Shown here in pieces: positions 1 through 64,000 of a stretch of DNA of 64,000 nt. Under the pieces are notes generated by a model that made no database searches, was not told where the DNA came from, and saw only the letters and a list, made by a program, of their open reading frames with translations. Both the position numbers and the translations under genes were made by a program. Positions within the stretch are counted from its first letter, which is position 1. The number at the start of each line of letters is the position of its first letter. This stretch comes from Astropecten irregularis (taxonomy: Eukaryota > Echinodermata > Asteroidea > Paxillosida > Astropectinidae): contig OZ020248.1 of assembly GCA_963971285.1 (NCBI GenBank), forward strand, positions 5,518,001-5,582,000, written 5' to 3'.

Positions 1-608
1 TAACCTCGTTCTACTTTCAATTTTGGCAGTTTCAGGGATATTGAATTTCTCTTTGCATTATGGATTTTTCAGCTAAACGTCATCGGTTAACCAATATGAA
101 AAACTGAAAATAAAACGAATATTGAAGCCGATTCTAGCTTTATTTTGCTGTGCGACTTGTATTGTTAATATAGCCACTCTATATGGATAAGTGCCATATA
201 GAGTGAGTATTATACACGTAGGTACGCACGCTTTAACATTTTTTTTTTTAGAATTCAAGGAGCCACTTTTATGACCATTCACGTCAGCTTATTCTCTGGG
301 AATGATTGCTTTTAACAAAAGCCGATAGATTTCCGTAGTATTTAACTTGCGTACTGCAGACAGGTATCAATAAATCTCTGGATTTGTAAACGTATTTGAA
401 CGCCAACGCGAAGCAAAGATCTAACAATATCGGTCACAAGCTAGGTGCGGTACAGACTCATGCATATTAATTGGAAAGTTTCAGTTTTAGTACGTGAACT
501 GATATGTGTTATAAGTCTGCTCCGTTACGTGAACTGTTTTGTCTTGTTCTGTATGCTGATCCCTAGTTCGGAGTTGCCTGTGTACTTAAAGGTATATTGC
601 ATGATTGG
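1..608. other. Intergenic, no gene seen
   Basis: AT-rich unique-looking sequence. A fragment of a subfamily-B MITE left end occupies 586-608. Confidence 0.5.
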
Positions 609-880
609 TTAAAGGTAATATCATACTTTGGTTTTTATCAAAGAAATACAGATTCATGGGCAAAAATATCAAGGAAGATACTGCAGTAACAGTCATCTGT
701 GAACATTTCAGTCCCATACGGTATAGGCCTACCAACTTTTTTGAGAAAACAGTGAAAAACAGCCACAGTATTTCTTAAGTCTTTTCTCTTTTATTTTTTG
801 ATCTTTTAAAAGATTTTCTACCAGTATATCTCCATACCCTGAAAGTTATACGTAAATTGTGAACATTTCTGTTTGGGTAT
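609..880 (+). mobile_element. TTAA MITE, subfamily A, internally deleted, 3' end lost
   Basis: The copy starts at TTAA|AGGTAATATCATACTTTGG and shares the family interior (ATTCATGGGCAAAAATATC, CTGTGAACATTTC). The right terminal repeat is missing, and about 100 bp around the central palindrome is deleted. It abuts a fragment of a subfamily-B left end (586-608), which suggests one copy landed in another. TAGGCCTA occurs inside at 724-731. Confidence 0.8.
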
Positions 881-1455
881 GTGGTCAATTCGTTTCTATA
901 CGCATGCGCTCGGTGAAGGCCATCAGAGCGCAAGATAGTCCTACATGACTATTTATCACAAAAAGGACATTATGAAACTACTTAAGTAAATCTGTGCTTA
1001 AGATTACCATAATAGACGCATTACATTGCATGTGCAGTTACTGGCATAAGCTAGTACATGACATACTAAAGTTTAAGCTGATTACACGCATACTAATGTA
1101 GGACGTTTTGGGAAAGTGCTTTTTTAAAAACACATTTAGGCCCAAGTTATGATCGTGGGATTCTGATGAATAATTCATTGCGTTCTTCCCTTAATACGTA
1201 CACCCACCTCCCCAGTACAAATCGGATTCCATTCAACTTTGAAACAAATCCTGTATTACTATTCATGTCGTGCTGCATGCACATAATGTTTCGTGTATAA
1301 TGCAAGTCATTCCTCTGCCCAAAATTAAATGGAAAAAGAAAATCATTCTTAGGAAGAATGGATGAATCGGATTACGGAGGCCGTTGGCCGTATAAGTGCA
1401 GCTTGCAAGTCTCGGTGGTATAAGCTTGCAGCTAGATTAATGATGGACGACATCG

Positions 1456-1822
1456 ATATACTTTGGTAAGAAACCAAAACAGAAATGTTCACAGATTTAC
1501 GTATAACTTACAGGGTATAAAGATGGTGGTGGTATAGAAATATACCGTTAAAATGTTTCCGCCTGAAATGGTGTATTTATTCAAAAATGTGTAAAACAAC
1601 GACCGAAAATCTTTTTGATCTTTTAAAATAATGATCAAAAATAAAAGAGGAAACACTTAAGAAATACTGTGGCTGTTTTTCACTGTTTTCTCAAAAAGTG
1701 GGCACCATGGGACTGGAATGTCCACAGATGACTGTTACTGTATCTATCTTGATATTTTTGTCCATATATCTGTATTTCTTTGATAAAATCCAAAGTATGA
1801 TACGTAAACTAGCTACCTTTAA
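1456..1822 (-). mobile_element. TTAA MITE, subfamily A, left end truncated
   Basis: The reverse-oriented copy reads ATACTTTGGTAAGAAACC at the left and CTACCTTTAA at the right. It contains TTTTAAAATAATGATC, a disrupted form of the central GATCTTTTAAAAGATC palindrome. Confidence 0.8.
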
Positions 1823-2240
1823 CATCAGATTGCATGCTTTTTATATTTGCCAGCCTGCATCTAGGGAACCGGAAAGCGGCGCCAGCGGCAAGCGCGGAAA
1901 TTGCGCCCCCAATTCCAACTTCTGTTGCCAATGGAAACAAAAATCAGACAATTTGAAATTGGAATCTTTATTTATTTGTTGCATTGGATTAGATGTCCAA
2001 GTTGAACAGTCTACAGCTACCTTTTCTGCCTTTGCGTTTTTTGCGCCCGTAAAAAGTAGCGCCCGGGGCACGTGCCCCCCTTTGTCCCAGAGATATCCAT
2101 ACGCTACTGTCTTTTTGTGCATTATTTTGTCAGTCAGTACAACCACAAAGTGTCACCATCAGTTTCTGAACAATTTTTGAGTCCCAGTCTTCGATGTGTC
2201 GTTACAATTGTATTTGCAGATGTGCTTACCAGATTGGACC

Positions 2241-2611
2241 TTAAAAGGTAATATATATCATACTTTGGTTTTTATCAAAGAAATACAGATTCATGGGCAA
2301 AAATATCAAGACAGATACAGTAACAGTCATCTGTGAAAATTTCAGTCCCATACGGTGCCCACCTTTGGAGAAAACAGTGAAAAACAGCCACAGTATTTCT
2401 TAAATCTTTTCACTTTTATTTTTGATCTTTTAAAAGATCAAAAAGATTTTCGGTCGTTGTTTTACTAATTTCTGGATAAATAGACCATTTCAGGCGGAAT
2501 TTTTTTTACGGTGTGTTTCTACCACCACCATTCTTCATACCCTGTAAGCTATACGTAAATCTGTGAACATTTCTGTTTGGGTTTCTTATCAAAGAATGAT
2601 ACTACCTTTAA
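2241..2611 (+). mobile_element. TTAA MITE, subfamily A, near full length
   Basis: TTAA bounds both ends. Inverted ends carry CATACTTTGG at the left and AAAGAATGATACTACC at the right. The centre is GATCTTTTAAAAGATC. Length is about 370 bp, typical of the family here. Confidence 0.85.
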
Positions 2612-3867
2612 TAGCTTTGGCTGACAAAGTCGGCCTACCTTCTTTGCATTGCGCGGCACGGCGGTGAACGGCCGATCACCAAAGTGGCTTCGAAACCTTT
2701 CTAAATTTAATCAACAGAGGGCAGTATGCAATTTATTTATTCATTAATTTCATTCATTATCAATTTTTCTTTACTTTTTTTCCTTGTATTTCGGGATTGC
2801 ATTCACGTTTTCTCGAAACAGTTTAAACTTTTTTCAGTCGAATAAATTCAAATATTGTAGAATATAATTCGCGGGTGTTTTTGTATACGCGTGTAGTAGG
2901 GGTCGTTTTGTAGCTATTTCACGAAGCCCTACGATCGATTGTAACTCGAGTTTCAAAGGATGACCCATCGTATCCTACGTAGGGCTACAATGCATCATAA
3001 GTCCTACGATTGATAGTAAGTTACGACGAGTGTGGTGAAATCGACCGCTGAGCCCTGAAAAACATGGTTACAACGGCAATTAATGGTCAGTTCGAAAAAG
3101 AGGATTCTTCACGTGATACTTCAAAGTTGTATATTGTGTGAAGAAGAGCGGTATAATAGGCCTAGACAATTCTCATTTCGCAATATCTGGGTTTGGGATG
3201 CTCAAGTTTTGGAGAAAACGTTTACATCTCACTATATTCTGTTTGTTCGACGGATTGAGCTGAGATTTATATACCGTATGCATGTACAAATGGATAGGAG
3301 AGCGCATGCATAAAGCTAAGATTGACCGCTCCATGATTTTGAAAGGGACGGATTTACTCTCCAAATTTCCAAAATTGTTGGGTTTGTTCATCTTGAATAA
3401 TATGAAAAATCAGTATTCTATAAAACCTCTTGAATTTTCACTCCACTTTCGTCATGATGACGTAGGCATATACGTGGTCCATAATATGTGGATTGCGTTT
3501 TTTAAAGTCCCTTCAAGTTCAGTTGTACGTAGGCCTATAGGCCAAAGCCTATCCAAGTGATTTTTCACTCATTTGAAATACACCGGTAACGGGTAGCTTA
3601 TGATATCAAATGGCTGAAGGGTTTATTATTTAAAGCCTTTCCACTGCAAACGTTTATGGTTACATGTATATTCATGATTATTCACGACCGATACTTGGAC
3701 GGGTTTTGAACCTCCACCCGCTCATCCCCAGTCCCCCGAGAGGGGCAGAGATGTTCAGTGCTGTAAGAGTGTGACTAACGTTATAGCCTGGTGTATAGGC
3801 CTATTCAAAATATTAAACGAAACAAACAAATCCTAAAACATTTGAGAATGATTAGGGGCCAATTTGC
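2612..3867. other. Intergenic, no gene seen
   Basis: Apart from the repeat at 2915-3055, nothing codes convincingly. TAGGCCTA lies at 3157, 3530 and 3796. Confidence 0.5.
2915..3055. repeat. Inverted-repeat-rich short element
   Basis: The block runs from TATTTCACGAAGCCCTACGA to GGTGAAATCGACC and contains CCTACGTAGGGCTAC and related inverted pieces. Its last 35 bp (GATAGTAAGTTACGACGAG) recurs at 7289-7320 and 61812-61845, so it is a dispersed repeat. Confidence 0.55.
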
Positions 3868-4210
3868 TTAAAGGTATAATACATGATTGGTAAAGGTCAC
3901 ATAACAACACTGTCACTTTGTCTAATCAAACATGTACACGAAATAATAAACCTGTAAAAAAAATTGAGCTAAATCGGGCGTCTGAGTCACGAGGTAATAG
4001 CGAAAATCCTACTCAAAAACATAAAGATGGGTTTTGATTTTACCTCGAGATCAAAACTGTTTCCGGTCTTTGTTTTACTAATCTCTGGATAAATACAGCA
4101 TTTTAGGCGGAAATATTTGAACGGTATGTTTCTACCAGCACCATAAGTTATACGTAAATCTGTGAACATTTCTGTTCGGGTAAGTTACCAATCCAGTACT
4201 GTATCTTTAA
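3868..4210 (+). mobile_element. TTAA MITE, subfamily B
   Basis: The subfamily-B left end is TTAAAGGTATAATACATG and the right end is CAGTACTGTATCTTTAA. The interior shares AAATCTGTGAACATTTCTG with subfamily A, but the first half differs (ACCTGTAAAA..TTGAGCTAAATCGG). Confidence 0.8.
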
Positions 4211-4394
4211 AGGGTGTATTGTTTGGAAGAGTATATAATATACCACAATTTCAGGCGGAAATATTTGAACGGTATGTTCCTACCAGCACCATAAGTTATA
4301 CGTAAATCTGTGAACATTTCTGTTCGGGTAAGTTACTAATCCAGTACTGTATCTTTAAAGGGTGTATTGTTTGGAAGAGTATATAACAATGTAT
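4100..4394. repeat. 148-bp tandem duplication of a MITE end plus flank
   Basis: The segment from TTCAGGCGGAAATATTTGAA to GTTTGGAAGAGTATATAA occurs twice with period 148 and very few differences. The duplication covers the right third of the subfamily-B MITE and about 35 bp of its flank. Confidence 0.9.
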
Positions 4395-4724
4395 ACCATA
4401 ATAACTTCACATTATGGTGAAACCCCGATTACCTTTTTTTTTTAAGGGGACATAGCTAGATACAAAAGATTCCACACACACACACACGAGTAGGTATACC
4501 ATTCCGTGTATACACTGTTTTATTTTTACTTTTTGGTCAAGAAGACTGTGCGGACGACTTATAAATGGTGAAAATTCAAATACTGTAAATACATAACATA
4601 ATTTGTAAAACATCATCCAAACCCCTTGTGAATTCCTCCCGAGCCTTTTCTTGGGTCCTCTCTTGAGGGCGAGCTACATTTTTTTGCTTTCAAGATGGCG
4701 GGCCAGTCTGTGAATTGAACTGGA

Positions 4725-4859
4725 AGGCCGTGTCCCAATTCTCTGGCTGCGGCTGCAAATTACGCATGTACCTATGGCAGCCACTATCCAGTGACTGCAG
4801 CCATTTCCAGAAACTTGTGTGTTATTTGCGATCGCAACCAGAAAATTTGGACACGGCCT
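4725..4859. mobile_element. Short MITE with AGGCCGTGTCC ends
   Basis: Terminal inverted repeats AGGCCGTGTCCCAA and TTTGGACACGGCCT bound a GC-rich interior with GGCTGCGGCTGC and GCGATCGCAACC. A second copy lies at 20897-21016. Confidence 0.7.
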
Positions 4860-4863
4860 AATA

Positions 4864-5159
4864 GACCTTTCTTTTGTTTACAAACTTTGGCTGCTGGTTG
4901 GCATGGGCGGCCAAATGTTGCCAATCATTTCGTCCTCTAGAAAGACGGCGTGACCAAATTCAACATTTTTTACAAACTTCCCATAGCTGTACAAAATGCA
5001 TACCATCATTGCTTGCATTCAGCAATATCTTTCAATGTTTATGAAACATTATGTACAAAGTGTGGTTATTTTTTATGCCCGGCTTTGAGGGCTAGTCTCC
5101 ATAGTTTCCGCCATCTTGGTTGGCAAAAACTCGGGCTGTGACGTTGCAAAAGAAAGGTC
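4864..5159. mobile_element. MITE with GACCTTTCTTTTG ends and TA duplication
   Basis: Perfect 13-bp inverted ends GACCTTTCTTTTG and CAAAAGAAAGGTC are each flanked by TA (4862-4863 and 5160-5161). This fits a Tc1/mariner-type non-autonomous element. No transposase is visible in the 296 bp. Confidence 0.7.
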
Positions 5160-5161
5160 TA

Positions 5162-6597
5162 GTACTAGACGCATTATGTACGAATAGCGCAATATGCACC
5201 TCATTTTTATTAAGGAATTTATAGAAAATTACATTTAACATTCAACAAATGATTATTCCCTTGGTTGTGTCCACTAAATAAGGCCTTAGGGTTCGTAGGG
5301 ACAATATGAGGACACTTGCCAATATATGTTGTTAGAAAGGCAACATTTCGTTACCATTATAGGATCACAGACCTAAGAATAGAGGTTAATTTGTGGTTTT
5401 TGCGTGTGACGTTATAGGCATTAGGCCTATAGGCATGATCCCGTTGTGTTTAATATTGATTCGTTTCAAAAGTCAGAATTCAAAATCATCAAAATTAGCT
5501 GGGGTGCCTAGTTATAATTTTTAATGCAGTTGTTTAATGCAGCTTGATCACCTTTGTCATTAGTTTATTCACTTTCAGACTGAAAAAATGACATTACCAA
5601 TCTTGTGAATAACACCTTTAAAATTCAGGAAGGGAACTTGGTCATTTACCGAAGATTTCAACCTCCGTCTCCACATTATTGACAGACCCTTATAATAGTA
5701 TCAAACTTTGGTTAAGTTGATAGAACAGCTGCGGTCTGTTCATAATTTGATTTGTCATGAAATAAAAACAAACCTGTGACATTTCCAGGTCAATTGATCA
5801 TTGGAAACAGTAGAAAACTGCGAAAACCCGTTGCAGTATTGTTACGCGAAATTGTAATTGTGAGGTTTTTACTCGGAGATCAAAACTGTTTTCGGTCTTT
5901 TGTTTTACTCTTTTCTGGAAAAGAAATACGGCATTTCAGGCAGAAACATTTTAACGTTATATGTTTGTACCATGTCTATCTTATACCCTGTAAGTTATAG
6001 GTAAATCTGTGAACATGTCTGTTTTGGTGTCGCACCAAAGTATGATAGTACCTTTTAGTGGATGTAGCGAGATTGTTTCAGGATGGCACAATACTAAAAC
6101 TCTCAGATGAACATCAATCACAAATGGTATATGTTTTACTCGATTATATATAAAACAATGAACAATGATTAAGACACAATAGGCCTATGTCATAATATTT
6201 ATATAACATTATAGTAAACTATTATAATCAATGATAAAATGCACTCTTAATACAGACAATTTGACCTGTGTATTTTTGTTTAATTAGTGTGCAATTTTTT
6301 CTTCTTTATGATATTATATATAATAGTCTATACACAAAACTAGTACCGTATATTAATATACATGAAATACAAATGGAGATTTACAAATAGACGTAGTAAT
6401 TATGGTTTCCCATAGGTTTGTGCACAAACACGTATTACACAATATTAACGGCTTTTCATGCACAGAAGACATAGTATTAATCTTATAAAATATGTGCCTC
6501 GGTAGTTTGTGCAATGGTTGGATGATTATAACATTCAAACCATTATTTTAAGGCAATGAATAAGCTTTTTAACAAGAATATATTCATAAATATTTAC
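5162..6597. other. Intergenic with one diverged MITE
   Basis: No gene seen. TAGGCCTA occurs at 5422 and 6180. The 6.1-6.6 kb stretch is very AT-rich. Confidence 0.5.
5694..6056 (+). mobile_element. Diverged MITE with mixed A/B subfamily features
   Basis: The ends are subfamily-A-like (ATAGTATCAAACTTTGG and CCAAAGTATGATAGTACC). The interior has subfamily-B text (ACAAACCTGTGACATTTCC, GATCAAAACTGTTTTCGG). It may be a recombinant or an intermediate. Confidence 0.65.
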
Positions 6598-6893
6598 GTC
6601 ATTGAAAAGTGAACAAAGTAAAGACTGTTTCTCAGGTTGCAGCATTGCTAATGCTGTATGTATCCTAAAATGATCCTTGGGATATAGCAGTATGTGCGTG
6701 GTTTCATGGCTTCTGAATGCCAAACAAAGATAATAGACTACCGACACACACCACCAACATAATAGCGCCGGTATGGTGATTCCTGAGGTTGTTGGTTCGA
6801 GTCCCGCTCCAGTCAATGTATCTTTGTTTACTTCCCAATGACTTTGTCAGTTTCCTTTGTGGTTATTTGATGAATTATTATTTACCAATGGCA
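6598..6893 (+). mobile_element. tRNA-derived SINE-like unit
   Basis: The head runs from CTCAGGTTGCAGCATTGC to CACCACCAACATA. The tRNA-like module is degenerate in its 5' half but keeps box B, GGTTCGAGTCCCGCTCCAG. The tail is TCTTTGTTTAC..CCAATGAC..CAGTTTCCTTTGTGG. Other copies lie at 15.9, 49.4 and 56.1 kb. Confidence 0.75.
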
Positions 6894-8479
6894 ATGTGAG
6901 ATAGCACCACCAGAATGATTGGAAATCGCAGAAAATCACGCATTCAATACACGGGGTTATCACCGCTGAATTTGGCGCTTACGGAAGCAGATAAATTTGT
7001 GCTTATACGAGATGCAATTTTCATTTCTGCGCATTTTGTATTTTGCTTAATTGGATATCTCGCTTACTCGGCTTCCATGAATATTCTCAGCCATCCTTGT
7101 ATAAGCGACGAATGAGTATCATAAACACAACATTTGGCCGAAACTTGCAGATCATGCCGCGAGGCTTTTGATAACAATGTTCGGTGTAAAATCTTTGTGA
7201 AATCGAAACTGTGAGAGGCGATGATTATAGCATCTCATCTGCCGGTTTGAAACCGGAGAGAATCCTGGAGATAGTTATACCTGGGCTTGATAGTAAGTTA
7301 CGATGAGTTTGGTGAAGTTGATGTTGAGTCAATTCTTGCATTGTTTACGGGTGTTTTCATGCTGTGCACCGCCTGAGTGAGCCATGACGTAGGCCTACGC
7401 AACTTCCCGCTCATTCTGTGTTCGCTTCTCACAATGCTCAATATAAGCACAGTGTCTCCTCCCACTTAATTACTATAGGTTTTTCCTGGTCATTTTCGGC
7501 CAATTTCATTTTCACGCATTCGTGTTGACGTGATTTTGCCTCGGTTGAAACCGTCACTCGAGTTCACTTTGATGCATCCGTATTTAGCATTGCATTCAAT
7601 TTATTCAACAGTCGTTCAGTTTAGCCATGCAAAATCTGCATTCATTTTAGCACGCTGCCAAAAGCCGTTGCGAATTTGAAGGCTATTCACAAATGGAATT
7701 TTAAATTGAAGGCGATTCTTTTTATTCGCCTTATGCTTGTTTATACATTTGCTTGCACATGAAGTGAAATCGAACGACTATTTTGAGGTGCCTTGCAGTT
7801 TCACGCGAAATGGAATAACGCAGCGTTTAAATCCGCTCATTTGCCGAAAATGACCGGGAAAAACTTCATTATTTTCATCATAATAATATCATACAGTGTT
7901 AGATATTTTAAATAATTGAACATACTGTGTTTAACACCATAGCAAATACATTTATATTTACATCCTCGGCAAGTTGTATAAGGCTGGCACGAACTTTTTC
8001 CTGAGAAGAGCCGCCCAAAGGCACTTCAACGCATTCAGTGTATATACCGCTATACACTTTCATTATTATGCACGTGGCAAAACCTGATCTTATAGTGCAG
8101 CAAAACAGCGGTGAGATGGTAAATTATTTAGCTGTTATGCTACTCTCCAGTACTCCTGTTTGTCTATAATTGTACTATCCGTCACTCCCATTCCTTTAAG
8201 AAAAACGGAGGCAGATGAATCGGCGCGTCGGATCAGAATACTGAGCCTAGCGGAGACACTTTCAAAAACGGACATCCAGGTCCTTTGCCGCCAACATCGG
8301 TTTGTCTAGCGGGGATTTCTATCTGTCAATTTCTCCCGTGCATTTCAGGCCTAAAGATATCGGCACTGTATATAAGATGCTTCTCACTCCACTGCACTAT
8401 AGAAAGATTGTATCAAAAGCTCTTTACAAATCTTCCAAGGCTGTCACCTGCAGACGAACAAGACGTCTTGTGAGCTGTC
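6894..8479. other. Intergenic, no gene seen
   Basis: Contains the inverted-repeat element at 7476-7868, a repeat fragment at 7289-7320, and TAGGCCTA at 7390. Short open frames have no family features. Confidence 0.5.
7476..7868. mobile_element. Inverted-repeat element, ~390 bp
   Basis: The left end GTTTTTCCTGGTCATTTTCG matches the right end CGAAAATGACCGGGAAAAAC inverted, with one mismatch. The interior shows no coding potential. Confidence 0.65.
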
Positions 8480-8853
8480 TTAAAGGTAGTATCATACTTT
8501 GGTTTTTATCAAAGAAATACAGATTCATGGGCAAAAATATCAAGAAAGATACAGTAACAGTCATCTGTGAAAATTTCAGTCCCATACGGTGCCCACTTTT
8601 TGAAAAAAAAAACAGTGAAAAACAACCACAGTATTTCTTAAGTCTTTTCTCTTTTATGTTTTATCTTTTAAAAGATCAAAAAGATTTTCGGTCGTTGTTT
8701 TACTCTTTTCTACCAAAAATACAGCATTTCAGGCGGAAAATTTTTAACGGTATGTTTCCACCACCACCATCTTCATACCCTGTAAGATACTAGTACGTAA
8801 ATCTGTGAACATTTCTGTTTTGGTTTCTTACCAAAGTATGATACTACCTTTAA
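8480..8853 (+). mobile_element. TTAA MITE, subfamily A, best-preserved copy
   Basis: TTAA lies at both ends. Inverted ends are AGGTAGTATCATACTTTGG and CCAAAGTATGATACTACCT. Interior landmarks in order are ATTCATGGGCAAAAATATC, CCCATACGGTGCCCAC, a long A run, TTTTAAAAGATC, CAGGCGGAAA, CACCACCACCATC and AATCTGTGAACATTTC. It is usable as the family reference. Confidence 0.9.
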
Positions 8854-10476
8854 ACTGAGTGTATTATAGCCCCTGAATTGAAGACGAAACTTCGCGAAGC
8901 CTTTTATTTTCTTTTAAATACATATGCATTTTATTTCATGTTTATAAAATATAATTATATATCATTTATTTCTGCACAGCCAAATCAAATTTGAACACTA
9001 CTATATATACATTCTTCATAATTTTATACAAAATAATAATGTCTGCTGACCAGAAACATCGTGAATTCTCCAGATCTAGGCTGATCTAGGCCCTATAACT
9101 ATTAGAGCGCAGTACGGGGTTCTTCCTGTGTTCAGAATCATTATCACTTACACTGTCTTCGAGTTTGGTTTGGGTAAAATCCTTTGTGTTTGACTCAAAA
9201 TACCCACTTCAAATAGTGCCCTCATATTGTGTCAGCCATACTTTGAAAAGGCTATAAATAGCGATGTATGTTTCTCTGCATTATACTCGGTATACATTTG
9301 CGCCCGCGGACTTTCCTTTCGCGGTTAGGTCCGGAAGTGTGCAGCGATATGCATGAGACAAATGCATTATGGGACAGTTTGCGCCCAAATTCTTTTGAAA
9401 TTCGCTATAAGCATGATATTTCTGTCTTAATAAAAACCGGATTAACAACCGTGAAATGAGCCATTTTTGTGCTAAGCAATATTTTGTGCTAAGCAGCTCT
9501 ATGAAATTGGCCCCGGATGAAGCCTCGCCACCCACTTAGATCAAGTTCCAATACTTGAGGGTTGGGGCTAAATAAATACAATTCAAGCCTCTGTTACAGA
9601 GCTTACTTAAGGTATAGTTCGTGACTCCGAAACTGCAAAAGGCACATTCAAATCAATCTAACACAACTTAACAATAATTTAAACTAACTTGAACGAACGA
9701 ACTTGGGGATGAACGAAGACATAAAATAATGCAGCGAACAAAAGAACGAGCGATCGAAATGAACGACAAACAAAACAAACAGTAGGCCTATTGTTATACG
9801 AGCAAACAAATAAACAGTCGATATATACATTACAAACAAACAGACGAACGAATGTATCAGACAAACATAGACAAACGGAAATAGGAGTGGAAAGAATCAA
9901 GTTGACGACGCCCTGGGGCAAGCCTTAGCTGCCCCCACACTCTTCCCGTGTGTGTTTCGCAGACTCCACGCCTGCCTCCCCCTCACCAATGCCCACTCAA
10001 CTCTCCTCACATGTAAAGGATAGTACCCAAATGATTTCTTCAACACCAGCAGCTCTTTCACAATTTTCACTCTTTCTTCTCCGTTCATTTTCTTCTCGAC
10101 TGTATCCTTCTTTCAACAACTCCTGTTGTGATGTCACCCAGTCGCCCACATTTTACTCTGTGTTAGTTACTCTCTCATTTTATACACTCCACAATTTGCC
10201 CCATGGCGCCCTGACTTCTCGCATTTTACAAACAAGCTTAATGTGTTCTGATTTACAGGGACTCCAAGTTGTTTTTTTTTTTTGGGGGGGGGTTATTTTT
10301 TTAATAAGATCTACACACACTTGGAACTATATATATGACTATATCTTGGTCTCTTTTTAATAGACCTCGACCTATTTATGTCGTATTTCACTTGTAAACG
10401 TTAAAAAATCGACAAAATATACTGTTCTTAATACGGTGTTACTTTCTGGTTTCCGTTCATTGTAACACATTTGCAG
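8854..10476. other. Intergenic, no gene seen
   Basis: 9640-9860 is rich in GAACGAAC and AAACAAAC. The open frame at 9950-10360 is Ser/Leu low-complexity without homology that I recognise. TAGGCCTA occurs at 9783. Confidence 0.5.
9405..9514 (-). mobile_element. Partial MITE of the GGGGCCAATTTCATAG family
   Basis: Only the right end survives: TTTTGTGCTAAGCAGCTCTA then TGAAATTGGCCCC. Fuller copies are at 53977-54226 and 57130-57324. Confidence 0.55.
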
Positions 10477-10706
10477 TGTTTCTGGAGGTATTCCTGGAAG
10501 TATTCCTGGAAGTGTTCCTGGAAGTATTCCTGGAAGTGTTCCTGGAAGTGTTCCTGGAAGTGTTCCTGGAAGTGTTCCTGGAAGTGTTCCTGGAAGTATT
10601 CCTGGAAGTATTCCTGGAAGTATTCCTGGAGGTATTCTGGAAATATTCCTGGAAGTGTTCCTGGAAGTATTCCTGGAAGTATTCCTGGAAGTATTCCTAG
10701 AGGTAT
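10477..10706. repeat. 12-bp minisatellite of TTCCTGGAA sites
   Basis: About 18-19 tandem copies of TTCCTGGAAGTA or TTCCTGGAAGTG. I count 15 perfect TTCCTGGAA, which matches the STAT/GAS consensus TTCNNNGAA. Because 12 is a multiple of three, several frames stay open through the array. Those translations are artefacts. Confidence 0.95.
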
Positions 10707-12689
10707 CTCTGCCGTACAGGCAGTTAATGATACATTAAGCTCACGCAGTTTTCTTACCATCATTAAGGCAAAAGTTACCACACGGAAAAATCAAAACTCG
10801 CCAATCGAGATGCGACGCGTCGCAGAGCTTTATGAAATCGGCCCCAGGCTCTGAAACTTACAGAGTTTCCACAATTTCTTTCTCTCATACCAATTAAGTA
10901 TTTACACTAGCTCCTCAGTTTGTAAAACGATACATCTCACACTCTCGTATTACATAGATATCATTCACTTCAACTGGCAGACTTTGTAGATAATTATATT
11001 GAGAGTGAGGTTACACAGTATACGTGCATAAATTATGATTTAAAGGTGCAGAGTGAAATTGAATTACAAATGTACCAATCAGCAGAAACAGTATAAATGT
11101 GATCACATCATGCAAAACGGTGTTTGTTAATCTCGCCCTGTTTACGGTACAGTGTGAAGAAATCGTACAAAATATTCACACCAAATTTACCGTGAATCCT
11201 CTATCATCTAATATGTACATTTTTTCTAAAGCGTGTTCTATTTGAGGCTTAGGCTTGGGCTTACAGCAATTCATGTCAAAAATCACTATAGCCCAGATGT
11301 CCATACCAAAGACGTTATTTTTTTTTACTAATGAAAACAATAGCTTTCGCGGCCCAAGAGCGGTACTAAATAGTGTCACTTGTCCGTTGAAGCATGGAGG
11401 CATAAAAAGAATACCTTCATGGTTGAACAGACCTTCCCAAGCAGGGATTTGATAAACAGGCGATTTCAAATCATGAGTGCGCCCCCAAGAGTTTGGGACG
11501 CACTATTTGGAATCAACAGTATTGGTACGATAAAGATATATGGTATTAGAGAGTAAGGCTTACAAACAGCATTATCATAAACCAACTCCGAATTGTGAAA
11601 CAGTCCTTCATCTTTTGTGGCTGTGAGTAGGCCTATGCATTTTCAGTATTGCATTCTTCTTTTACACCAGATTGTCATTCTCATCCCTTTGACGTATTTT
11701 CCTGCCTATGTCTGACCCCATTCACTCCATCACCAACTTCTTTCACGTAGAGGTGCCAATCCAAACTTATTTATAGCATCACACGCTGAATGCTATGTCT
11801 TCAGCTGTAATTCTTCCTCACCGTGTCTACGACTGCTGCTCTCCCCTTCCAAACCTATCACGCTCTCCACCTCTCTCTATTTCGTTCAGCACACTTCTTC
11901 TCATTCACATCACACGTGTATCTTTCGTCACGCTACATCAAATGATTATTTTGTTTTGACCCTGTGAAAAACAAGTGAGTTGTACTGGGATTTAGTCCTC
12001 ACCGGCCCATCCTCCTGGCCATGGGCCTTCTTAGCAACGACGGAGATCTGTAATCAGTATGCATTACCCGAGGATATATCAAGAAATCTTGGAGGAGATG
12101 TTAAATCCCCCCCCCCCCCATGTAGCCGCATGCAAAGACTCGTTTGACGTAAGCACGTCCCAAAACTGAAAGGTAAAGGACTGCATGGTGGAAACACGGA
12201 GTCCTACGGGGGAACGAAAGCTATCGCAGAAGAGCTCTAGCTTTCGAGGTTGGTTGTGCAGAGCGCGCACTGGTTAAACATTGCCGATAGCCTGCTATAA
12301 TGGGTACATGACGCGCGTCGGTTATTGTTTGTATACGAATAACAACGTGTTCTCCCTCGTGTTAGGTCTCAAAATCCACCCCACATCGGGTGCATGCTCG
12401 AAATAGCGCCAAATGTGTCTTCAGTATAGCAGAAACTGTGTGTTGTATGAGCGCTGCCATGTTGAAAATCACATGATATTACAAAAACGGCTGCGATTTT
12501 GCCGCCAAAAGATTAAAATGGGAATAGTTCAATCTACGTAGCGCTCTTTTTTCAAAAGATCAATGTACTTCGGAAAAGCCACTCGTGATTTTAAAGTGAA
12601 AATGATAAAAATATTAGGTTAAAACTAAGGTCGGGTAATTATAAACCTAGTTTGGAAATTGGTCCAAATTTACGATAGTCTTGAGTTTC
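10707..12689. other. Intergenic, no gene seen
   Basis: Downstream of the minus-strand GPCR. Poly(C) at 12108-12118 and TAGGCCTA at 11628 are the only notable features. No clear polyadenylation signal was identified for the GPCR. Confidence 0.45.
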
Positions 12690-12780
12690 AACATCCTGGG
12701 TTGTATAGCCCAGGGCTTAGCCTTGGGTTCTATAGCCCAGGGCTTAGCCTTGGGGATAGCCCAGGGCTGGGGTTGGGGAA
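12690..12780. repeat. Short GC-rich direct repeats beside the GPCR stop codon
   Basis: Three imperfect copies of TATAGCCCAGGGCTTAGCCT lie just downstream of the GPCR stop in the likely 3' UTR. Each contains the palindrome AGCCCAGGGCT-like core, so RNA hairpins are possible. Confidence 0.7.
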
Positions 12781-12806
12781 GCCTAATGGTGGGGGCTCTA
12801 TAGGGC

Positions 12807-13527
12807 TTAGAGCTTGCGTGCCCTGGTCAGGACAGACGTGAAGGAATTTCGCTGGTGTCCGGACGATGCCGTAGTCCGCGCGGTCTCATCCAGGCAGCCC
12901 TTGAAGCCTACTTCTATTGGAATGAACTTTTTCTTGCGATGTTTGCCAGCGCCCAGACACGAGCACGACTTCTTCAGGTTCGCCCTAAAATTCTGGCTGA
13001 AGAAGGAGTAGAGGAGCGGGTTGAGGCAGGAGTTCAGATAGATGGCTACCCGACAGACGATGCCGAGGTAGAAAGACACTGTGTGATTCATGACGATGGT
13101 CGGAGTGCAGTTTATCAGGACTAAGACGTGCCAGGGTAGCATGCAGACGGCGAAGGCAAGGACCAGGACGTGCGCCATGCGGGCTACCTTACGGCGTGAC
13201 GCCTGCTGGCGTTGCAGCCCACCGGCGCCGAATTCCGGTTCCTCACTCCCGGCCCTGGTGAACTGGGCGCTCCGCTGGAGGGTCTTGGCCATCCGGACGT
13301 AGCAGACGGACACCACGGACAGAGGCAAGCAGTAGAAGAGAAAGAAGATGCTGCCTTTGAAGGCCCTCATGGCTTCGTATGATGGCCAGCTCTCAGTGCA
13401 GATAGTGGTAACTTCATCGTGTGAATAGATGAGGGTGATTGTGTCTGCTGCTAGGGCGAACGGTAGTTGAGTGGCCAAGGCTACTACCCATACGGCTGCG
13501 ATCGTCACAATAGCTTGTGCTTTGCTT
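12807..13527 (-). CDS. Peptide-type rhodopsin GPCR, exon 2 (TM4 to C-terminus)
   Basis: This is the second coding exon of a class A GPCR and it joins the exon at 21448-21959. On the minus strand it starts after the acceptor TAATACAG with one base that completes an Arg codon, followed by SKAQAIVTIAAVWVVALA (TM4). It encodes residues 172-410. Cys214 in loop 2 would pair with Cys132 of TM3. TM5 is near residues 229-249. A basic third loop (RQQASRRKVARMAH) leads into TM6 with CMLPW (299-303), a variant of CWxP. TM7 has NSCLNPLLY, an intact NPxxY. The tail KKSCSCLG is a plausible palmitoylation site, and the stop is TAA at 12807-12809. Family knowledge: such receptors sit in the plasma membrane and signal through G proteins. 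The sequence resembles peptide receptors of the galanin/allatostatin/TRH type, but the ligand cannot be assigned by reading. Codon use is GC-rich compared with the surroundings. Confidence 0.93.
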
Positions 13528-13577
13528 CTGTATTAGGAAATTTCAAGGAGGAAAAAACAAACTCCGTTCAAAAACAA

Positions 13578-13712
13578 CAATGAAGTAAAACAACAGCAAC
13601 ACTACAACACTTACAGCAACGACATCCGCAGCAACAGCAACATCAGCAGCAACAACATCAGCACCAGCAACAGCAACACCATGAGCAACAGCAACTGCTC
13701 GCAGCATCAGCA
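13578..13712. repeat. CAG/CAA-rich low-complexity stretch in the GPCR intron
   Basis: Imperfect trinucleotide-like runs of CAGCAA, CATCAG and CACCAG occupy about 135 bp, starting about 50 bp upstream of the exon-2 acceptor. In the direction of transcription (minus strand) the stretch reads CTG/TTG-rich. It is not coding on the gene strand. Confidence 0.8.
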
Positions 13713-14663
13713 ACATAGATCCTCTACCACTACCATTGGCGGTTGACCAATAGCTGGTATAGGTTATTTGTGAAGATTATTATGGAGACACGTTAGCATC
13801 TAAAAGTGGACAATATTAATTTAAGTCATGAATTAAAAGCTTACTTAATCAGAACCGAAATCAAAGACTTAAAAAAAACTTACTTTCCAAGAATGTTTTG
13901 TATGAAAAATTAATGAACCTAAAGAATCTGCTGCGACCGAATCATAATCGACAAGTTATGCAAGATTTCATTTTGAAATACACTTATCGTGAAGTCTAGG
14001 GCAATTCCCTAACCTCAATGCTTATCAAATTGCAGGCATAAATGAGGAATAACGATGATGGTGATAGTAATTGTATGGAATGTCATAGTCTTTTCCTTCT
14101 TCTATGGTCATAAGCGTGCAAATTGTCCCCTGCTGTACCAACGTTTGAGTACGTTTCGATTCTAGCAGGATCTGTATCGATATAAAAGATCCTGCTATAA
14201 TAGGATTGAAACGTCAGGCCCTCCTGTAACTCCAAATGTTTTCAGAAAGATCCAGGATCGAAACGCCTAATTCTGTAAATCCTACAATTCAAAGCATTTT
14301 ATAAATTTCAGGTCATTATTTTGGCCGATGACCAGTTTGCAGCAGCAGTTTATTACTCGTATTGTCCATGTATTTTCATTACAACTGCGAACGAAAATAC
14401 CGACTGGTTGTGCTGCTGGCGTTCTGTATCCTTGGTATCGTAGGAAAATGAGCATCGAAATTAATACCACGGGGGAAATCATGAAACAAGACGCTCTACG
14501 AATCATGTTTTGTAAGAATATTTATCCCGTATCGCGTATTAAGAGTGTTCAGCAGAGCAAAGAAACGAACTTTTTTTCGCAGAAAAGTTGCAAAACGTAA
14601 CGACTGTAGAGTTTCTTTTCACTAACTTGTGAGTTTTTCTTAGCTAAATATATTCCTCTGTGC

Positions 14664-15551
14664 CAGCGGCGTAGCTACGGGGGGGCCTGGGGGGGGCACG
14701 TGCCCCCCCACAAATTCGGCGTGCCCCCCCAGGTGCCCCCCCCCCCCCCACAAAAAATCTTAGGTATAGAAAAAAATTAAGCGTTATCTGTAGGGTACGA
14801 TAGCTATAAAGGAAATAAACAACTTAACAGCTTCTACTGTTCCAAAATAATATTTTTGACTTTCAGCAAATGTTCCTGAGTCCTTAAAACCCTACAGTGA
14901 AGAAATCTGTGCAACATTTCAGTGTAAAAATGCAATTTTCTTACGCGCTTACGGTTGCGAACTTCAAAACAGCCCATCTGTTATTTTGTCTGGTTTTGCT
15001 AGTTATAGTCTGGTCCCCAGGGTGAATTTCTCCCGCTCAAGAGTGTTGGATTAAAAAGAAATAATGAAGTAATAATATAAATAAATGAATAAATTTATCG
15101 GAACAATTGCTTCCAAAATAAGGCTCAGATTGCACCAGAGAATATCTAGGACCCCTGAGCTTCCAGGGCCCTTAAGCGGGCCCTGGACCCCGGCCGCAAG
15201 GCCTTCGCGCTTATCCATGATTTTCCAGGGAGCCTGGAAATAAAATACGCCAATTCAATAGCGACGGGTGCGTTTCGGGGAGATCAAAGCTAGCTAATTT
15301 TGTCTTCCCCCTCTTTTTCTGCTCTTTTGGGGTCTTTCTGTTTCCCTTTTTTTCTGGTTTTTTTTTTTTTTTTTTTTTTTGCTTGAAGAAAAGGTTGCCC
15401 CACGCCCGCTGGATCCAGCCCCCCCCCCCCCCCCCCCGCATTTCTCATATTTTGCAAATCTCCAGTTTTGAAAAAATTCCGGGTGCCCCCCCACAATATT
15501 CCAAGGCCCCCCCAGTGCCCCCCTGCTGAAAAAATCCTAGCTACGCCGCTG
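14664..15551. mobile_element. Non-autonomous hAT-type element with 8-bp target duplication
   Basis: Ends are CAGCGGCGTAGCTACG and CTAGCTACGCCGCTG. Both are flanked by a perfect CTCTGTGC duplication (14656-14663 and 15552-15559), the length made by hAT transposases. The interior has long G/C and T homopolymers at both ends, plus sequence related to 46977-47757 in reverse. No transposase reading frame was seen. Confidence 0.9.
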
Positions 15552-15936
15552 CTCTGTGCATGAAGATTTTAATAGTCACTGTACTTTTTTAAGTTCCAAA
15601 GTTCTATCGTGGTTGCCCCGGATGAGCATTTCAACATTACTGGGCGATGTACCATTTAATTTAGTGTGTAACTATATAGGCTTTGTAATTATAGGATTGT
15701 ATGATTATTTGAAAACCACGCACACTGCTGGAATTGACCGTTACGGTAATGTCACATTGTCGCATCATGACGCCACCACTATCTTGAAATGAAAATAATG
15801 ATAAATTGCAACCTTTTTACAAAGCATTGGAACTACGCTGAAACGCGAAGTAATACTGTCCATGAATTTACCTGAAGCGTGTGTTGTTTCGGTAGAAACT
15901 TCCGATTTGAATATTTCAAATTCAGTCAGTTTCCCT

Positions 15937-16206
15937 TGTGGTTATTTGATGATTATTATTAATTAAAAAGCCGTACGTATCCTCTTTGAGTGATTCCTCA
16001 TGTACCGTTTCCAGGTTGCAGCATTGCTGTGTGTATCGGTGAAAATCCCTGGGATATGGCGGTGTGTGCATGGTTTCATGGCTTCTGACTGCCAAACGAA
16101 CAAAGATAGTTGACTATTGGGACACCGCCAACATAGGGCTGGATAGCTTGGTAGAGCGCATGTACGTTGTTCAGGGGGTCGCCGGTTCGAATCCCGCTCG
16201 AGTCAA
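15937..16206 (+). mobile_element. tRNA-derived SINE-like unit with preceding tail
   Basis: A tail piece (CAGTCAGTTTCCCTTGTGG) is followed by the head (GCCGTACGTATCCTCTTTGAG region) and then a tRNA-like module with GGTAGAGCGC and box B GGTTCGAATCCCGCTCGAG. The order tail-head-tRNA implies a joint between adjacent units. Confidence 0.75.
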
Positions 16207-17114
16207 ATTTTGATTTCAATATTTCGAATAGGCCTATATTAATTTTGATTACCATTTTTTAGAAAAACCTTACGTCCTTGGGTCCTTGTGAATCCAAAAG
16301 AAGTCCATAATTATATAAATGTGTACAAATCAAGTCCCCCAAAGCAAAAAATTTTCCCTTTTTTTAAATCTCTAATTTTGCGCATGTATAGCAGAGGACA
16401 TACAACTGGTGCGTTCGTTCAACTTTCACGGGGCAGCCCTGACCTGGAATGGTCGTGTATACTGCACCAAACAAGCAAGACGGTGTGGACGAGATTGAAT
16501 TGTATCGACTCGTGGAAGCTAAACGAACGCGCCCTTAGAATGCGCGCGTTTTTGTTGCCTCTATACCAATCAGATTTTGAGATACTGTGTACGTTGTCTT
16601 CCCATCTTGTTATCAGCAAAATAAATATAACGAGTCAAAGAAACCAGATACTCCCTGCAGTGCATGGAGTTTAGGCTGTAAACTGAGAACCAAATTGTGA
16701 TTGGGGCGTAATAAAAAAGATTTGCTTTCTTTATTTTTCATTTTCCCTGATAAAAACCTCCCCAAAACTTTCACTTTGTTTGTTTTTTCATTGCAATAGA
16801 GCTGGCCGGGGGACCCAGGTTTTGCTAAATCTGACCCGATATGGAGGAAGTGCTCAAGGCGGATTTTGTCGCTGTTTGAAGTCGCAGTGTTTTTTTTATT
16901 TTGTGGACACAGTTTTATTAAGCCTATAGATTGGATTTTGGGTAGTTTTGTTTTTTTAGGATGGCCGGACGCAGAAACTTGATTTCAAACTTCAATTCCC
17001 ATAAGTTTCAGTGTAAAAATCTGTTTCAAACTACTATAAATAAAATATTTTCTTTACATGAAAGCCGAGCCGGTCAGCCTGTGTTTACAATGCGGTTTTG
17101 TGGGGGAAAAGTTA

Positions 17115-17131
17115 ATAATAATAATAATAAC
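17115..17131. repeat. Short AAT microsatellite
   Basis: Five to six copies of AAT occur in the GPCR intron. Confidence 0.8.
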
Positions 17132-17274
17132 TAGAAATTGTGTCTGTTGAAAACAGAACACAAGGCTTTTCCGTTTTATAGAAAAATCAACATAACCTTA
17201 TACACACAAAGACATTTTGATTAAGATCTTAAGTTTTATACTTTTGAAGTATGCACCTTTAATCATACACTCAC

Positions 17275-17645
17275 GTGACTTGGTCATATTTCTGTCACAA
17301 AGAAAGACCTTGCCTAACATTGACTTTTGGCGAAAGAATCATGATCATAGCCCTTACAACTTTTAAATCAGAAGCTACTTCCTGTTTGACCGGAAGTAGA
17401 GGTCGTAGAGGTCAAGCAATGTATCACAAATGCAAGACCTTGCCTAACATTGTCTATTGGTAAAAGAATAATGATCATACCTCTTACCACTTTTAAATAA
17501 GGAGCTACTTCCTGTTTGACCGGATGTAGACGTCACAGAGGTCAAGCAATGTGTCACAAAGAAAGACCTTGCCTAACATTGATATTTGGTGAAAGAATCA
17601 TGATCCTAGCTCTTACCACTTTTAAATGAGGAGCTACTTCCTGTT
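17275..17645. repeat. ~130-bp tandem repeat, nearly three copies
   Basis: AGACCTTGCCTAACATTG recurs at 17305, 17435 and 17564, giving periods of 130 and 129. Each unit includes GAGCTACTTCCTGTTTG and GGTCAAGCAATGT. The copies differ by scattered substitutions. Confidence 0.9.
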
Positions 17646-17826
17646 TGCCCTGTACAAGTCAATGGGCTATAGCGTGAAAACTATTTAAACAATCATAAAA
17701 AATAAAGAAATGACGCTGTCTTGACGTAACTTCATAATTACAATCCCGAACCTCCAATTCACCAATGTACCAATTTTCAAGGCCATCGGCCGTTCCTAAT
17801 ATGTGTTATAAAAATCGCATTTTTTA

Positions 17827-18148
17827 TGACGTCATGATGACGTCACTGAATTTTTGTCTTTACAGTGTTCATCTATGGTGTATGCTGAAGAATTATCAAA
17901 AAGAAATTCAAAGATATCTTGTTTCGTTTACTAGATATCGTTAAAAGAACTTTAATGACCCAAAATTTCAATAAATCATAAAAAATCAGGGAATGACGTC
18001 ATGATGACGTCATTGCAATTTTTCGATATAACACTTCCCGACTTAGATACATACCAAGTTTCAACTCAATCGGACCAAGGGTTCGTTCATAATTGATGTC
18101 TGGAGTTTGCCCCTTTAAGACACTGTCACGTGACACCTGATGACGTCA
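17827..18148. promoter_or_regulatory. Cluster of five perfect CRE/ATF octamers
   Basis: TGACGTCA occurs at 17827, 17838, 17994, 18005 and 18141. Two pairs are spaced 11 bp apart. The octamer is the consensus CREB/ATF site. The cluster lies in a repeat-like stretch of the GPCR intron that ends in an (AGA)n tail, so it could simply be a feature of a retroelement 3' region. Confidence 0.5.
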
Positions 18149-18266
18149 TGATGACGAAAAGTTTCGGCACACATTGACCCTATGGGGACTTTGTTTTGAC
18201 CAAGTTTGGTTAAAATCAGCAGTGCCACCGAGAATGCACATGTGCAAAGTCTATAGAAATTCCAAC

Positions 18267-18302
18267 GACAAGAAGAAGAAGAAGAAGAAGAAGAAGAAGA
18301 CG
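18267..18302. repeat. (AGA)n microsatellite, possible retroelement tail
   Basis: About 11 AGA triplets are followed by an A-rich tract and two copies of a ~50-bp unit (AATCAGAACAAAAACAATACC). Simple 3' repeats of this type often end LINE or SINE copies. Confidence 0.65.
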
Positions 18303-18927
18303 AAAGTAAAAAAAAAATCAGAACAAAAACAATACCTTTTCCATTGAATATGGAAAAGCCAAAAAAAAAAAAATCAGAACAAAAACAATACCTTATCCGT
18401 TGAACACGGAAAAGCCAATAATGGGAATTTGTAAAGCGCACATATCCACCTAATGAAAGGCGCTCAAGGCGCTAGATACACTGAGGAATAACAACAACAG
18501 AATATAAATATAAATCCAATACTAAACACGTACAAAAATAGGTATTACATACAAAACATAACAAAATTAATGAAAACACTAATTGAATTGGGAACAATAC
18601 AGACTATACATACTAAGTTGAAAGGGAACAATACACATTGTGTACATACTTTGACACTATACACAGTGTCCCGATCACCATGTATTGTGTAAAAATATGT
18701 GGGTGTTGCATTATTGTATTGTATTGTCAAGTTTGTTTACTCCTCAAAACTTGCTAATTTTACACACGGCTGTCCTGTCTAACTCATTGTAATAAAAAAA
18801 GGATGTTTTTGTGATAGTTTAAACTGGGTTTTGACACCAAGTCGTAAGTTATTTTGATTGGTATAAAATGTACTAAATCTTTAACAATAATGCATAGATA
18901 AACGATGTCTTCCGTTGGGGTACATCT

Positions 18928-19292
18928 TTAAAGGTATACTATCATACTTTGGTAGCATACCGAAACAGAAATCTTCACAGATTTACCTATAACTTACAGG
19001 GTATAAAGATGGTGATAGGAGAAACATCTGACTGTTTCTGCCTGAAATGCTGTATTTATCCAGAAAAGAGTAAAACTAATTGACCAAAAATTATTTTGAT
19101 CTTCGGAAGATCAACAATCCTGTGAAATTTCTTTTTAAAAAATACCGTGAGCGTTAAGTTCACTGCTTCCTCACAGAGTGGGCACCATTATGGGACTGGG
19201 AATTTCATAGATGACTGTAATTGTATCTTCCTTGATATTTTTGTCCATGAATCCGCATTTTTACAAAAACCAAAGTATGATATTACTTTTAA
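18928..19292 (-). mobile_element. TTAA MITE, subfamily A
   Basis: Ends are TTAAAGGTATACTATCATAC and CAAAGTATGATATTACTTTT followed by AA. The central hairpin has changed to GATCTTCGGAAGATC, which remains palindromic. Confidence 0.85.
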
Positions 19293-19649
19293 ATGGGATC
19301 GCAATACTACAAAACGGTTTCCATGAAATTTCTTCTGCCACACAAATATTGTTTAGTTTTTCTTAGCAACAATTTTGGTTGGTTGAAATTGCTAACATGC
19401 TGAGTTACAAAAATGGCCAGCCATGTTGCAGCATCATTTTGAAAGGAAAAGGTTATTCATCGCAGATAAGGAAAACAAAGTGGTCAAAGTCACGCGATGT
19501 GCAGCATTTTGCCATTTTCAAGCTGTTATTTAAACCCCTTTCCATGCACCCTGGGTCTTGCGTACAGTTGCGTAGCGTTGCGTAGCGACTACGCTGCCAT
19601 ACGTTGTTGGTCTACGGTGGCTTATGTACAAATACGCCAAGGACGCAAG

Positions 19650-19973
19650 CAGGCGCGGTTCTAGAGCCAAAATTTTTTGTGGGGGGCTAGAAGAGCCATT
19701 ATTATTATTTTTTTTTTTGGGGGGGGGCTAGAAGACCCAATATTTTGGGTTCTTCTAACACTCGCTTCTGCTATGTCTTATAAGGGGTCGAAAAACATGC
19801 ACATTTTAGGCCACACAACGCGTTTTTTATGTATTTGGCGCTTATTAACTGAATAAATCCAGTATTTTCAAGAATTTTTTTTTCACTTGCATTTTTTTGG
19901 GGGGGACTAGACAAAAAGGTTTTTTTGGGGGGCTACAGCCCCCCCCCCTAGCCCCCCCGTAGAACCGCGCCTG
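19650..19973 (+). mobile_element. Non-autonomous hAT-type element (324 bp) with 8-bp duplication
   Basis: Inverted ends CAGGCGCGGTTCTA and TAGAACCGCGCCTG are flanked by perfect GACGCAAG duplications (19642-19649 and 19974-19981). A sister copy in reverse orientation is nested at 41647-41980, and a degraded one is at 59091-59230. Confidence 0.92.
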
Positions 19974-20410
19974 GACGCAAGAGTACGCGAGATGCATGGA
20001 CGCACAAAATAAACATGTTTAAATTTTTCACGAAGGCCTACTCGCGTAAAGCACTGGAGGCCGGAAGTACGCAGTTAGTGCGCTACTATGCCTGCAATCT
20101 ACACGTATGTACGCAAATGATTAGTGTTCCGGTGCCCATGCCGGTGCCCAACCATACGCTCTTGCACTACCCACAACTTAACTACGCAGGCCCAGTGCAA
20201 GTACCTTGAGTACGCAGCCTTATTTCGGCGTACACGATACGCCGCACTTTGCAACCCTACGGAGGCCCGGTTGAAAGGGACATAATACCAATCATTGTTG
20301 TTAATGATTTTGCGTCAGGGGATAGATTCGTGCAAATTATGATTACCCTTCACCGACACAGACCCCTATCAGCACTGCTTTTGAGTGTACATTAAACAAA
20401 TCATGCTCTG

Positions 20411-20480
20411 ACTCAAGTGGGATTCGGGCCTGCGACTTCCTGCTTACAAGTGCAGATGTCATACCACTAGAGTGATTGGA
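20411..20480 (-). repeat. tRNA-like SINE fragment, second type
   Basis: On the minus strand, CTCTAGTGGTATGACATC resembles box A and GGCCCGAATCCCACTTG a degraded box B. It differs from the SINE at 49.7 kb and cannot fold as an intact tRNA. Confidence 0.5.
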
Positions 20481-20626
20481 CCTTCGAGCTAACTGATGTC
20501 AGCAGGTTATTTTCAAGTGCATTCAGTAGCATGCACTAAGTATGCATTTGCTGAAAAACGTTGGTGAAGGGCAAGCCTAATTTGCACAATAAATCATTGA
20601 ACTACTCACTCGGATGAAAATGTCCA

Positions 20627-20854
20627 TTAAAGGTAAATTATCATACTTTAATCTTTTCACCGTTATTTTTTTTATCTTTTAAAGATCAAACATAGTTTCG
20701 GTCGTTGCTTTTACTAATTTCTAGATAAATACACTATTTCAGACGGAACAATCTTAACGGTATGTTTCTACCATCGCCATATTTATACCTTGTAAGTTTA
20801 GGTACATCTGTGAACATTTCATTTTGGTTTCCTACCAAAGTATGACCGTGCCCC
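20627..20854 (+). mobile_element. TTAA MITE, subfamily A, internally deleted
   Basis: The left end is TTAAAGGTAAATTATCATAC and the right end CTACCAAAGTATGACC. The first interior half (ATTCATGGG to CACTTTTTG) is missing, leaving about 228 bp. Confidence 0.8.
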
Positions 20855-20896
20855 AAAGTAACTACTTCGAGGTTTAATCGTCAGGTGCAGAACATA

Positions 20897-21016
20897 GGCA
20901 GTGTCCCAAATCTTTGGTTGCGGTCGCAAATAACACACAAGTCTATGGAAGTGGCTAGTGGCGTAGGTGCGTACGTGTGTAATTTCCAGCCGCAGCCAGA
21001 GATTTGAGACACGGCC
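20897..21016. mobile_element. Short MITE, second copy of the AGGCCGTGTCC family
   Basis: Ends are GGCAGTGTCCCAAATC and GATTTGAGACACGGCC. The interior keeps GGTTGCGGTCGCAAATAACA, related to 4725-4859. Confidence 0.65.
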
Positions 21017-21232
21017 TTATTATACAGATTTGGGTTTTTTCTGTCACACACATCATCAAATACCAGCTACCAGTGGCGTCTTTGTTTTAGAATGTTTGGA
21101 TTCTTATTGAACCGGGCAGCGGACGTAGTTCTAGCAAGTGTCTAGTCTATATCTTATTATGTGGTTCGGTTTGCGAAAATGCACGAATCGTTCGTAAATT
21201 CGCACTTCTTATTTCGTTCGCACTTCTCGTAA

Positions 21233-21277
21233 GGTCTCAACGTTTCGACTAACCTGCTTTAGTCATCATCAGGAGAC
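21233..21277 (-). ncRNA. Hammerhead-ribozyme-like motif, minus strand
   Basis: Read on the minus strand: GTCTC, CTGATGA, one extra T, stem II GACTAA/TTAGTC with loop AGCAGG, GAAA, CGTT, then GAGAC closing on GTCTC. CTGATGA and GAAAC..GTT are the conserved hammerhead boxes. Two caveats apply: one unpaired base between CTGATGA and stem II, and a helix III reduced to the self-complementary ACGT, so any activity would need a dimer. Confidence 0.5.
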
Positions 21278-21323
21278 GGTCTCCTGATGATGACTAGAGC
21301 AGCCTAGTCGAAATGTTGAGACC
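21278..21323 (+). ncRNA. Hammerhead-ribozyme-like motif, plus strand
   Basis: GGTCTC, CTGATGA, one extra T, stem II GACTAG/CTAGTC with loop AGCAGC, GAAA, TGTT, GAGACC. It is the mirror partner of the minus-strand motif. The change of C to T after GAAA weakens the self-complementary helix III. Confidence 0.45.
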
Positions 21324-21447
21324 TTACGAAAAGTGCGAACGAAATATGAAGTGCGAAAGTACGAACGATTCTTGGTGTTTCCGCAAACCGATCCACATAC
21401 CAATCGTCACCATGCATGTAAAGGCTCGAACTTTTCATACATCTTAC

Positions 21448-21959
21448 CTGTTACACCGGAAGCTGACTGGGCGCATGACTGCATTGTAACGGTTGATGGC
21501 TAGTGCCACCAGTGTGAGGATGCTCACCGTAATGTGCACATTGACGGCGTAGATACTCATCTTGCACATGAAGGGTCCCAGGTTCCACATTGTCCTGGAA
21601 AAGACCGAGTACGTGTTGAGCTTGAGCGGCACCACCAGCAGCAGAAAGGCCAGGTCGGCCACGGCCAGATTCAGCAGGTAGATGTTGATGATGGAACGCC
21701 ACGACCCGTTCCTCGCCAGCACGAAGATGACCATCACATTGGCGGGGACACCGATCAGAAACACGGCGGTGAAGAGGGCCATGGGCAGCCACGTGTCCAC
21801 GGCGTCCGGGAGCATTATCTCGCCTCCATATGACCAAGAGTAGGAGTAACTACTGTCGTCCTCATCGGCTGTCGACCAACTACCGTTGGTAGAATCATTG
21901 GCCCCGTCAGTCGCACCCAGCATATCCGCTATCACCGATGCCGTAGTCAACGGCTCCAT
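21448..21959 (-). CDS. Peptide-type rhodopsin GPCR, exon 1 (N-terminus to TM3)
   Basis: This is the first coding exon of the two-exon GPCR. The start chosen is the ATG at 21959-21957, giving MEPLTTASVIADM. It has A at -3 and G at +4. The reading frame continues 24 codons upstream, but that extension begins with TTG and is not needed. The N-terminus (about 55 residues) is acidic and Ser/Tyr-rich, with two N-glycosylation sequons, NDS (21-23) and NGS (25-27). TM1 carries GVPANVMVIFVL. TM2 carries LNLAVADLAFLLLVVPLKL. TM3 begins after Cys132 and ends in NRY (156-158), where Asn replaces the usual Asp/Glu of the DRY motif. The exon ends in AG followed by GTAAG at 21447-21443, a phase-2 junction. 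The 512 + 721 nucleotides of the two exons make exactly 411 codons including the stop. Any upstream 5' UTR exon was not identified. Confidence 0.93.
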
Positions 21960-23175
21960 GATCGGCCTGCTCTGTGGTAGACTGAGTTCGGTATATCTAG
22001 CGTAATGTTCTTCAACTAGACGGCATCTCAACTACACACACTCTTGTGAACACCTGAGCCTTTTGTCTGAAACAAAACTGCGAAAGATACGGAACTTGTG
22101 TTAGTTTCGATTTGGGAAGATTTCCTCGCTTGTCATTCAAGAAACGTATATACTGACTCATGGTCACTGCCCGGAACTCCCTAAAGGCGATTCGCTACAA
22201 GAACTAGAATTAGAAAAATACGACATCTATTAAGTTTTTTTTTCAGTATCAATAGATCTGTATCCTGACTTCCAAACCCTACCCGACCAATGATGTTTCA
22301 ATCCCTGAATCTGAATTTAATCAAGCGGAAATCCTAAAAGGATTCTTCGGAAACTGAAACTCAAACGCCCTCAACAGTCGTATCAAAAACGCCCTCTGTC
22401 GTCAGATCAATTTCTTCATTATTATTTTACCAAAAACGTAATACATGTATATAACAATACATGTACAGTATTATTAAAGGTATATAATATCATACTTTGG
22501 TTTTTGTAAAAGAAATGGAGATTCATGGGCAAAAATATCAAGAAAGTAATACAGTAAAAGTCATCTGTCAAATCCCCAGACATTTTGAGAAAACAGTGGA
22601 AAACGCCCACGGAATTTGCTAAATCTTTTCACCATTTTAAAGATCAAAAAGATTTTCGGTCGGTGTTTTACTAACTAATTTGTGGATAAAAACATCATTT
22701 CAGGCGGAAAATGTAACGGTATGAAGTTTCTACCACCACCATCTTCATACCCTGTAAGTTATACGTAAATCTGTGAACATTTCTGTTTTGGTTTCTTACC
22801 AAAGTATGATACTACCTTTAAGTTCACGTGTACGTGGGTACTGTGCACGTGTACGACAGTGCGTATCCGATACCACTTCTCTACGTACACGTGCCATGCC
22901 ACACGAGGCTATCCGAGGCAACTTGGGGGCAACCATGTACTGTGCATTAATGTTCTGTAGAACATTAGACATTTCTGGCAGTGCCATACTATCCTCGAGA
23001 CATTTGTGTGGAAATATGAAAGGTGAACGTTATTTCTTCAACTTGAATGTTGCAAACCGAACTGATTGTCACGAGACATATGGGTCTCGATTACTATTGG
23101 ACCACATGAATATAATGCTGTACGCAGGATTTTGTTTGATTTCTATCCCAGCTTTTATTTATGTTGTCACGATAC
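21960..23175. other. 5' flank of the two-exon GPCR
   Basis: Contains the presumed 5' UTR and promoter plus the TTAA MITE at 22474-22821. No TATA box or upstream exon could be assigned. 22830-22900 is rich in ACGTGTAC palindromic tracts. Confidence 0.4.
22474..22821 (+). mobile_element. TTAA MITE, subfamily A
   Basis: TTAA bounds both ends, and the right end is CCAAAGTATGATACTACC. The central palindrome is partly deleted. It lies about 0.5 kb upstream of the GPCR start codon. Confidence 0.85.
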
Positions 23176-23770
23176 CAGGGCCCAATTTCATGGAATCCGT
23201 TACCGTTAGCAAAAATTCTTCGCTTACGGTAGCAGAATTGTTTTTTTGTTACGGTTAGCGTATTTCACGGAAGAGCTTCCTTTTTGGTAACGGTAAGCAA
23301 GGAATTTGTGCAGGATGCATACGACAGCCCGTCAGAAAATGATCACGGTTACCCTAGAAATTCTTCGCTAACCGAGAGTCCAGGGCCCAATTTCGTGGAA
23401 TCCGTTACCGTTAGCAAAAATTCTTCGCTTACGGTAGCAGAATTGTTTTGGTTACGGTTAGCGTATTTCACGGAAGAGTTTCCTTTTTGGTAACGGTAAG
23501 CAAGGAATTTGTGCAGAATGCATATGACAGCCCATTAGCAGAAAATGATCACAGTTACCCTAGAAATTCTTCGCTAACCGAGAGTCTTGCTTACAGATTC
23601 CATGAAATAGATTACACGCGTAGCAGTACCCGTTAGCACAAAAATAGGCCGTAACGGATTCCATGAAATTGGGCCCTGCTTACGGATTCCATGAAATAGA
23701 TTTCACGCGTAGTGCCCGTTAGCACAAAAATAGGCCGTAACGCGTACGGATTCCATGAAATTGGGCACTG
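23176..23770. mobile_element. Composite inverted-repeat element with duplicated left and right modules
   Basis: Ends are CAGGGCCCAATTTCATGG and CCATGAAATTGGGCACTG. The left module (205 bp) is present twice, starting at 23176 and 23381. The right module (about 90 bp) is present twice, starting at 23589 and 23678. Recurrent GTTACGGTTAGCG and GTAACGGTAAGCAAG make further internal inverted repeats. Confidence 0.85.
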
Positions 23771-25487
23771 GCCACCATGACTGTGCTTAGTGCTTACTAT
23801 AAGAGCCAATCGGCACTTCCACACTTAGGGGATTCAGGTGTGATAACCTGATTGGTTAACGTCTGGAAACCAGTGACTGTTCTCGTGCCATGCGGCAGTT
23901 TTGCACCGAACAGGTCGGCATTGCAGCCGATTTCACGAAACTTCAAATTTTGCATAACTTACGCAACATTGCAAGTTGCACAAGTTATGCCCGTTTCACG
24001 AAACTTACGCAGCAAATGTACGTTACAAATGTACGTTGCGAAAGTTACGCAACATTTTGTGAAATAACTGAGCACGACGTTTTGGCGAAGAATTGGGTGA
24101 CTAATTTAGCTCAGAATCGGCAGCAAGTATAACGCCAATAAATCTGGCACAGGAACGAGGTGATTGGGTAGATGATGCTTGGTATTCGTCTACAACCCAC
24201 GTTAGCCCCCGCCTGTCACGGTTCCCAATCGGGCCTAAGGCCTCTTCATACCACTACCGGTTGTACATGGGTCTGGCCCGTGTAAAATTAGTGACTGGCC
24301 TTTTCCACAATGTGACCTTTTAAAGGCAGTATCTTACTTTGGTGTCAAAGTACAGATTTATGAACAACAATATCAAGGGAGATACAGTCACAGTCATTCT
24401 GTGAAAATGTCAGTCCCATACGGTGCCCACTTTTTGAGAAAATCTTGAAAACGGCCACAGTATTTCTTAAGGCTTTTCTCTTTTATTCTTGATCTTTTAA
24501 AAGATCAAAAAGATTTCCGGTCGTTGTTTTACTCATTTCTGGATAAATACACCATTTCAGGCGGAATAATTTTAACGGTAGGTTTCTACAAGCCTCATCT
24601 TCATACCCTGACAGTTATACGTAAATCTGTGAACATTTCTGTTTTGGTTTCTTACCAAAGTATGATAGGCCTATACTACCTTTAACACGGCATGGACCCG
24701 TGCAAAGCATCGGGTCCGTTGCCAAGTGCTAGCTTGTCCAGTCGAGTTCCAACGTCCGGCTGGCCTGGAAGATATTCACGAGTACATCTTATAGGGCTGT
24801 GCGGAGTCGCTGTCTACAGTTAGTCTGTGTAATGTGATGGGTACGTAATGGGTGTGCAAGTGTACGAAGCAGAAATTGAGTCCAAAAGATTGGAACACAT
24901 TACTTGAAATGGGATATATTTTTCAGAAGCGTTTTTAACGCTAACACATTACATTTTTAGAAGAACGCATTTTGAAAAATCGAACATCATTCTTACGACT
25001 CGGATGCGTGTCCAAAAACCTAATCAAATTTACAATTGAATATCTTCATGTTTCGGATGTTTTTGCAAAACAGATGATTTTTTTCAAAGATCGATGTTTT
25101 TCGATTTGAATGCAGTTCCACAGTTCTGAGTCCCCTCATAAAACAACCGTATGCATAAAACAGCCGTGGAGTATGTGTTAGGTTAAAAGAAAATACGTCT
25201 TTCATCCGATTTCATCCGTGCTTTTCAGATTGATGATCAGCGCAGGAAAAGTGGAGAAACGGATCATGGAGCGCGCTCATTGAAAGCAAAGAGTTTTTTT
25301 GTTCTGCAATGGACTAGTAAATGTCTTGTGTGTACGGTGAGTTGGAGCGGGTGTTCGAAATTCATGTTTGCATGGTCGGGGCCATTTCATGTTCGCTTAT
25401 TATAAAAGTGACATGTTTTTCTGGGTGGTAACCTGCTTTTCCTGAGCAATATTGTGCTAAGCAAAGTTTTGTGTTGAGTTTCATAAC
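23771..25487. other. Intergenic with one MITE
   Basis: No gene seen. 23930-24070 has repeated TTTCACGAAACTT and TACGCAACATT, suggesting another diverged repeat. Confidence 0.45.
24320..24685 (+). mobile_element. TTAA MITE, subfamily A, with 8-bp TAGGCCTA insert
   Basis: This copy follows the family consensus and keeps TTAA at both ends. The right terminal repeat CCAAAGTATGATACTACC is interrupted after CCAAAGTATGA by TAGGCCTA (24666-24673). Confidence 0.88.
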
Positions 25488-25829
25488 ACGCCCTCCAACT
25501 CAAAAATACGCCCTCCAACACCCCAACACGCCCTTCAAGTCACAAACACGCCCTCCAGCTCACAAACACGCCACGCCACCTCACAAACACGCCCTCTAAC
25601 TCACAAACACGCCCTCCCGACTCACAAACACGCCCTCCAACTCACAAACACTCTGCTCCAACTCACAAACACGACGCTCCAACTCACAAACACGCCCTCC
25701 AACTCACAAACACGCCCTCCAACTCACAAACACGCCCTCCAACTCACAAACACGACGCTCCAACTCACAAACACGCCCTCCAACTCACAAACACGACACT
25801 CCAACTCACAAGCACGACGCTCCAACTCA
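25488..25829. repeat. 20/21-bp minisatellite array A
   Basis: About 16 copies of AACTCACAAACACGCCCTCC (20 bp) and 21-bp variants ending CGACGCTCC or CGCCACTCC. The array follows a partial GGGGCC-family MITE tail. Confidence 0.95.
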
Positions 25830-26498
25830 TGTCTCTAAGTCTCTCCGCGTGGCTATAGCTTAAAGAAGGTGGAGAGCGGTATCTTGGGACGCTAAACGGT
25901 TGAATCCGCGAGCACAATATTGAACCACGTGTTGAAATTTCCGAGTTGACACGCGGTGGATCCGTCTATAAACTTTCGACAAAGCCATTTACAGAAGACT
26001 GACACAGCAGTCTGGGAGATATGAACCCGAATGCTCAGATCGAATGATTTTGCTCAGTGCATGCGTAAAACTTTGAAGGCCGACACCAAACTAGCGGCAT
26101 TAAACCACCTCACGCGACGTGTCTCCGTCTGAGCAGAGAGAATGAAAATATGACTGCTCACGGGCGATCAACACCATTGGGGAAGCTTTTTTACGGCTCA
26201 CTTTCAATTTAATGGTCACCTAGAGCGATTTTCTGAATCAAAGCGCAGCTCTTCACCTGTTTCTGTGATGGATGGCCATGTACAGGTCAGAACTCATAGA
26301 AATTGTGTGTTGGGATTCACATTCATGTTGGCATGTGGTGCCGGTTTTTTTTACAAGGACGTTATATCAAGTCCCTTTTAGGCAGAATTTTCGCAGAAGT
26401 CAAAATGGCTACCTGAGAGGGTGGAGATGGACTTGTGTTTGAGTAGGCTAACCGTTATTATGTCGGTCGGGCTTCCTGAGATAAACGTATTTATATGA
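25830..26498. repeat. Flank X, first copy of a ~670-bp duplicated segment
   Basis: This runs from ATGTCTCTAAGTCTCTCCGC to GATAAACGTATTTATATG and is nearly identical to 31474-32151. No supported gene is seen in it. Confidence 0.9.
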
Positions 26499-27163
26499 AC
26501 TCCAGCTCACAAACACGCCATGGCACCTCACAAACACGCCCTCCAACTCACAAACACGTCCTCCCGACTCACAAACACGCCCTCAAACTCACAAACACTC
26601 TGCTCCAACTCACAAACACGCCCTCCAACTCACAAACACGCCCTCAAACTCACAAACACGCCACGCCATCTCACAAACACGCCACTCCAACTCACAAACA
26701 CGCCCTCCCGACTCACAAACACCCACTCCAACTCACAAACACGCCCTCCCGACTCACAAACACGCCTTCCAACTCACAAACACGCCCTCCCGACTCACAA
26801 ACACGCCCTCCAACTCACAAACACGCCCTCCAACTCACAAACGCTCTGATCCAACTCACAAACACGCCCTCCAACTCACAAACACGCCCTCCAACTCACA
26901 AACACGCCACGCCATCTCACAAACACGCCACTCCAACTCACAAACACGCCCTTCAACTCACAAACACGCCACTCCAACTCACAAACACGCCCTCCAACCC
27001 ACAAACACGACGCTCCAACTCACAAACACGCCCTCCAACTCACAAACACGCCCTCCAACTCACAAACACGCCACTCCAACTCACAAACACGCCCTCCAAC
27101 TCACAAACACGACGCTCCAACTCACAAACACGCCACTCCAACTTACAAACACGCCACTCCAAC
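26499..27163. repeat. 20/21-bp minisatellite array B (left part)
   Basis: About 32 units of the same minisatellite. Spelling varies (CCCTCC, CCACTCC, CGACGCTCC, CCACGCCATC). The long open frames across it are translations of the repeat and are not genes. Confidence 0.95.
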
Positions 27164-27463
27164 TAGACTATGGGACGAGTCCGTTTTTTCGCTTCGTTCG
27201 TGGTCCCTGTCGAGGGAGGGCATGTAAACTTCACTGTCGACTGAAAATATTATTCCATACAAGAAAAGGGTTGTTCCCCCTGCAAATACTGGCACAACAA
27301 CGAGAATTTCGAGAAAACATGCGACCGTTTTCGAGAAAATACGATTCTTGATCGAGCCAAAATTTGGACCAATTGACGGTTGGTTTTCATTTGAGAAAAA
27401 TTTCCTCCAATCAGCACCCTCGTATTACAGCTCACACAGCCTCCATCTCGCGCGGAATCCAAC

Positions 27464-27867
27464 ATGGCGGGTAACGAAAAGGACGTCGGCGAAAAGCCTC
27501 GCAAAAATTGCTTTTTGCGTTGCGATCCGAGCGCAAAAGGCGTTGTAACACCCTTCTCAGAACATAGCTGGGCTCGTTTTCTGGAGTTTGTGGACAAAAT
27601 AATGGAAGGTTCTGCGAGGCACACAGTCTGAAATACCGAGAGAGTTTGAGTCCAAAAATGTAAACAAACATGACGATCTGACCGGCATAGCATAGGCCAT
27701 AGCCAAGGGCAGCCAGCGGCTAGAGGGGGACCGCGAGCAGGCCACCGAACATCGCTGGATATCTCCGTTCCTTTTACGCTCGCTTCACCAACAAGTACAA
27801 GCTGCAGAGGGAGAAGGCTGCCGAGGAGAGACGGCTAGAGAAATTCCCTGGAACTGGTATGAGATTA
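27464..27867 (+). pseudogene. Decayed coding remnant inside the 3.87-kb inverted-end element
   Basis: An ATG at 27464 opens a 55-codon frame beginning MAGNEKDVGEKPRKNCFLRC and containing FSEHSWARFLEFVDK, which stops at 27629-27631. Downstream, a different frame gives AGYLRSFYARFTNKYKLQRE followed by KAAEERRLEKFPGT, and then a GTATGAG donor-like site. The order SW..F then YARFTNK..L recalls N-terminal regions of large repeat-associated protein families of marine invertebrates, where the second motif usually reads like GYHR.CY.RFT. That resemblance is from memory and is an inference. Frame breaks between the halves indicate a pseudogene or a split first exon. No transposase catalytic core was seen in the rest of the element. 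Confidence 0.4.
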
Positions 27868-28666
27868 CTTTGACTTAAATAGTTTATTTTGTTGTTCAAC
27901 ACAATGATGCATGATGACCCGACAAAATTAGGCCAAGCATCTTTGACATTAACATTGATGTGAATTTGACAGTTGTGCGTTTGTAAAAATAAAGTTAATC
28001 ATCATTCATGATCGTCATGTTTATCATCAATTAAGTTGTATTTGTTTATCATGTTAACTTGTTAAGCATGGAATGTTGTGGATAGTCATAGCTTTGTTAA
28101 ATAGTTGTTACCTAAATTGGACTGCAACTGCAATGAAAATACATAATTTTATATTTAATGTTCATGGAGATAAATGGTCATGCCATTTGTTACCTGAATT
28201 GGAATATTGTAAGCTTTGTCCTTCCAAACTCCATCTACATTAATATTTGCAATCCATGTTAAAAGCTTATCGGGACCCACTTTTCATTTCTTGTTTTTTC
28301 TTTTCTCCACTCACAGTGCTCACTGACTTCTCATGCAGTGGCTGATGATGACATGAGGCACGTGCAGTAATGAGGACAGTCCACCAAAGAATCGTGGGAG
28401 TACAAGAACAAATTAAGCTTAGAATTTGATGTGTTGTGTTGCAGTAGATTTTTGTCCTGTATGTAGTAATATACCAACAATATTGAAACTGAGCATGACA
28501 TTCATTTTCTGTAATTTACGTAAATTACGCATACCATGTGCATGAGAGTACATGAATTCACAAACTGTAGTGTACATGTACCTTAACATGCTCAATAACA
28601 AGTGATGGTTTGGGTTTACATAACATGTACATGAAAGATTTGAGGCTTTGCATGGTGACAATTGGT

Positions 28667-28867
28667 ATGTGGATCGGTTTGCAGAAACACCATGTAATTA
28701 TCGTTCGTACTTTCGCACTTCTATATCGTTCACACTTCTCGGTCTCCTGATGAGGACTAGAGCAGACTAGTCGAAACGTTGAGACCTAATTGCGAGAAGT
28801 GCGAACGATATAGAATTGCGAAAGTATGAACGATAATTACATGGTGTTTCCGCAAACCGATCCACAT
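28667..28867. repeat. 200-bp palindromic foldback with one hammerhead-like core
   Basis: Arms ATGTGGATCGGTTTGC and GCAAACCGATCCACAT continue inward through ACACCATGTAAT, TATCGTTC and CACTTCT matches, leaving a ~55-nt loop. It is the same family as 21159-21398, but the left hammerhead copy is absent. Confidence 0.9.
28741..28786 (+). ncRNA. Hammerhead-ribozyme-like motif in the foldback loop
   Basis: GGTCTC, CTGATGA, one extra G, stem II GACTAG/CTAGTC with loop AGCAGA, GAAA, CGTT, GAGACC. Stem I pairs 6 of 6 and stem II 6 of 6. Helix III is only the self-complementary ACGT. The boxes match the hammerhead core apart from the extra base after CTGATGA. Similar motifs are known from Penelope-like retroelements. 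Confidence 0.5.
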
Positions 28868-28890
28868 AACATGTACATGTTTCAAAAGAA

Positions 28891-29138
28891 GGTAGGTTTC
28901 CGGTGACACCGTGTAATCTTTTTTGTGAGAGTGTGTGGTTCTGAAAAGAACCGATGGTATAATCTCGACGTTCCAAACAGTGTGCTCTGTTCATCCTCGG
29001 GTTCGTCCTCGGGAAAGTGTCGCTCTCCTGAGGACAAACAGAGCACACTGATCCGAACGTTGAGATAACTTCCACCGGTTCTTCTCAGAACTTTACACTC
29101 TTGCAGAAGAGATTACATGGTGTCACCGCAAACCTACC
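28891..29138. repeat. 248-bp palindromic foldback, divergent family member
   Basis: Arms GGTAGGTTTCCGGTGACACC and GGTGTCACCGCAAACCTACC flank internal matches (GGTTCT..AGAACC, CAGTGTGCTCTGTT). The centre has CTCTCCTGAGGA and GAACGTTGAGAT, a decayed or variant form of the hammerhead-like core. A half copy lies at 61303-61365. Confidence 0.88.
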
Positions 29139-30711
29139 TTTAGTAATGTACATGTGTACTTAAATGGGTTTGTGTATCTGCAGCTTTTTCGTGATACTTC
29201 TCCAGGTAGAACTTTCAACTATGCTTCCATAATTAGTTGCAGCCCATCACTTATTAGCAGTCTGCAGAATGAGATTGTTTTACTGCAAATGTAAAACATG
29301 CCTGTTTCAAAGTGTTGTTACTGGGATGCTTGTAAAAAAAATTAAATAAATAAAGTACTTTCAAAGTTTTGGGAAAGCTGCAGATTTATCAGGTTTTCTG
29401 ATTTATAAAAATTGAACATTTATAGGACCTTACAGTAGTGTGATGTGTGTATTAAAATATTGTATTTCAGTTCACTGAGTATATAGAACTTTGAATGATG
29501 CCTTTATAATTTAAGTTATGCCACCATCACTCATTGGCAGATTGCAGAATTGAGTTTTACAGCCAACTGACAAGTATGGCTGTGGTGCATATTATTTTGA
29601 AGCTACGTAAAATGGTACGGTTTAAAACTAATGTAAATTTTTGAATGAAAAGGTTAAAAGACTTCACAGTTTCATCACAGAGAATGATTACACCCTTCAG
29701 CTCTGTGCACATATTATGCACATCTACCTTGGAAGTTTAGTTTGAACATATTTGTATTATTGTACACTCAAGCATACACAACTTGAATAATGCCATCATA
29801 CTCATAAAGGTTTTATTTTTGCTGTACGTTGTTGTCTTGTACTTATTAATGGGACAATAATTATTTAGCAGAAATCAGTACAATACTTGGTTTGTTAAGT
29901 AAGGGGGATTATTTATGACACCTTATACCAAATTTTATGAGAGTGGGGTACATGTTTGAGACCTTGCACCATATGAAGTGTACATACATACATATTTTCT
30001 ACCATTAATTATGTCAACGTTGAACATGTTTTGTTTTGTTTTACTATGCTTGAGTACGTGTCATATAGAACTTGTGTTTCAATCACATTATTTATTCTCG
30101 GTCACTCCTTAGCAGGTTGAACAATTCTGTCATATTAGTGAACACAGGTATCATAAGACAAAATATAGGGCATCTAGGACAGTTACCTTCATTGCCACTG
30201 TAAAGTATAGGCTTGATAGTTTGTTAATAGTGTTATTTTTAAGGTATAATGTTTAGTGTACTCAGTTCCTCAAAGAAAAAATAAATACATGCACATTTAT
30301 GTGTTACATGATGACAAATAAAGATTTTGGTGACTATTCTTTGCTTGAATTTTTGTGTCAATGTAATTACTATGAAAAAATAATTTTTATAAAAAAATCT
30401 TTTAGATTGCCTTGTCACACTATTTCAGAAAGTGCTACACTTTTAGAAAGATTATCAGGAAAAGAAGGCAGCATTTTCAAACATCTTCATCGATCTTTAT
30501 TCAATAAGTAAACTCTTCAAATTATGTTAAAAACAATTTCACCAAAACTGGGGAGGCACTCATTAAAATAATTTTTTATCAGCCAAAAGTGACTGTACTA
30601 AAGTATTGGGAAGTGGAGTTTTGAGAAGGAAACTCGTATAAAACGTTCCTTCTCGATAACTCAAGAATGTACATTACAATAGGATTTCTGTTGCTGTACT
30701 ACACAGGCTAA

Positions 30712-30850
30712 CGTACAATGGGGCGAGTTTGTCTGATACGCTATGAAATTGGTGGCGAAATTCACGGGGGCGAAGTAACTTGGGGGCGAAATTTTCATAG
30801 AGTGCACGCGAAAAAAACCCAACTCGCCCCATATGACCGTACGTACAATT
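30712..30850. repeat. Inverted-repeat patch
   Basis: ACGTACAATGGGGCGAGTT and AACTCGCCCCATATGACCG..ACGTAC form an imperfect inverted repeat around GGGGGCGAA repeats, inside the 3.87-kb element. Confidence 0.6.
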
Positions 30851-31036
30851 AAGTGATTTCGCCCCCATCCTTTTTTGCCGAATTTCTCCCAAACGTGCCA
30901 CTTTTGCAAGGGGGAACAAGCAGATATGTGATCAGCATGTCCTAATGGTCAACTGGTGCAAAATTCAGCCCCTCCCTCGGTGGTGGCCACGAAAATCATT
31001 TTCTAGAAGACTTTTTGCACTTCGTCCCATAGTCTA

Positions 31037-31473
31037 AACTCACAAACACGCCACTCCAACTCACAAACACGCCCTCCAACTCACAAACACGACGCTCCAA
31101 CTCACAAACACGCCCTCCAACTCACAAACACGCCCTCCAACTCACAAACACGCCACTCCAACTCACAAACACGCCCTCCAACTCACAAACACGACGCTCC
31201 AACTCACAAACACGCCCTCCAACTCACAAACACGACGCTCCAACTCACAAACACGCCCTCAAACTCACAAACACGACGCTCCAACTCACAAACACGCCCT
31301 CCAACTCACAAACACGACGCTCCAACTCACAAACACGCCACTCCAACTCACAAACACGCCACTCCAACTCACAAACACGCCCTCCAACTCACAAACACGA
31401 CGCTCCAACTCACAAACACGCCCTCCAACTCACAAACACGACACTCTAACTCACAAACACGACGCTCCAACTC
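31037..31473. repeat. 20/21-bp minisatellite array B (right part)
   Basis: About 21 units of AACTCACAAACACG plus CCCTCC, ACGCTCC or CCACTCC. It continues array B after the 3.87-kb insertion. Confidence 0.95.
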
Positions 31474-32151
31474 ATGTCTCTAAGTCTCTCCGCGTGGCTA
31501 TAGCTTAAAGAAGGTGGAGAGCGGTATCTTGGGACGCTAAACGGTTGAATCCGCGAGCACAATATTGAACCACGTGTTGAAATTTCCGAGTTGACACGCG
31601 GTGGATCCGTCTAACTTTCGACAAAGCCATTTACAGAAGACTGACACAGTAGTCTTGGAGATAATGAACCCGAATGCTCAGATCGAATGATTTTGCTCAG
31701 TGCATGCGAAAAACTTTGAAGGCCGACACCAAACTAGCGGCATTAAACCACCTCACGCGACGTGTCTCCGTCTGAGCAGAGAGAATGAAAATATGACTGC
31801 TCACGGGCGATCAACACCATTGGGAAAGCTTTTTTTACGGCTCACTTTCAATTTAATGGTCACCTAGAGCGATTTTCTGAATCAAAGCGCAGCTCTTCAC
31901 CTGTTTCTGTGATGGATGGCCATGTACAGGTCAGAACTCATGGAAATTGTGTGTTTGGATTCACATTCATGTTGGCATGTGGTGCCGGTAAGTCTTGAGA
32001 CATTACAAGGACGTTTTATCAAGCCCCTTTTAGGCAGAAGGCTTTCGCAGAAGTCAAAATGGCTACCTGAGAGGGTTGAGATGGACTTGTGTTTGATTAG
32101 GCTAACCGTTATTATGTTGGTCGGGCTTCCTGAGATAAACGTATTTATATG
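31474..32151. repeat. Flank X, second copy
   Basis: Nearly identical to 25830-26498 with a few small indels (for example AGTCTTGAGACATT in place of a T run). Array and flank together form a higher-order repeat. Confidence 0.9.
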
Positions 32152-33042
32152 CACTTAAGGGAGTTGGAGCTCATTCCCATGGAGTGTTATTGGGGCCCAT
32201 GACTAGAGGATATGGTGTATAGTACTTTAACATTTTCTTGTGGTTCGAAGTACGTTGTGTGGGCGGAACCGTGGAAGCCTCAAACGAGGTCGTAGACTAG
32301 ATATTCCTGAGCTAGTGGGCGAAAGGAATCGCGGGGAAAATCATCCGAGCCCACGGTTGGATCTGTCTTGATTCCCCGAAACTTTTGAACGGGACACCGT
32401 GACTTTAGTGGCCAAGCAGTTTCACGACCCTGCTTAAATTCATAACACACAAATTTGCTTTTAACTCTGGAACTGATGTCGCCTGTGACTGTTTTTTGCT
32501 GTTGTTCGCTGGCCATGAATATTAAATGGAATTTTTGTAGGTGAATTGTTTTATTGAGCAAGACATTTTGTGGTAAGCCAATGTCCATGTGTTGTGTATC
32601 ACTTGTGGTTGTTCTTTGGCTGTTGTTCGCTGACCATGAATATCAAATGTAATTTTAAATGGTGGTTTGTTTTATAGAATAAGACATTTTGTGCTAAGCA
32701 ATTAGCACGAGCATGAATATTCTAGCCTTCTCTCCGGCAAACTGCAAAAATATTTTGCCCACCTCATCAAAAAATTGCCGAATTGAATATTTCAATATGA
32801 TTATTTTTACCGCCAAAAACCGTCTTGAAAATGCAGAATTCTCGCCTAGCAAATCAGTGTTGCAGTATCGGCACTAGTCTATATGTAATAGACGCACTCG
32901 CCATATAGCGAGGAGCAGAGTCATGCGCGCAGATTTCCTGATTAATTATGCAAGCCAATCCAGCACTGACCTCTAGGTTTTGACCAATCAAGTTCAATAT
33001 CCTCCGTCACTGCACTGACGGAAATGTTCTCAAAACAGATCT
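32152..33042. other. Intergenic, repeat fragments
   Basis: TTGGCTGTTGTTCGCTGACC and GACATTTTGTG text occurs twice (about 32.5 and 32.6 kb), marking duplicated pieces of the GGGGCC-family MITE. No gene seen. Confidence 0.5.
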
Positions 33043-33291
33043 GGGGCCTTTCTCAAGGCTCGGCTCCGGCTCAGGCTCCGGCTTCGTCTCCGTAATCCAT
33101 ATGGTGAAAATATAGGTTGTGGTTTTTCACTGAAGCTGAAGCTCTGTTTTCCTTTTCAAACCAGAGAATCTACTTCCGAACCGTAGCCAAAAGTCTCTAT
33201 TTTATATTGATACCCGTAATTTTTGAATGGATTCACGAAAATGGAGCCGGAGCCTGAGTCTGAGCCGGAGCCGGGCTTTGAGAAAGGCCCC
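33043..33291. mobile_element. MITE with long GC-rich inverted ends
   Basis: The left end is GGGGCCTTTCTCAAGGCTCG and the right end TTTGAGAAAGGCCCC. Both continue inward through GGCTCCGGCTCAGGCTCCGG and its inverse, giving about 40 bp of terminal repeat. The target duplication is unclear. Confidence 0.75.
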
Positions 33292-33667
33292 TAATGCTGA
33301 TGTGCCGCGTTGCATATACAATTTGCATGCAGGCATGTATCAGACCGTTCGTATACGTATAGGCCTATAGTGTGGAGCAGAACGGGTGATACTCAGCCTA
33401 TCCTAGTACAGGGTTCGGTTAAATTTAATCTGCGTGTATAAAACAAACATCCACTATGCAATAATATTATCTTTTAATCAGGAAGTATTCTGTTCATCTT
33501 AGCGGAAAGATCTCAATTCGGCTCAAGTCTTGTAAAATAATATTTGCACAGGTATATCAAGGTAGCATTTGAATGACGTTGCAGTAAAGTGCCCAACAAA
33601 ATAGTGGAAATCCGAAAACATCAAGTTGAAAGTGGTAAGCGTACACATAGATATAAATAAAAACTAG

Positions 33668-33950
33668 ATGACGCACCCGTGCACAAACGAATGGGAGCTA
33701 TATCCGGCATGCAGGACGCGGTCATTTCATGTAGGACAAGCACTTATTTAGAACGATCGCGCAAACCGCGCGGTACGCGGTTCCGGCCGTTACGCGTTAC
33801 GCGGTACGCAGTTATGCACCAGAAACCATAGATGACGCACCCGTGTATTAACGAATGGGGGTTGCACTACGCTCACGCGCTAATAACAAGCCGCGCCGTT
33901 ACGCGTTACGCGTTACGCGGTACGCGATGCACCAAGAAACACGATGGAAC
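33668..33950. repeat. 163-bp tandem duplication rich in TTACGCG
   Basis: GATGACGCACCCGTG recurs at 33668 and 33831. Each unit includes ACGAATGGG and a run of GTTACGCGTTACGCGGTACG. The CG dinucleotide density is high for the window. Confidence 0.75.
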
Positions 33951-33983
33951 GCCGTAGCTATATTCGGTTGCTTAGATTGTTTG

Positions 33984-34133
33984 TCGGTAATTCCATCATT
34001 TAATTTGCCAATTTCATCATTTTATTTGCAGTTTTGTCATTCCGGTCGGCAAATCCATCATACAGTTTAACATTCTGTCATTCTGTTCGAAAATTCCATC
34101 ATTCAATTTGGCAAAATGAGTGATGGAATTACC
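33984..34133. mobile_element. Short inverted-repeat element
   Basis: TCGGTAATTCCATCA at the left matches TGATGGAATTACCGA at the right. The interior repeats TCCATCATT..ATTTG several times. Confidence 0.65.
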
Positions 34134-34243
34134 GAAGCAAATAATCTAAAAAGACAGCTACGGCATTCCATAAAACGGATTCGAACTAGTCCCATCGAAA
34201 ATGGCGCCGTTTAGACGCGGCCAAGAGCAGCCAATGCGACATA

Positions 34244-34378
34244 TAGGGCCTGTTTGTTTCGGACGAATCCTCGGATCCGGATCCCATTTTTCGGATCCTT
34301 CTCCTATGCAGGGTACGCTAAAATGGGATCCGGATCCGATGGATTCATGATCCTTTGCGTGAAACAAACAGGCCCCTA
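34244..34378 (+). mobile_element. MITE with GGGCCTGTTTGTTTC ends
   Basis: Ends are GGGCCTGTTTGTTTC and GAAACAAACAGGCCCC. The interior has repeated CGGATCCGGATCC and CTCCTATGCAGGGTACGC. A sister copy at 48031-48141 has the interior in the opposite orientation. Confidence 0.8.
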
Positions 34379-34439
34379 GTTTTTTTTATATATCTATGAG
34401 CGTACATCCCAAAGGGTTGGGATTTTTAGGGGGATCTAT

Positions 34440-34519
34440 GACTATAACGCGCGACTATAACGCGCGACTATAACGCGCGACTATAACGCGCGACTATAAC
34501 GCGCGACTATAACGCGCGA
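34440..34519. repeat. 13-bp array, six copies of GACTATAACGCGC
   Basis: Six perfect copies. CGCGC tracts make it one of the few CpG-dense spots in the window. Confidence 0.95.
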
Positions 34520-34791
34520 TCGTGCGTAAGCGCATACCGGTTTGTTTACCGGTTCATACCCGATTCCTTTCTACTTCTGTTCTAAACCAAACGTTGCTGT
34601 TTTTTGTTCCTTCAAAGCATTGCTATATATTTGGCCAAACATGTTAACTTATTTAGCTACGAATTAGGACCAACTGGGTCTTATTTATTTATTCTTGTTT
34701 CGTGAAACGTGAACTTGAACCAGATAAGAAAACGGAATGTGTCACATTAATAATAATAATAATAATGGATATAATGGGGACATCTTTTGGT

Positions 34792-34900
34792 CCATGTTGT
34801 GCAATCATGTTAACGGGTGGATACTTTAATTAATTGTAGGGTACTACCATGTTGTGCAATCATGTTAAGGTGGATACTTTAATTAGTTGTAGGGTACTAC
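34792..34900. repeat. 55-bp tandem duplication
   Basis: CCATGTTGTGCAATCATGTT followed by GGTGGATACTTTAATTA and GTAGGGTACTA occurs at 34792 and again at 34847. Confidence 0.85.
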
Positions 34901-35041
34901 CGAATAATTGATCTTCCGAGTAACCGTTAGCCTAAAATGGTCGGGTATTCGAATAACCCTATGCATGGTGGTGCTGTTTGATGATGTCTGTTCTTCAGGT
35001 CGATCAGTTACCGAATAATTAATCTTCCGAATAACCGTTAG

Positions 35042-35227
35042 TTTATTTTAATAAAGGTACTCATTTTGCAAGCTGTCCATGTAATGTTAATGCTTGACAG
35101 AATCTGAACATCTGAAATAGTAAAAGAGTAATTTTAATTACGTACACAGGTAAAATGCGTGCTTTATTGGTTTTTATCAAGTATTCCATGGACAGCTTGC
35201 AAATAATGAGTACCTTCATTAAAATAG
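35042..35227. mobile_element. MITE with ~38-bp inverted ends
   Basis: TTTAATAAAGGTACTCATTT and GCAAGCTGTCCATG at the left are mirrored by CATGGACAGCTTGC and AATGAGTACCTTCATTAAAA at the right. The unique loop is about 110 bp. Confidence 0.8.
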
Positions 35228-36836
35228 ACATAACTCCTCTTAAGAATGATCAATTTGTTTCATTCTTTTTTCTAATAACCAAGAGAGAATGCTTGTTAAA
35301 TATATGCTTTACTGAACTTTCGAGTGTCATTATTTTGCTTCATTTGAAAAACATCACAAATCTCGGACCAGTTCTTTTTGACTCACCCTGTATACAACAA
35401 ATTGTTTATGATCATGGCCTCGGCGGACTTTTCTGTTTTGTAAGGGTTCGTCATCAACTGGTCATTCACTTTGGTATGATACCAAATTAATACCAAATTG
35501 ATACCATTATTTATAACAGTTTCTGTAGTTCTGATTGGGTTTACTCCCAATCCTTTAAGTCTAGGTCCCCTACGTCTCAAGTGATCACCGGCACTACAGT
35601 AATTTTCTTCAGCATGGCGCCTTGGGCCCGTGCCAAACGAGGTACTTTCTTTTTGTTATTTGCTCCCAGACGTTGACTCATATAGACAACCAACTATTGC
35701 ACTGCTTGTGAAAAAACTTCGCTTGTACAAAAAGACAGAACGTGTGTTGTTTTTTTCTGAAGGTGTCTCGTCATCCCTAAAGGATTTTGTTCAGATTGAA
35801 AGGTGGATGCTATTTCGTCCTCGCCGGCTTGTCTGAAATTGACAACGCTCACAATTTATTACGACTTACTATAATTTCTCTTTCGTGGTCGCCTAGAGGC
35901 AGTGTTTTTGTGGGGGGGTGTAGGAGGTACATAAAATGTGTATTTGATAATTCAATAGAACATAACCAGTCCTCTTTAAACTTGGCATCGCGTTGCACTG
36001 GCCATAGAAATGGAGGATGTTTTCCTCTGGTTTTCTTTTTGTATAAGAATAGGAGAAAGGGTGGACTTTTTTTTATAGGCGCGCAGGCTGAGCAGGCAGC
36101 AAGCAGCCCGCGGCTGTGTTATCATCAAACATGTTACTTTCTCTCCCACACACTACCTTGTTGACTTGAATTGAGTCAAGTTCCTGCAGTTCATGTCCAC
36201 GTTGGTTTTTTTGATTACGTGTGCTACTAGTGTCGGACTCGGATTAGGTTTAAAGCCGAACTTCGTTCGTCGACCCCCTTAGAATAGCATATTGTATGCC
36301 AAGCAGAAACGTCAATAATCGCAACTCAGTTGGTCCGACGTATAACATCATGTAATTCGGGAAATGATCCAGGATTTTGGCAATCTCTATCACTACCATG
36401 ACAGATGACCGTTTATGTCGTGTGCATGGGTTTTGGGGATAATGTTTACAGCAATAATAATTTGTGAATGAAATGGGTTGAATTGTTTAGGCCTACTGTG
36501 TTTGGGCCATAAAAATATATTCGATGCACAAAAAGAATTTATGAAAATGATGACTACTTTATAAATAGTTTGGAAAACAAGAAATTCAGATTTCCGATGT
36601 CAGAAGTTCGACATCTGAACATTTTGTTAGAAACAGGTTCCATTTTGATTCAGGCACTGGATAAAAAAGTTGAGTCAGATTTTCCCCTTTAGATTTAAAA
36701 TATTGACAACTTGTAGTTGTTAGCGGCCAAACTTTCAAATAAAATCAAATTTGTGTTATTGCGTTTCAGTCAAAAAAACCAAAAAACGATCAGTGCTGCA
36801 TCCTAAACGTGTATTTCTAACCTTTGCGAAATAAGG
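35228..36836. other. Intergenic, no gene seen
   Basis: Several open frames of 70-125 codons are present but lack domain features, splice context or repeat-independent composition. TAGGCCTA occurs at 36488. Confidence 0.45.
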
Positions 36837-37105
36837 CTTAAGGCTAGGCCTGGGATTTATCTTGCTACCGCTATTTTGTGTCTTAAATGAAATGAAGGGC
36901 TTGAGATACATCCGAAGCTGTATAGCCTTTCTTCGGCTTGGTCGTGTGACCCAATCATTTTGTGTCCTAAATGAAATGAAGGGCTTGAGATACAATTACA
37001 TGGCCAAGCTAAAGCCTTTCTTCGGCGTCGTCATGCGGCCCGATCCTTTCATTTCGTTTTGGGTGCCTCAAATGGCAGTAGCGAAATCCCAAGCCTAGCC
37101 TCAAA
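36837..37105. mobile_element. MITE with AGGCTAGGC ends and internal duplication
   Basis: Ends are AGGCTAGGCCTGGGATTT and AAATCCCAAGCCTAGCCT. An internal 81-bp-spaced duplication has TTAAATGAAATGAAGGGCTT in frame-neutral copies at about 36880 and 36961 (first base differs). Confidence 0.75.
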
Positions 37106-38472
37106 CCATTTTTCGAAAAGGCCATAATATGAATCTTCTTCAGCTTACACATTTTTGCAATATATTCTCCCGGAATTCAATTTTACCGACTACCTATACA
37201 GCTGTAAGTGTTATAGTAGAGTCAGGCATCGAATTTCATAATACTCACTAAATTTAGACCTGAATAACCATGTTATATTTAATCTAATGAAGGTTTATAA
37301 GAACAGGTGAACGTACTTTTATTACGGTGGCCCTGCTTGTCCATGTAAAGAGAAAAACCATGGAAAATAATAAAAGCGCTCTGAGGATTTTGCTCGCTGC
37401 ACTTTTTTCCCATGGCGTCCTTGTGGGGACAGAATAATGAGATATAGATTGTTTCAGTTAGGGATTGTTATCCATTACAATTACTATTGTTCTTCTTACA
37501 GTAAAACTTTTTGTTTAGCTTATTGTGATCAATTGTTGTTGTTAATGCCGTTTATCTTTGGGGCACCTTTTGGAATTAATCATTGGGTCAACTTTGAGGA
37601 CAGTATTTCCTCGTCCATTTGTAAAAGAAAGACAGAAAGGTAAAAACAAACGAGTAATGTCCATTTAGGGGCACAGTATACGTAAGGCCCAGTGCAATGC
37701 CCTATTAAATTTTCCTGCATATGACTGTGTACTACAGCTGCAGGATACGACTTAAAGGGAGCATATAGGATTTGCAAAGATGTACGTTTTGGCTGTTTTT
37801 GGTACTTAAACAGAAGTGAAGGTCTTAAACTGTCTTATAGAGACGTTGTTTCTTGTACCTTTTTACGCTTTGTTCATCTGGATACAGCAGAAATACGGCC
37901 GAAATAATCTTGCCCCCTCCGAATCCTTCACGGTTACACCACGCTATCGAAATGCTACTAAATCCTTCGGACGAACGATCTTTTTAAAAGACACTAAATT
38001 GATTTCCTTGAAAACCCCAGCATCTGATGAACCAAGATTTCCCATGGTGACTGTTTGCACTGTTTACGAAATGTGGAGTCCATTTTCTGTCTCAAATTCA
38101 ATAATCTTTTTTTTTTTTGAGGCCTTGCAAATTCTGTATACGCTGCCTTTAAACTGGTGAGCAGGCTACAACAACGACAGTGTATAGCCGAATAGCGACA
38201 TCTGCATGGGTATTGTGCTTCGGTCAGTTTTTCCTTTTGGGCCAAAGCCTTTAAAGTAAACTCCTTCTCAAAGTGCGACAGAACCCGGGAGATATTTTGC
38301 TCTCAGAGGTGCAGAGCAATCAAGCCCGAATACGGCCAGAGGCCTGACTGTATAACGTCGCCGTCGTGCTCCAGTCTGTTAAAAAAGACTGTTATAGCCC
38401 TCTTTATACCGTCTATAACCACTCAATCGATATCAACAACACCATTGTGAATGACCAAATATAGACAGTCAC
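37106..38472. other. Intergenic, no gene seen
   Basis: Unique-looking AT-rich sequence. The open frame at 37816-38160 has no recognised family. Confidence 0.45.
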
Positions 38473-38660
38473 TAGGGCTGCGTTCGAGCGAGCTACTCGT
38501 GTTAACACGAGTATACTCCTGAGCGCTCGAACGGCCGGAGTGCGACACTCGGGTCAGCGAGAGTATACTCTCCAGCGTCGGAGAGTATACTCCTGCACCG
38601 GAGAGTATTGCGCGCGCATCACACTCGTGTTACCGGGAGTAACCGCTCGAACGCAGCCTA
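38473..38660. mobile_element. MITE with TAGGGCTGCGTTCGAGCG ends
   Basis: The left end TAGGGCTGCGTTCGAGCG and right end CGCTCGAACGCAGCCTA are near-perfect inverted repeats. The interior repeats GAGAGTATACTC several times. Confidence 0.8.
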
Positions 38661-38744
38661 AAAGTGTCGGGAATGAAAATATAATTCCAAAGAATCTTGT
38701 GGGTGCTTGACAAATCGATTTTTTTGGAGAAAGTGGTTCAAAAA

Positions 38745-38887
38745 ATGGGAGACTTTTGGAGAGTTGGTCTTGAGTCAACAGCGCACGCGCGAACCATGCT
38801 TGCGCAATTGTGAGCATGCGCACGTTGTATTGCGCGTGCGTGCGCGTGCGCTGTTGACTCAAGACCGACTCTCCAAAAGTCTCCCAT
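38745..38887. repeat. 143-bp near-perfect palindrome
   Basis: ATGGGAGACTTTTGGAGAGT at the left pairs with ACTCTCCAAAAGTCTCCCAT at the right. The arms continue inward (GTCTTGAGTCAACAGCGCAC) for about 50 bp. Confidence 0.9.
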
Positions 38888-39200
38888 ACACGGGTTTACA
38901 CCATGGCGGCCATCTTGGATTTTGATCACAACTTCAAAACGAGGCACTTCCACGCGTGCGCACTTTTCTAAGTGTAAGCCCGTCCATTGTCGAAGACAAT
39001 ACACGGGTTTACACTTCGGCAGTTTTGATCGCGACTTCGAAACGAGGCACTATCACGCATGCGCACTTTTGGAAGTGTAAACCCGTGTATTGTCTTCGAC
39101 AATGGACGGGCTTACACTTCGAAAAGTGCGCATGCGTAGAAGTGCCTCGTTTTGAAGTTGCGATAAAATCCAAGATGGCCTCCGAAGTGTAAACCCGTGT
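38888..39200. repeat. Nested inverted repeats with ACACGGGTTTACAC ends
   Basis: Three related units share CACGGGTTTACAC or its inverse, AACGAGGCACT and CATGCGCACTTTT. Two are direct and one inverted, giving interleaved hairpins. The outer ends are ACACGGGTTTACAC and GTGTAAACCCGTGT. Confidence 0.85.
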
Positions 39201-40255
39201 ATTGCCGAGACGTGCTGTCTGAGTCTATGGCTTTTGTGGCTGTATTCAATGGCTACGACTTAGAGTCACACACGGGTGTATATGGGAAGTGGCTGCGTGT
39301 AAATCCATTTCGTAGCCAAGTGTTGAACTTGGAAACGAGTCGAGTTTTTTCATGCGAAAAATCGGTGAGGTGTGAAAAACGAAGAATTTCAAAAATATGA
39401 AAAATTCAATCCACCTTTAAAGGCAGATATCTCTGTCATCCCTCGCTCATTTTCCCTGACTGAGGCATCATTTAAAAGGTCAGGAAATATAGTTTCTAGA
39501 AATGTGATTGATTCTTTTAAATGAAATTACCATTGTGCAAATTACTTTTTGATAGCCTTGCTTCATATTGTCTTTACTCACTCATGCGTAAATCATGTTA
39601 TGAATGTTATCAAATGAAAGCTGAGGAAATAAGCTTTCCAGATATGTGTCATTTATTATTCAAAAGTGAAATTAAGATAGGATTAAACATTGGCAAATCT
39701 CGGTTTCGTTTTTTTCTGGGACACCCTTTACAGTTGCACGTCAGACTTCCAATTTCGGTGCAGGACATTTTGAACAAAAACTGCCTGGAAGATATTTTCT
39801 TGCTTTAACAAAATCGAAGCTCTTTCAGTCTGACGATAGTTACCGGCCCACCTGAGGCTTTGCGCGCTATACCCCAAGGACTGGATGCACCATTACCTTT
39901 GAGGATCTTGTTTTGGTGAAGGAGGGATGACAATATAATGTCCCGATTTAGTGTCTGTCTAAGACATCGGGAGAGATAGAAAAAAAACCTTTCCCTATAT
40001 ACAGTGTATGTAAACATTCTCCTGCGGCATCACGGATCACTCGACATTTGAGGAAAAGGCCAAGTTACAGAAAAAAAAAGACAGAAGAAAGAGCAAGGTA
40101 ATCCATTGTCCCAATTCTATTTCCTTCAGAAAGAGGTTTCATCATTTTTGTTTTGCATTTACCACAAGCGACGAGTTTCATGTTCAGAATGTCTTTCATC
40201 TATAATGCTCTTTGCAAACTGTACACAATACTCGTAAGTTGTAACTAGTTTGGCG
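39201..40255. other. Intergenic, no gene seen
   Basis: The open frame at 39521-39808 has scattered Cys and Leu but no recognised domain. Confidence 0.45.
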
Positions 40256-40624
40256 AGGTACTTTACTTTGTTGGTAGCATACCGAAACAGAAATCTTCAC
40301 AGATTTACCTATAGGCCTTACGCACAGGGTATAAAGATGGTGATGGTAGAAACATATCGTCACTATTTGTATGCCTGAAATGCTGCATTTATCAAGAAAA
40401 GAGTAAAACCAAAGACCAAACATATTATGTTTGATCTCAGGGAGATCAAAACTCCTGGTAATAAATTTGAAAATACTGTGTGGGCGTTTTTCACTGTTTT
40501 CTCAAAAAGTGGGCGCCGATATGGGACTGATATTTTCACAGATGACTGTTGCTGTATCTTCCGTGATATTTTTGCCCGTGAATCTGTATTTCTTTGACAA
40601 GAACCAAAGTATGATATTACCTTT
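40256..40624 (-). mobile_element. TTAA MITE, subfamily A, diverged left end
   Basis: The left end is degraded (GAGGTACTTTACTTTG) and the right end is AACCAAAGTATGATATTACC. The interior is typical, with a possible altered TAGGCC insertion near 40312. Confidence 0.8.
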
Positions 40625-41617
40625 GATATCAATAATATGCAGAACTTAATATGCACTGAGTCTACCACTAAACTACCTGTAAGTACACATTTGCAATAAT
40701 GTGTTTGATGCATATCACTTGTCACCTTAAATGGTTCAACCAACCCCTTAGGCCTATACTAAGTTGATTGAGTATAATTTAGTCATATACTGTACATGTC
40801 CTTTTCAATATTATGAGCTTGATTTTGTATGCTTAGTTCAATGTGGAATACACACAACCAAACGAGATATAAATTTCGTCCAAAATATTTTCAGACGCAT
40901 ACATTGAGTTAGATGGCCAGTGTATAACTCTCCATTATTGTGAATAATCGTGAATTACTTTCAATATTGTGAATATGATTTTGTGTTCTTATAGTACAAT
41001 ATTGAATAATATACAAAAGAAAAAAATCATAAGATAAATTTCTTTGAAAATATATACAGACGCATATACATCGAGTTTGATGGCCAGTTTATAACGCTCC
41101 ATTATAATTTTTTGGTATTCATTTTTGATATATAAACCCCAGGTAATCGTAAGTCTTGGGGGTCTTTTTTCATGGAGGAAATTTAATCAAGACATCAAAT
41201 AAAGCCTATCCTGCTACAAATCCTACTTTCAGACGATATGGCACGCATATTGTTCCTTAACAAAAAAAATTGGAATGGCACATTGTATGAATATGAATAA
41301 ATGGCACACCCGTGGCGCGAAGACGTACTAATGTACAATACAGCAAAAAGTATAATCTCAATTTCACCAATGATCTCGCGTATGATCAAAACTTCCCAAT
41401 GGCGAGGATGTATTCACAATCGATTGGAACTCATCACTGGAACTCTGACATCAACTGCCAAGAGATGTTTTATCCATTAAGTATGAACTATCTGAAATGG
41501 ATCTCTCTATGGGATATATCCCCTGGTATAATTCCTTTTATACCAAACCGATATACACTGTCCAGTGTCCACTGACTAGTAATGAAATTGAAACCTTATA
41601 GATACGTCACCGTCAAA
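40625..41617. other. Intergenic, no gene seen
   Basis: A ~150-bp imperfect duplication (TTTTGTATGCTTAG..CAGACGCATACAT, then CAGACGCATATACATCGAG) lies at 40810-41105. TAGGCCTA occurs at 40749. Confidence 0.45.
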
Positions 41618-42336
41618 TTAAAGGTATACAGTATCATACTTTGGTACAGGCGCGGTTCTACGGGGGGTCTAGGGGGGCCTGTAGCCCCCCGAAAAATGTT
41701 GTCTAGCCCCCCCCCCCCCCCCTAAAAAATGCAAGTGAAAAAAAATTCTTGAAAATACTGGATTTTTTCCAGTTATTAAGAGCCAATTACAAAAAAAAAA
41801 ACGCGTTGTGTGGGCTATAATGTGCATGTTTTTCGACCCCAAATAAGACATAGCAGAAGCGAGTGTTAGAAGAACCCAAAATATTGGGTCTTCTAGCCCC
41901 CCCCCCCCCCAAACAAAAAAAAATAAATAAATAACGGCTCTTCTAGCCCCCCAAAAATTTTGGCTCTACAACCGCGCCTGCTTTGGTAGCATACCGAAAC
42001 AGAAATCTCCACAGATTTACCTATAACTTACAGGGTATAAAGACGGTGATGGTAAAAAAACATACTGTTAAAGTTTTTCTGCCTGGAATGCTGTATTAAT
42101 GCAGAAAAGAGTAAAACCGATGACCATAAATAATTTTGATCTTTTAAAGATCAAAAATAGAAGTGAAAGATTTTTTTTAAATACTGTGGCCGTTTTTCAC
42201 TGTTTTCTCAAGAAAGTGCATGGGTACCGTATGTGACTGAAATTTTCACAGATGACTGTGACTGTATCTTCCTTGATATTTTTGCCTATGAATCTTCATT
42301 TCTTTGACAAAAACCAAAGTATGATATTACTTTTAA
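41618..42336 (-). mobile_element. TTAA MITE, subfamily A, interrupted by a hAT element
   Basis: Left end TTAAAGGTATACAGTATCAT, right end CCAAAGTATGATATTACTTT. Removing 41647-41980 and one CTTTGGTA copy restores a normal-length MITE of about 377 bp. Confidence 0.9.
41647..41980 (-). mobile_element. hAT-type element nested in a TTAA MITE
   Basis: Ends CAGGCGCGGTTCTA and TACAACCGCGCCTG are flanked by the perfect 8-bp duplication CTTTGGTA (41639-41646 and 41981-41988), which is MITE sequence. It is the same family as 19650-19973, in reverse orientation. Confidence 0.93.
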
Positions 42337-42995
42337 ATTGCAGCTAAACTCTCATTTTGCCCCCTGAAATAGGGGCAGAGTCGTCACGGAATCTCGACGA
42401 TGTATACCCTGAGGGAGTTAAGAACTCGCGCCTTATTAAGAGGCGCGAAAAACGAGTTGAACCTGCAATTTGTGGCCGGCACTGTGTGATTAATGTCATT
42501 TATCATCAGTTTCTCAAGTATGAGCTCGTAGTCTCGTACTGCCAGCTAGCTGTGTGTGTGGGGTGAGTGAGCCTACGGTCAGTTCAATCTGATGACCAGG
42601 GGCACAAACAAGCACCGTACGGTTACAGAATTTATACATACCCTAATGAGCCAATATAACAGAATCAGCACTTAATCGACCTAATTTGTTTGTATTCAGC
42701 ATGCGAATGGTTTTATATTCGCCGATATTGGTCATTGGTCTCTCTCTCAACCACATGCCGAACTTTTTTTTAAATAAATCTTGGTCAGATGTTAAGAAAA
42801 TGCATTTTAGCGGCCCTTTAACTTTACAAAATCAAACAAAATGTCCGGTTTGCGCGAGGGTTTGACCTGTGTGAAGCGCTCGACTCGCGTCGAAACTACT
42901 ATACAACTATTATACTATACTACTTTTATTATACTTGCGAGGTGGATTTTAACGTGTTTTGAGAGTGTTTGTTTGAACGCATGAAGTCCTGTTTT
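42337..42995. other. Intergenic, no gene seen
   Basis: Short hairpin CGCGCCTTATTAAGAGGCGCG at 42428-42448 region. No gene features otherwise. Confidence 0.4.
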
Positions 42996-43137
42996 TGGTG
43001 TGGTGTGGTGTGGTGTGGTGTGGTGTGGTGTGGTGTGGTGTGGTGTGGTGTGGTGTGGTGTGGTGTGGTGTGGTGTGGTGTGGTGTGGTGTGGTGTGGTG
43101 TGGTGTGGTGTGGTGTGGTGTGGTGTGGTGTGGTGTG
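42996..43137. repeat. GGTGT pentanucleotide array
   Basis: About 28 perfect copies of TGGTG. The purine-rich strand is guanine-dense. Open frames through it are artefacts. Confidence 0.97.
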
Positions 43138-43158
43138 AACGCAGAACGTGTTTGACCT

Positions 43159-43378
43159 GGGGCCAATTTCGCGTCCCTGCTTAGCACAAAATGTTTGCTA
43201 ACCATGACATTTCTGTCTTAATAAAAACAGGATTCTGAACAACCAAGTTTCCATGTGATGTTTGTCACTTGTAATTGTTCTTTGGCTGTTGTCCGCTGAC
43301 CACGAATATCAAATGGAATTTTTAATGGTGGTTTGTTTTATTGGGCGAGACATTTTTGTGCTAAAATTTTGAGATTCG
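43159..43378 (+). mobile_element. Partial MITE of the GGGGCCAATTTCATAG family
   Basis: It starts GGGGCCAATTTCGCG and contains GACATTTCTGTCTTAATAAA and TCTTTGGCTGTTGTCCGCTG, shared with 9.4 and 32.6 kb. The right end is degraded. Confidence 0.6.
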
Positions 43379-43771
43379 TAACTATGTATAGCCTGCGTAG
43401 AGAGATAAGGGCGTAAGACCGCTATGTAGGATGTCCAACAGATCAACACAATATGATTAGAATCATAGCATCGGAGATTGGGCCATATCCTTGTGTATTT
43501 CTCGAGAGGTTTCACTACAAGCCAACAGGCATTACAACTATGAGTGGTATGAGGATTTTATTGCAGAGATTTGATCATATTTTTGGTCGGTACGAAGTAT
43601 AAGGCCTACGTGCACGGTGGTAAATTGCGTCTGTGAACCTACTTCCTTTTCCTTCAGTAATAAGTAGTAAGCTAAAACGCTTAATCGATTGCTTTTGGTC
43701 AGTGACATAACAGAGGCACTTCTGGCGCAGCCAGCTAAGCCTACGTGTTCGAGTCCCACTTATTTAGATCA

Positions 43772-44138
43772 TTAAAGGTACAGTACAGGATTGGTAACAT
43801 ACCCAAAGAGAAATGTTCACAGATTTACGTATAACTTTCAGGATATGACGATAGTGCTGGTAGAAACATACTGTTGAAATATTTCCGCCTGAAATGGTGC
43901 ATTTATCCAGAAATTAGTAAAACAAAGACCGAAAACAGTTTGGATCTCGACGGTAAGATCAAAACCATTCTTTGTGTTTTGTTAAAAAAAAATCGGCTTT
44001 TCGCCGTTTTCTCGTGAATATCAGATGTCCGATTGAGCTCAAAATGTTCACAGGTTTATCATTTCATGTACATGCTGGATGACACAAAGTGTGAGTGCTG
44101 TTCTGTGATCTTTAACATATCATGTAATATACCTTTAA
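43772..44138 (-). mobile_element. TTAA MITE, subfamily B
   Basis: The left end is TTAAAGGTACAGTACAGG and the right end ATGTAATATACCTTTAA. The interior has CAGAAATGTTCACAGATTTA and TTGAGCTCAAAATGTTCAC. Confidence 0.85.
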
Positions 44139-44535
44139 AACGGGTACGGTAGAGAAATGGTAATCGGAACGTCCCCTATATTCGTATACCCTGGGCCGTC
44201 CCGAGGGAAATTTGTTCGATTTCTCCCTGACTGCTTATCTGCTTGTAAACGTGATGTAATCAGGTCCATACCAATCTGTCTATGAAGTAATGTCCTCCTG
44301 AAATGTTCTCCTAATCATCGGCAAACCCACGGGGGAATAGACCTCCAAAAGCCCATCGAATGATATCGATTACGGACTATTTTTATGATCGAACTCGAGA
44401 GAAACGCGCACGCACTCACGCATACAATCGCGTCAAAACAAAAACAAAGCAAAACAGGTCATGGTCGTTTTCTCAAAAACATTTTGATGACATCAGTGTT
44501 GTGATAGACATTTTGAACAAAAACAATTTGATGAT

Positions 44536-44893
44536 TTAAAGGTACTATCATACTTTGGTAGCATACCGAAACAGAAATCTTCACAGATTTACCTATAATT
44601 TACAGGGTATAAAGATGGTGATGGTAGAAACATATACCATTAAAACTTTTCTGTCCGAAATGCTGTATTTATCCAGAAAAGAATAAAACTATAGTGACCA
44701 AAATTATTTTTGATCTTTTGAAAGATCAAAAAATACTTAAGAAATACCCTGGCCGTGTTCACTGTTTTCTCAAAAAGTGGGCATCACATGGGACTGACAT
44801 TTTCACAGATGACTGTTACTGTATCTTCCTTGATATTTTTGCCCATGAATCTGTATTTCTTTGGCAAAAACCAAAGTATGATACTACCTTTAA
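44536..44893 (-). mobile_element. TTAA MITE, subfamily A
   Basis: TTAA|AGGTACTATCATACTTTGG at the left and CCAAAGTATGATACTACCT|TTAA at the right. The central palindrome is GATCTTTTGAAAGATC. Confidence 0.9.
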
Positions 44894-46976
44894 TTTAAGA
44901 TGATGAGAAAATGGCAAAATGATTAGAACGCTATTTTCCCAAAACTAACATGATCGTGATTGCACTGTGTAAAACCTTTACCGTTGCTTGATATCCGAAT
45001 CAGGTTTTCCTTTGTTTGTTTGTTTTTGACAAAATAATGGTCGTTAGAAAATTCTGGGGTTTTATTTTAAAAAAATATTCCCAACAATAGTATGACCGTA
45101 CCGTGCCGTTCAGACGATCTTGGCCCAATTCCACTCATGTTTCATCCGTTGAGCATACTGAAAAAAAAATAATGAATAATAATTCTCTCAATTCTAAAAG
45201 TAGAAAGAGGATAAACTTACCTCATATCCAGGAGATTGAGCAACATCCAGGTCCACTGAAAAATAAAAAAAAAACTCTCCGTTTTTATTCCTTGGTAATT
45301 TACAAACAACTGGCAGGTGGTTGCGAAAGGTAGTGACGGTGGGCCTACTATCTCCCGAATCCGTACTCCGCAGTTTTGTTTCTCATGACGGGCGATGTCT
45401 CCGGGTCTTATACCGAGGGGCTGACCGTCCTGCGTGATGGCGGGGGAGCTATAATACTTGACCTGTTTCAGAGGAGAGGGTCTGACTTTTGCTCTGCTTG
45501 AATCGGCCCCATCGGCTGTTGCACATCGCTAGGGGATATTATGGTTGTATGTAATGTATACAGGCCTATGATTCTCTACGGTCACCGTCCAATCACTGTA
45601 GCGTTAGTTTTTGACGTATCACACATAATTATTTACCAAGAGTGTCTATGCAGTGATGAAAACGATGGTACATACGTCATCAGACAGCACAAGTATAGTC
45701 TTTGGAAAGGAAAGGATGTTGCCGATAATAGTACCGACGTACGGCGCCATGGAGTGTAGCTTTCCGAGTAAAGCTAATCCATTTTCCAGTCTAATCAAAA
45801 ATCAATACCGGACGAAGCTCTCATTTTTTACAACTTGTCATCGTCCTTCGTGATGGACATCGTCGTCCAGTGCTTGCAGAATGCTCCTCGCCCATGCTCA
45901 ATTTGTCCTCCTCGTCAAGGTTTTATGAACTCGACATATTTATTCATAAAAAGACGAAGAAATCCACAAGTACCCTTGTATGGCGCCCTCATCGACAAGC
46001 ATAATTACCAAGATGGCAAAGAAACCTATGTAAAAGGGTCTACTTTTATCCGTTCCATTTAAACACCTCATATTTGGAGTTTTTAAATCAACTGAAAGCT
46101 TACATACCTGAATATGATGTAAATCTCGTCGTGTACGTACGCAGAAAATACTGTCTAAAACTGGCCAATATTATAAGAAATGACAATTTTGTTTAATACA
46201 ATTTCCCTGGGTATTATAATAATTACACGCACGCACATTTATGTTTCTATATATTCAATAATATTATGCAAGCACACCATTGACCTTCGTCATCAAAAAT
46301 AATAGGACCTGGCGCCTATTAGCAGAGTTGCCCGATAGTACCAAAAGCTTTACAAGATAAACTTTGGTTGCAGGCCAAACCCCAAGTAAATAGGACACAA
46401 TTGTGATAGCTGAAATTAAGTCAAAAACAATAAACGACACGTGACCATTTGGTTGTTAATCCTAATAATTAGGAGGAATTTTCATGCTTAGATTTTTCTT
46501 TTGGTGTGCTTAGCAGCTTTGTGAAAAAAAAAACAAGTAAAGACATCCGTTGTGATGTGGTCCGCTGATTGGTCAGAAGTTGCAATCTGCCCACGAGAGG
46601 GCGCTGTGACAGTAAACAATGAGAGAGCGGAAGTATTCATCTACCACATGGCGCGTCAGACTTGTCTGGACTTGTCTGAATTTGCTGGATGGAACTGATG
46701 CAACTGAAGCACATGTTAGGAATAAGATTTCGCATTACTACTGACTTCTGCCTTGGCCTTGGAAGTTGAACAATCGATACGGTGGCAGAAGATAATGCCA
46801 AGTTCCTCAAATAATATGATATTGACTGGGAAATTTGGTCAGTAATTCCGAGCCGATCAAGAAGCCATGTGCCAGTAATACCGTCTTGGTAAGTATAAAA
46901 ATAATGCAGCCGATCTTACAGGTTACAGCCATTGACAACATTCTTGGACTGGATATTTTTGATGTAGGCCTAACTG
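44894..46976. other. Intergenic, no gene seen
   Basis: Short open frames only. TAGGCCTA occurs at 46965 beside the next repeat region. Confidence 0.45.
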
Positions 46977-47757
46977 GTAACGGTGTACAAGCAGGTCCGA
47001 TACCTATAAAGGGAATAAAACTGTTTTGTCTGTCTGTTTTGAAGTTTGCAACAAACAGGTAAGAAAATTGTATTTTTACTCTGAAATGTTGCACAAAATT
47101 CTTCTATCTGGGGATTTAAGGACTCGGGAACATTTGCTGAAAGTAAAAAGTATCATTTTGGAACAGTAGAAACTATTAACAATGATTAAGTTGTTTTTAT
47201 GGGGATTGTAGCTTTACGGGTCCTAAAACTATAAAGGAAAGGAAACTTCTTTTTGAAAAGTAACTTACCTACATATACTTTGTTGGTCTTCTCCTCTATA
47301 TTACCAAGGTTAATTTTTTGGAAAGAGGGCAGGGCTTTGATTTTTGAGGGAAATTATGGGGTAAAAACGGTAACCAAAATTGTAACATTTCACCGCTGCA
47401 CGGACGGCCGCACACGAGAATAGTCTGGTTTCCACTCTGACATTTTGAGGACTCTTGATATGTTGGGTCTGGGCACTAGACTAACCAGACCAGACAAAAT
47501 GGCCTCACGCGATCAGACGGCCTGTTTTAAAGTTTACAAGAAGCGCGTAAGAAAATTGAATTTTAACCCTGAAATGTTTAACAAATTTCTTCAATCTAGG
47601 CTTTTAAGGACCCAGGAACATTTGCTGGAAGTCAAAAGTATCATTTTTGAGGAGTAGAAGTTAGTTCAGAGCCAACAAAATCAATGTGTTTTGGGATCCC
47701 GTCAACCCACAATCGCCGTTTTTATTCCCTTTATATGTATCGGACCTGCTTGTAAAC
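46977..47757. repeat. Repeat region with inverted ends and duplicated interior
   Basis: AACGGTGTACAAGCAGGTCC at the left and GGACCTGCTTGTAAACCCTT at the right are near inverted repeats (rotated). The interior holds two ~85%-similar copies of a segment with GGAACATTTGCTG and AAAAGTATCATTTT, also related to the hAT interior at 14.8-15.0 kb in reverse. Confidence 0.65.
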
Positions 47758-48030
47758 CCTTACCGCCTAACTGTTACATGTACATGTATTTGAAATTTTG
47801 TACGCTGTACATGTAGCAGTTTATCTTGCATGCATGTCCAAAAGTTCGTGGTATGACCAGTAAAACCTATTGACTTGGTATCTTTGCTCCAACAAATGTT
47901 GAATCAAAATTGAGTGACTAACTAAAAGGTAAGAAACTGCATGTATGCTACTCATTTTCTTCTTTCGTAAGAATTCCACTGACAGCCATTACAGAAAAAG
48001 GGTTAGGGGGGCCTAGCTCATCCGATGCTA

Positions 48031-48141
48031 GGGCTTGTTTGTTTCGGACGAATCCTGCGGATCCGGATCCCATTTTAGCGTACCCTGCATAGGAGAAGGA
48101 TCCCAAAATATCGGATCCTTTGCGTGAAACAAACAGGCCCC
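48031..48141 (-). mobile_element. MITE, second copy of the GGGCCTGTTTGTTTC family
   Basis: Ends are GGGCTTGTTTGTTTC and GAAACAAACAGGCCCC. The interior GCGTACCCTGCATAGGAGAA is the reverse complement of that at 34.3 kb. Confidence 0.8.
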
Positions 48142-48639
48142 AAGTCGTGATGAACTTCAATCTCAGGTGTATAACTCTGGGGTGGCATACATCTGAAAAA
48201 TGAGATTTTCAGTGTTTTTTTTACCTATAATGATCGTGTGCAGCGGTAGCCATTTTTCTCATAACCCCCTCTGTCGGTCCCGTAGGTTTGTGCACAAGTG
48301 AAAGGCGTTAGTGGAATTCTTCCCAACATTTCATTCACTCTTTGCTTGTAAGTTGTAGTCACTGCGATCATATTTGAAGAAGAACTAAATGATATTTTGT
48401 GTACTGATAAGCCCCAAGTTTTCCTCAAGTGTTATCAATATCAGTTTCAGATAAAAGACTGGGCAACATGTAATTGTGGGCGTCGACGGTCGGTCTAGCC
48501 TAGCGCCCCAGAGAATCCCATAGACTTAAACGTTTTGTACATGGAAAAAATTGTACTTCACGGTACTTGGCGCCAAAAAATGTCTCCAAAGTCTCACAGA
48601 TCGGTTTGAAAATCGCTCCATCTCTTCTCCGAATTTACA

Positions 48640-48722
48640 ATAATTAGTGTAAAGCGCTGTGATACCACTCTTGTGTGTTAGAGCGCTATTTAAATGCCGA
48701 TATTATTATTATTATTATTATG
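48640..48722 (+). mobile_element. Retroelement 3' end with (ATT)n tail
   Basis: GTGTAAAGCGCTGTGATACC and AGAGCGCTATTTAAATGCC are followed by about six ATT triplets. This is the typical 3' end of a widespread class of SINE/LINE copies in aquatic animals (from memory). The 5' part is not recognisable. Confidence 0.65.
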
Positions 48723-49446
48723 TCAAGGATTAAAAGCAGCTTATTTGTTTGTGCTCACGATCTTTCCATGTGATAAAAATCAATGTTTTCCGATGGAAAT
48801 TCAGACGATGTTTTGGACTTTTTTGGATCGTTCACCATCTTGGTTGGGCTCTCCGCCAATGAGAAACAAGCATGAAGTCACGTATGTGTGGCAGAGAAAT
48901 CTCAAATTGTTTCAGGCAAACCAGACTGAGTTTATATACTTCAACAAGTTTGCTGAGAAAGTTGACAAACTTTGAAGAAATCACTCACAACCTCTAGATC
49001 ATCTTCATTCCATTTCATCATGTATCACTATCAGAAGTGCACTGATTTTGATCTTGCATTTTAAAGGGTTATAAAATCACAGTTTAGCTCATTTTACTAT
49101 TTAAAATGTCACTTGCATGCAAACTTAAACTCTGTGTTTGCACCCTGGAAAATCCTTGAAAGTGGATAAAATTACTCTGACTGGCATTTTTACTCATACT
49201 GCCAATAAAGCAGCAGGTTTTGACCAATATCTGTTGAAATTTCACCGGTGTCTTCAAATCTTCTTAATTTCTCTTGAAAAGGCTCTTGAGCAGTTTCCCA
49301 ACTTTAGTCACATTATTGTAGGAATTGTCACTGTGTGACAACATGGATTTTTCTATTACAAAAGCGCCCTCTGTTGACTTCATGTATAGAATCCATTTTT
49401 TCTTTGCTTTGTTTTGTTTTGGGTACTTTTTTTTATATAAATATTC
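48723..49446. other. Intergenic, no gene seen
   Basis: No recognised repeat. The two open frames (48694-48975 and 49138-49338) lack domain features. Confidence 0.4.
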
Positions 49447-49862
49447 AACATGTTCGAATCCCGCTCCAGTCAATTTTTCTTTGTTCACTTTTCAATGACT
49501 TAAAAACTCAGTCAGTTTCCCCTGTGGTTATTTCACGAATATATTAATTAAAAAGCCGTATCCTCTTTGAGTGATCCCCCATGTACTGTTCCCAGGTTGC
49601 AGCATTGTTGCGTGTATCATTGAAACGATCCCTGGGGTGTGACGGTGTGTGCGTGGTTTCATGGCTTCTGACTGCCAAACGAACAAAGATAGTCGACTAT
49701 TGGGGTCACCACCAACATAGGGCTGGATGGCTCAGTTGGTAGAGCGCCTGTACGGTATTAAGGAGGTCGCCGGTTCGAATCCCGCTCCAGTCAATTTTTC
49801 TTTGTTCACTTTTCAATGACTTAAAAACTCAGTCAGTTTCCCCTGTGGTTATTTCACGAATG
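49447..49862 (+). mobile_element. SINE-like concatemer: tail - head - tRNA-like - tail
   Basis: A truncated tRNA-like 3' end and tail (49449-49545) is followed by a head and a complete tRNA-like module at about 49730-49793. The module has box A TGGCTCAGTTGGTAGAGCG, box B GGTTCGAATCC, and an acceptor stem GGCTGGA/TCCAGTC with one G-T pair. The same tail follows it. The anticodon arm is not tRNA-like, so this is not a functional tRNA gene. Confidence 0.8.
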
Positions 49863-50890
49863 TTTAAAATATGTTTGAATATGAAGCAACGTAGAAGTTC
49901 AAGGCCTAATTCTGTCCCAATCCTCGTAAATTCTCAGTACAATAGTGCTTGAATGACAACTACATGAGTACGTCTATAAAAATATGCAAATAAGTGCTAT
50001 CGTTTTTATGCTAGCTGGTTAAATTTCACTAAGTGCAAAAGGGTATGCTGCTCAGGGTCTTGCAGATTAATTAATGAGCTTGAAGCCATATCTGTATCCA
50101 GTACCTAGCTGATAAAGAATGCTTTAGCCTGGAAATAAATGGAGGCCACAGAGGCCATGGCCTTCGTTGCCCTGGTTCTTGGCCTTGGTACCCCCTTCAA
50201 ATATTTCCATAGACATTATGACTTTCCAATTGAAGTGCCCCTTGAAATGGAAAAGCAGCCTTGCCCCTTTCAGAACTTAATTCCAGTCTTGATGCTTAAT
50301 AAATCAGGGCGTGTTGTTTATGAAAGTGAGTGTCTCTAGTATATGGCATACTGTAATCTGTCAATTTGTGCTCATTAACCCACCATCAGGGATAATTTGC
50401 ATCATACGTGTATGTCATATATCCTAAGTGCTCGGATGCAAAAATGTCAATCTTTCATCATTAATTTCTCAGTTAAATATACGGCGCCCGTCTTCACACA
50501 CAGCTCAAATGTTCACGTGGTTTTTTTTTATAAATTGGGACGGAGACTGATCAAACGTAATCATGGAACACGTGGTTTCTTTTGTAATATATAAAGTCTG
50601 GTGATAAATTGACTTTCCAAACTGACACTGTGGTAGGTTGGTGCTTCATTATTGGTGCTCTACATATAGGTAGATCAGGTACAGTCTCTCTTCATTAATT
50701 GTCAGCTTGCAAATATTACGTGTGTGAGTTGATAGATGCATATACGGGGTGCTTGATGAAGGGCCATCTCTCAAGGCAGGTACAGATAGATCACTTGCGT
50801 GTGAGGAATACATCTGGGATGCCGGAGTGTATTCTGTAAGGTTCTTACTGACTGTCTGTAGCTTTTTATGGTCTTTCGTCCGCCGTCAAA
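49863..50890. other. 5' flank of the single-exon GPCR
   Basis: Contains the dispersed repeat at 50138-50280 and the presumed promoter and 5' UTR. No confident TATA box or initiator was identified. Confidence 0.4.
50138..50280 (+). repeat. Dispersed repeat copy
   Basis: The text GTTGCCCTGGTTCTTGGCCT and CCATAGACATTATGA recurs at 59263-59356. It is AT-balanced with no retained frame between copies. Confidence 0.6.
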
Positions 50891-51895
50891 ATGACCACTT
50901 TCTTTGATGTGGTGTATGCTATACTGCTGTTTGTATTAGCAGTCGCCATCCTTGGTAGCAACACGTTCTGCATCTTGGTTCTTAGGAAGCTCAGGTCTGT
51001 TATCGATGACGCCTCTCAGATTCTGATGATGTGGTTGAGCGTCGCAGACCTGTTGAATGGTTTGGTCTGCGTCTTACCTTTGGCAATGATAACCATCTTT
51101 ACGGTGCCTGAGTGGAACCTGTACGAGGCCAGCTGGCTGCTGTGCCGAGTCCAGGCTTTGATTGTGAAGATGGTCCAGATCATAAAAGTCATGATTCTCC
51201 TCGGGCTCAACTTTGACCGCTACGTCGCTGTGACAAGGGCCTTGCGTTATCACAGCCTGGTCACGGCCAAACGAGTCTACATCGGAGTGGCCACTCTGTG
51301 GCTTGTCTCCTTGGCTTTGTCGCTTGTTTATGCGGCGACTCTGGCGTGGAAGTTCGAGGACAACAGCGTCAAGAACATCAACATGTGCATCTTTAAACTG
51401 GATATTGCGAATTTCCTGGTTTGGGTAGATCTGATTTATCTAGTCATCATTCCAACCATCGTGACAGTAATAATATACATCCGACTGTCGGCATTAGCAC
51501 GACACCATGCCGCTCGGATTGCTGAGGTACACACGGGAGATCCTGAAGCAATCAACAACCAGCAGCAACAGAGACAAGCCCGGAAAGCTGCCAACACTTT
51601 CCGAGTGATGACTCTAGTCTTTGCCATTTCGTGGGCGCCCATTCTCATGGCCACCTTCCTGGCATCCTACATACCAGAAAAGGGCAGCTACTGGATCCAG
51701 CGGTTGTTTCTGATCGTTTCATTCTGCAGTGGCTTCTGCAACATAGTCGTCTACTTTCTCAAAAATGGCGTCATCCGTGCGGCTAGCAGGACAATGATTC
51801 ATGAGAAGTTTGCACGGTGCTCGCAATGTCTCAGAAGCTCAAAGATCAGGGTTCTCAACTTCTTACCACATGCTCATCAAGCAGCTGCAAGATGA
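50891..51895 (+). CDS. Single-exon rhodopsin-like GPCR with variant TM6/TM7 motifs
   Basis: This open frame of 334 residues starts at an ATG with A at -3 and ends in TGA. Seven hydrophobic segments can be placed at about 8-31, 44-70, 86-108, 130-152, 174-198, 238-260 and 269-290. Signatures: GSN in TM1; LSVADLL in TM2 (49-55); Cys85 and Cys166 for the usual disulfide; DRY at 109-111; a proline in TM5 (188). TM6 has SWAP (247-250) instead of CWxP, and TM7 has NIVVY (284-288) instead of NPxxY. The extracellular N-terminus is only about 7 residues with no sequon. Loop 3 is basic and Gln-rich, and the tail has Cys310 and Cys313. Family knowledge: intronless receptors of this kind are often lineage-expanded in echinoderms and cnidarians. 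Ligand class (amine, purine or other) cannot be decided by eye. The ORF is intact, which argues for a functional gene. Confidence 0.9.
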   Translation: MTTFFDVVYAILLFVLAVAILGSNTFCILVLRKLRSVIDDASQILMMWLSVADLLNGLVCVLPLAMITIFTVPEWNLYEASWLLCRVQALIVKMVQIIKVMILLGLNFDRYVAVTRALRYHSLVTAKRVYIGVATLWLVSLALSLVYAATLAWKFEDNSVKNINMCIFKLDIANFLVWVDLIYLVIIPTIVTVIIYIRLSALARHHAARIAEVHTGDPEAINNQQQQRQARKAANTFRVMTLVFAISWAPILMATFLASYIPEKGSYWIQRLFLIVSFCSGFCNIVVYFLKNGVIRAASRTMIHEKFARCSQCLRSSKIRVLNFLPHAHQAAAR

Positions 51896-53076
51896 AACGC
51901 ATCTTCAAGAAGCGAAAGTGAGACGCCTGAAATCGAAGACATGTCATCTATCCAGGCTTGAGACTTTCTCCTTTGAGAAGAAGTCAAAGGGTTGAGCCTC
52001 TGCATCTAGGATGAATACCAGTAAGGTTTTGTGGGATGTAGAAATTGGACTCTAAATCTTAGCATCAGCCCTAAAAACAAAACTCCAGCCAACAGCCACT
52101 GTGATTTACTCAAAGAAAATGACTGCTGACACTGTACACTTACTTCCACATCAAATTTAAAGTTATGCTCAAGGTAGCAGACATGCGACTTTTCCTCAGA
52201 TCAGCTGATTTCCGCGTTTTTTTCATCACACCCATGCCATTGAAAATAGAAAGACACTGCACAAAAACTGACCAGTAAAGATTGGAATTTCCTCTTTTAA
52301 GTCTGAGTTGCATGCCTGTGGTAGCCATAACATTCTCATACTGTGAACCTTGCAATGCACACTCGTTGGAGAACTTCAACTGCATGGAGCCATCGTTTAT
52401 ACATAAGTTGAAAACTCTTCTTATCATCTTCACAGAACTTTGATGAAAAAATCTTAAGTCTATCGTGTTGACTCTTCTGCAATATAAATAATATTAAGAC
52501 AGTAGATGAAGTCGTAGATTGATGTCATTGTGCAACAGACAAGTCTTCGTGTAGTAATAATTTGGAGGACTCAGTAGTCTGCTTGACTTGATAGAGGGGG
52601 CGTGTCTGTCTGCATAGTGGAAGTTATTTGACACCTGTTTTCATCCGTGATCTGTCTTTGTGATTTTGACCATTTTTTCACAAGTTGAGCATGTACATTT
52701 GTTGCATTTAGTTGGTAGCAAAACAGGCTCGAGAAAAACAGAAGTAGATTACAGATTTCAATGATTGCTTGTTACAATGATGGTTTTACTGGCTTGTTTG
52801 TTCAGTTTTTCAATCTCATTTGATTGTTTTTCTCCCTTTTATAGATCCATTGTAGACATTTTAAAAGTGGGACATGGTATACACTGTAGGTAGTGGTAGA
52901 TTAAATAGATGGTTAAATTCATTTGATTTTAAATTTATAGGGGCCTACGTGTATGGCATGAAAACTGATACATTTCCTTTGCTCTGTGGTGTGTTGCGTT
53001 TAATACACAGATATGACAGAGAAAGTAATTAAAATATTGGGACTAGAAAGAGGATCAGGCATCATATTCTTTACCC
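51896..53076. other. 3' flank of the single-exon GPCR
   Basis: Likely 3' UTR at its start. ATTAAA near 52901 is a possible polyadenylation signal, and no AATAAA was seen earlier. Confidence 0.35.
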
Positions 53077-53427
53077 TTAAAGGCCATGTACAATGTTGGT
53101 AAAGGTCACAGAACAGCACTCGCACTTTGTCTGATCTGAAATAACAAACCTGTGAAAGTTTGAGCTCAATCGGACATCAGTCACAAGAAAATAGCGGAAA
53201 TCAATTTTTCTTATAAAACATATAAAGAATGGTTTTGATCTTACCCCGAGATCAAAACTGTTTTTGGTCTTTGTTTGACTCATTTCTGGATTATAAATAC
53301 TCAATTTCAGGCAGAAATATTTTAACGGTATGTTTCTACCAGCACCATCTTAATAGCCCAAAAGTTATTCGTAAATCTGTGAAGATTTCTGTTTAACAAT
53401 CATGTACTGTACGGTCTGTACCTTTAA
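53077..53427 (+). mobile_element. TTAA MITE, subfamily B
   Basis: TTAAAGGCCATGTACAATG at the left and GGTCTGTACCTTTAA at the right. The interior matches 43772-44138 in the opposite orientation. It lies in the likely 3' flank of the plus-strand GPCR. Confidence 0.85.
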
Positions 53428-53976
53428 TGAAGCACTAAAATTTATGTTAAGTGTGTAAATCCTAATTGCTAAGTGTGATGTCACAATACAAAATCACCAT
53501 GGTGATACTGACAACTCAATGAATTCATCTTAAAAAGATAAATCTTACTGTTTGGTGAAATCCAGCCCTGGTGTTGTTTCCTTAGAGTCACGGCCAGATG
53601 TTATTCTCAGCAAGGTCAAGTTTGGTTAGGAATGATGACTGCCATGGACGTGTTTATAGCCTTCTCTAGGTATAGACCCTTTTGCCTTCAGGTTCTGAGT
53701 TGGCTTTATTTACAGCTTGCCACGTGGGGTCATCATGCCTTGTACTTTTTTTTTAATCTGCACATATTTAGTTTACATTCTTTAAGTCCAGATGTCACTG
53801 ACCTGCAGAGAAACTGTTATTTATTAGGATTTAAATTAAAATGCTTAAATATGTGTCATCTGAAGTACAAATTCTGTGAAGTTTCTGTTTGGATGAATTA
53901 AATTCTCTGTTAATTCAGAACCTTGCAGATTTACAGCAATTTTTGTTGTTGTTGATCCAGCATGTTGGAATGAACT

Positions 53977-54226
53977 GGGGCCAATTTCATAGGAACTGGC
54001 ACTTTAAAGCATAACATTTGCTTTTAAGCACAAAAGGTTTTCCTTGATCAAACGGGATTGCCAACCAAATTTTCATGGATGTTAAATGCTTTTGACTTGT
54101 ATTCAGCCATTGTTTGCTGAGCATAATATTCACAAGGAGTTTTGACTGGTATACTGATTTTATTTACCAAGATTTTTGGTGCTTAAGCAAATTATGGTGC
54201 TTAAGCAGCTCTATGAAATTGGCCCC
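53977..54226 (+). mobile_element. MITE of the GGGGCCAATTTCATAG family, full length
   Basis: Ends GGGGCCAATTTCATAG and CTATGAAATTGGCCCC are perfect 16-bp inverted repeats. The interior has GATCAAACGGGATTGCCAAC and repeated GTGCTTAAGCA. Confidence 0.88.
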
Positions 54227-55275
54227 TGGTTGTAATGTATCTTGATGTTAAATTACAGGTGTCTTATGTATCAATTGAGAAAGTTAAAAATGTATGTCTG
54301 TTCACTCTGTTGCCATGAATTTAGGCATTTTGTAAATAAGTCTTGTAAATTAAAAAAAGTGTAGACTATAGGTCTACGCACCGTACATATTTAAACATTT
54401 TGAAAGAAATGCAGATCAGATTATCTTTTAGGGGAAAACATTTCTCATTTGGCTTGTTTCCTATATATGTGTGGGTTGGTGTCCTGAAAAAACACCAACA
54501 CACATGGTGTTTAATGTCACTTTGAAAACAAAAGAATGAAGAGATATGTGGTGTTTTCCAATACTTGGAGTTAGGGGGGTGGGCAGATGTGTTTTGATCC
54601 TTGCAGGATCTTTACCAAAGGCTGTTTTTCAAGTTACTGGATCTGAAATATTTGCAGATGTGTCATTCAAAGCAACAGGGCTGAAGCTTGTCTGTAGTAC
54701 CTTGGGGCCCTCAAGTCTCAAAGGTTTTGGTCATCACAGAGAAAAATACACAGATGTCTGGTGTACTGTGACTTGCTGGCCATCCCTCAAGACCCAGTGT
54801 TTGCTTTTGTAGACCTCATGGGCCCATCAGAAGGGGAAAAAACGGTGAACATGTTGGCGTACACGGGTTGGAGTCGCCAGCCAGCCAGCCCCCAACGCCC
54901 CCACAACACGTGTCATGCCCGCAGCTAGAACTGTCACAAATATTTAACTGACATGGAGTCCATGCAAGGTCTGCATTATGTTATTTTTCAATTTGAAGAC
55001 TTTGAGACTGATGATGACTTCAGAGGATTTGGCGCCCTCTGTTGGTGCAATTTAGACAGTGCCTGATCTGGGCTCTATTATTTTCATGAAACTACTTGGT
55101 GTATTACTCACCTACGTCGGTGAAGGGTAATAAATAATTTGCATAAGTTAGGAATATTCCTCTGTTTGTAGCTCTATAGTTGGACTCAAAAACAATTATT
55201 GTTCCTAAAACCAACATAGCATGTAACTTTAGGAACATTTGTTGGTAGATCCTAAATCTTTTTATTTTAGGAAGA
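54227..55275. other. Intergenic or intronic, no gene seen
   Basis: The open frame at 54546-54812 follows CCTTGCAG, but composition and length do not support an exon strongly. Confidence 0.4.
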
Positions 55276-55643
55276 TCTTAACTGGACTTTTTTTGGGCAA
55301 AGTTACCGAGACGCTGGGTACTTTACCCATTTTAAGTCCAGTGCGGACGTCTCAGGAAGTCTTCCTCTCAGTTACTTTTCCTGACCCACGCGGGCATTTC
55401 TACAGGCCAACTTCTGCCCAGGAAGAATTCCCGAGACACTTTAGTTGAGATGAAAAGTCCAGTGCGAGTCGTGTACCCTCATAAGCCTAGTATTGTCAGC
55501 TCGGTAATTCTTCTGCATGTGCACGGTTAAGTTACCCGAGTCAAAAGTCCAAGTGCAAACACCAGTAACATCTGCCCATTTTTCATTTACCCATCGGCTC
55601 GATGAAACCTCCAGAAAAGAAAGTCCAGTGCGGACAGGGCTTT
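55276..55643 (-). mobile_element. MITE, AAAGCCCTGTCC family, left end degraded
   Basis: The right end is AGTCCAGTGCGGACAGGGCT then TT. The interior matches 58158-58566 in reverse (GGTAATTCTTC, TTACCCATCGGCTCG). Confidence 0.75.
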
Positions 55644-56112
55644 AAAGTCATCCTAAGTACTTTAGATGAAATAGAGCCCTTGTTATCATACAGTCATGAT
55701 CATAGATGCTTGTATGTTCTCCTATATGTTCTTGTATTATGATCATTATGCGCCTTGTTATTGACAATGTGTTCCTGTAGGGTTCAGTGGGATGTGTGTG
55801 GGCGTGTCCACATTGACTGCAGGACAGATAACAATGCCTTCTTGATTGATGACCCGGCGGCGTCGACATTATATTAATCGGCAAATGACAGGACTTGTCA
55901 GAGAAGTTGAAATGTATAAACAATGATAAAATTGGCAATAAAGGGACACTATTTACACACAGGTCTACGGTAGCACGTCTTTAAAAGGGCGGGGTTCACT
56001 GATGTCATTTTAAATGGGCGTGGCTGTCGATCGTCACTTGAAATTGACAATGGACCAATTAGGCAAGGAAGGAGACTGGAAAAGATCCACTAAATCATAC
56101 TCTACCAACTTA

Positions 56113-56330
56113 TTTCACAAAGGCATTAAAAGGTGAACAAAGAAAGATTGACTGGAGTGGGATTCGAACCAGCGACCACACATACAGGCACTCTGCCAAC
56201 TGAGCCATCCAGCCCTATGTTGGTGGTGTCCCTATAGTAGTCATTTTTATCTTTGTTCGTTTGGCAGTCAGAAGCCATGAAACCATGAACTGCTATATCC
56301 CAAGGATCATTCATAATAGAGACACCACCA
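56113..56330 (-). mobile_element. SINE-like unit, minus orientation
   Basis: On the minus strand the tRNA-like module has TGGCTCAGTTGGCAGAGTG and box B GGTTCGAATCCCACTCCAG, with the head preceding it (56230-56330). It is head-to-head with the next unit. Confidence 0.78.
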
Positions 56331-56470
56331 ACGTACAGTAGTTGGTAGAGCGCCTGTACGGTCTGAAGATATTCAGGAGGTCGCTGGATCGAATCCCGCT
56401 CCAGTCAAATATTCTTTGTTCACCTTTCAATGACTTGAAATTCAGTCAGTTTCCTGTGTGGTTATTTGAA
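56331..56470 (+). mobile_element. SINE-like unit, plus orientation, head missing
   Basis: GTTGGTAGAGCGCCTGTACG starts a truncated tRNA-like module with box B GGATCGAATCCCGCTCCAG and then the usual tail. Together with the preceding copy it makes an inverted pair. Confidence 0.75.
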
Positions 56471-56814
56471 AGACTAAAGCAACAAGGATAACTTCTTATG
56501 TCACAATCAGGCCCAGGTGGTGGAGTTACCTGTAATGAACAATAGCTCCTTAAACCACGGCCTCCCACCAGACCCAACTCATTTATTACAAGGATTGTTT
56601 TGTTTTCTCAACAGAGAATGGGAAAGATACAGCTCAAATAACTTGATATGACTAGTTGACAATGGCACATATTTTACCATACTCTCATAAATTTTCTTTT
56701 TAGCGCTGTTTTCCAGTTTTCTGTCAGCTATCAGTATTTTGCAACAAAGATGCCAGGCAGTGCCATCTATTTTGTCAACAACTCACGATCTCTTGCCCTT
56801 TTCTTTTTTTATAG

Positions 56815-56884
56815 TTTCCAAACATCAAGGATCTTCTGAGCTCTGGAAAACAACTTAAAATCTACCAGGGGGTTTTCAACAAAG
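56815..56884 (+). CDS. Candidate internal exon of an unidentified gene
   Basis: A pyrimidine-rich tract ending TTTTTTATAG precedes a 70-bp segment open in only one of three frames. It encodes FPNIKDLLSSGKQLKIYQG followed by VFNK. The donor is AAAG|GTCAGT. If the acceptor is phase 0 the exon ends in phase 1. The peptide is well balanced in charged and hydrophobic residues and lies outside any recognised repeat. I do not recognise the family. It could be a chance open segment between splice-like sites. Its phase does not join directly to the candidate exon at 60851, so at least one exon would be missing between them. Confidence 0.45.
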
Positions 56885-57129
56885 GTCAGTAGACTTTCTG
56901 CTTTAGATGTTTAGGATTTTCAGATTGGCTTGCACTTTTTGTTGCAAATTCAGACTCATAGCATTCTCAGATGAGTCAATTTTCATGTCTGGTTTTGTTT
57001 CTTGCGGATTTTCTTTAAATCTGCATGCATGATGTGTTTCAGTTTTAGGATTTAAAAAGTTTCATTTGTCCTTGTATGGATTATTAAAGGTTCATGTGGT
57101 CGCTTGATTGGTTTTGTGGTTGGTTACCT

Positions 57130-57324
57130 GGGGCCAATTTCATAACTTGTAAAATCAATATGCCAGCCAAAACTCCTTGGCTTGCAAAAGCTCAGCAATG
57201 GCTGAATACAAGTCAAAAGCAGTAGACATCACATGAAAATTAGGTTGGCAATCCTGTTTGATCAAGGAAGACTTTTCATGATGAAGAACATTTTGTGTCT
57301 AAGCAGCTCTATGAAATTGGCACC
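57130..57324 (-). mobile_element. MITE of the GGGGCCAATTTCATAG family
   Basis: Ends are GGGGCCAATTTCATA and TATGAAATTGGCACC. The flanks ACCT and AGGT are complementary rather than duplicated. The interior matches 53977-54226 in part. Confidence 0.8.
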
Positions 57325-57341
57325 AGGTAGCAGTTGTCTGT

Positions 57342-57770
57342 TGGAATTGGTTGGCTAGTTGCTTGATTGGTTGCTTGATTGATTTTGATAATGGTTATGT
57401 GGTTCCTGTATGTTCTTGGTTGCTTGATGGCTTGATTGGTTTTGTTTGGTTCAGTTGCTGTTGTCCATTGGTTGGTCTTTGTTGGTTGGATGCTTGCTTG
57501 ATTGGTTGCTTGATTGATTGGTTTTGGTTTGTTAAATGGTAGCAGTTATCAGTTGGTTGGTTGGTTGGTTGCTTGATTGGTTGGTTTTGGTTTGTTACCT
57601 GGTAGCAGTTATCAGTTGGTTGGTTAGTTGGTTGCTTGATTGGTTGGTTTTGGTTTGTTACCTGGTAGCAGTTATCAGTTGGTTGGTTGGTTGCTTGATT
57701 GATTGATTGCTCGATTTCCTGGTAGCAGTTGGTAGGCTTGTTTGTTTGATTGGTTTCTTTGCTGGGGCTT
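57342..57770. repeat. GGTTGGTTGCTTGATT low-complexity repeat
   Basis: Imperfect runs of TTGG, TTGC and TTGATT. There is a larger unit of about 67-72 bp (GTAGCAGTTATCAGTTGGTT) repeated about three times between 57540 and 57700. Confidence 0.85.
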
Positions 57771-58157
57771 GTTGGCTGGTGTGATGTGTGATTAATATCC
57801 CTCTGTGAGCATGTGAGCTCTATGGGTAACTACTCAGTGTATAAGATATTAATTGCCTTAATCAGGAGTTACACGGATTTACAGGGATGGGATATGTACA
57901 GACTAGGTATGGGTAGGAATTATTATAGCTTTAAGGAGAAGTCCATATGAACTGTTTGCAGCCTAAGATCAATGGCATACACTGTGTGTGACAGATTGTC
58001 TGATCTTGATTTCCTACAGCTTCAGCCAACACTCTGGGGTCTCTGCAGTGTTTATCAACGTCCAAACAAACTCCCTCCTGATGAAATGAAACAAAGTCCC
58101 TGTCTCCTAATCCGGCAAACTTTTCCCGAGTCTGAGCCCATCAGCTGGATTGAGACT

Positions 58158-58566
58158 AAAGCCCTGTCCGCACTTTGCTTTTTTTTTCCGGGGATTTAAC
58201 CGAGCCGATGGGTAAATGAAAAATGGGCAAATATTACCGGTGTCCGCACTTGGACTTTTGACTCGGGTAACTTAACCGTGCACGCACGGAAGAATTACCA
58301 AGCACACACGGAAGAATTACCGAGCTGACATTACTAGGCTTATGAGTTTACCGGACTCGCACTGTCCGCACTGGACTTTTCGTCTCCGGTAAAGTGTCTC
58401 GGGCATTCTACCCGGGCAGAAGTTGGCCGGTAGAAATACCCGCGCGGCTCGGGCAAAGTAACTGAGAGGTAGACTTCCTGAGACGTCCGCATTGGACTTA
58501 AAATGGGTAAAGTACCCAGCATCTCGGTTACTTTGCCCAAAAAAAGTCCAGTGTTGACAGGGCTTT
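58158..58566 (+). mobile_element. MITE, AAAGCCCTGTCC family, full length
   Basis: The left end is AAAGCCCTGTCCGCACTT and the right end CCAGTGTTGACAGGGCTTT. Internal inverted text (TCCGCACTGGACTTTT and inverse) folds further. Flanking T(A)A suggests a short AT-rich target site. Confidence 0.82.
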
Positions 58567-59090
58567 AAGGTCAAGCTTTAATCTTCAATTGTATGTTCCA
58601 TTATACCCACAGGACCCCAAGGATGGATGGAGATCCACAGGCTCACAGTCTGACAGAAACAAGCGGCACCACGACACCAGCATGATTTCAAATCAGACCA
58701 TGTGCGGCTTCTTATAGTCTCGCTGTGCCAGTTTGCTCTGCCAGCAGCCAACTTGGTCTCAGTTTCACCGGAATTGGGTAGGTCAAAGGACAAGGGATCA
58801 AGGTGTTTGGTTTCCATGGCAAGGACAGAGTACTTGACCCCATCCCATATGAGCGGTTTAGGTTTTTTTATGGTGTCTTTGTGGTTGTGGAGCAGTCTGC
58901 TAAACTGATAGAATGGAAGCTGTTCTTGATCCTCACAGATGAGACTATTGAGTCAGGATGTATCCTTTCAGACCTCCTTTCACAACCAAATCTTGTCCCC
59001 TGGAGAAAATTCTCATCAACCAGAGGATGCATGTAGTTTACTAGTTTTCCTTAAATAATTGTTTAACCCCCCCCCCCAAAAAAAAAAAGC
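58567..59090 (+). other. Possible decayed coding stretch
   Basis: A 77-codon frame at 58803-59036 contains FGFHGKDRVLDPIPYERFRF and LIEWKLFLILTDETIESG, with protein-like composition. It lacks clear splice sites and an identified family. It could be a transposon relic or a missing exon of the 56.8-60.9 kb gene. Confidence 0.3.
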
Positions 59091-59230
59091 CAGGCATGGT
59101 TCTAGACCCAATATCATGGTTTCCTGTAGAAGTGCCATTAATTTTTTGGGCCTAGATAACTAGAAGAGCCCATTATTTTGTGGGCTAGACCCTTCCTCTA
59201 ACACTCGCTTTTGCTATGTCTTAGGAGTGG
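59091..59230 (+). mobile_element. Degraded copy of the CAGGCGCGG hAT-type element
   Basis: CAGGCATGGTTCTAGACCCA and CTAACACTCGCTTTTGCTAT match 19650-19973. The right half is lost and a dispersed repeat (59240-59400) follows. Confidence 0.6.
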
Positions 59231-59239
59231 AAAAGCAAG

Positions 59240-59400
59240 CATCTGTAGCTCAAGCCCCAACAACATGGCTTTTGTTGCCCTGGTTCTTGGCCTTGGTGTC
59301 CCTTCAAATGTTTCCATAGACATTATGATTTTCCAATGGAAGTGCCCCTTGCAATGGAAAATTGGCCTTGCCCTCACCAAACCTTATTTCCAGCCCTGTG
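59240..59400 (+). repeat. Dispersed repeat copy
   Basis: GTTGCCCTGGTTCTTGGCCT and ATAGACATTATGATTTTCCA match 50138-50280. Confidence 0.6.
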
Positions 59401-59855
59401 TCAGTGACAAGGAGTGATGAGGTTATAAAATGACTGTGCCTGTGATATGAGCTCTCTGTATTAGTTGCTCGGTAGGGGCCTATTGCATAGAGCATGGACT
59501 TCCCTACTCTATGGTTATTGCATCAATTTTGGCGGGAAAACTGAGGTGCTTCTCTGTCTTGGCAGACTGACCTTGTTGGGGAGCTGACAACAACTGTTGC
59601 ATTTTATGGTCAATTTATCCCACTCCAAACCATCTGACAGAGACTAGAAGTATTATTCTAGAAAACAGCCTGGACATACCAAAACATGTGGTGATTGTCA
59701 TTCCAGGCGGAGGGTTTTTTTTTTGCCCGGTGCCCGGCCAACAGCAGCTCCTGTTCTCTTTCACCACATTCAAGTTACGTACATGCCCTTTACATTTCCA
59801 AGCCTTGGGCTATGGCCTATCGGTTCCAATCCAATCCCATCTTGTTCTTGTATTA

Positions 59856-60224
59856 TTAAAGGTACAGTACAGGATTGGTAACATACCCAAACAGAAATGT
59901 TCACAGATTTACTTGTAACTTTCAGAGTATGAAGATGGTGCTGGTAGAAACAGACCGTTAAAATATTTCCTCCTGAAATGCTGTATTTATCTAGAAATTA
60001 GTAAAAAAAAAAGACCAAAAACAGTTTTGATCTCGGGGTAAGATCAAAACCATTTTTCATGTTTTTTTTAGAAAAATTGAGTCAGGTTTTACACTATTTT
60101 CTCATGACTCAGATGTCAAATTGAGCTCAAATTTTCGCAGGTTTATTATTTCATGTACATGTTTGATTAGACAAAGTTTGGGTGCTGTTTTGTGACCTTT
60201 ACAAATCATGTATTATACCTTTAA
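59856..60224 (-). mobile_element. TTAA MITE, subfamily B
   Basis: TTAAAGGTACAGTACAGG at the left and ATGTATTATACCTTTAA at the right. The interior follows the subfamily-B pattern, with GATCTCGGGGTAAGATC at the centre. Confidence 0.88.
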
Positions 60225-60850
60225 ACCCATCACACACACACAGATGTATCTTCATGAGCTCCTGGTCTTGAGGGAGGGGTGAAATTGACTTCACTTCATG
60301 GGAAAGTCCTGCGAACCCCTTTCTCTTGATCCCCCCACACTCTTGTTGCCCCAGAAGAAGAAAAAAAGGGCATTTATGACCAAAATTTTCACCCCTTCTC
60401 CAGCTGTGTGCCCCCAGCCAGCCTCATCTCTCTCATCAAAAATGGAGTCGAGAGTTCTCCTCCGACAGATTCAAAACCTGTTTTGCCATTCACCAAGAGC
60501 CAATTTCTTTTTTTAAACAGAGGCATCCTTTGTTGTAGTCGGGCTACTGATGGTACGGGAAATATTGCCATCTTGATTGGAAAGGTTTTCAGGATTAATG
60601 TAAAAAAAATTGGAACTGCCTGTTGGAAATAACTTCGGCTGTCCATTGCATGGTCGGACAGGTGGTAAAGACTCTTGAGGAGTGGCACACATGTTGGCTT
60701 GATGAGGCAATGCCATGTTTCACCATGGAGGAAGGAAATACCACTGCACCTGTAATTGTTATACTCTCAGCATCTGCTACATGAAATACCACATTTTTCA
60801 ATCAAAAACTGATCAATGGCATATTTTTTGCTTTTTTTGTCTCCCTCCAG

Positions 60851-60924
60851 AAGATAATCATAGACCCTGAGTGGGAGAGAAAGTTTGGCACCAAAGATGT
60901 TGATGTTTCAGACCCGACCGTCAA
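60851..60924 (+). CDS. Candidate internal exon of an unidentified gene
   Basis: The segment follows a strong acceptor (TTTTGTCTCCCTCCAG) and ends at a strong donor (AA|GTAAGT). Only the phase-0 frame is open, encoding KIIIDPEWERKFGTKDVDVS followed by DPTV, and it ends in phase 2. The composition and two good splice sites make a real exon likely. It may belong to the same plus-strand gene as 56815-56884, with other exons unseen in between and beyond the window. No family is recognised, and direct joining to the 56.8-kb segment is ruled out because the required frame has a stop. Confidence 0.5.
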
Positions 60925-61302
60925 GTAAGTAAGAAAAGCTATGATAATGCTACTCTGTGAAATCATATTTATAAGAGGAACCTTATACTTACAATGTAAC
61001 TGCATAGCTGATGACACTTTTGTGACGAGTAGTTTGTGTGGATTGCAGAGCACGATTGAACCCTTGTTGAAATTTGGAAGACTGAGTTGACGCGGGGTCA
61101 GTGATCCATGGGTGTAAATCTTTGACACATGTATTTGAAAACAGAATACCGTCTAGTGTGAAAAGCCCTAAAGATAGTTTAATAGTGTAGTGGAAGTCAG
61201 AAAGTTCTAACATGCTGCCAAATGCCAGCTCTCTGTTGCATGCATTCCAACACTGCATGCAAAGTAAGACTTGAAGCTATGCATGGTGGAAGTACTGAAA
61301 TT

Positions 61303-61365
61303 AACGGTTCTTCTCAGAACCACACACTCTTACAGAAGAGATTACATGGTGTCACCACAAACCTA
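61303..61365 (-). repeat. Half copy of the palindromic foldback family
   Basis: GGTTCTTCTCAGAACC, AGAAGAGATTACATGG and TGTCACCACAAACCTA match the right arm of 28891-29138. The left arm and centre are absent. Confidence 0.75.
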
Positions 61366-61706
61366 GCTACCATCCTTTTAACACTGCATGCATTATTAGC
61401 AAATCTTTCTGCCAGTGGTTATATTTCACATGATATTGAGGTCATTAACTTTACGAGAAATTGCACTGGCAGCTCATTTCCTTAAAATCCAGATCACAGT
61501 TGAATTCCCCCTGCCCCGTCCTCCAAAAGGTCTCCGTATAGTCTGTGGTAAGATTCAGATGAACTCAAAAGTTCAAAATGAACTCCTGGTCCCTGTCAGA
61601 CCAATTTTTCAAGTCCAGTTCACAGTGGCTTAGGAAATAGATTATTCAAATACTTGTAGTTCAGAGCACAATGACCCATTGTAGTGCATCAGGGACTTAA
61701 AGACCT

Positions 61707-61850
61707 GGGGCCAATTTTACGGCGCTGCTTAGCAAAAAAATCTGCTAAGCATGAGATTTCTGTCTACTAATAAAAACATAGGAATGCAACACACCATAAG
61801 TCCTATAATTGATAGTAAGTTATGATGAGTTTGGTGAAATCAACCCCAGT
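61707..61850 (+). repeat. Two abutting repeat fragments
   Basis: The first fragment is GGGGCCAATTTTACGGCGCT with GCATGAGATTTCTGTCTA (GGGGCC-family MITE). The second is GATAGTAAGTTATGATGAG, as at 3015-3050. Confidence 0.55.
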
Positions 61851-62310
61851 AATGTGTAGTCAACATTAATTAGTATTTTTTATGGACATTCAACTTATTA
61901 GGAATGTAATGGAGTAATTAATGGGCCACCAAAAATGGATTCCTTTGAGTTTCTTCGCCAAGCAACGTTTTGCACTGATTTCTTTTTCAATTTTTTCTCC
62001 ATTATTTGTTTCGTCTGATGGTATTTTGTTTGTAATACTTTCTCTGAAGTTCTCTGCTGTCCTGTTGTTGCAGATAAAAATATCACTGTCCTTTGATTTA
62101 TGACTGAGAATGGTTCCTCTTCTAAGAATGAATTGTTTGCATATCCAACGCAAAATGATCCTCAATCGTCTGACCCTTGTATGTAGGCCTATTTAACTCC
62201 AAATTTTATATCCTAAAAGAAAATGAAAAAAACCATCTGATGTACTGTGACACTAACTTAAAGGTTACTGTGAATGCCATCACGTACCCCGGGTGTACCA
62301 CAGGTGCCTG

Positions 62311-62329
62311 CACACACACACACACACAG
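62311..62329. repeat. (CA)n microsatellite
   Basis: About nine CA dinucleotides. No associated gene was seen. Confidence 0.9.
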
Positions 62330-64000
62330 TCCAAATCTTTTGGAATAATTGCAACATATGTCCAGGATCCAATTGAATACGTACTACCTGTCGTTGCATT
62401 GAATTGCATTGATTTCCCGCTGTACAGTATACCAGTGCAATCATTGTTGTGTAATGTGTAAATAATGGCCAATCACCCACTGGGACCCTCTGACTGATCG
62501 GCCCATGCAGTTCCTTTCTGCCACCGGGGGTTCATTTGAAACTCGCTCTCGCCATAGAAACGATTCCCCCCTTTGTTTGCTGGCTCCTTATGCTAACACC
62601 CCCCTTTCCTTTTCCTTCCAATTCTTGTTTGCACAATTTGTGTTTGGAGGCCAAGTTTAAAATGGCATTCCAACCCGGCTAAGGAAAGAAAAGCAAAGTG
62701 GCCAGGGAATCCAAGCTTTTTAAGAAAAAAGCTCCGTTAGTGAGTCACTTGGCTTTTCCTTGCCGACCGGTGAAAGTTGAGCAGAATTGATGGGGTAGAT
62801 TGTCAATTACTTTCTGCATGTTGTTATGTGTGCCACTTTTAATAGTCGGCACTTTGCAAACCGTCTTTTTTGCTCAGTTTTGGTTGGGGTATCACCTCTA
62901 AATATCCAACGTCTGATGTTGTTTGATAAGATAGTAATAGGGGAACTTATCAGGTACGTGAAAATCATCCAAACTGTCCTTAAATACATGTAGATATTCT
63001 CAGGGAAACACCGCCAATCATCTTTTATTGAAATCTGGGAAGCTGGAATGCTAATCATGAGCTAAAGACCGGCAGGGAAATCCGGGACATGTTGTCCATG
63101 CTGAAGATTCTTCCAACTCCGTGTTCTTTTCAGGAATTAATCGAGCACAACGCACCAAGCCGGAGTTGTAGTGCATTTTAGATCAATAAACACCACCGCT
63201 GTTTCTTGTTTTAATCAAAAGAGGGCGCCATTCTAAACCGTGTGCTCGGATTACTGTATTACAGTACCCTGATGTGAAAGATCTTGAACATATATGGCCC
63301 ATGCTGCTTGCATGTATACTGAGCCACAAAAGAAACGCAAATGAGGTCCATTCAATTTATTGCATGTTCATTTCATTGCGGCTGTTTGAATCAATCGAAT
63401 TCAACCAAATTTGGTGCAAAGTTTCTGCCTTGAACATTGCTCTTGTTGTCCGCAAAGCCAAAAAGTGATCACGTGTCACAAATGTCACAGAGAGGGTCAG
63501 TATCACGTGTGATCTATCACGATAGATTAGATGGACCCATCATTTGAATTTCTTTTGTGAAATACAGAAAAGGCCCATGTACATACTAGCATTGATTGAC
63601 AGCTACTACACAGATTTTGGCAGTTTACAAAACACCAATATTATCACGTCATGGGTCGGATTCTTTTGTCTACAAACACCCACTGCAAGAGTGGAACCTG
63701 AATTTACTTATTATAGCGGGATGATGAGTAGCCAGTTCAGGTCTCAAAGTTGAAGTTCATTCCTGGGACAAGATGGTTTAGACGTAACGTAAATAAAACT
63801 GATATGTGTATGTACTGGCATGCAGGCTTTTGTTTATTTAATCTATCGTAAACACATCGCCCAATGGCAGCGCAGGAATTTGCCATTATGTTGCTAGTGA
63901 ACCTTGCTTTCATAGGATCCAGGCATCCGGCTGATAAGCTCTGTTCGACATGGGATCATTTTTAATAAATAAAGAAAAAAACCACGGAACAAAGATGAGA

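Follow-up and report, generated by a model that had tools for sequence, protein, structure and literature searches.

The window, by which we mean the whole 64-kb stretch analysed, contains 16 copies of the palindromic octamer TAGGCCTA, some of them within copies of the repeat MITE-A, and also contains a sister word, TACATGTA. All 16 positions that an earlier note on this DNA gave for TAGGCCTA are exact, and its list is complete. The features are as follows, with no strand assigned except where one is stated.

609..882, forward strand: MITE-A copy with the putative scar at 724
724..731: TAGGCCTA in the MITE-A copy 609-882, context ACGGTA-TAGGCCTA-CC, net +8 relative to a sister copy in an alignment that depends on gap cost
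3157..3164: TAGGCCTA, exact word count
3530..3537: TAGGCCTA, with a second, degenerate octamer, TAGGCCAA, after it in tandem
3796..3803: TAGGCCTA, exact word count
5422..5429: TAGGCCTA, followed by the degenerate tandem unit TAGGCATG
6180..6187: TAGGCCTA, exact word count
7390..7397: TAGGCCTA, exact word count
9783..9790: TAGGCCTA, exact word count
11628..11635: TAGGCCTA, exact word count
16229..16236: TAGGCCTA, exact word count
24320..24684, forward strand: MITE-A copy with the putative scar at 24666
24666..24673: TAGGCCTA interrupting the 3' terminal repeat of MITE-A, GA-TA-GGCC-TATA-CTACC versus GA-TA-CTACC, from sister-copy alignment
33360..33367: TAGGCCTA, with a looser empty-site relative (L019) that reads ACGTAGTG against ACGTATAGGCCTATAGTG in the window, a loose alignment at ~75% identity
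36488..36495: TAGGCCTA, exact word count
40312..40319: TAGGCCTT, a putative decayed scar in the MITE-A copy 40271-40627, net +6, dependent on gap cost
40749..40756: TAGGCCTA, exact word count
46965..46972: TAGGCCTA, its final part lying within the 8-base repeat GCCTAACT
47775..47788: TACATGTACATGTA, in which the sister word TACATGTA stands twice with overlap
62184..62191: TAGGCCTA, exact word count

The 8-base repeat GCCTAACT flanks an element at 46976-47764 that was inserted later.

We find that the over-representation of TAGGCCTA is real, with shuffles, Markov models and a genome-wide control all in agreement. The 16 copies in the window compare with 0.3-0.7 expected: 100 dinucleotide shuffles give a mean of 0.29 and a maximum of 2, the satellite-masked window gives expectations of 0.40 and 0.67 under Markov orders 2 and 3, and among the 256 palindromic octamers TAGGCCTA is a clear outlier (Poisson p = 4e-17), with ATGTACAT ranking second at 10 versus 1.9. 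A further 160 kb, chosen without regard to the word, holds 33 copies versus 1.9, and the whole genome (475.7 Mb) holds 67,886, compared to 5,378 for the word read backwards. Dinucleotide composition had been named beforehand as one explanation that would refute the claim, and these counts lie far above every shuffle, Markov and backwards-word figure.

The sister word TACATGTA behaves like TAGGCCTA, occurring 8 times in the window and 156,842 times genome-wide; its backwards control is also high (75,642), perhaps because ATGTACAT is contained in the tandem form. Tandem runs of period 6, e.g., (TACATG)n, are present. Across 22 stretches the proportions of TAGGCCTA to TACATGTA differ, and the two words show no simple correlation (Spearman 0.10, p = 0.65). 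Enrichment of TACAGTA was dropped as evidence, as that word is contained in MITE-A.

The earlier note had read TAGGCCTA as an exact gain of eight bases in two MITE copies, which stands with corrections, the gain at 724 not being clean. At 24666, an 8-base gap faces TAGGCCTA in seven of seven spanning sister copies in one alignment, and the octamer interrupts a terminal repeat which the sisters have whole; the copies at 8470 and 22463 give 8 at every gap cost tried, and several distant copies align otherwise under other gap costs. At 724, comparison with the copy at 8480 gives a net +8 that is accompanied by two adjacent substitutions and that splits into 4+5 under other gap costs. The related block noticed in a third copy is borne out as TAGGCCTT at 40312, with six bases gained. 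When 11 family-A copies are aligned, all three insertions of at least 6 bases have GGCC adjoining TA, and in a different alignment the 40271 copy has a further insertion, of 9 bases, that lacks GGCC. A one-strand profile alignment of 52 copies or fragments, which does not show 724 and 24666 as GGCC insertions, yields 28 insertions of at least 5 bases (CATG 4, GGCC 2, others 22, several of these 22 being one variable tract); two-strand profile alignments give many false insertions. An unpolarised survey of gaps between repeat copies finds 2 octamer and 3 half-octamer places among 326, apparently mostly deletions in single sisters, and is left out as a rate. Gains beyond the initial two are found in another repeat family, where two copies read GGTATAGGCCTATTC and a third reads GGTATATTC, and genome-wide at one TA that lies in the end of a high-copy MITE.

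At this assay TA, 16,084 copies are intact and 722 of 16,806 are interrupted by a net gain of 1-28 bases, compared to 4 interrupted versus 2,307 intact copies (4/2,311, counting gains of 4-30 bases only) at a TA-free control site in the same MITE, where all four inserts close with a second CAG, the pattern expected of local duplications. For gains of at least 4 bases the two sites differ with a Fisher p of 6e-24, where the TA count is an extrapolation from the first 100 interruptions. Sixty-nine of these first 100 have the form TA..TA and 31 do not, and net gains peak at +6 (30) and +2 (16). The commonest product is thus not the 8-base unit that had been proposed, and a clean +8 element is rejected: +6 is what results when a TA already in place gains a tetramer and one more TA, and gains of +8 and +10 carry an extra TA. 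TAGGCCTA is a 4-base GGCC insert at a TA, with TA ending up on both sides, as in the footprint of a TA-target transposon. Multiplying the assay-TA rate by the 32.2 million genomic TAs, a rough scaling, predicts 69,119 copies of TAGGCCTA versus 67,886 counted, and 179,709 of TACATGTA versus 156,842 counted.

The inserts themselves are strikingly patterned. Among the first 100 of 168 four-base inserts, 84 are self-complementary (including one TATA), with CATG accounting for 56, GGCC for 21, CTAG for 4 and CCGG for 2. The 45 five-base inserts include GGGCC (8), GGCCC (2), CAGTG, CACTG, CAATG and CATTG (3 each), CCGGG (2) and GGACC (1), and in 25 of the 45 the outer pairs are self-complementary, against an expectation of 1/16 (p = 7e-19). 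The 60 three-base inserts include CTG (17), CAG (6), GGC (4) and GCC (3); CTG and CAG, the usual Tc1/mariner scars, make up 23 of the 60. The self-complementarity of the 4- and 5-base classes fits a few bases left from inverted ends, and some classes do not fit two such ends: GTGA (4/100) among four-base inserts, CTAGT (5), ATTGA (2), GTTGA (2) and GGTGG (2) among the 45 five-base inserts, and ATG (6), CTA (5) and TGA (4) among the 60 three-base inserts. Two-base scars of a single end (CA, TG, GG or CC between TAs) are absent from the first 100 interruptions, and retention of bases from both ends therefore dominates.

We consider it likely that TAGGCCTA is the excision footprint of DNA transposons that use TA targets in the manner of Tc1/mariner elements and have ends GGG...CCC. 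An element of this kind would insert at TA and duplicate it, and on excision GG from the left end and CC from the right would remain between the two TAs, giving TA-GG-CC-TA; retention of three bases of one end would give TAGGGCCTA or TAGGCCCTA, from which the donor ends would read GGG...CCC. TACATGTA would be a scar of the same type, left by elements whose ends read CAG...CTG or CAA...TTG. Such a transposon would once have been present at each site; retention of both ends may be characteristic of repair in this genome, and the regional clustering of scars may reflect local hopping. TA-flanked inverted-repeat elements with GG...CC ends do exist. One candidate donor, L021:598-1086, starts GGGGCCGTCC, has TA on both sides and carries a 30-base perfect repeat, and a second, L015:4098-4508, starts GGCACTTTC with a repeat of 23 bases. 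TA plus the L021 end has 441 exact genome copies, far fewer than the 67,886 presumed scars.

A transposon-free alternative is a micro-insertion targeted to TA, in which TA would be opened by an enzyme or a repair reaction and receive a self-complementary, templated tetramer together with a TA. The dominance of self-complementary tetramers is compatible with this, as are the period-6 runs, which require repeated events or slippage if the words are scars. No clear resident element was found at the assay TA in 20 previously unlisted places that we read among 206 with ACCAAAGTATGATAGG: 11 hold apparent scars (6 GGCC, 3 GGCCC, 2 GGGCC) and 9 can be read as neither scar nor element. The range of outcomes (none, CAG/CTG, CATG, CAGTG, CACTG, GGCC, GGGCC, GGCCC and CCGG), however, reads as inverted-end pieces of several families, and we regard such a reaction as unlikely. 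It is similarly doubtful that one transposon-free, TA-directed system writes both words, preferring GGCC in some genomic stretches and CATG in others.

Inheritance of TAGGCCTA within dispersed repeats is improbable. Contig C1 families L026/L027/L028 and L029/L030/L009 do carry 2-4 octamers at fixed common positions, but flanks are common to the sites in these few families and not overall, and membership of a longer repeat is rejected for most sites tested. Of the 49 octamers in 224 kb, 48 differ in their half-contexts; only 6 of 47 sites tested have spanning repeat relatives, none of those listed carrying the octamer (for site 724, 8 of 17 are listed); and flank similarity in the window is only slightly above background (12.86 versus 12.27, sd 0.26). 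With the MITE or tandem octamers as query, viral and GTDB collections matched in one viral stretch (L001) and nowhere else.

A protein-binding site that selection has spread, e.g., for a silencing or an architectural factor, is a slimmer prospect still. The word is palindromic, dispersed and locally clustered, and its flanks favour RTAGGCCTAY, a pyrimidine preference, rather than TTAGGCCTAA, which also rejects a telomere-like origin. Copies with one mismatch are nevertheless in excess in the 160 kb (70 versus 42.4) and weakly so in the window (21 versus 15.8, Markov order 3), where transitions number 11 versus 5.2 (p = 0.018) and transversions 10 versus 10.6, and the assay TA also takes other inserts built in the same way. 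The earlier note had offered an insertion process, a repair footprint or a selected site; insertion is borne out, and a repair footprint gives the best fit to the TA insert spectrum. Selection is not needed: scaling up the rate at one MITE TA comes roughly to the genome total, decayed copies exceed expectation, and the gains break MITE ends. Composition or chance, for which we found no supporting point, is rejected by the window, 160-kb and genome counts and has a negligible probability.

If the excision footprint is the correct reading, this genome holds a readable record of past transposon jumps, and excision by TA-target transposons, an event that one genome does not normally reveal, could be tallied and located by searching for single words. 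There would be up to ~68,000 GGCC and ~157,000 CATG scars, before background is subtracted, at ~0.2% and ~0.5% of all TAs, so that word counts could measure the rate of excision, repair that keeps element ends, and earlier local hopping. A genome-wide palindrome excess would then be explained without selection, a caution that over-represented palindromes can wrongly pass for protein sites.

The kind of scar is known; its scale and two-ended form are unusual. Short scars are also left after excision of hAT, piggyBac and PIF/Harbinger elements, whose target duplications are 8 bases, TTAA or 3 bases, in contrast to the TA found here. Scars of Tc1/mariner elements (Sleeping Beauty, Frog Prince, ZB) share the TA target, TA on both sides and a few end bases between, and the assay TA here likewise has CTG/CAG inserts. 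The main product here, however, keeps two bases of both ends to give a palindrome, and there are tens of thousands of putative scars; GGG...CCC ends are not known to be usual for the Tc1/mariner superfamily. Among the matches listed from literature titles and abstract openings, none describes TAGGCCTA as over-represented or as a scar. Footprints in the superfamily are generally 2-4 bp, and 0-3 bp for ZB, according to PMC7913693, whereas two-end retention dominates here. A second parallel is HIP1 (GCGATCGC) of cyanobacteria, likewise an over-represented palindromic octamer scattered through the genome, for which PMC4390886 gives a proposed origin in biased point mutation tied to methyltransferases. 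In contrast to that origin by substitution near a methyltransferase site, the gains seen for TAGGCCTA are insertions at TA, in an animal genome.

We find that over-representation of the palindromic octamer TAGGCCTA (TA-GGCC-TA) is real and large. An exact word search of the window's 64,000 nucleotides (C11:5518001-5582000 of the 475.7-Mb genome) returns 16 copies, at exactly the positions claimed in the earlier note and nowhere else, where 0.29 are expected from dinucleotide shuffles and 0.40 or 0.67 from Markov models of order 2 or 3 with satellites masked. It is the sole outlier among the window's 256 palindromic octamers (p 4e-17), and none of the remaining xxGGCCxx palindromes exceeds two copies there. 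Genome-wide, 67,886 copies compare with 5,378 of the backwards word, an excess beyond composition. In 16 stretches of 10 kb, chosen regardless of the octamer, it ranks second (33 vs 1.9 expected, order 3) behind a sister palindrome with a CATG core, TACATGTA (76 vs 7.1). One-mismatch copies of TAGGCCTA exceed expectation by ~28 per 33 intact octamers (160 kb), near the level that simple decay would give by our own estimate.

Octamers also appear as gains within repeats. MITE family A (MITE-A), which has terminal repeats, is present in the window as 11 copies or fragments, 5-16% diverged from their consensus. In one copy, the octamer at 24666 interrupts the 3' terminal repeat and faces an 8-base gap in 7/7 spanning sisters in one alignment, with some distant copies shifting under other gap costs; here the proposed eight-base gain stands. 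The second proposed case, at 724, is a net gain of eight but not a clean one, with substitutions beside it and an alignment that varies with gap cost. The related block described in the copy at 40312 is an insertion, of six bases and likewise gap-cost dependent. MITE-A copies in other sampled stretches show GTTA[TAGGCCA]TACG at the corresponding TATA of the MITE (L018), TAGGCG as a decayed insert (L020), and gains that create TACATG (L011, L014, L018); insertions of at least six bases with neither word also exist, e.g., TAATTC in L022. In a separate repeat family, two copies carry GGTATAGGCCTATTC where another has GGTATATTC, which amounts to six bases gained, and a looser relative suggests a gain of ten for the octamer at 33360. 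Stretches L026, L027 and L028, together with L029, L030 and L009 (contig C1), hold repeat families with two to four octamers at common positions inside ~1 kb. MITE-A ends in opposite orientation, ~2.3 kb apart, recur several times on C1 (e.g., 261384/263689, 426903/429204, 553335/555604), as though they belonged to a compound repeat.

The spectrum of such gains was read genome-wide at one TA of the MITE-A terminal repeat, ACCAAAGTATGA-TA-CTACCTTTAA, and compared with one TA-free site of the same MITE. The TA is uninterrupted at 16,084 places and carries 1-28 extra bases at 722, with none in the backwards control. Among the first 100 of the 722 listed, which stem solely from contigs C1, C2 and C8, 69 have the form TA..TA and 31 other forms; inner words are most often TACATGTA (13), TATA (11) and TAGGCCTA (5), and the net gain is most frequently +6 (30) or +2 (16). 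The TA-free site shows four interruptions of 4-30 bases vs 2,307 intact, all four ending in a second CAG that resembles local duplication, one also with CATG. The odds ratio is ~18 for gains of at least four bases, with the TA figure scaled from those first 100. Of 206 places with GG after the TA, the 20 read comprise 11 scars and nine ambiguous cases, with no resident element seen among them.

The rate at this single TA roughly agrees with the genome totals. TA density (0.0676 per base, 224 kb) implies ~32.2 million TAs; rates of 0.00215 for TAGGCCTA and 0.0056 for TACATGTA, scaled from five and 13 of the first 100 interruptions listed, with background words left in and from intact, so perhaps young, MITE ends, predict 69,119 and 179,709 copies vs 67,886 and 156,842 counted. 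Four-base-insert counts (an estimated 35 and 94 places) give almost equal estimates. A selected protein site, one option in the earlier note, is not needed; the note's other options, micro-insertion and a repair footprint, name the right kind of process.

The simplest account is that TA-target DNA transposons excised, both their ends being partly retained between the two TAs. Four-base inserts (first 100 of 168 listed) are CATG 56, GGCC 21, GTGA 4, CTAG 4, CCGG 2 and others at one or two each, of which TGCC, GGCA, CATT and CATA are possible decayed forms. All 45 five-base inserts include GGGCC 8, CTAGT 5, CAGTG 3, CACTG 3, CAATG 3, CATTG 3, GGCCC 2 and CCGGG 2; all 60 three-base inserts include CTG 17, CAG 6, ATG 6, CTA 5, GGC 4, TGA 4 and GCC 3. 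The pairs CAGTG/CACTG, CAATG/CATTG and GGGCC/GGCCC are expected if one inverted end leaves two bases and the other three, which points to donor ends CAG...CTG, CAA...TTG and GGG...CCC. CTAGT, ATGA, GTGA, TTGA, ATG and CTA fall outside this account, and some non-fitting inserts may be local duplications. Two candidate donors were found:

L021:598-1086, GG...CC ends, flanked by TA on both sides
L015:4098-4508, GG...CC ends, flanked by TA on both sides

TA plus the L021 element end occurs 441 times. We consider it quite probable that TAGGCCTA is the excision footprint of TA-target DNA transposons, these being putative donors, a confidence slightly tempered by the high TACATGTA backwards control and the insert classes outside the account. 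Mariner cuts the two strands 3 bp apart (PMC5714172), and Tc1/mariner footprints measure 2-4 bp, those of ZB 0-3 (PMC7913693). What is unusual here is that scars retaining both ends predominate. The scar type is known; its scale and two-ended form are unusual.

TACATGTA shows the same insertion behaviour at the assayed TA (L010-L025 and the window; window examples at 22442, 22458, 47775 and 47781). It numbers 156,842 genome-wide vs 75,642 for its backwards word ATGTACAT, is enriched 9-fold (221 kb) with 83/84 half-contexts distinct, and is sometimes tandem, (TACATG)n. Word shares vary across 10-kb stretches (chi-square 63, 18 df, permutation p 2e-4), with L011, L012, L014 and L015 contrasting with L013, L018, L022, L023 and L025; TACATGTA vs TAGGCCTA is 24 vs 1 in L011, 3 vs 6 in L018 and 1 vs 8 in the window's first 10 kb. 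Neighbours separated by 20-1000 bases share a word in 52 cases and differ in 16, and counts of the two words show no anticorrelation across stretches (Spearman 0.10). Such unequal shares would be expected if each element family hopped locally. In the first 0.95 Mb of C1, 16/99 octamer gaps are <300 bases vs 3.1 expected, in part because some repeat families hold several octamers.

The window also contains the following features, its receptor reading frames pointing to an animal genome:

12807-13532, minus strand, rhodopsin-family GPCR reading frame resembling peptide receptors (bombesin, NPY, kisspeptin)
21444-22031, minus strand, rhodopsin-family GPCR reading frame
50852-51895, plus strand, rhodopsin-family GPCR reading frame
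46976-47764, element whose terminal inverted repeats are 45 bases long, flanked on either side by the 8-base repeat GCCTAACT, this repeat overlapping the octamer at 46965
25485-25829, 26500-27164 and 31037-31474, minisatellite of ~20/41 bases (CTCACAAACACGCCCTCCAA)
34440-34519, perfect tandem array of the 13-base GACTATAACGCGC, x6.2
42996-43137, perfect tandem array of TGGTG, x28
34244-34380 (start GGGCCTGTTTGTTTC) and 48029-48145 (GGGCTTGTTTGTTTC), two copies of a small inverted-repeat element adjoining TA
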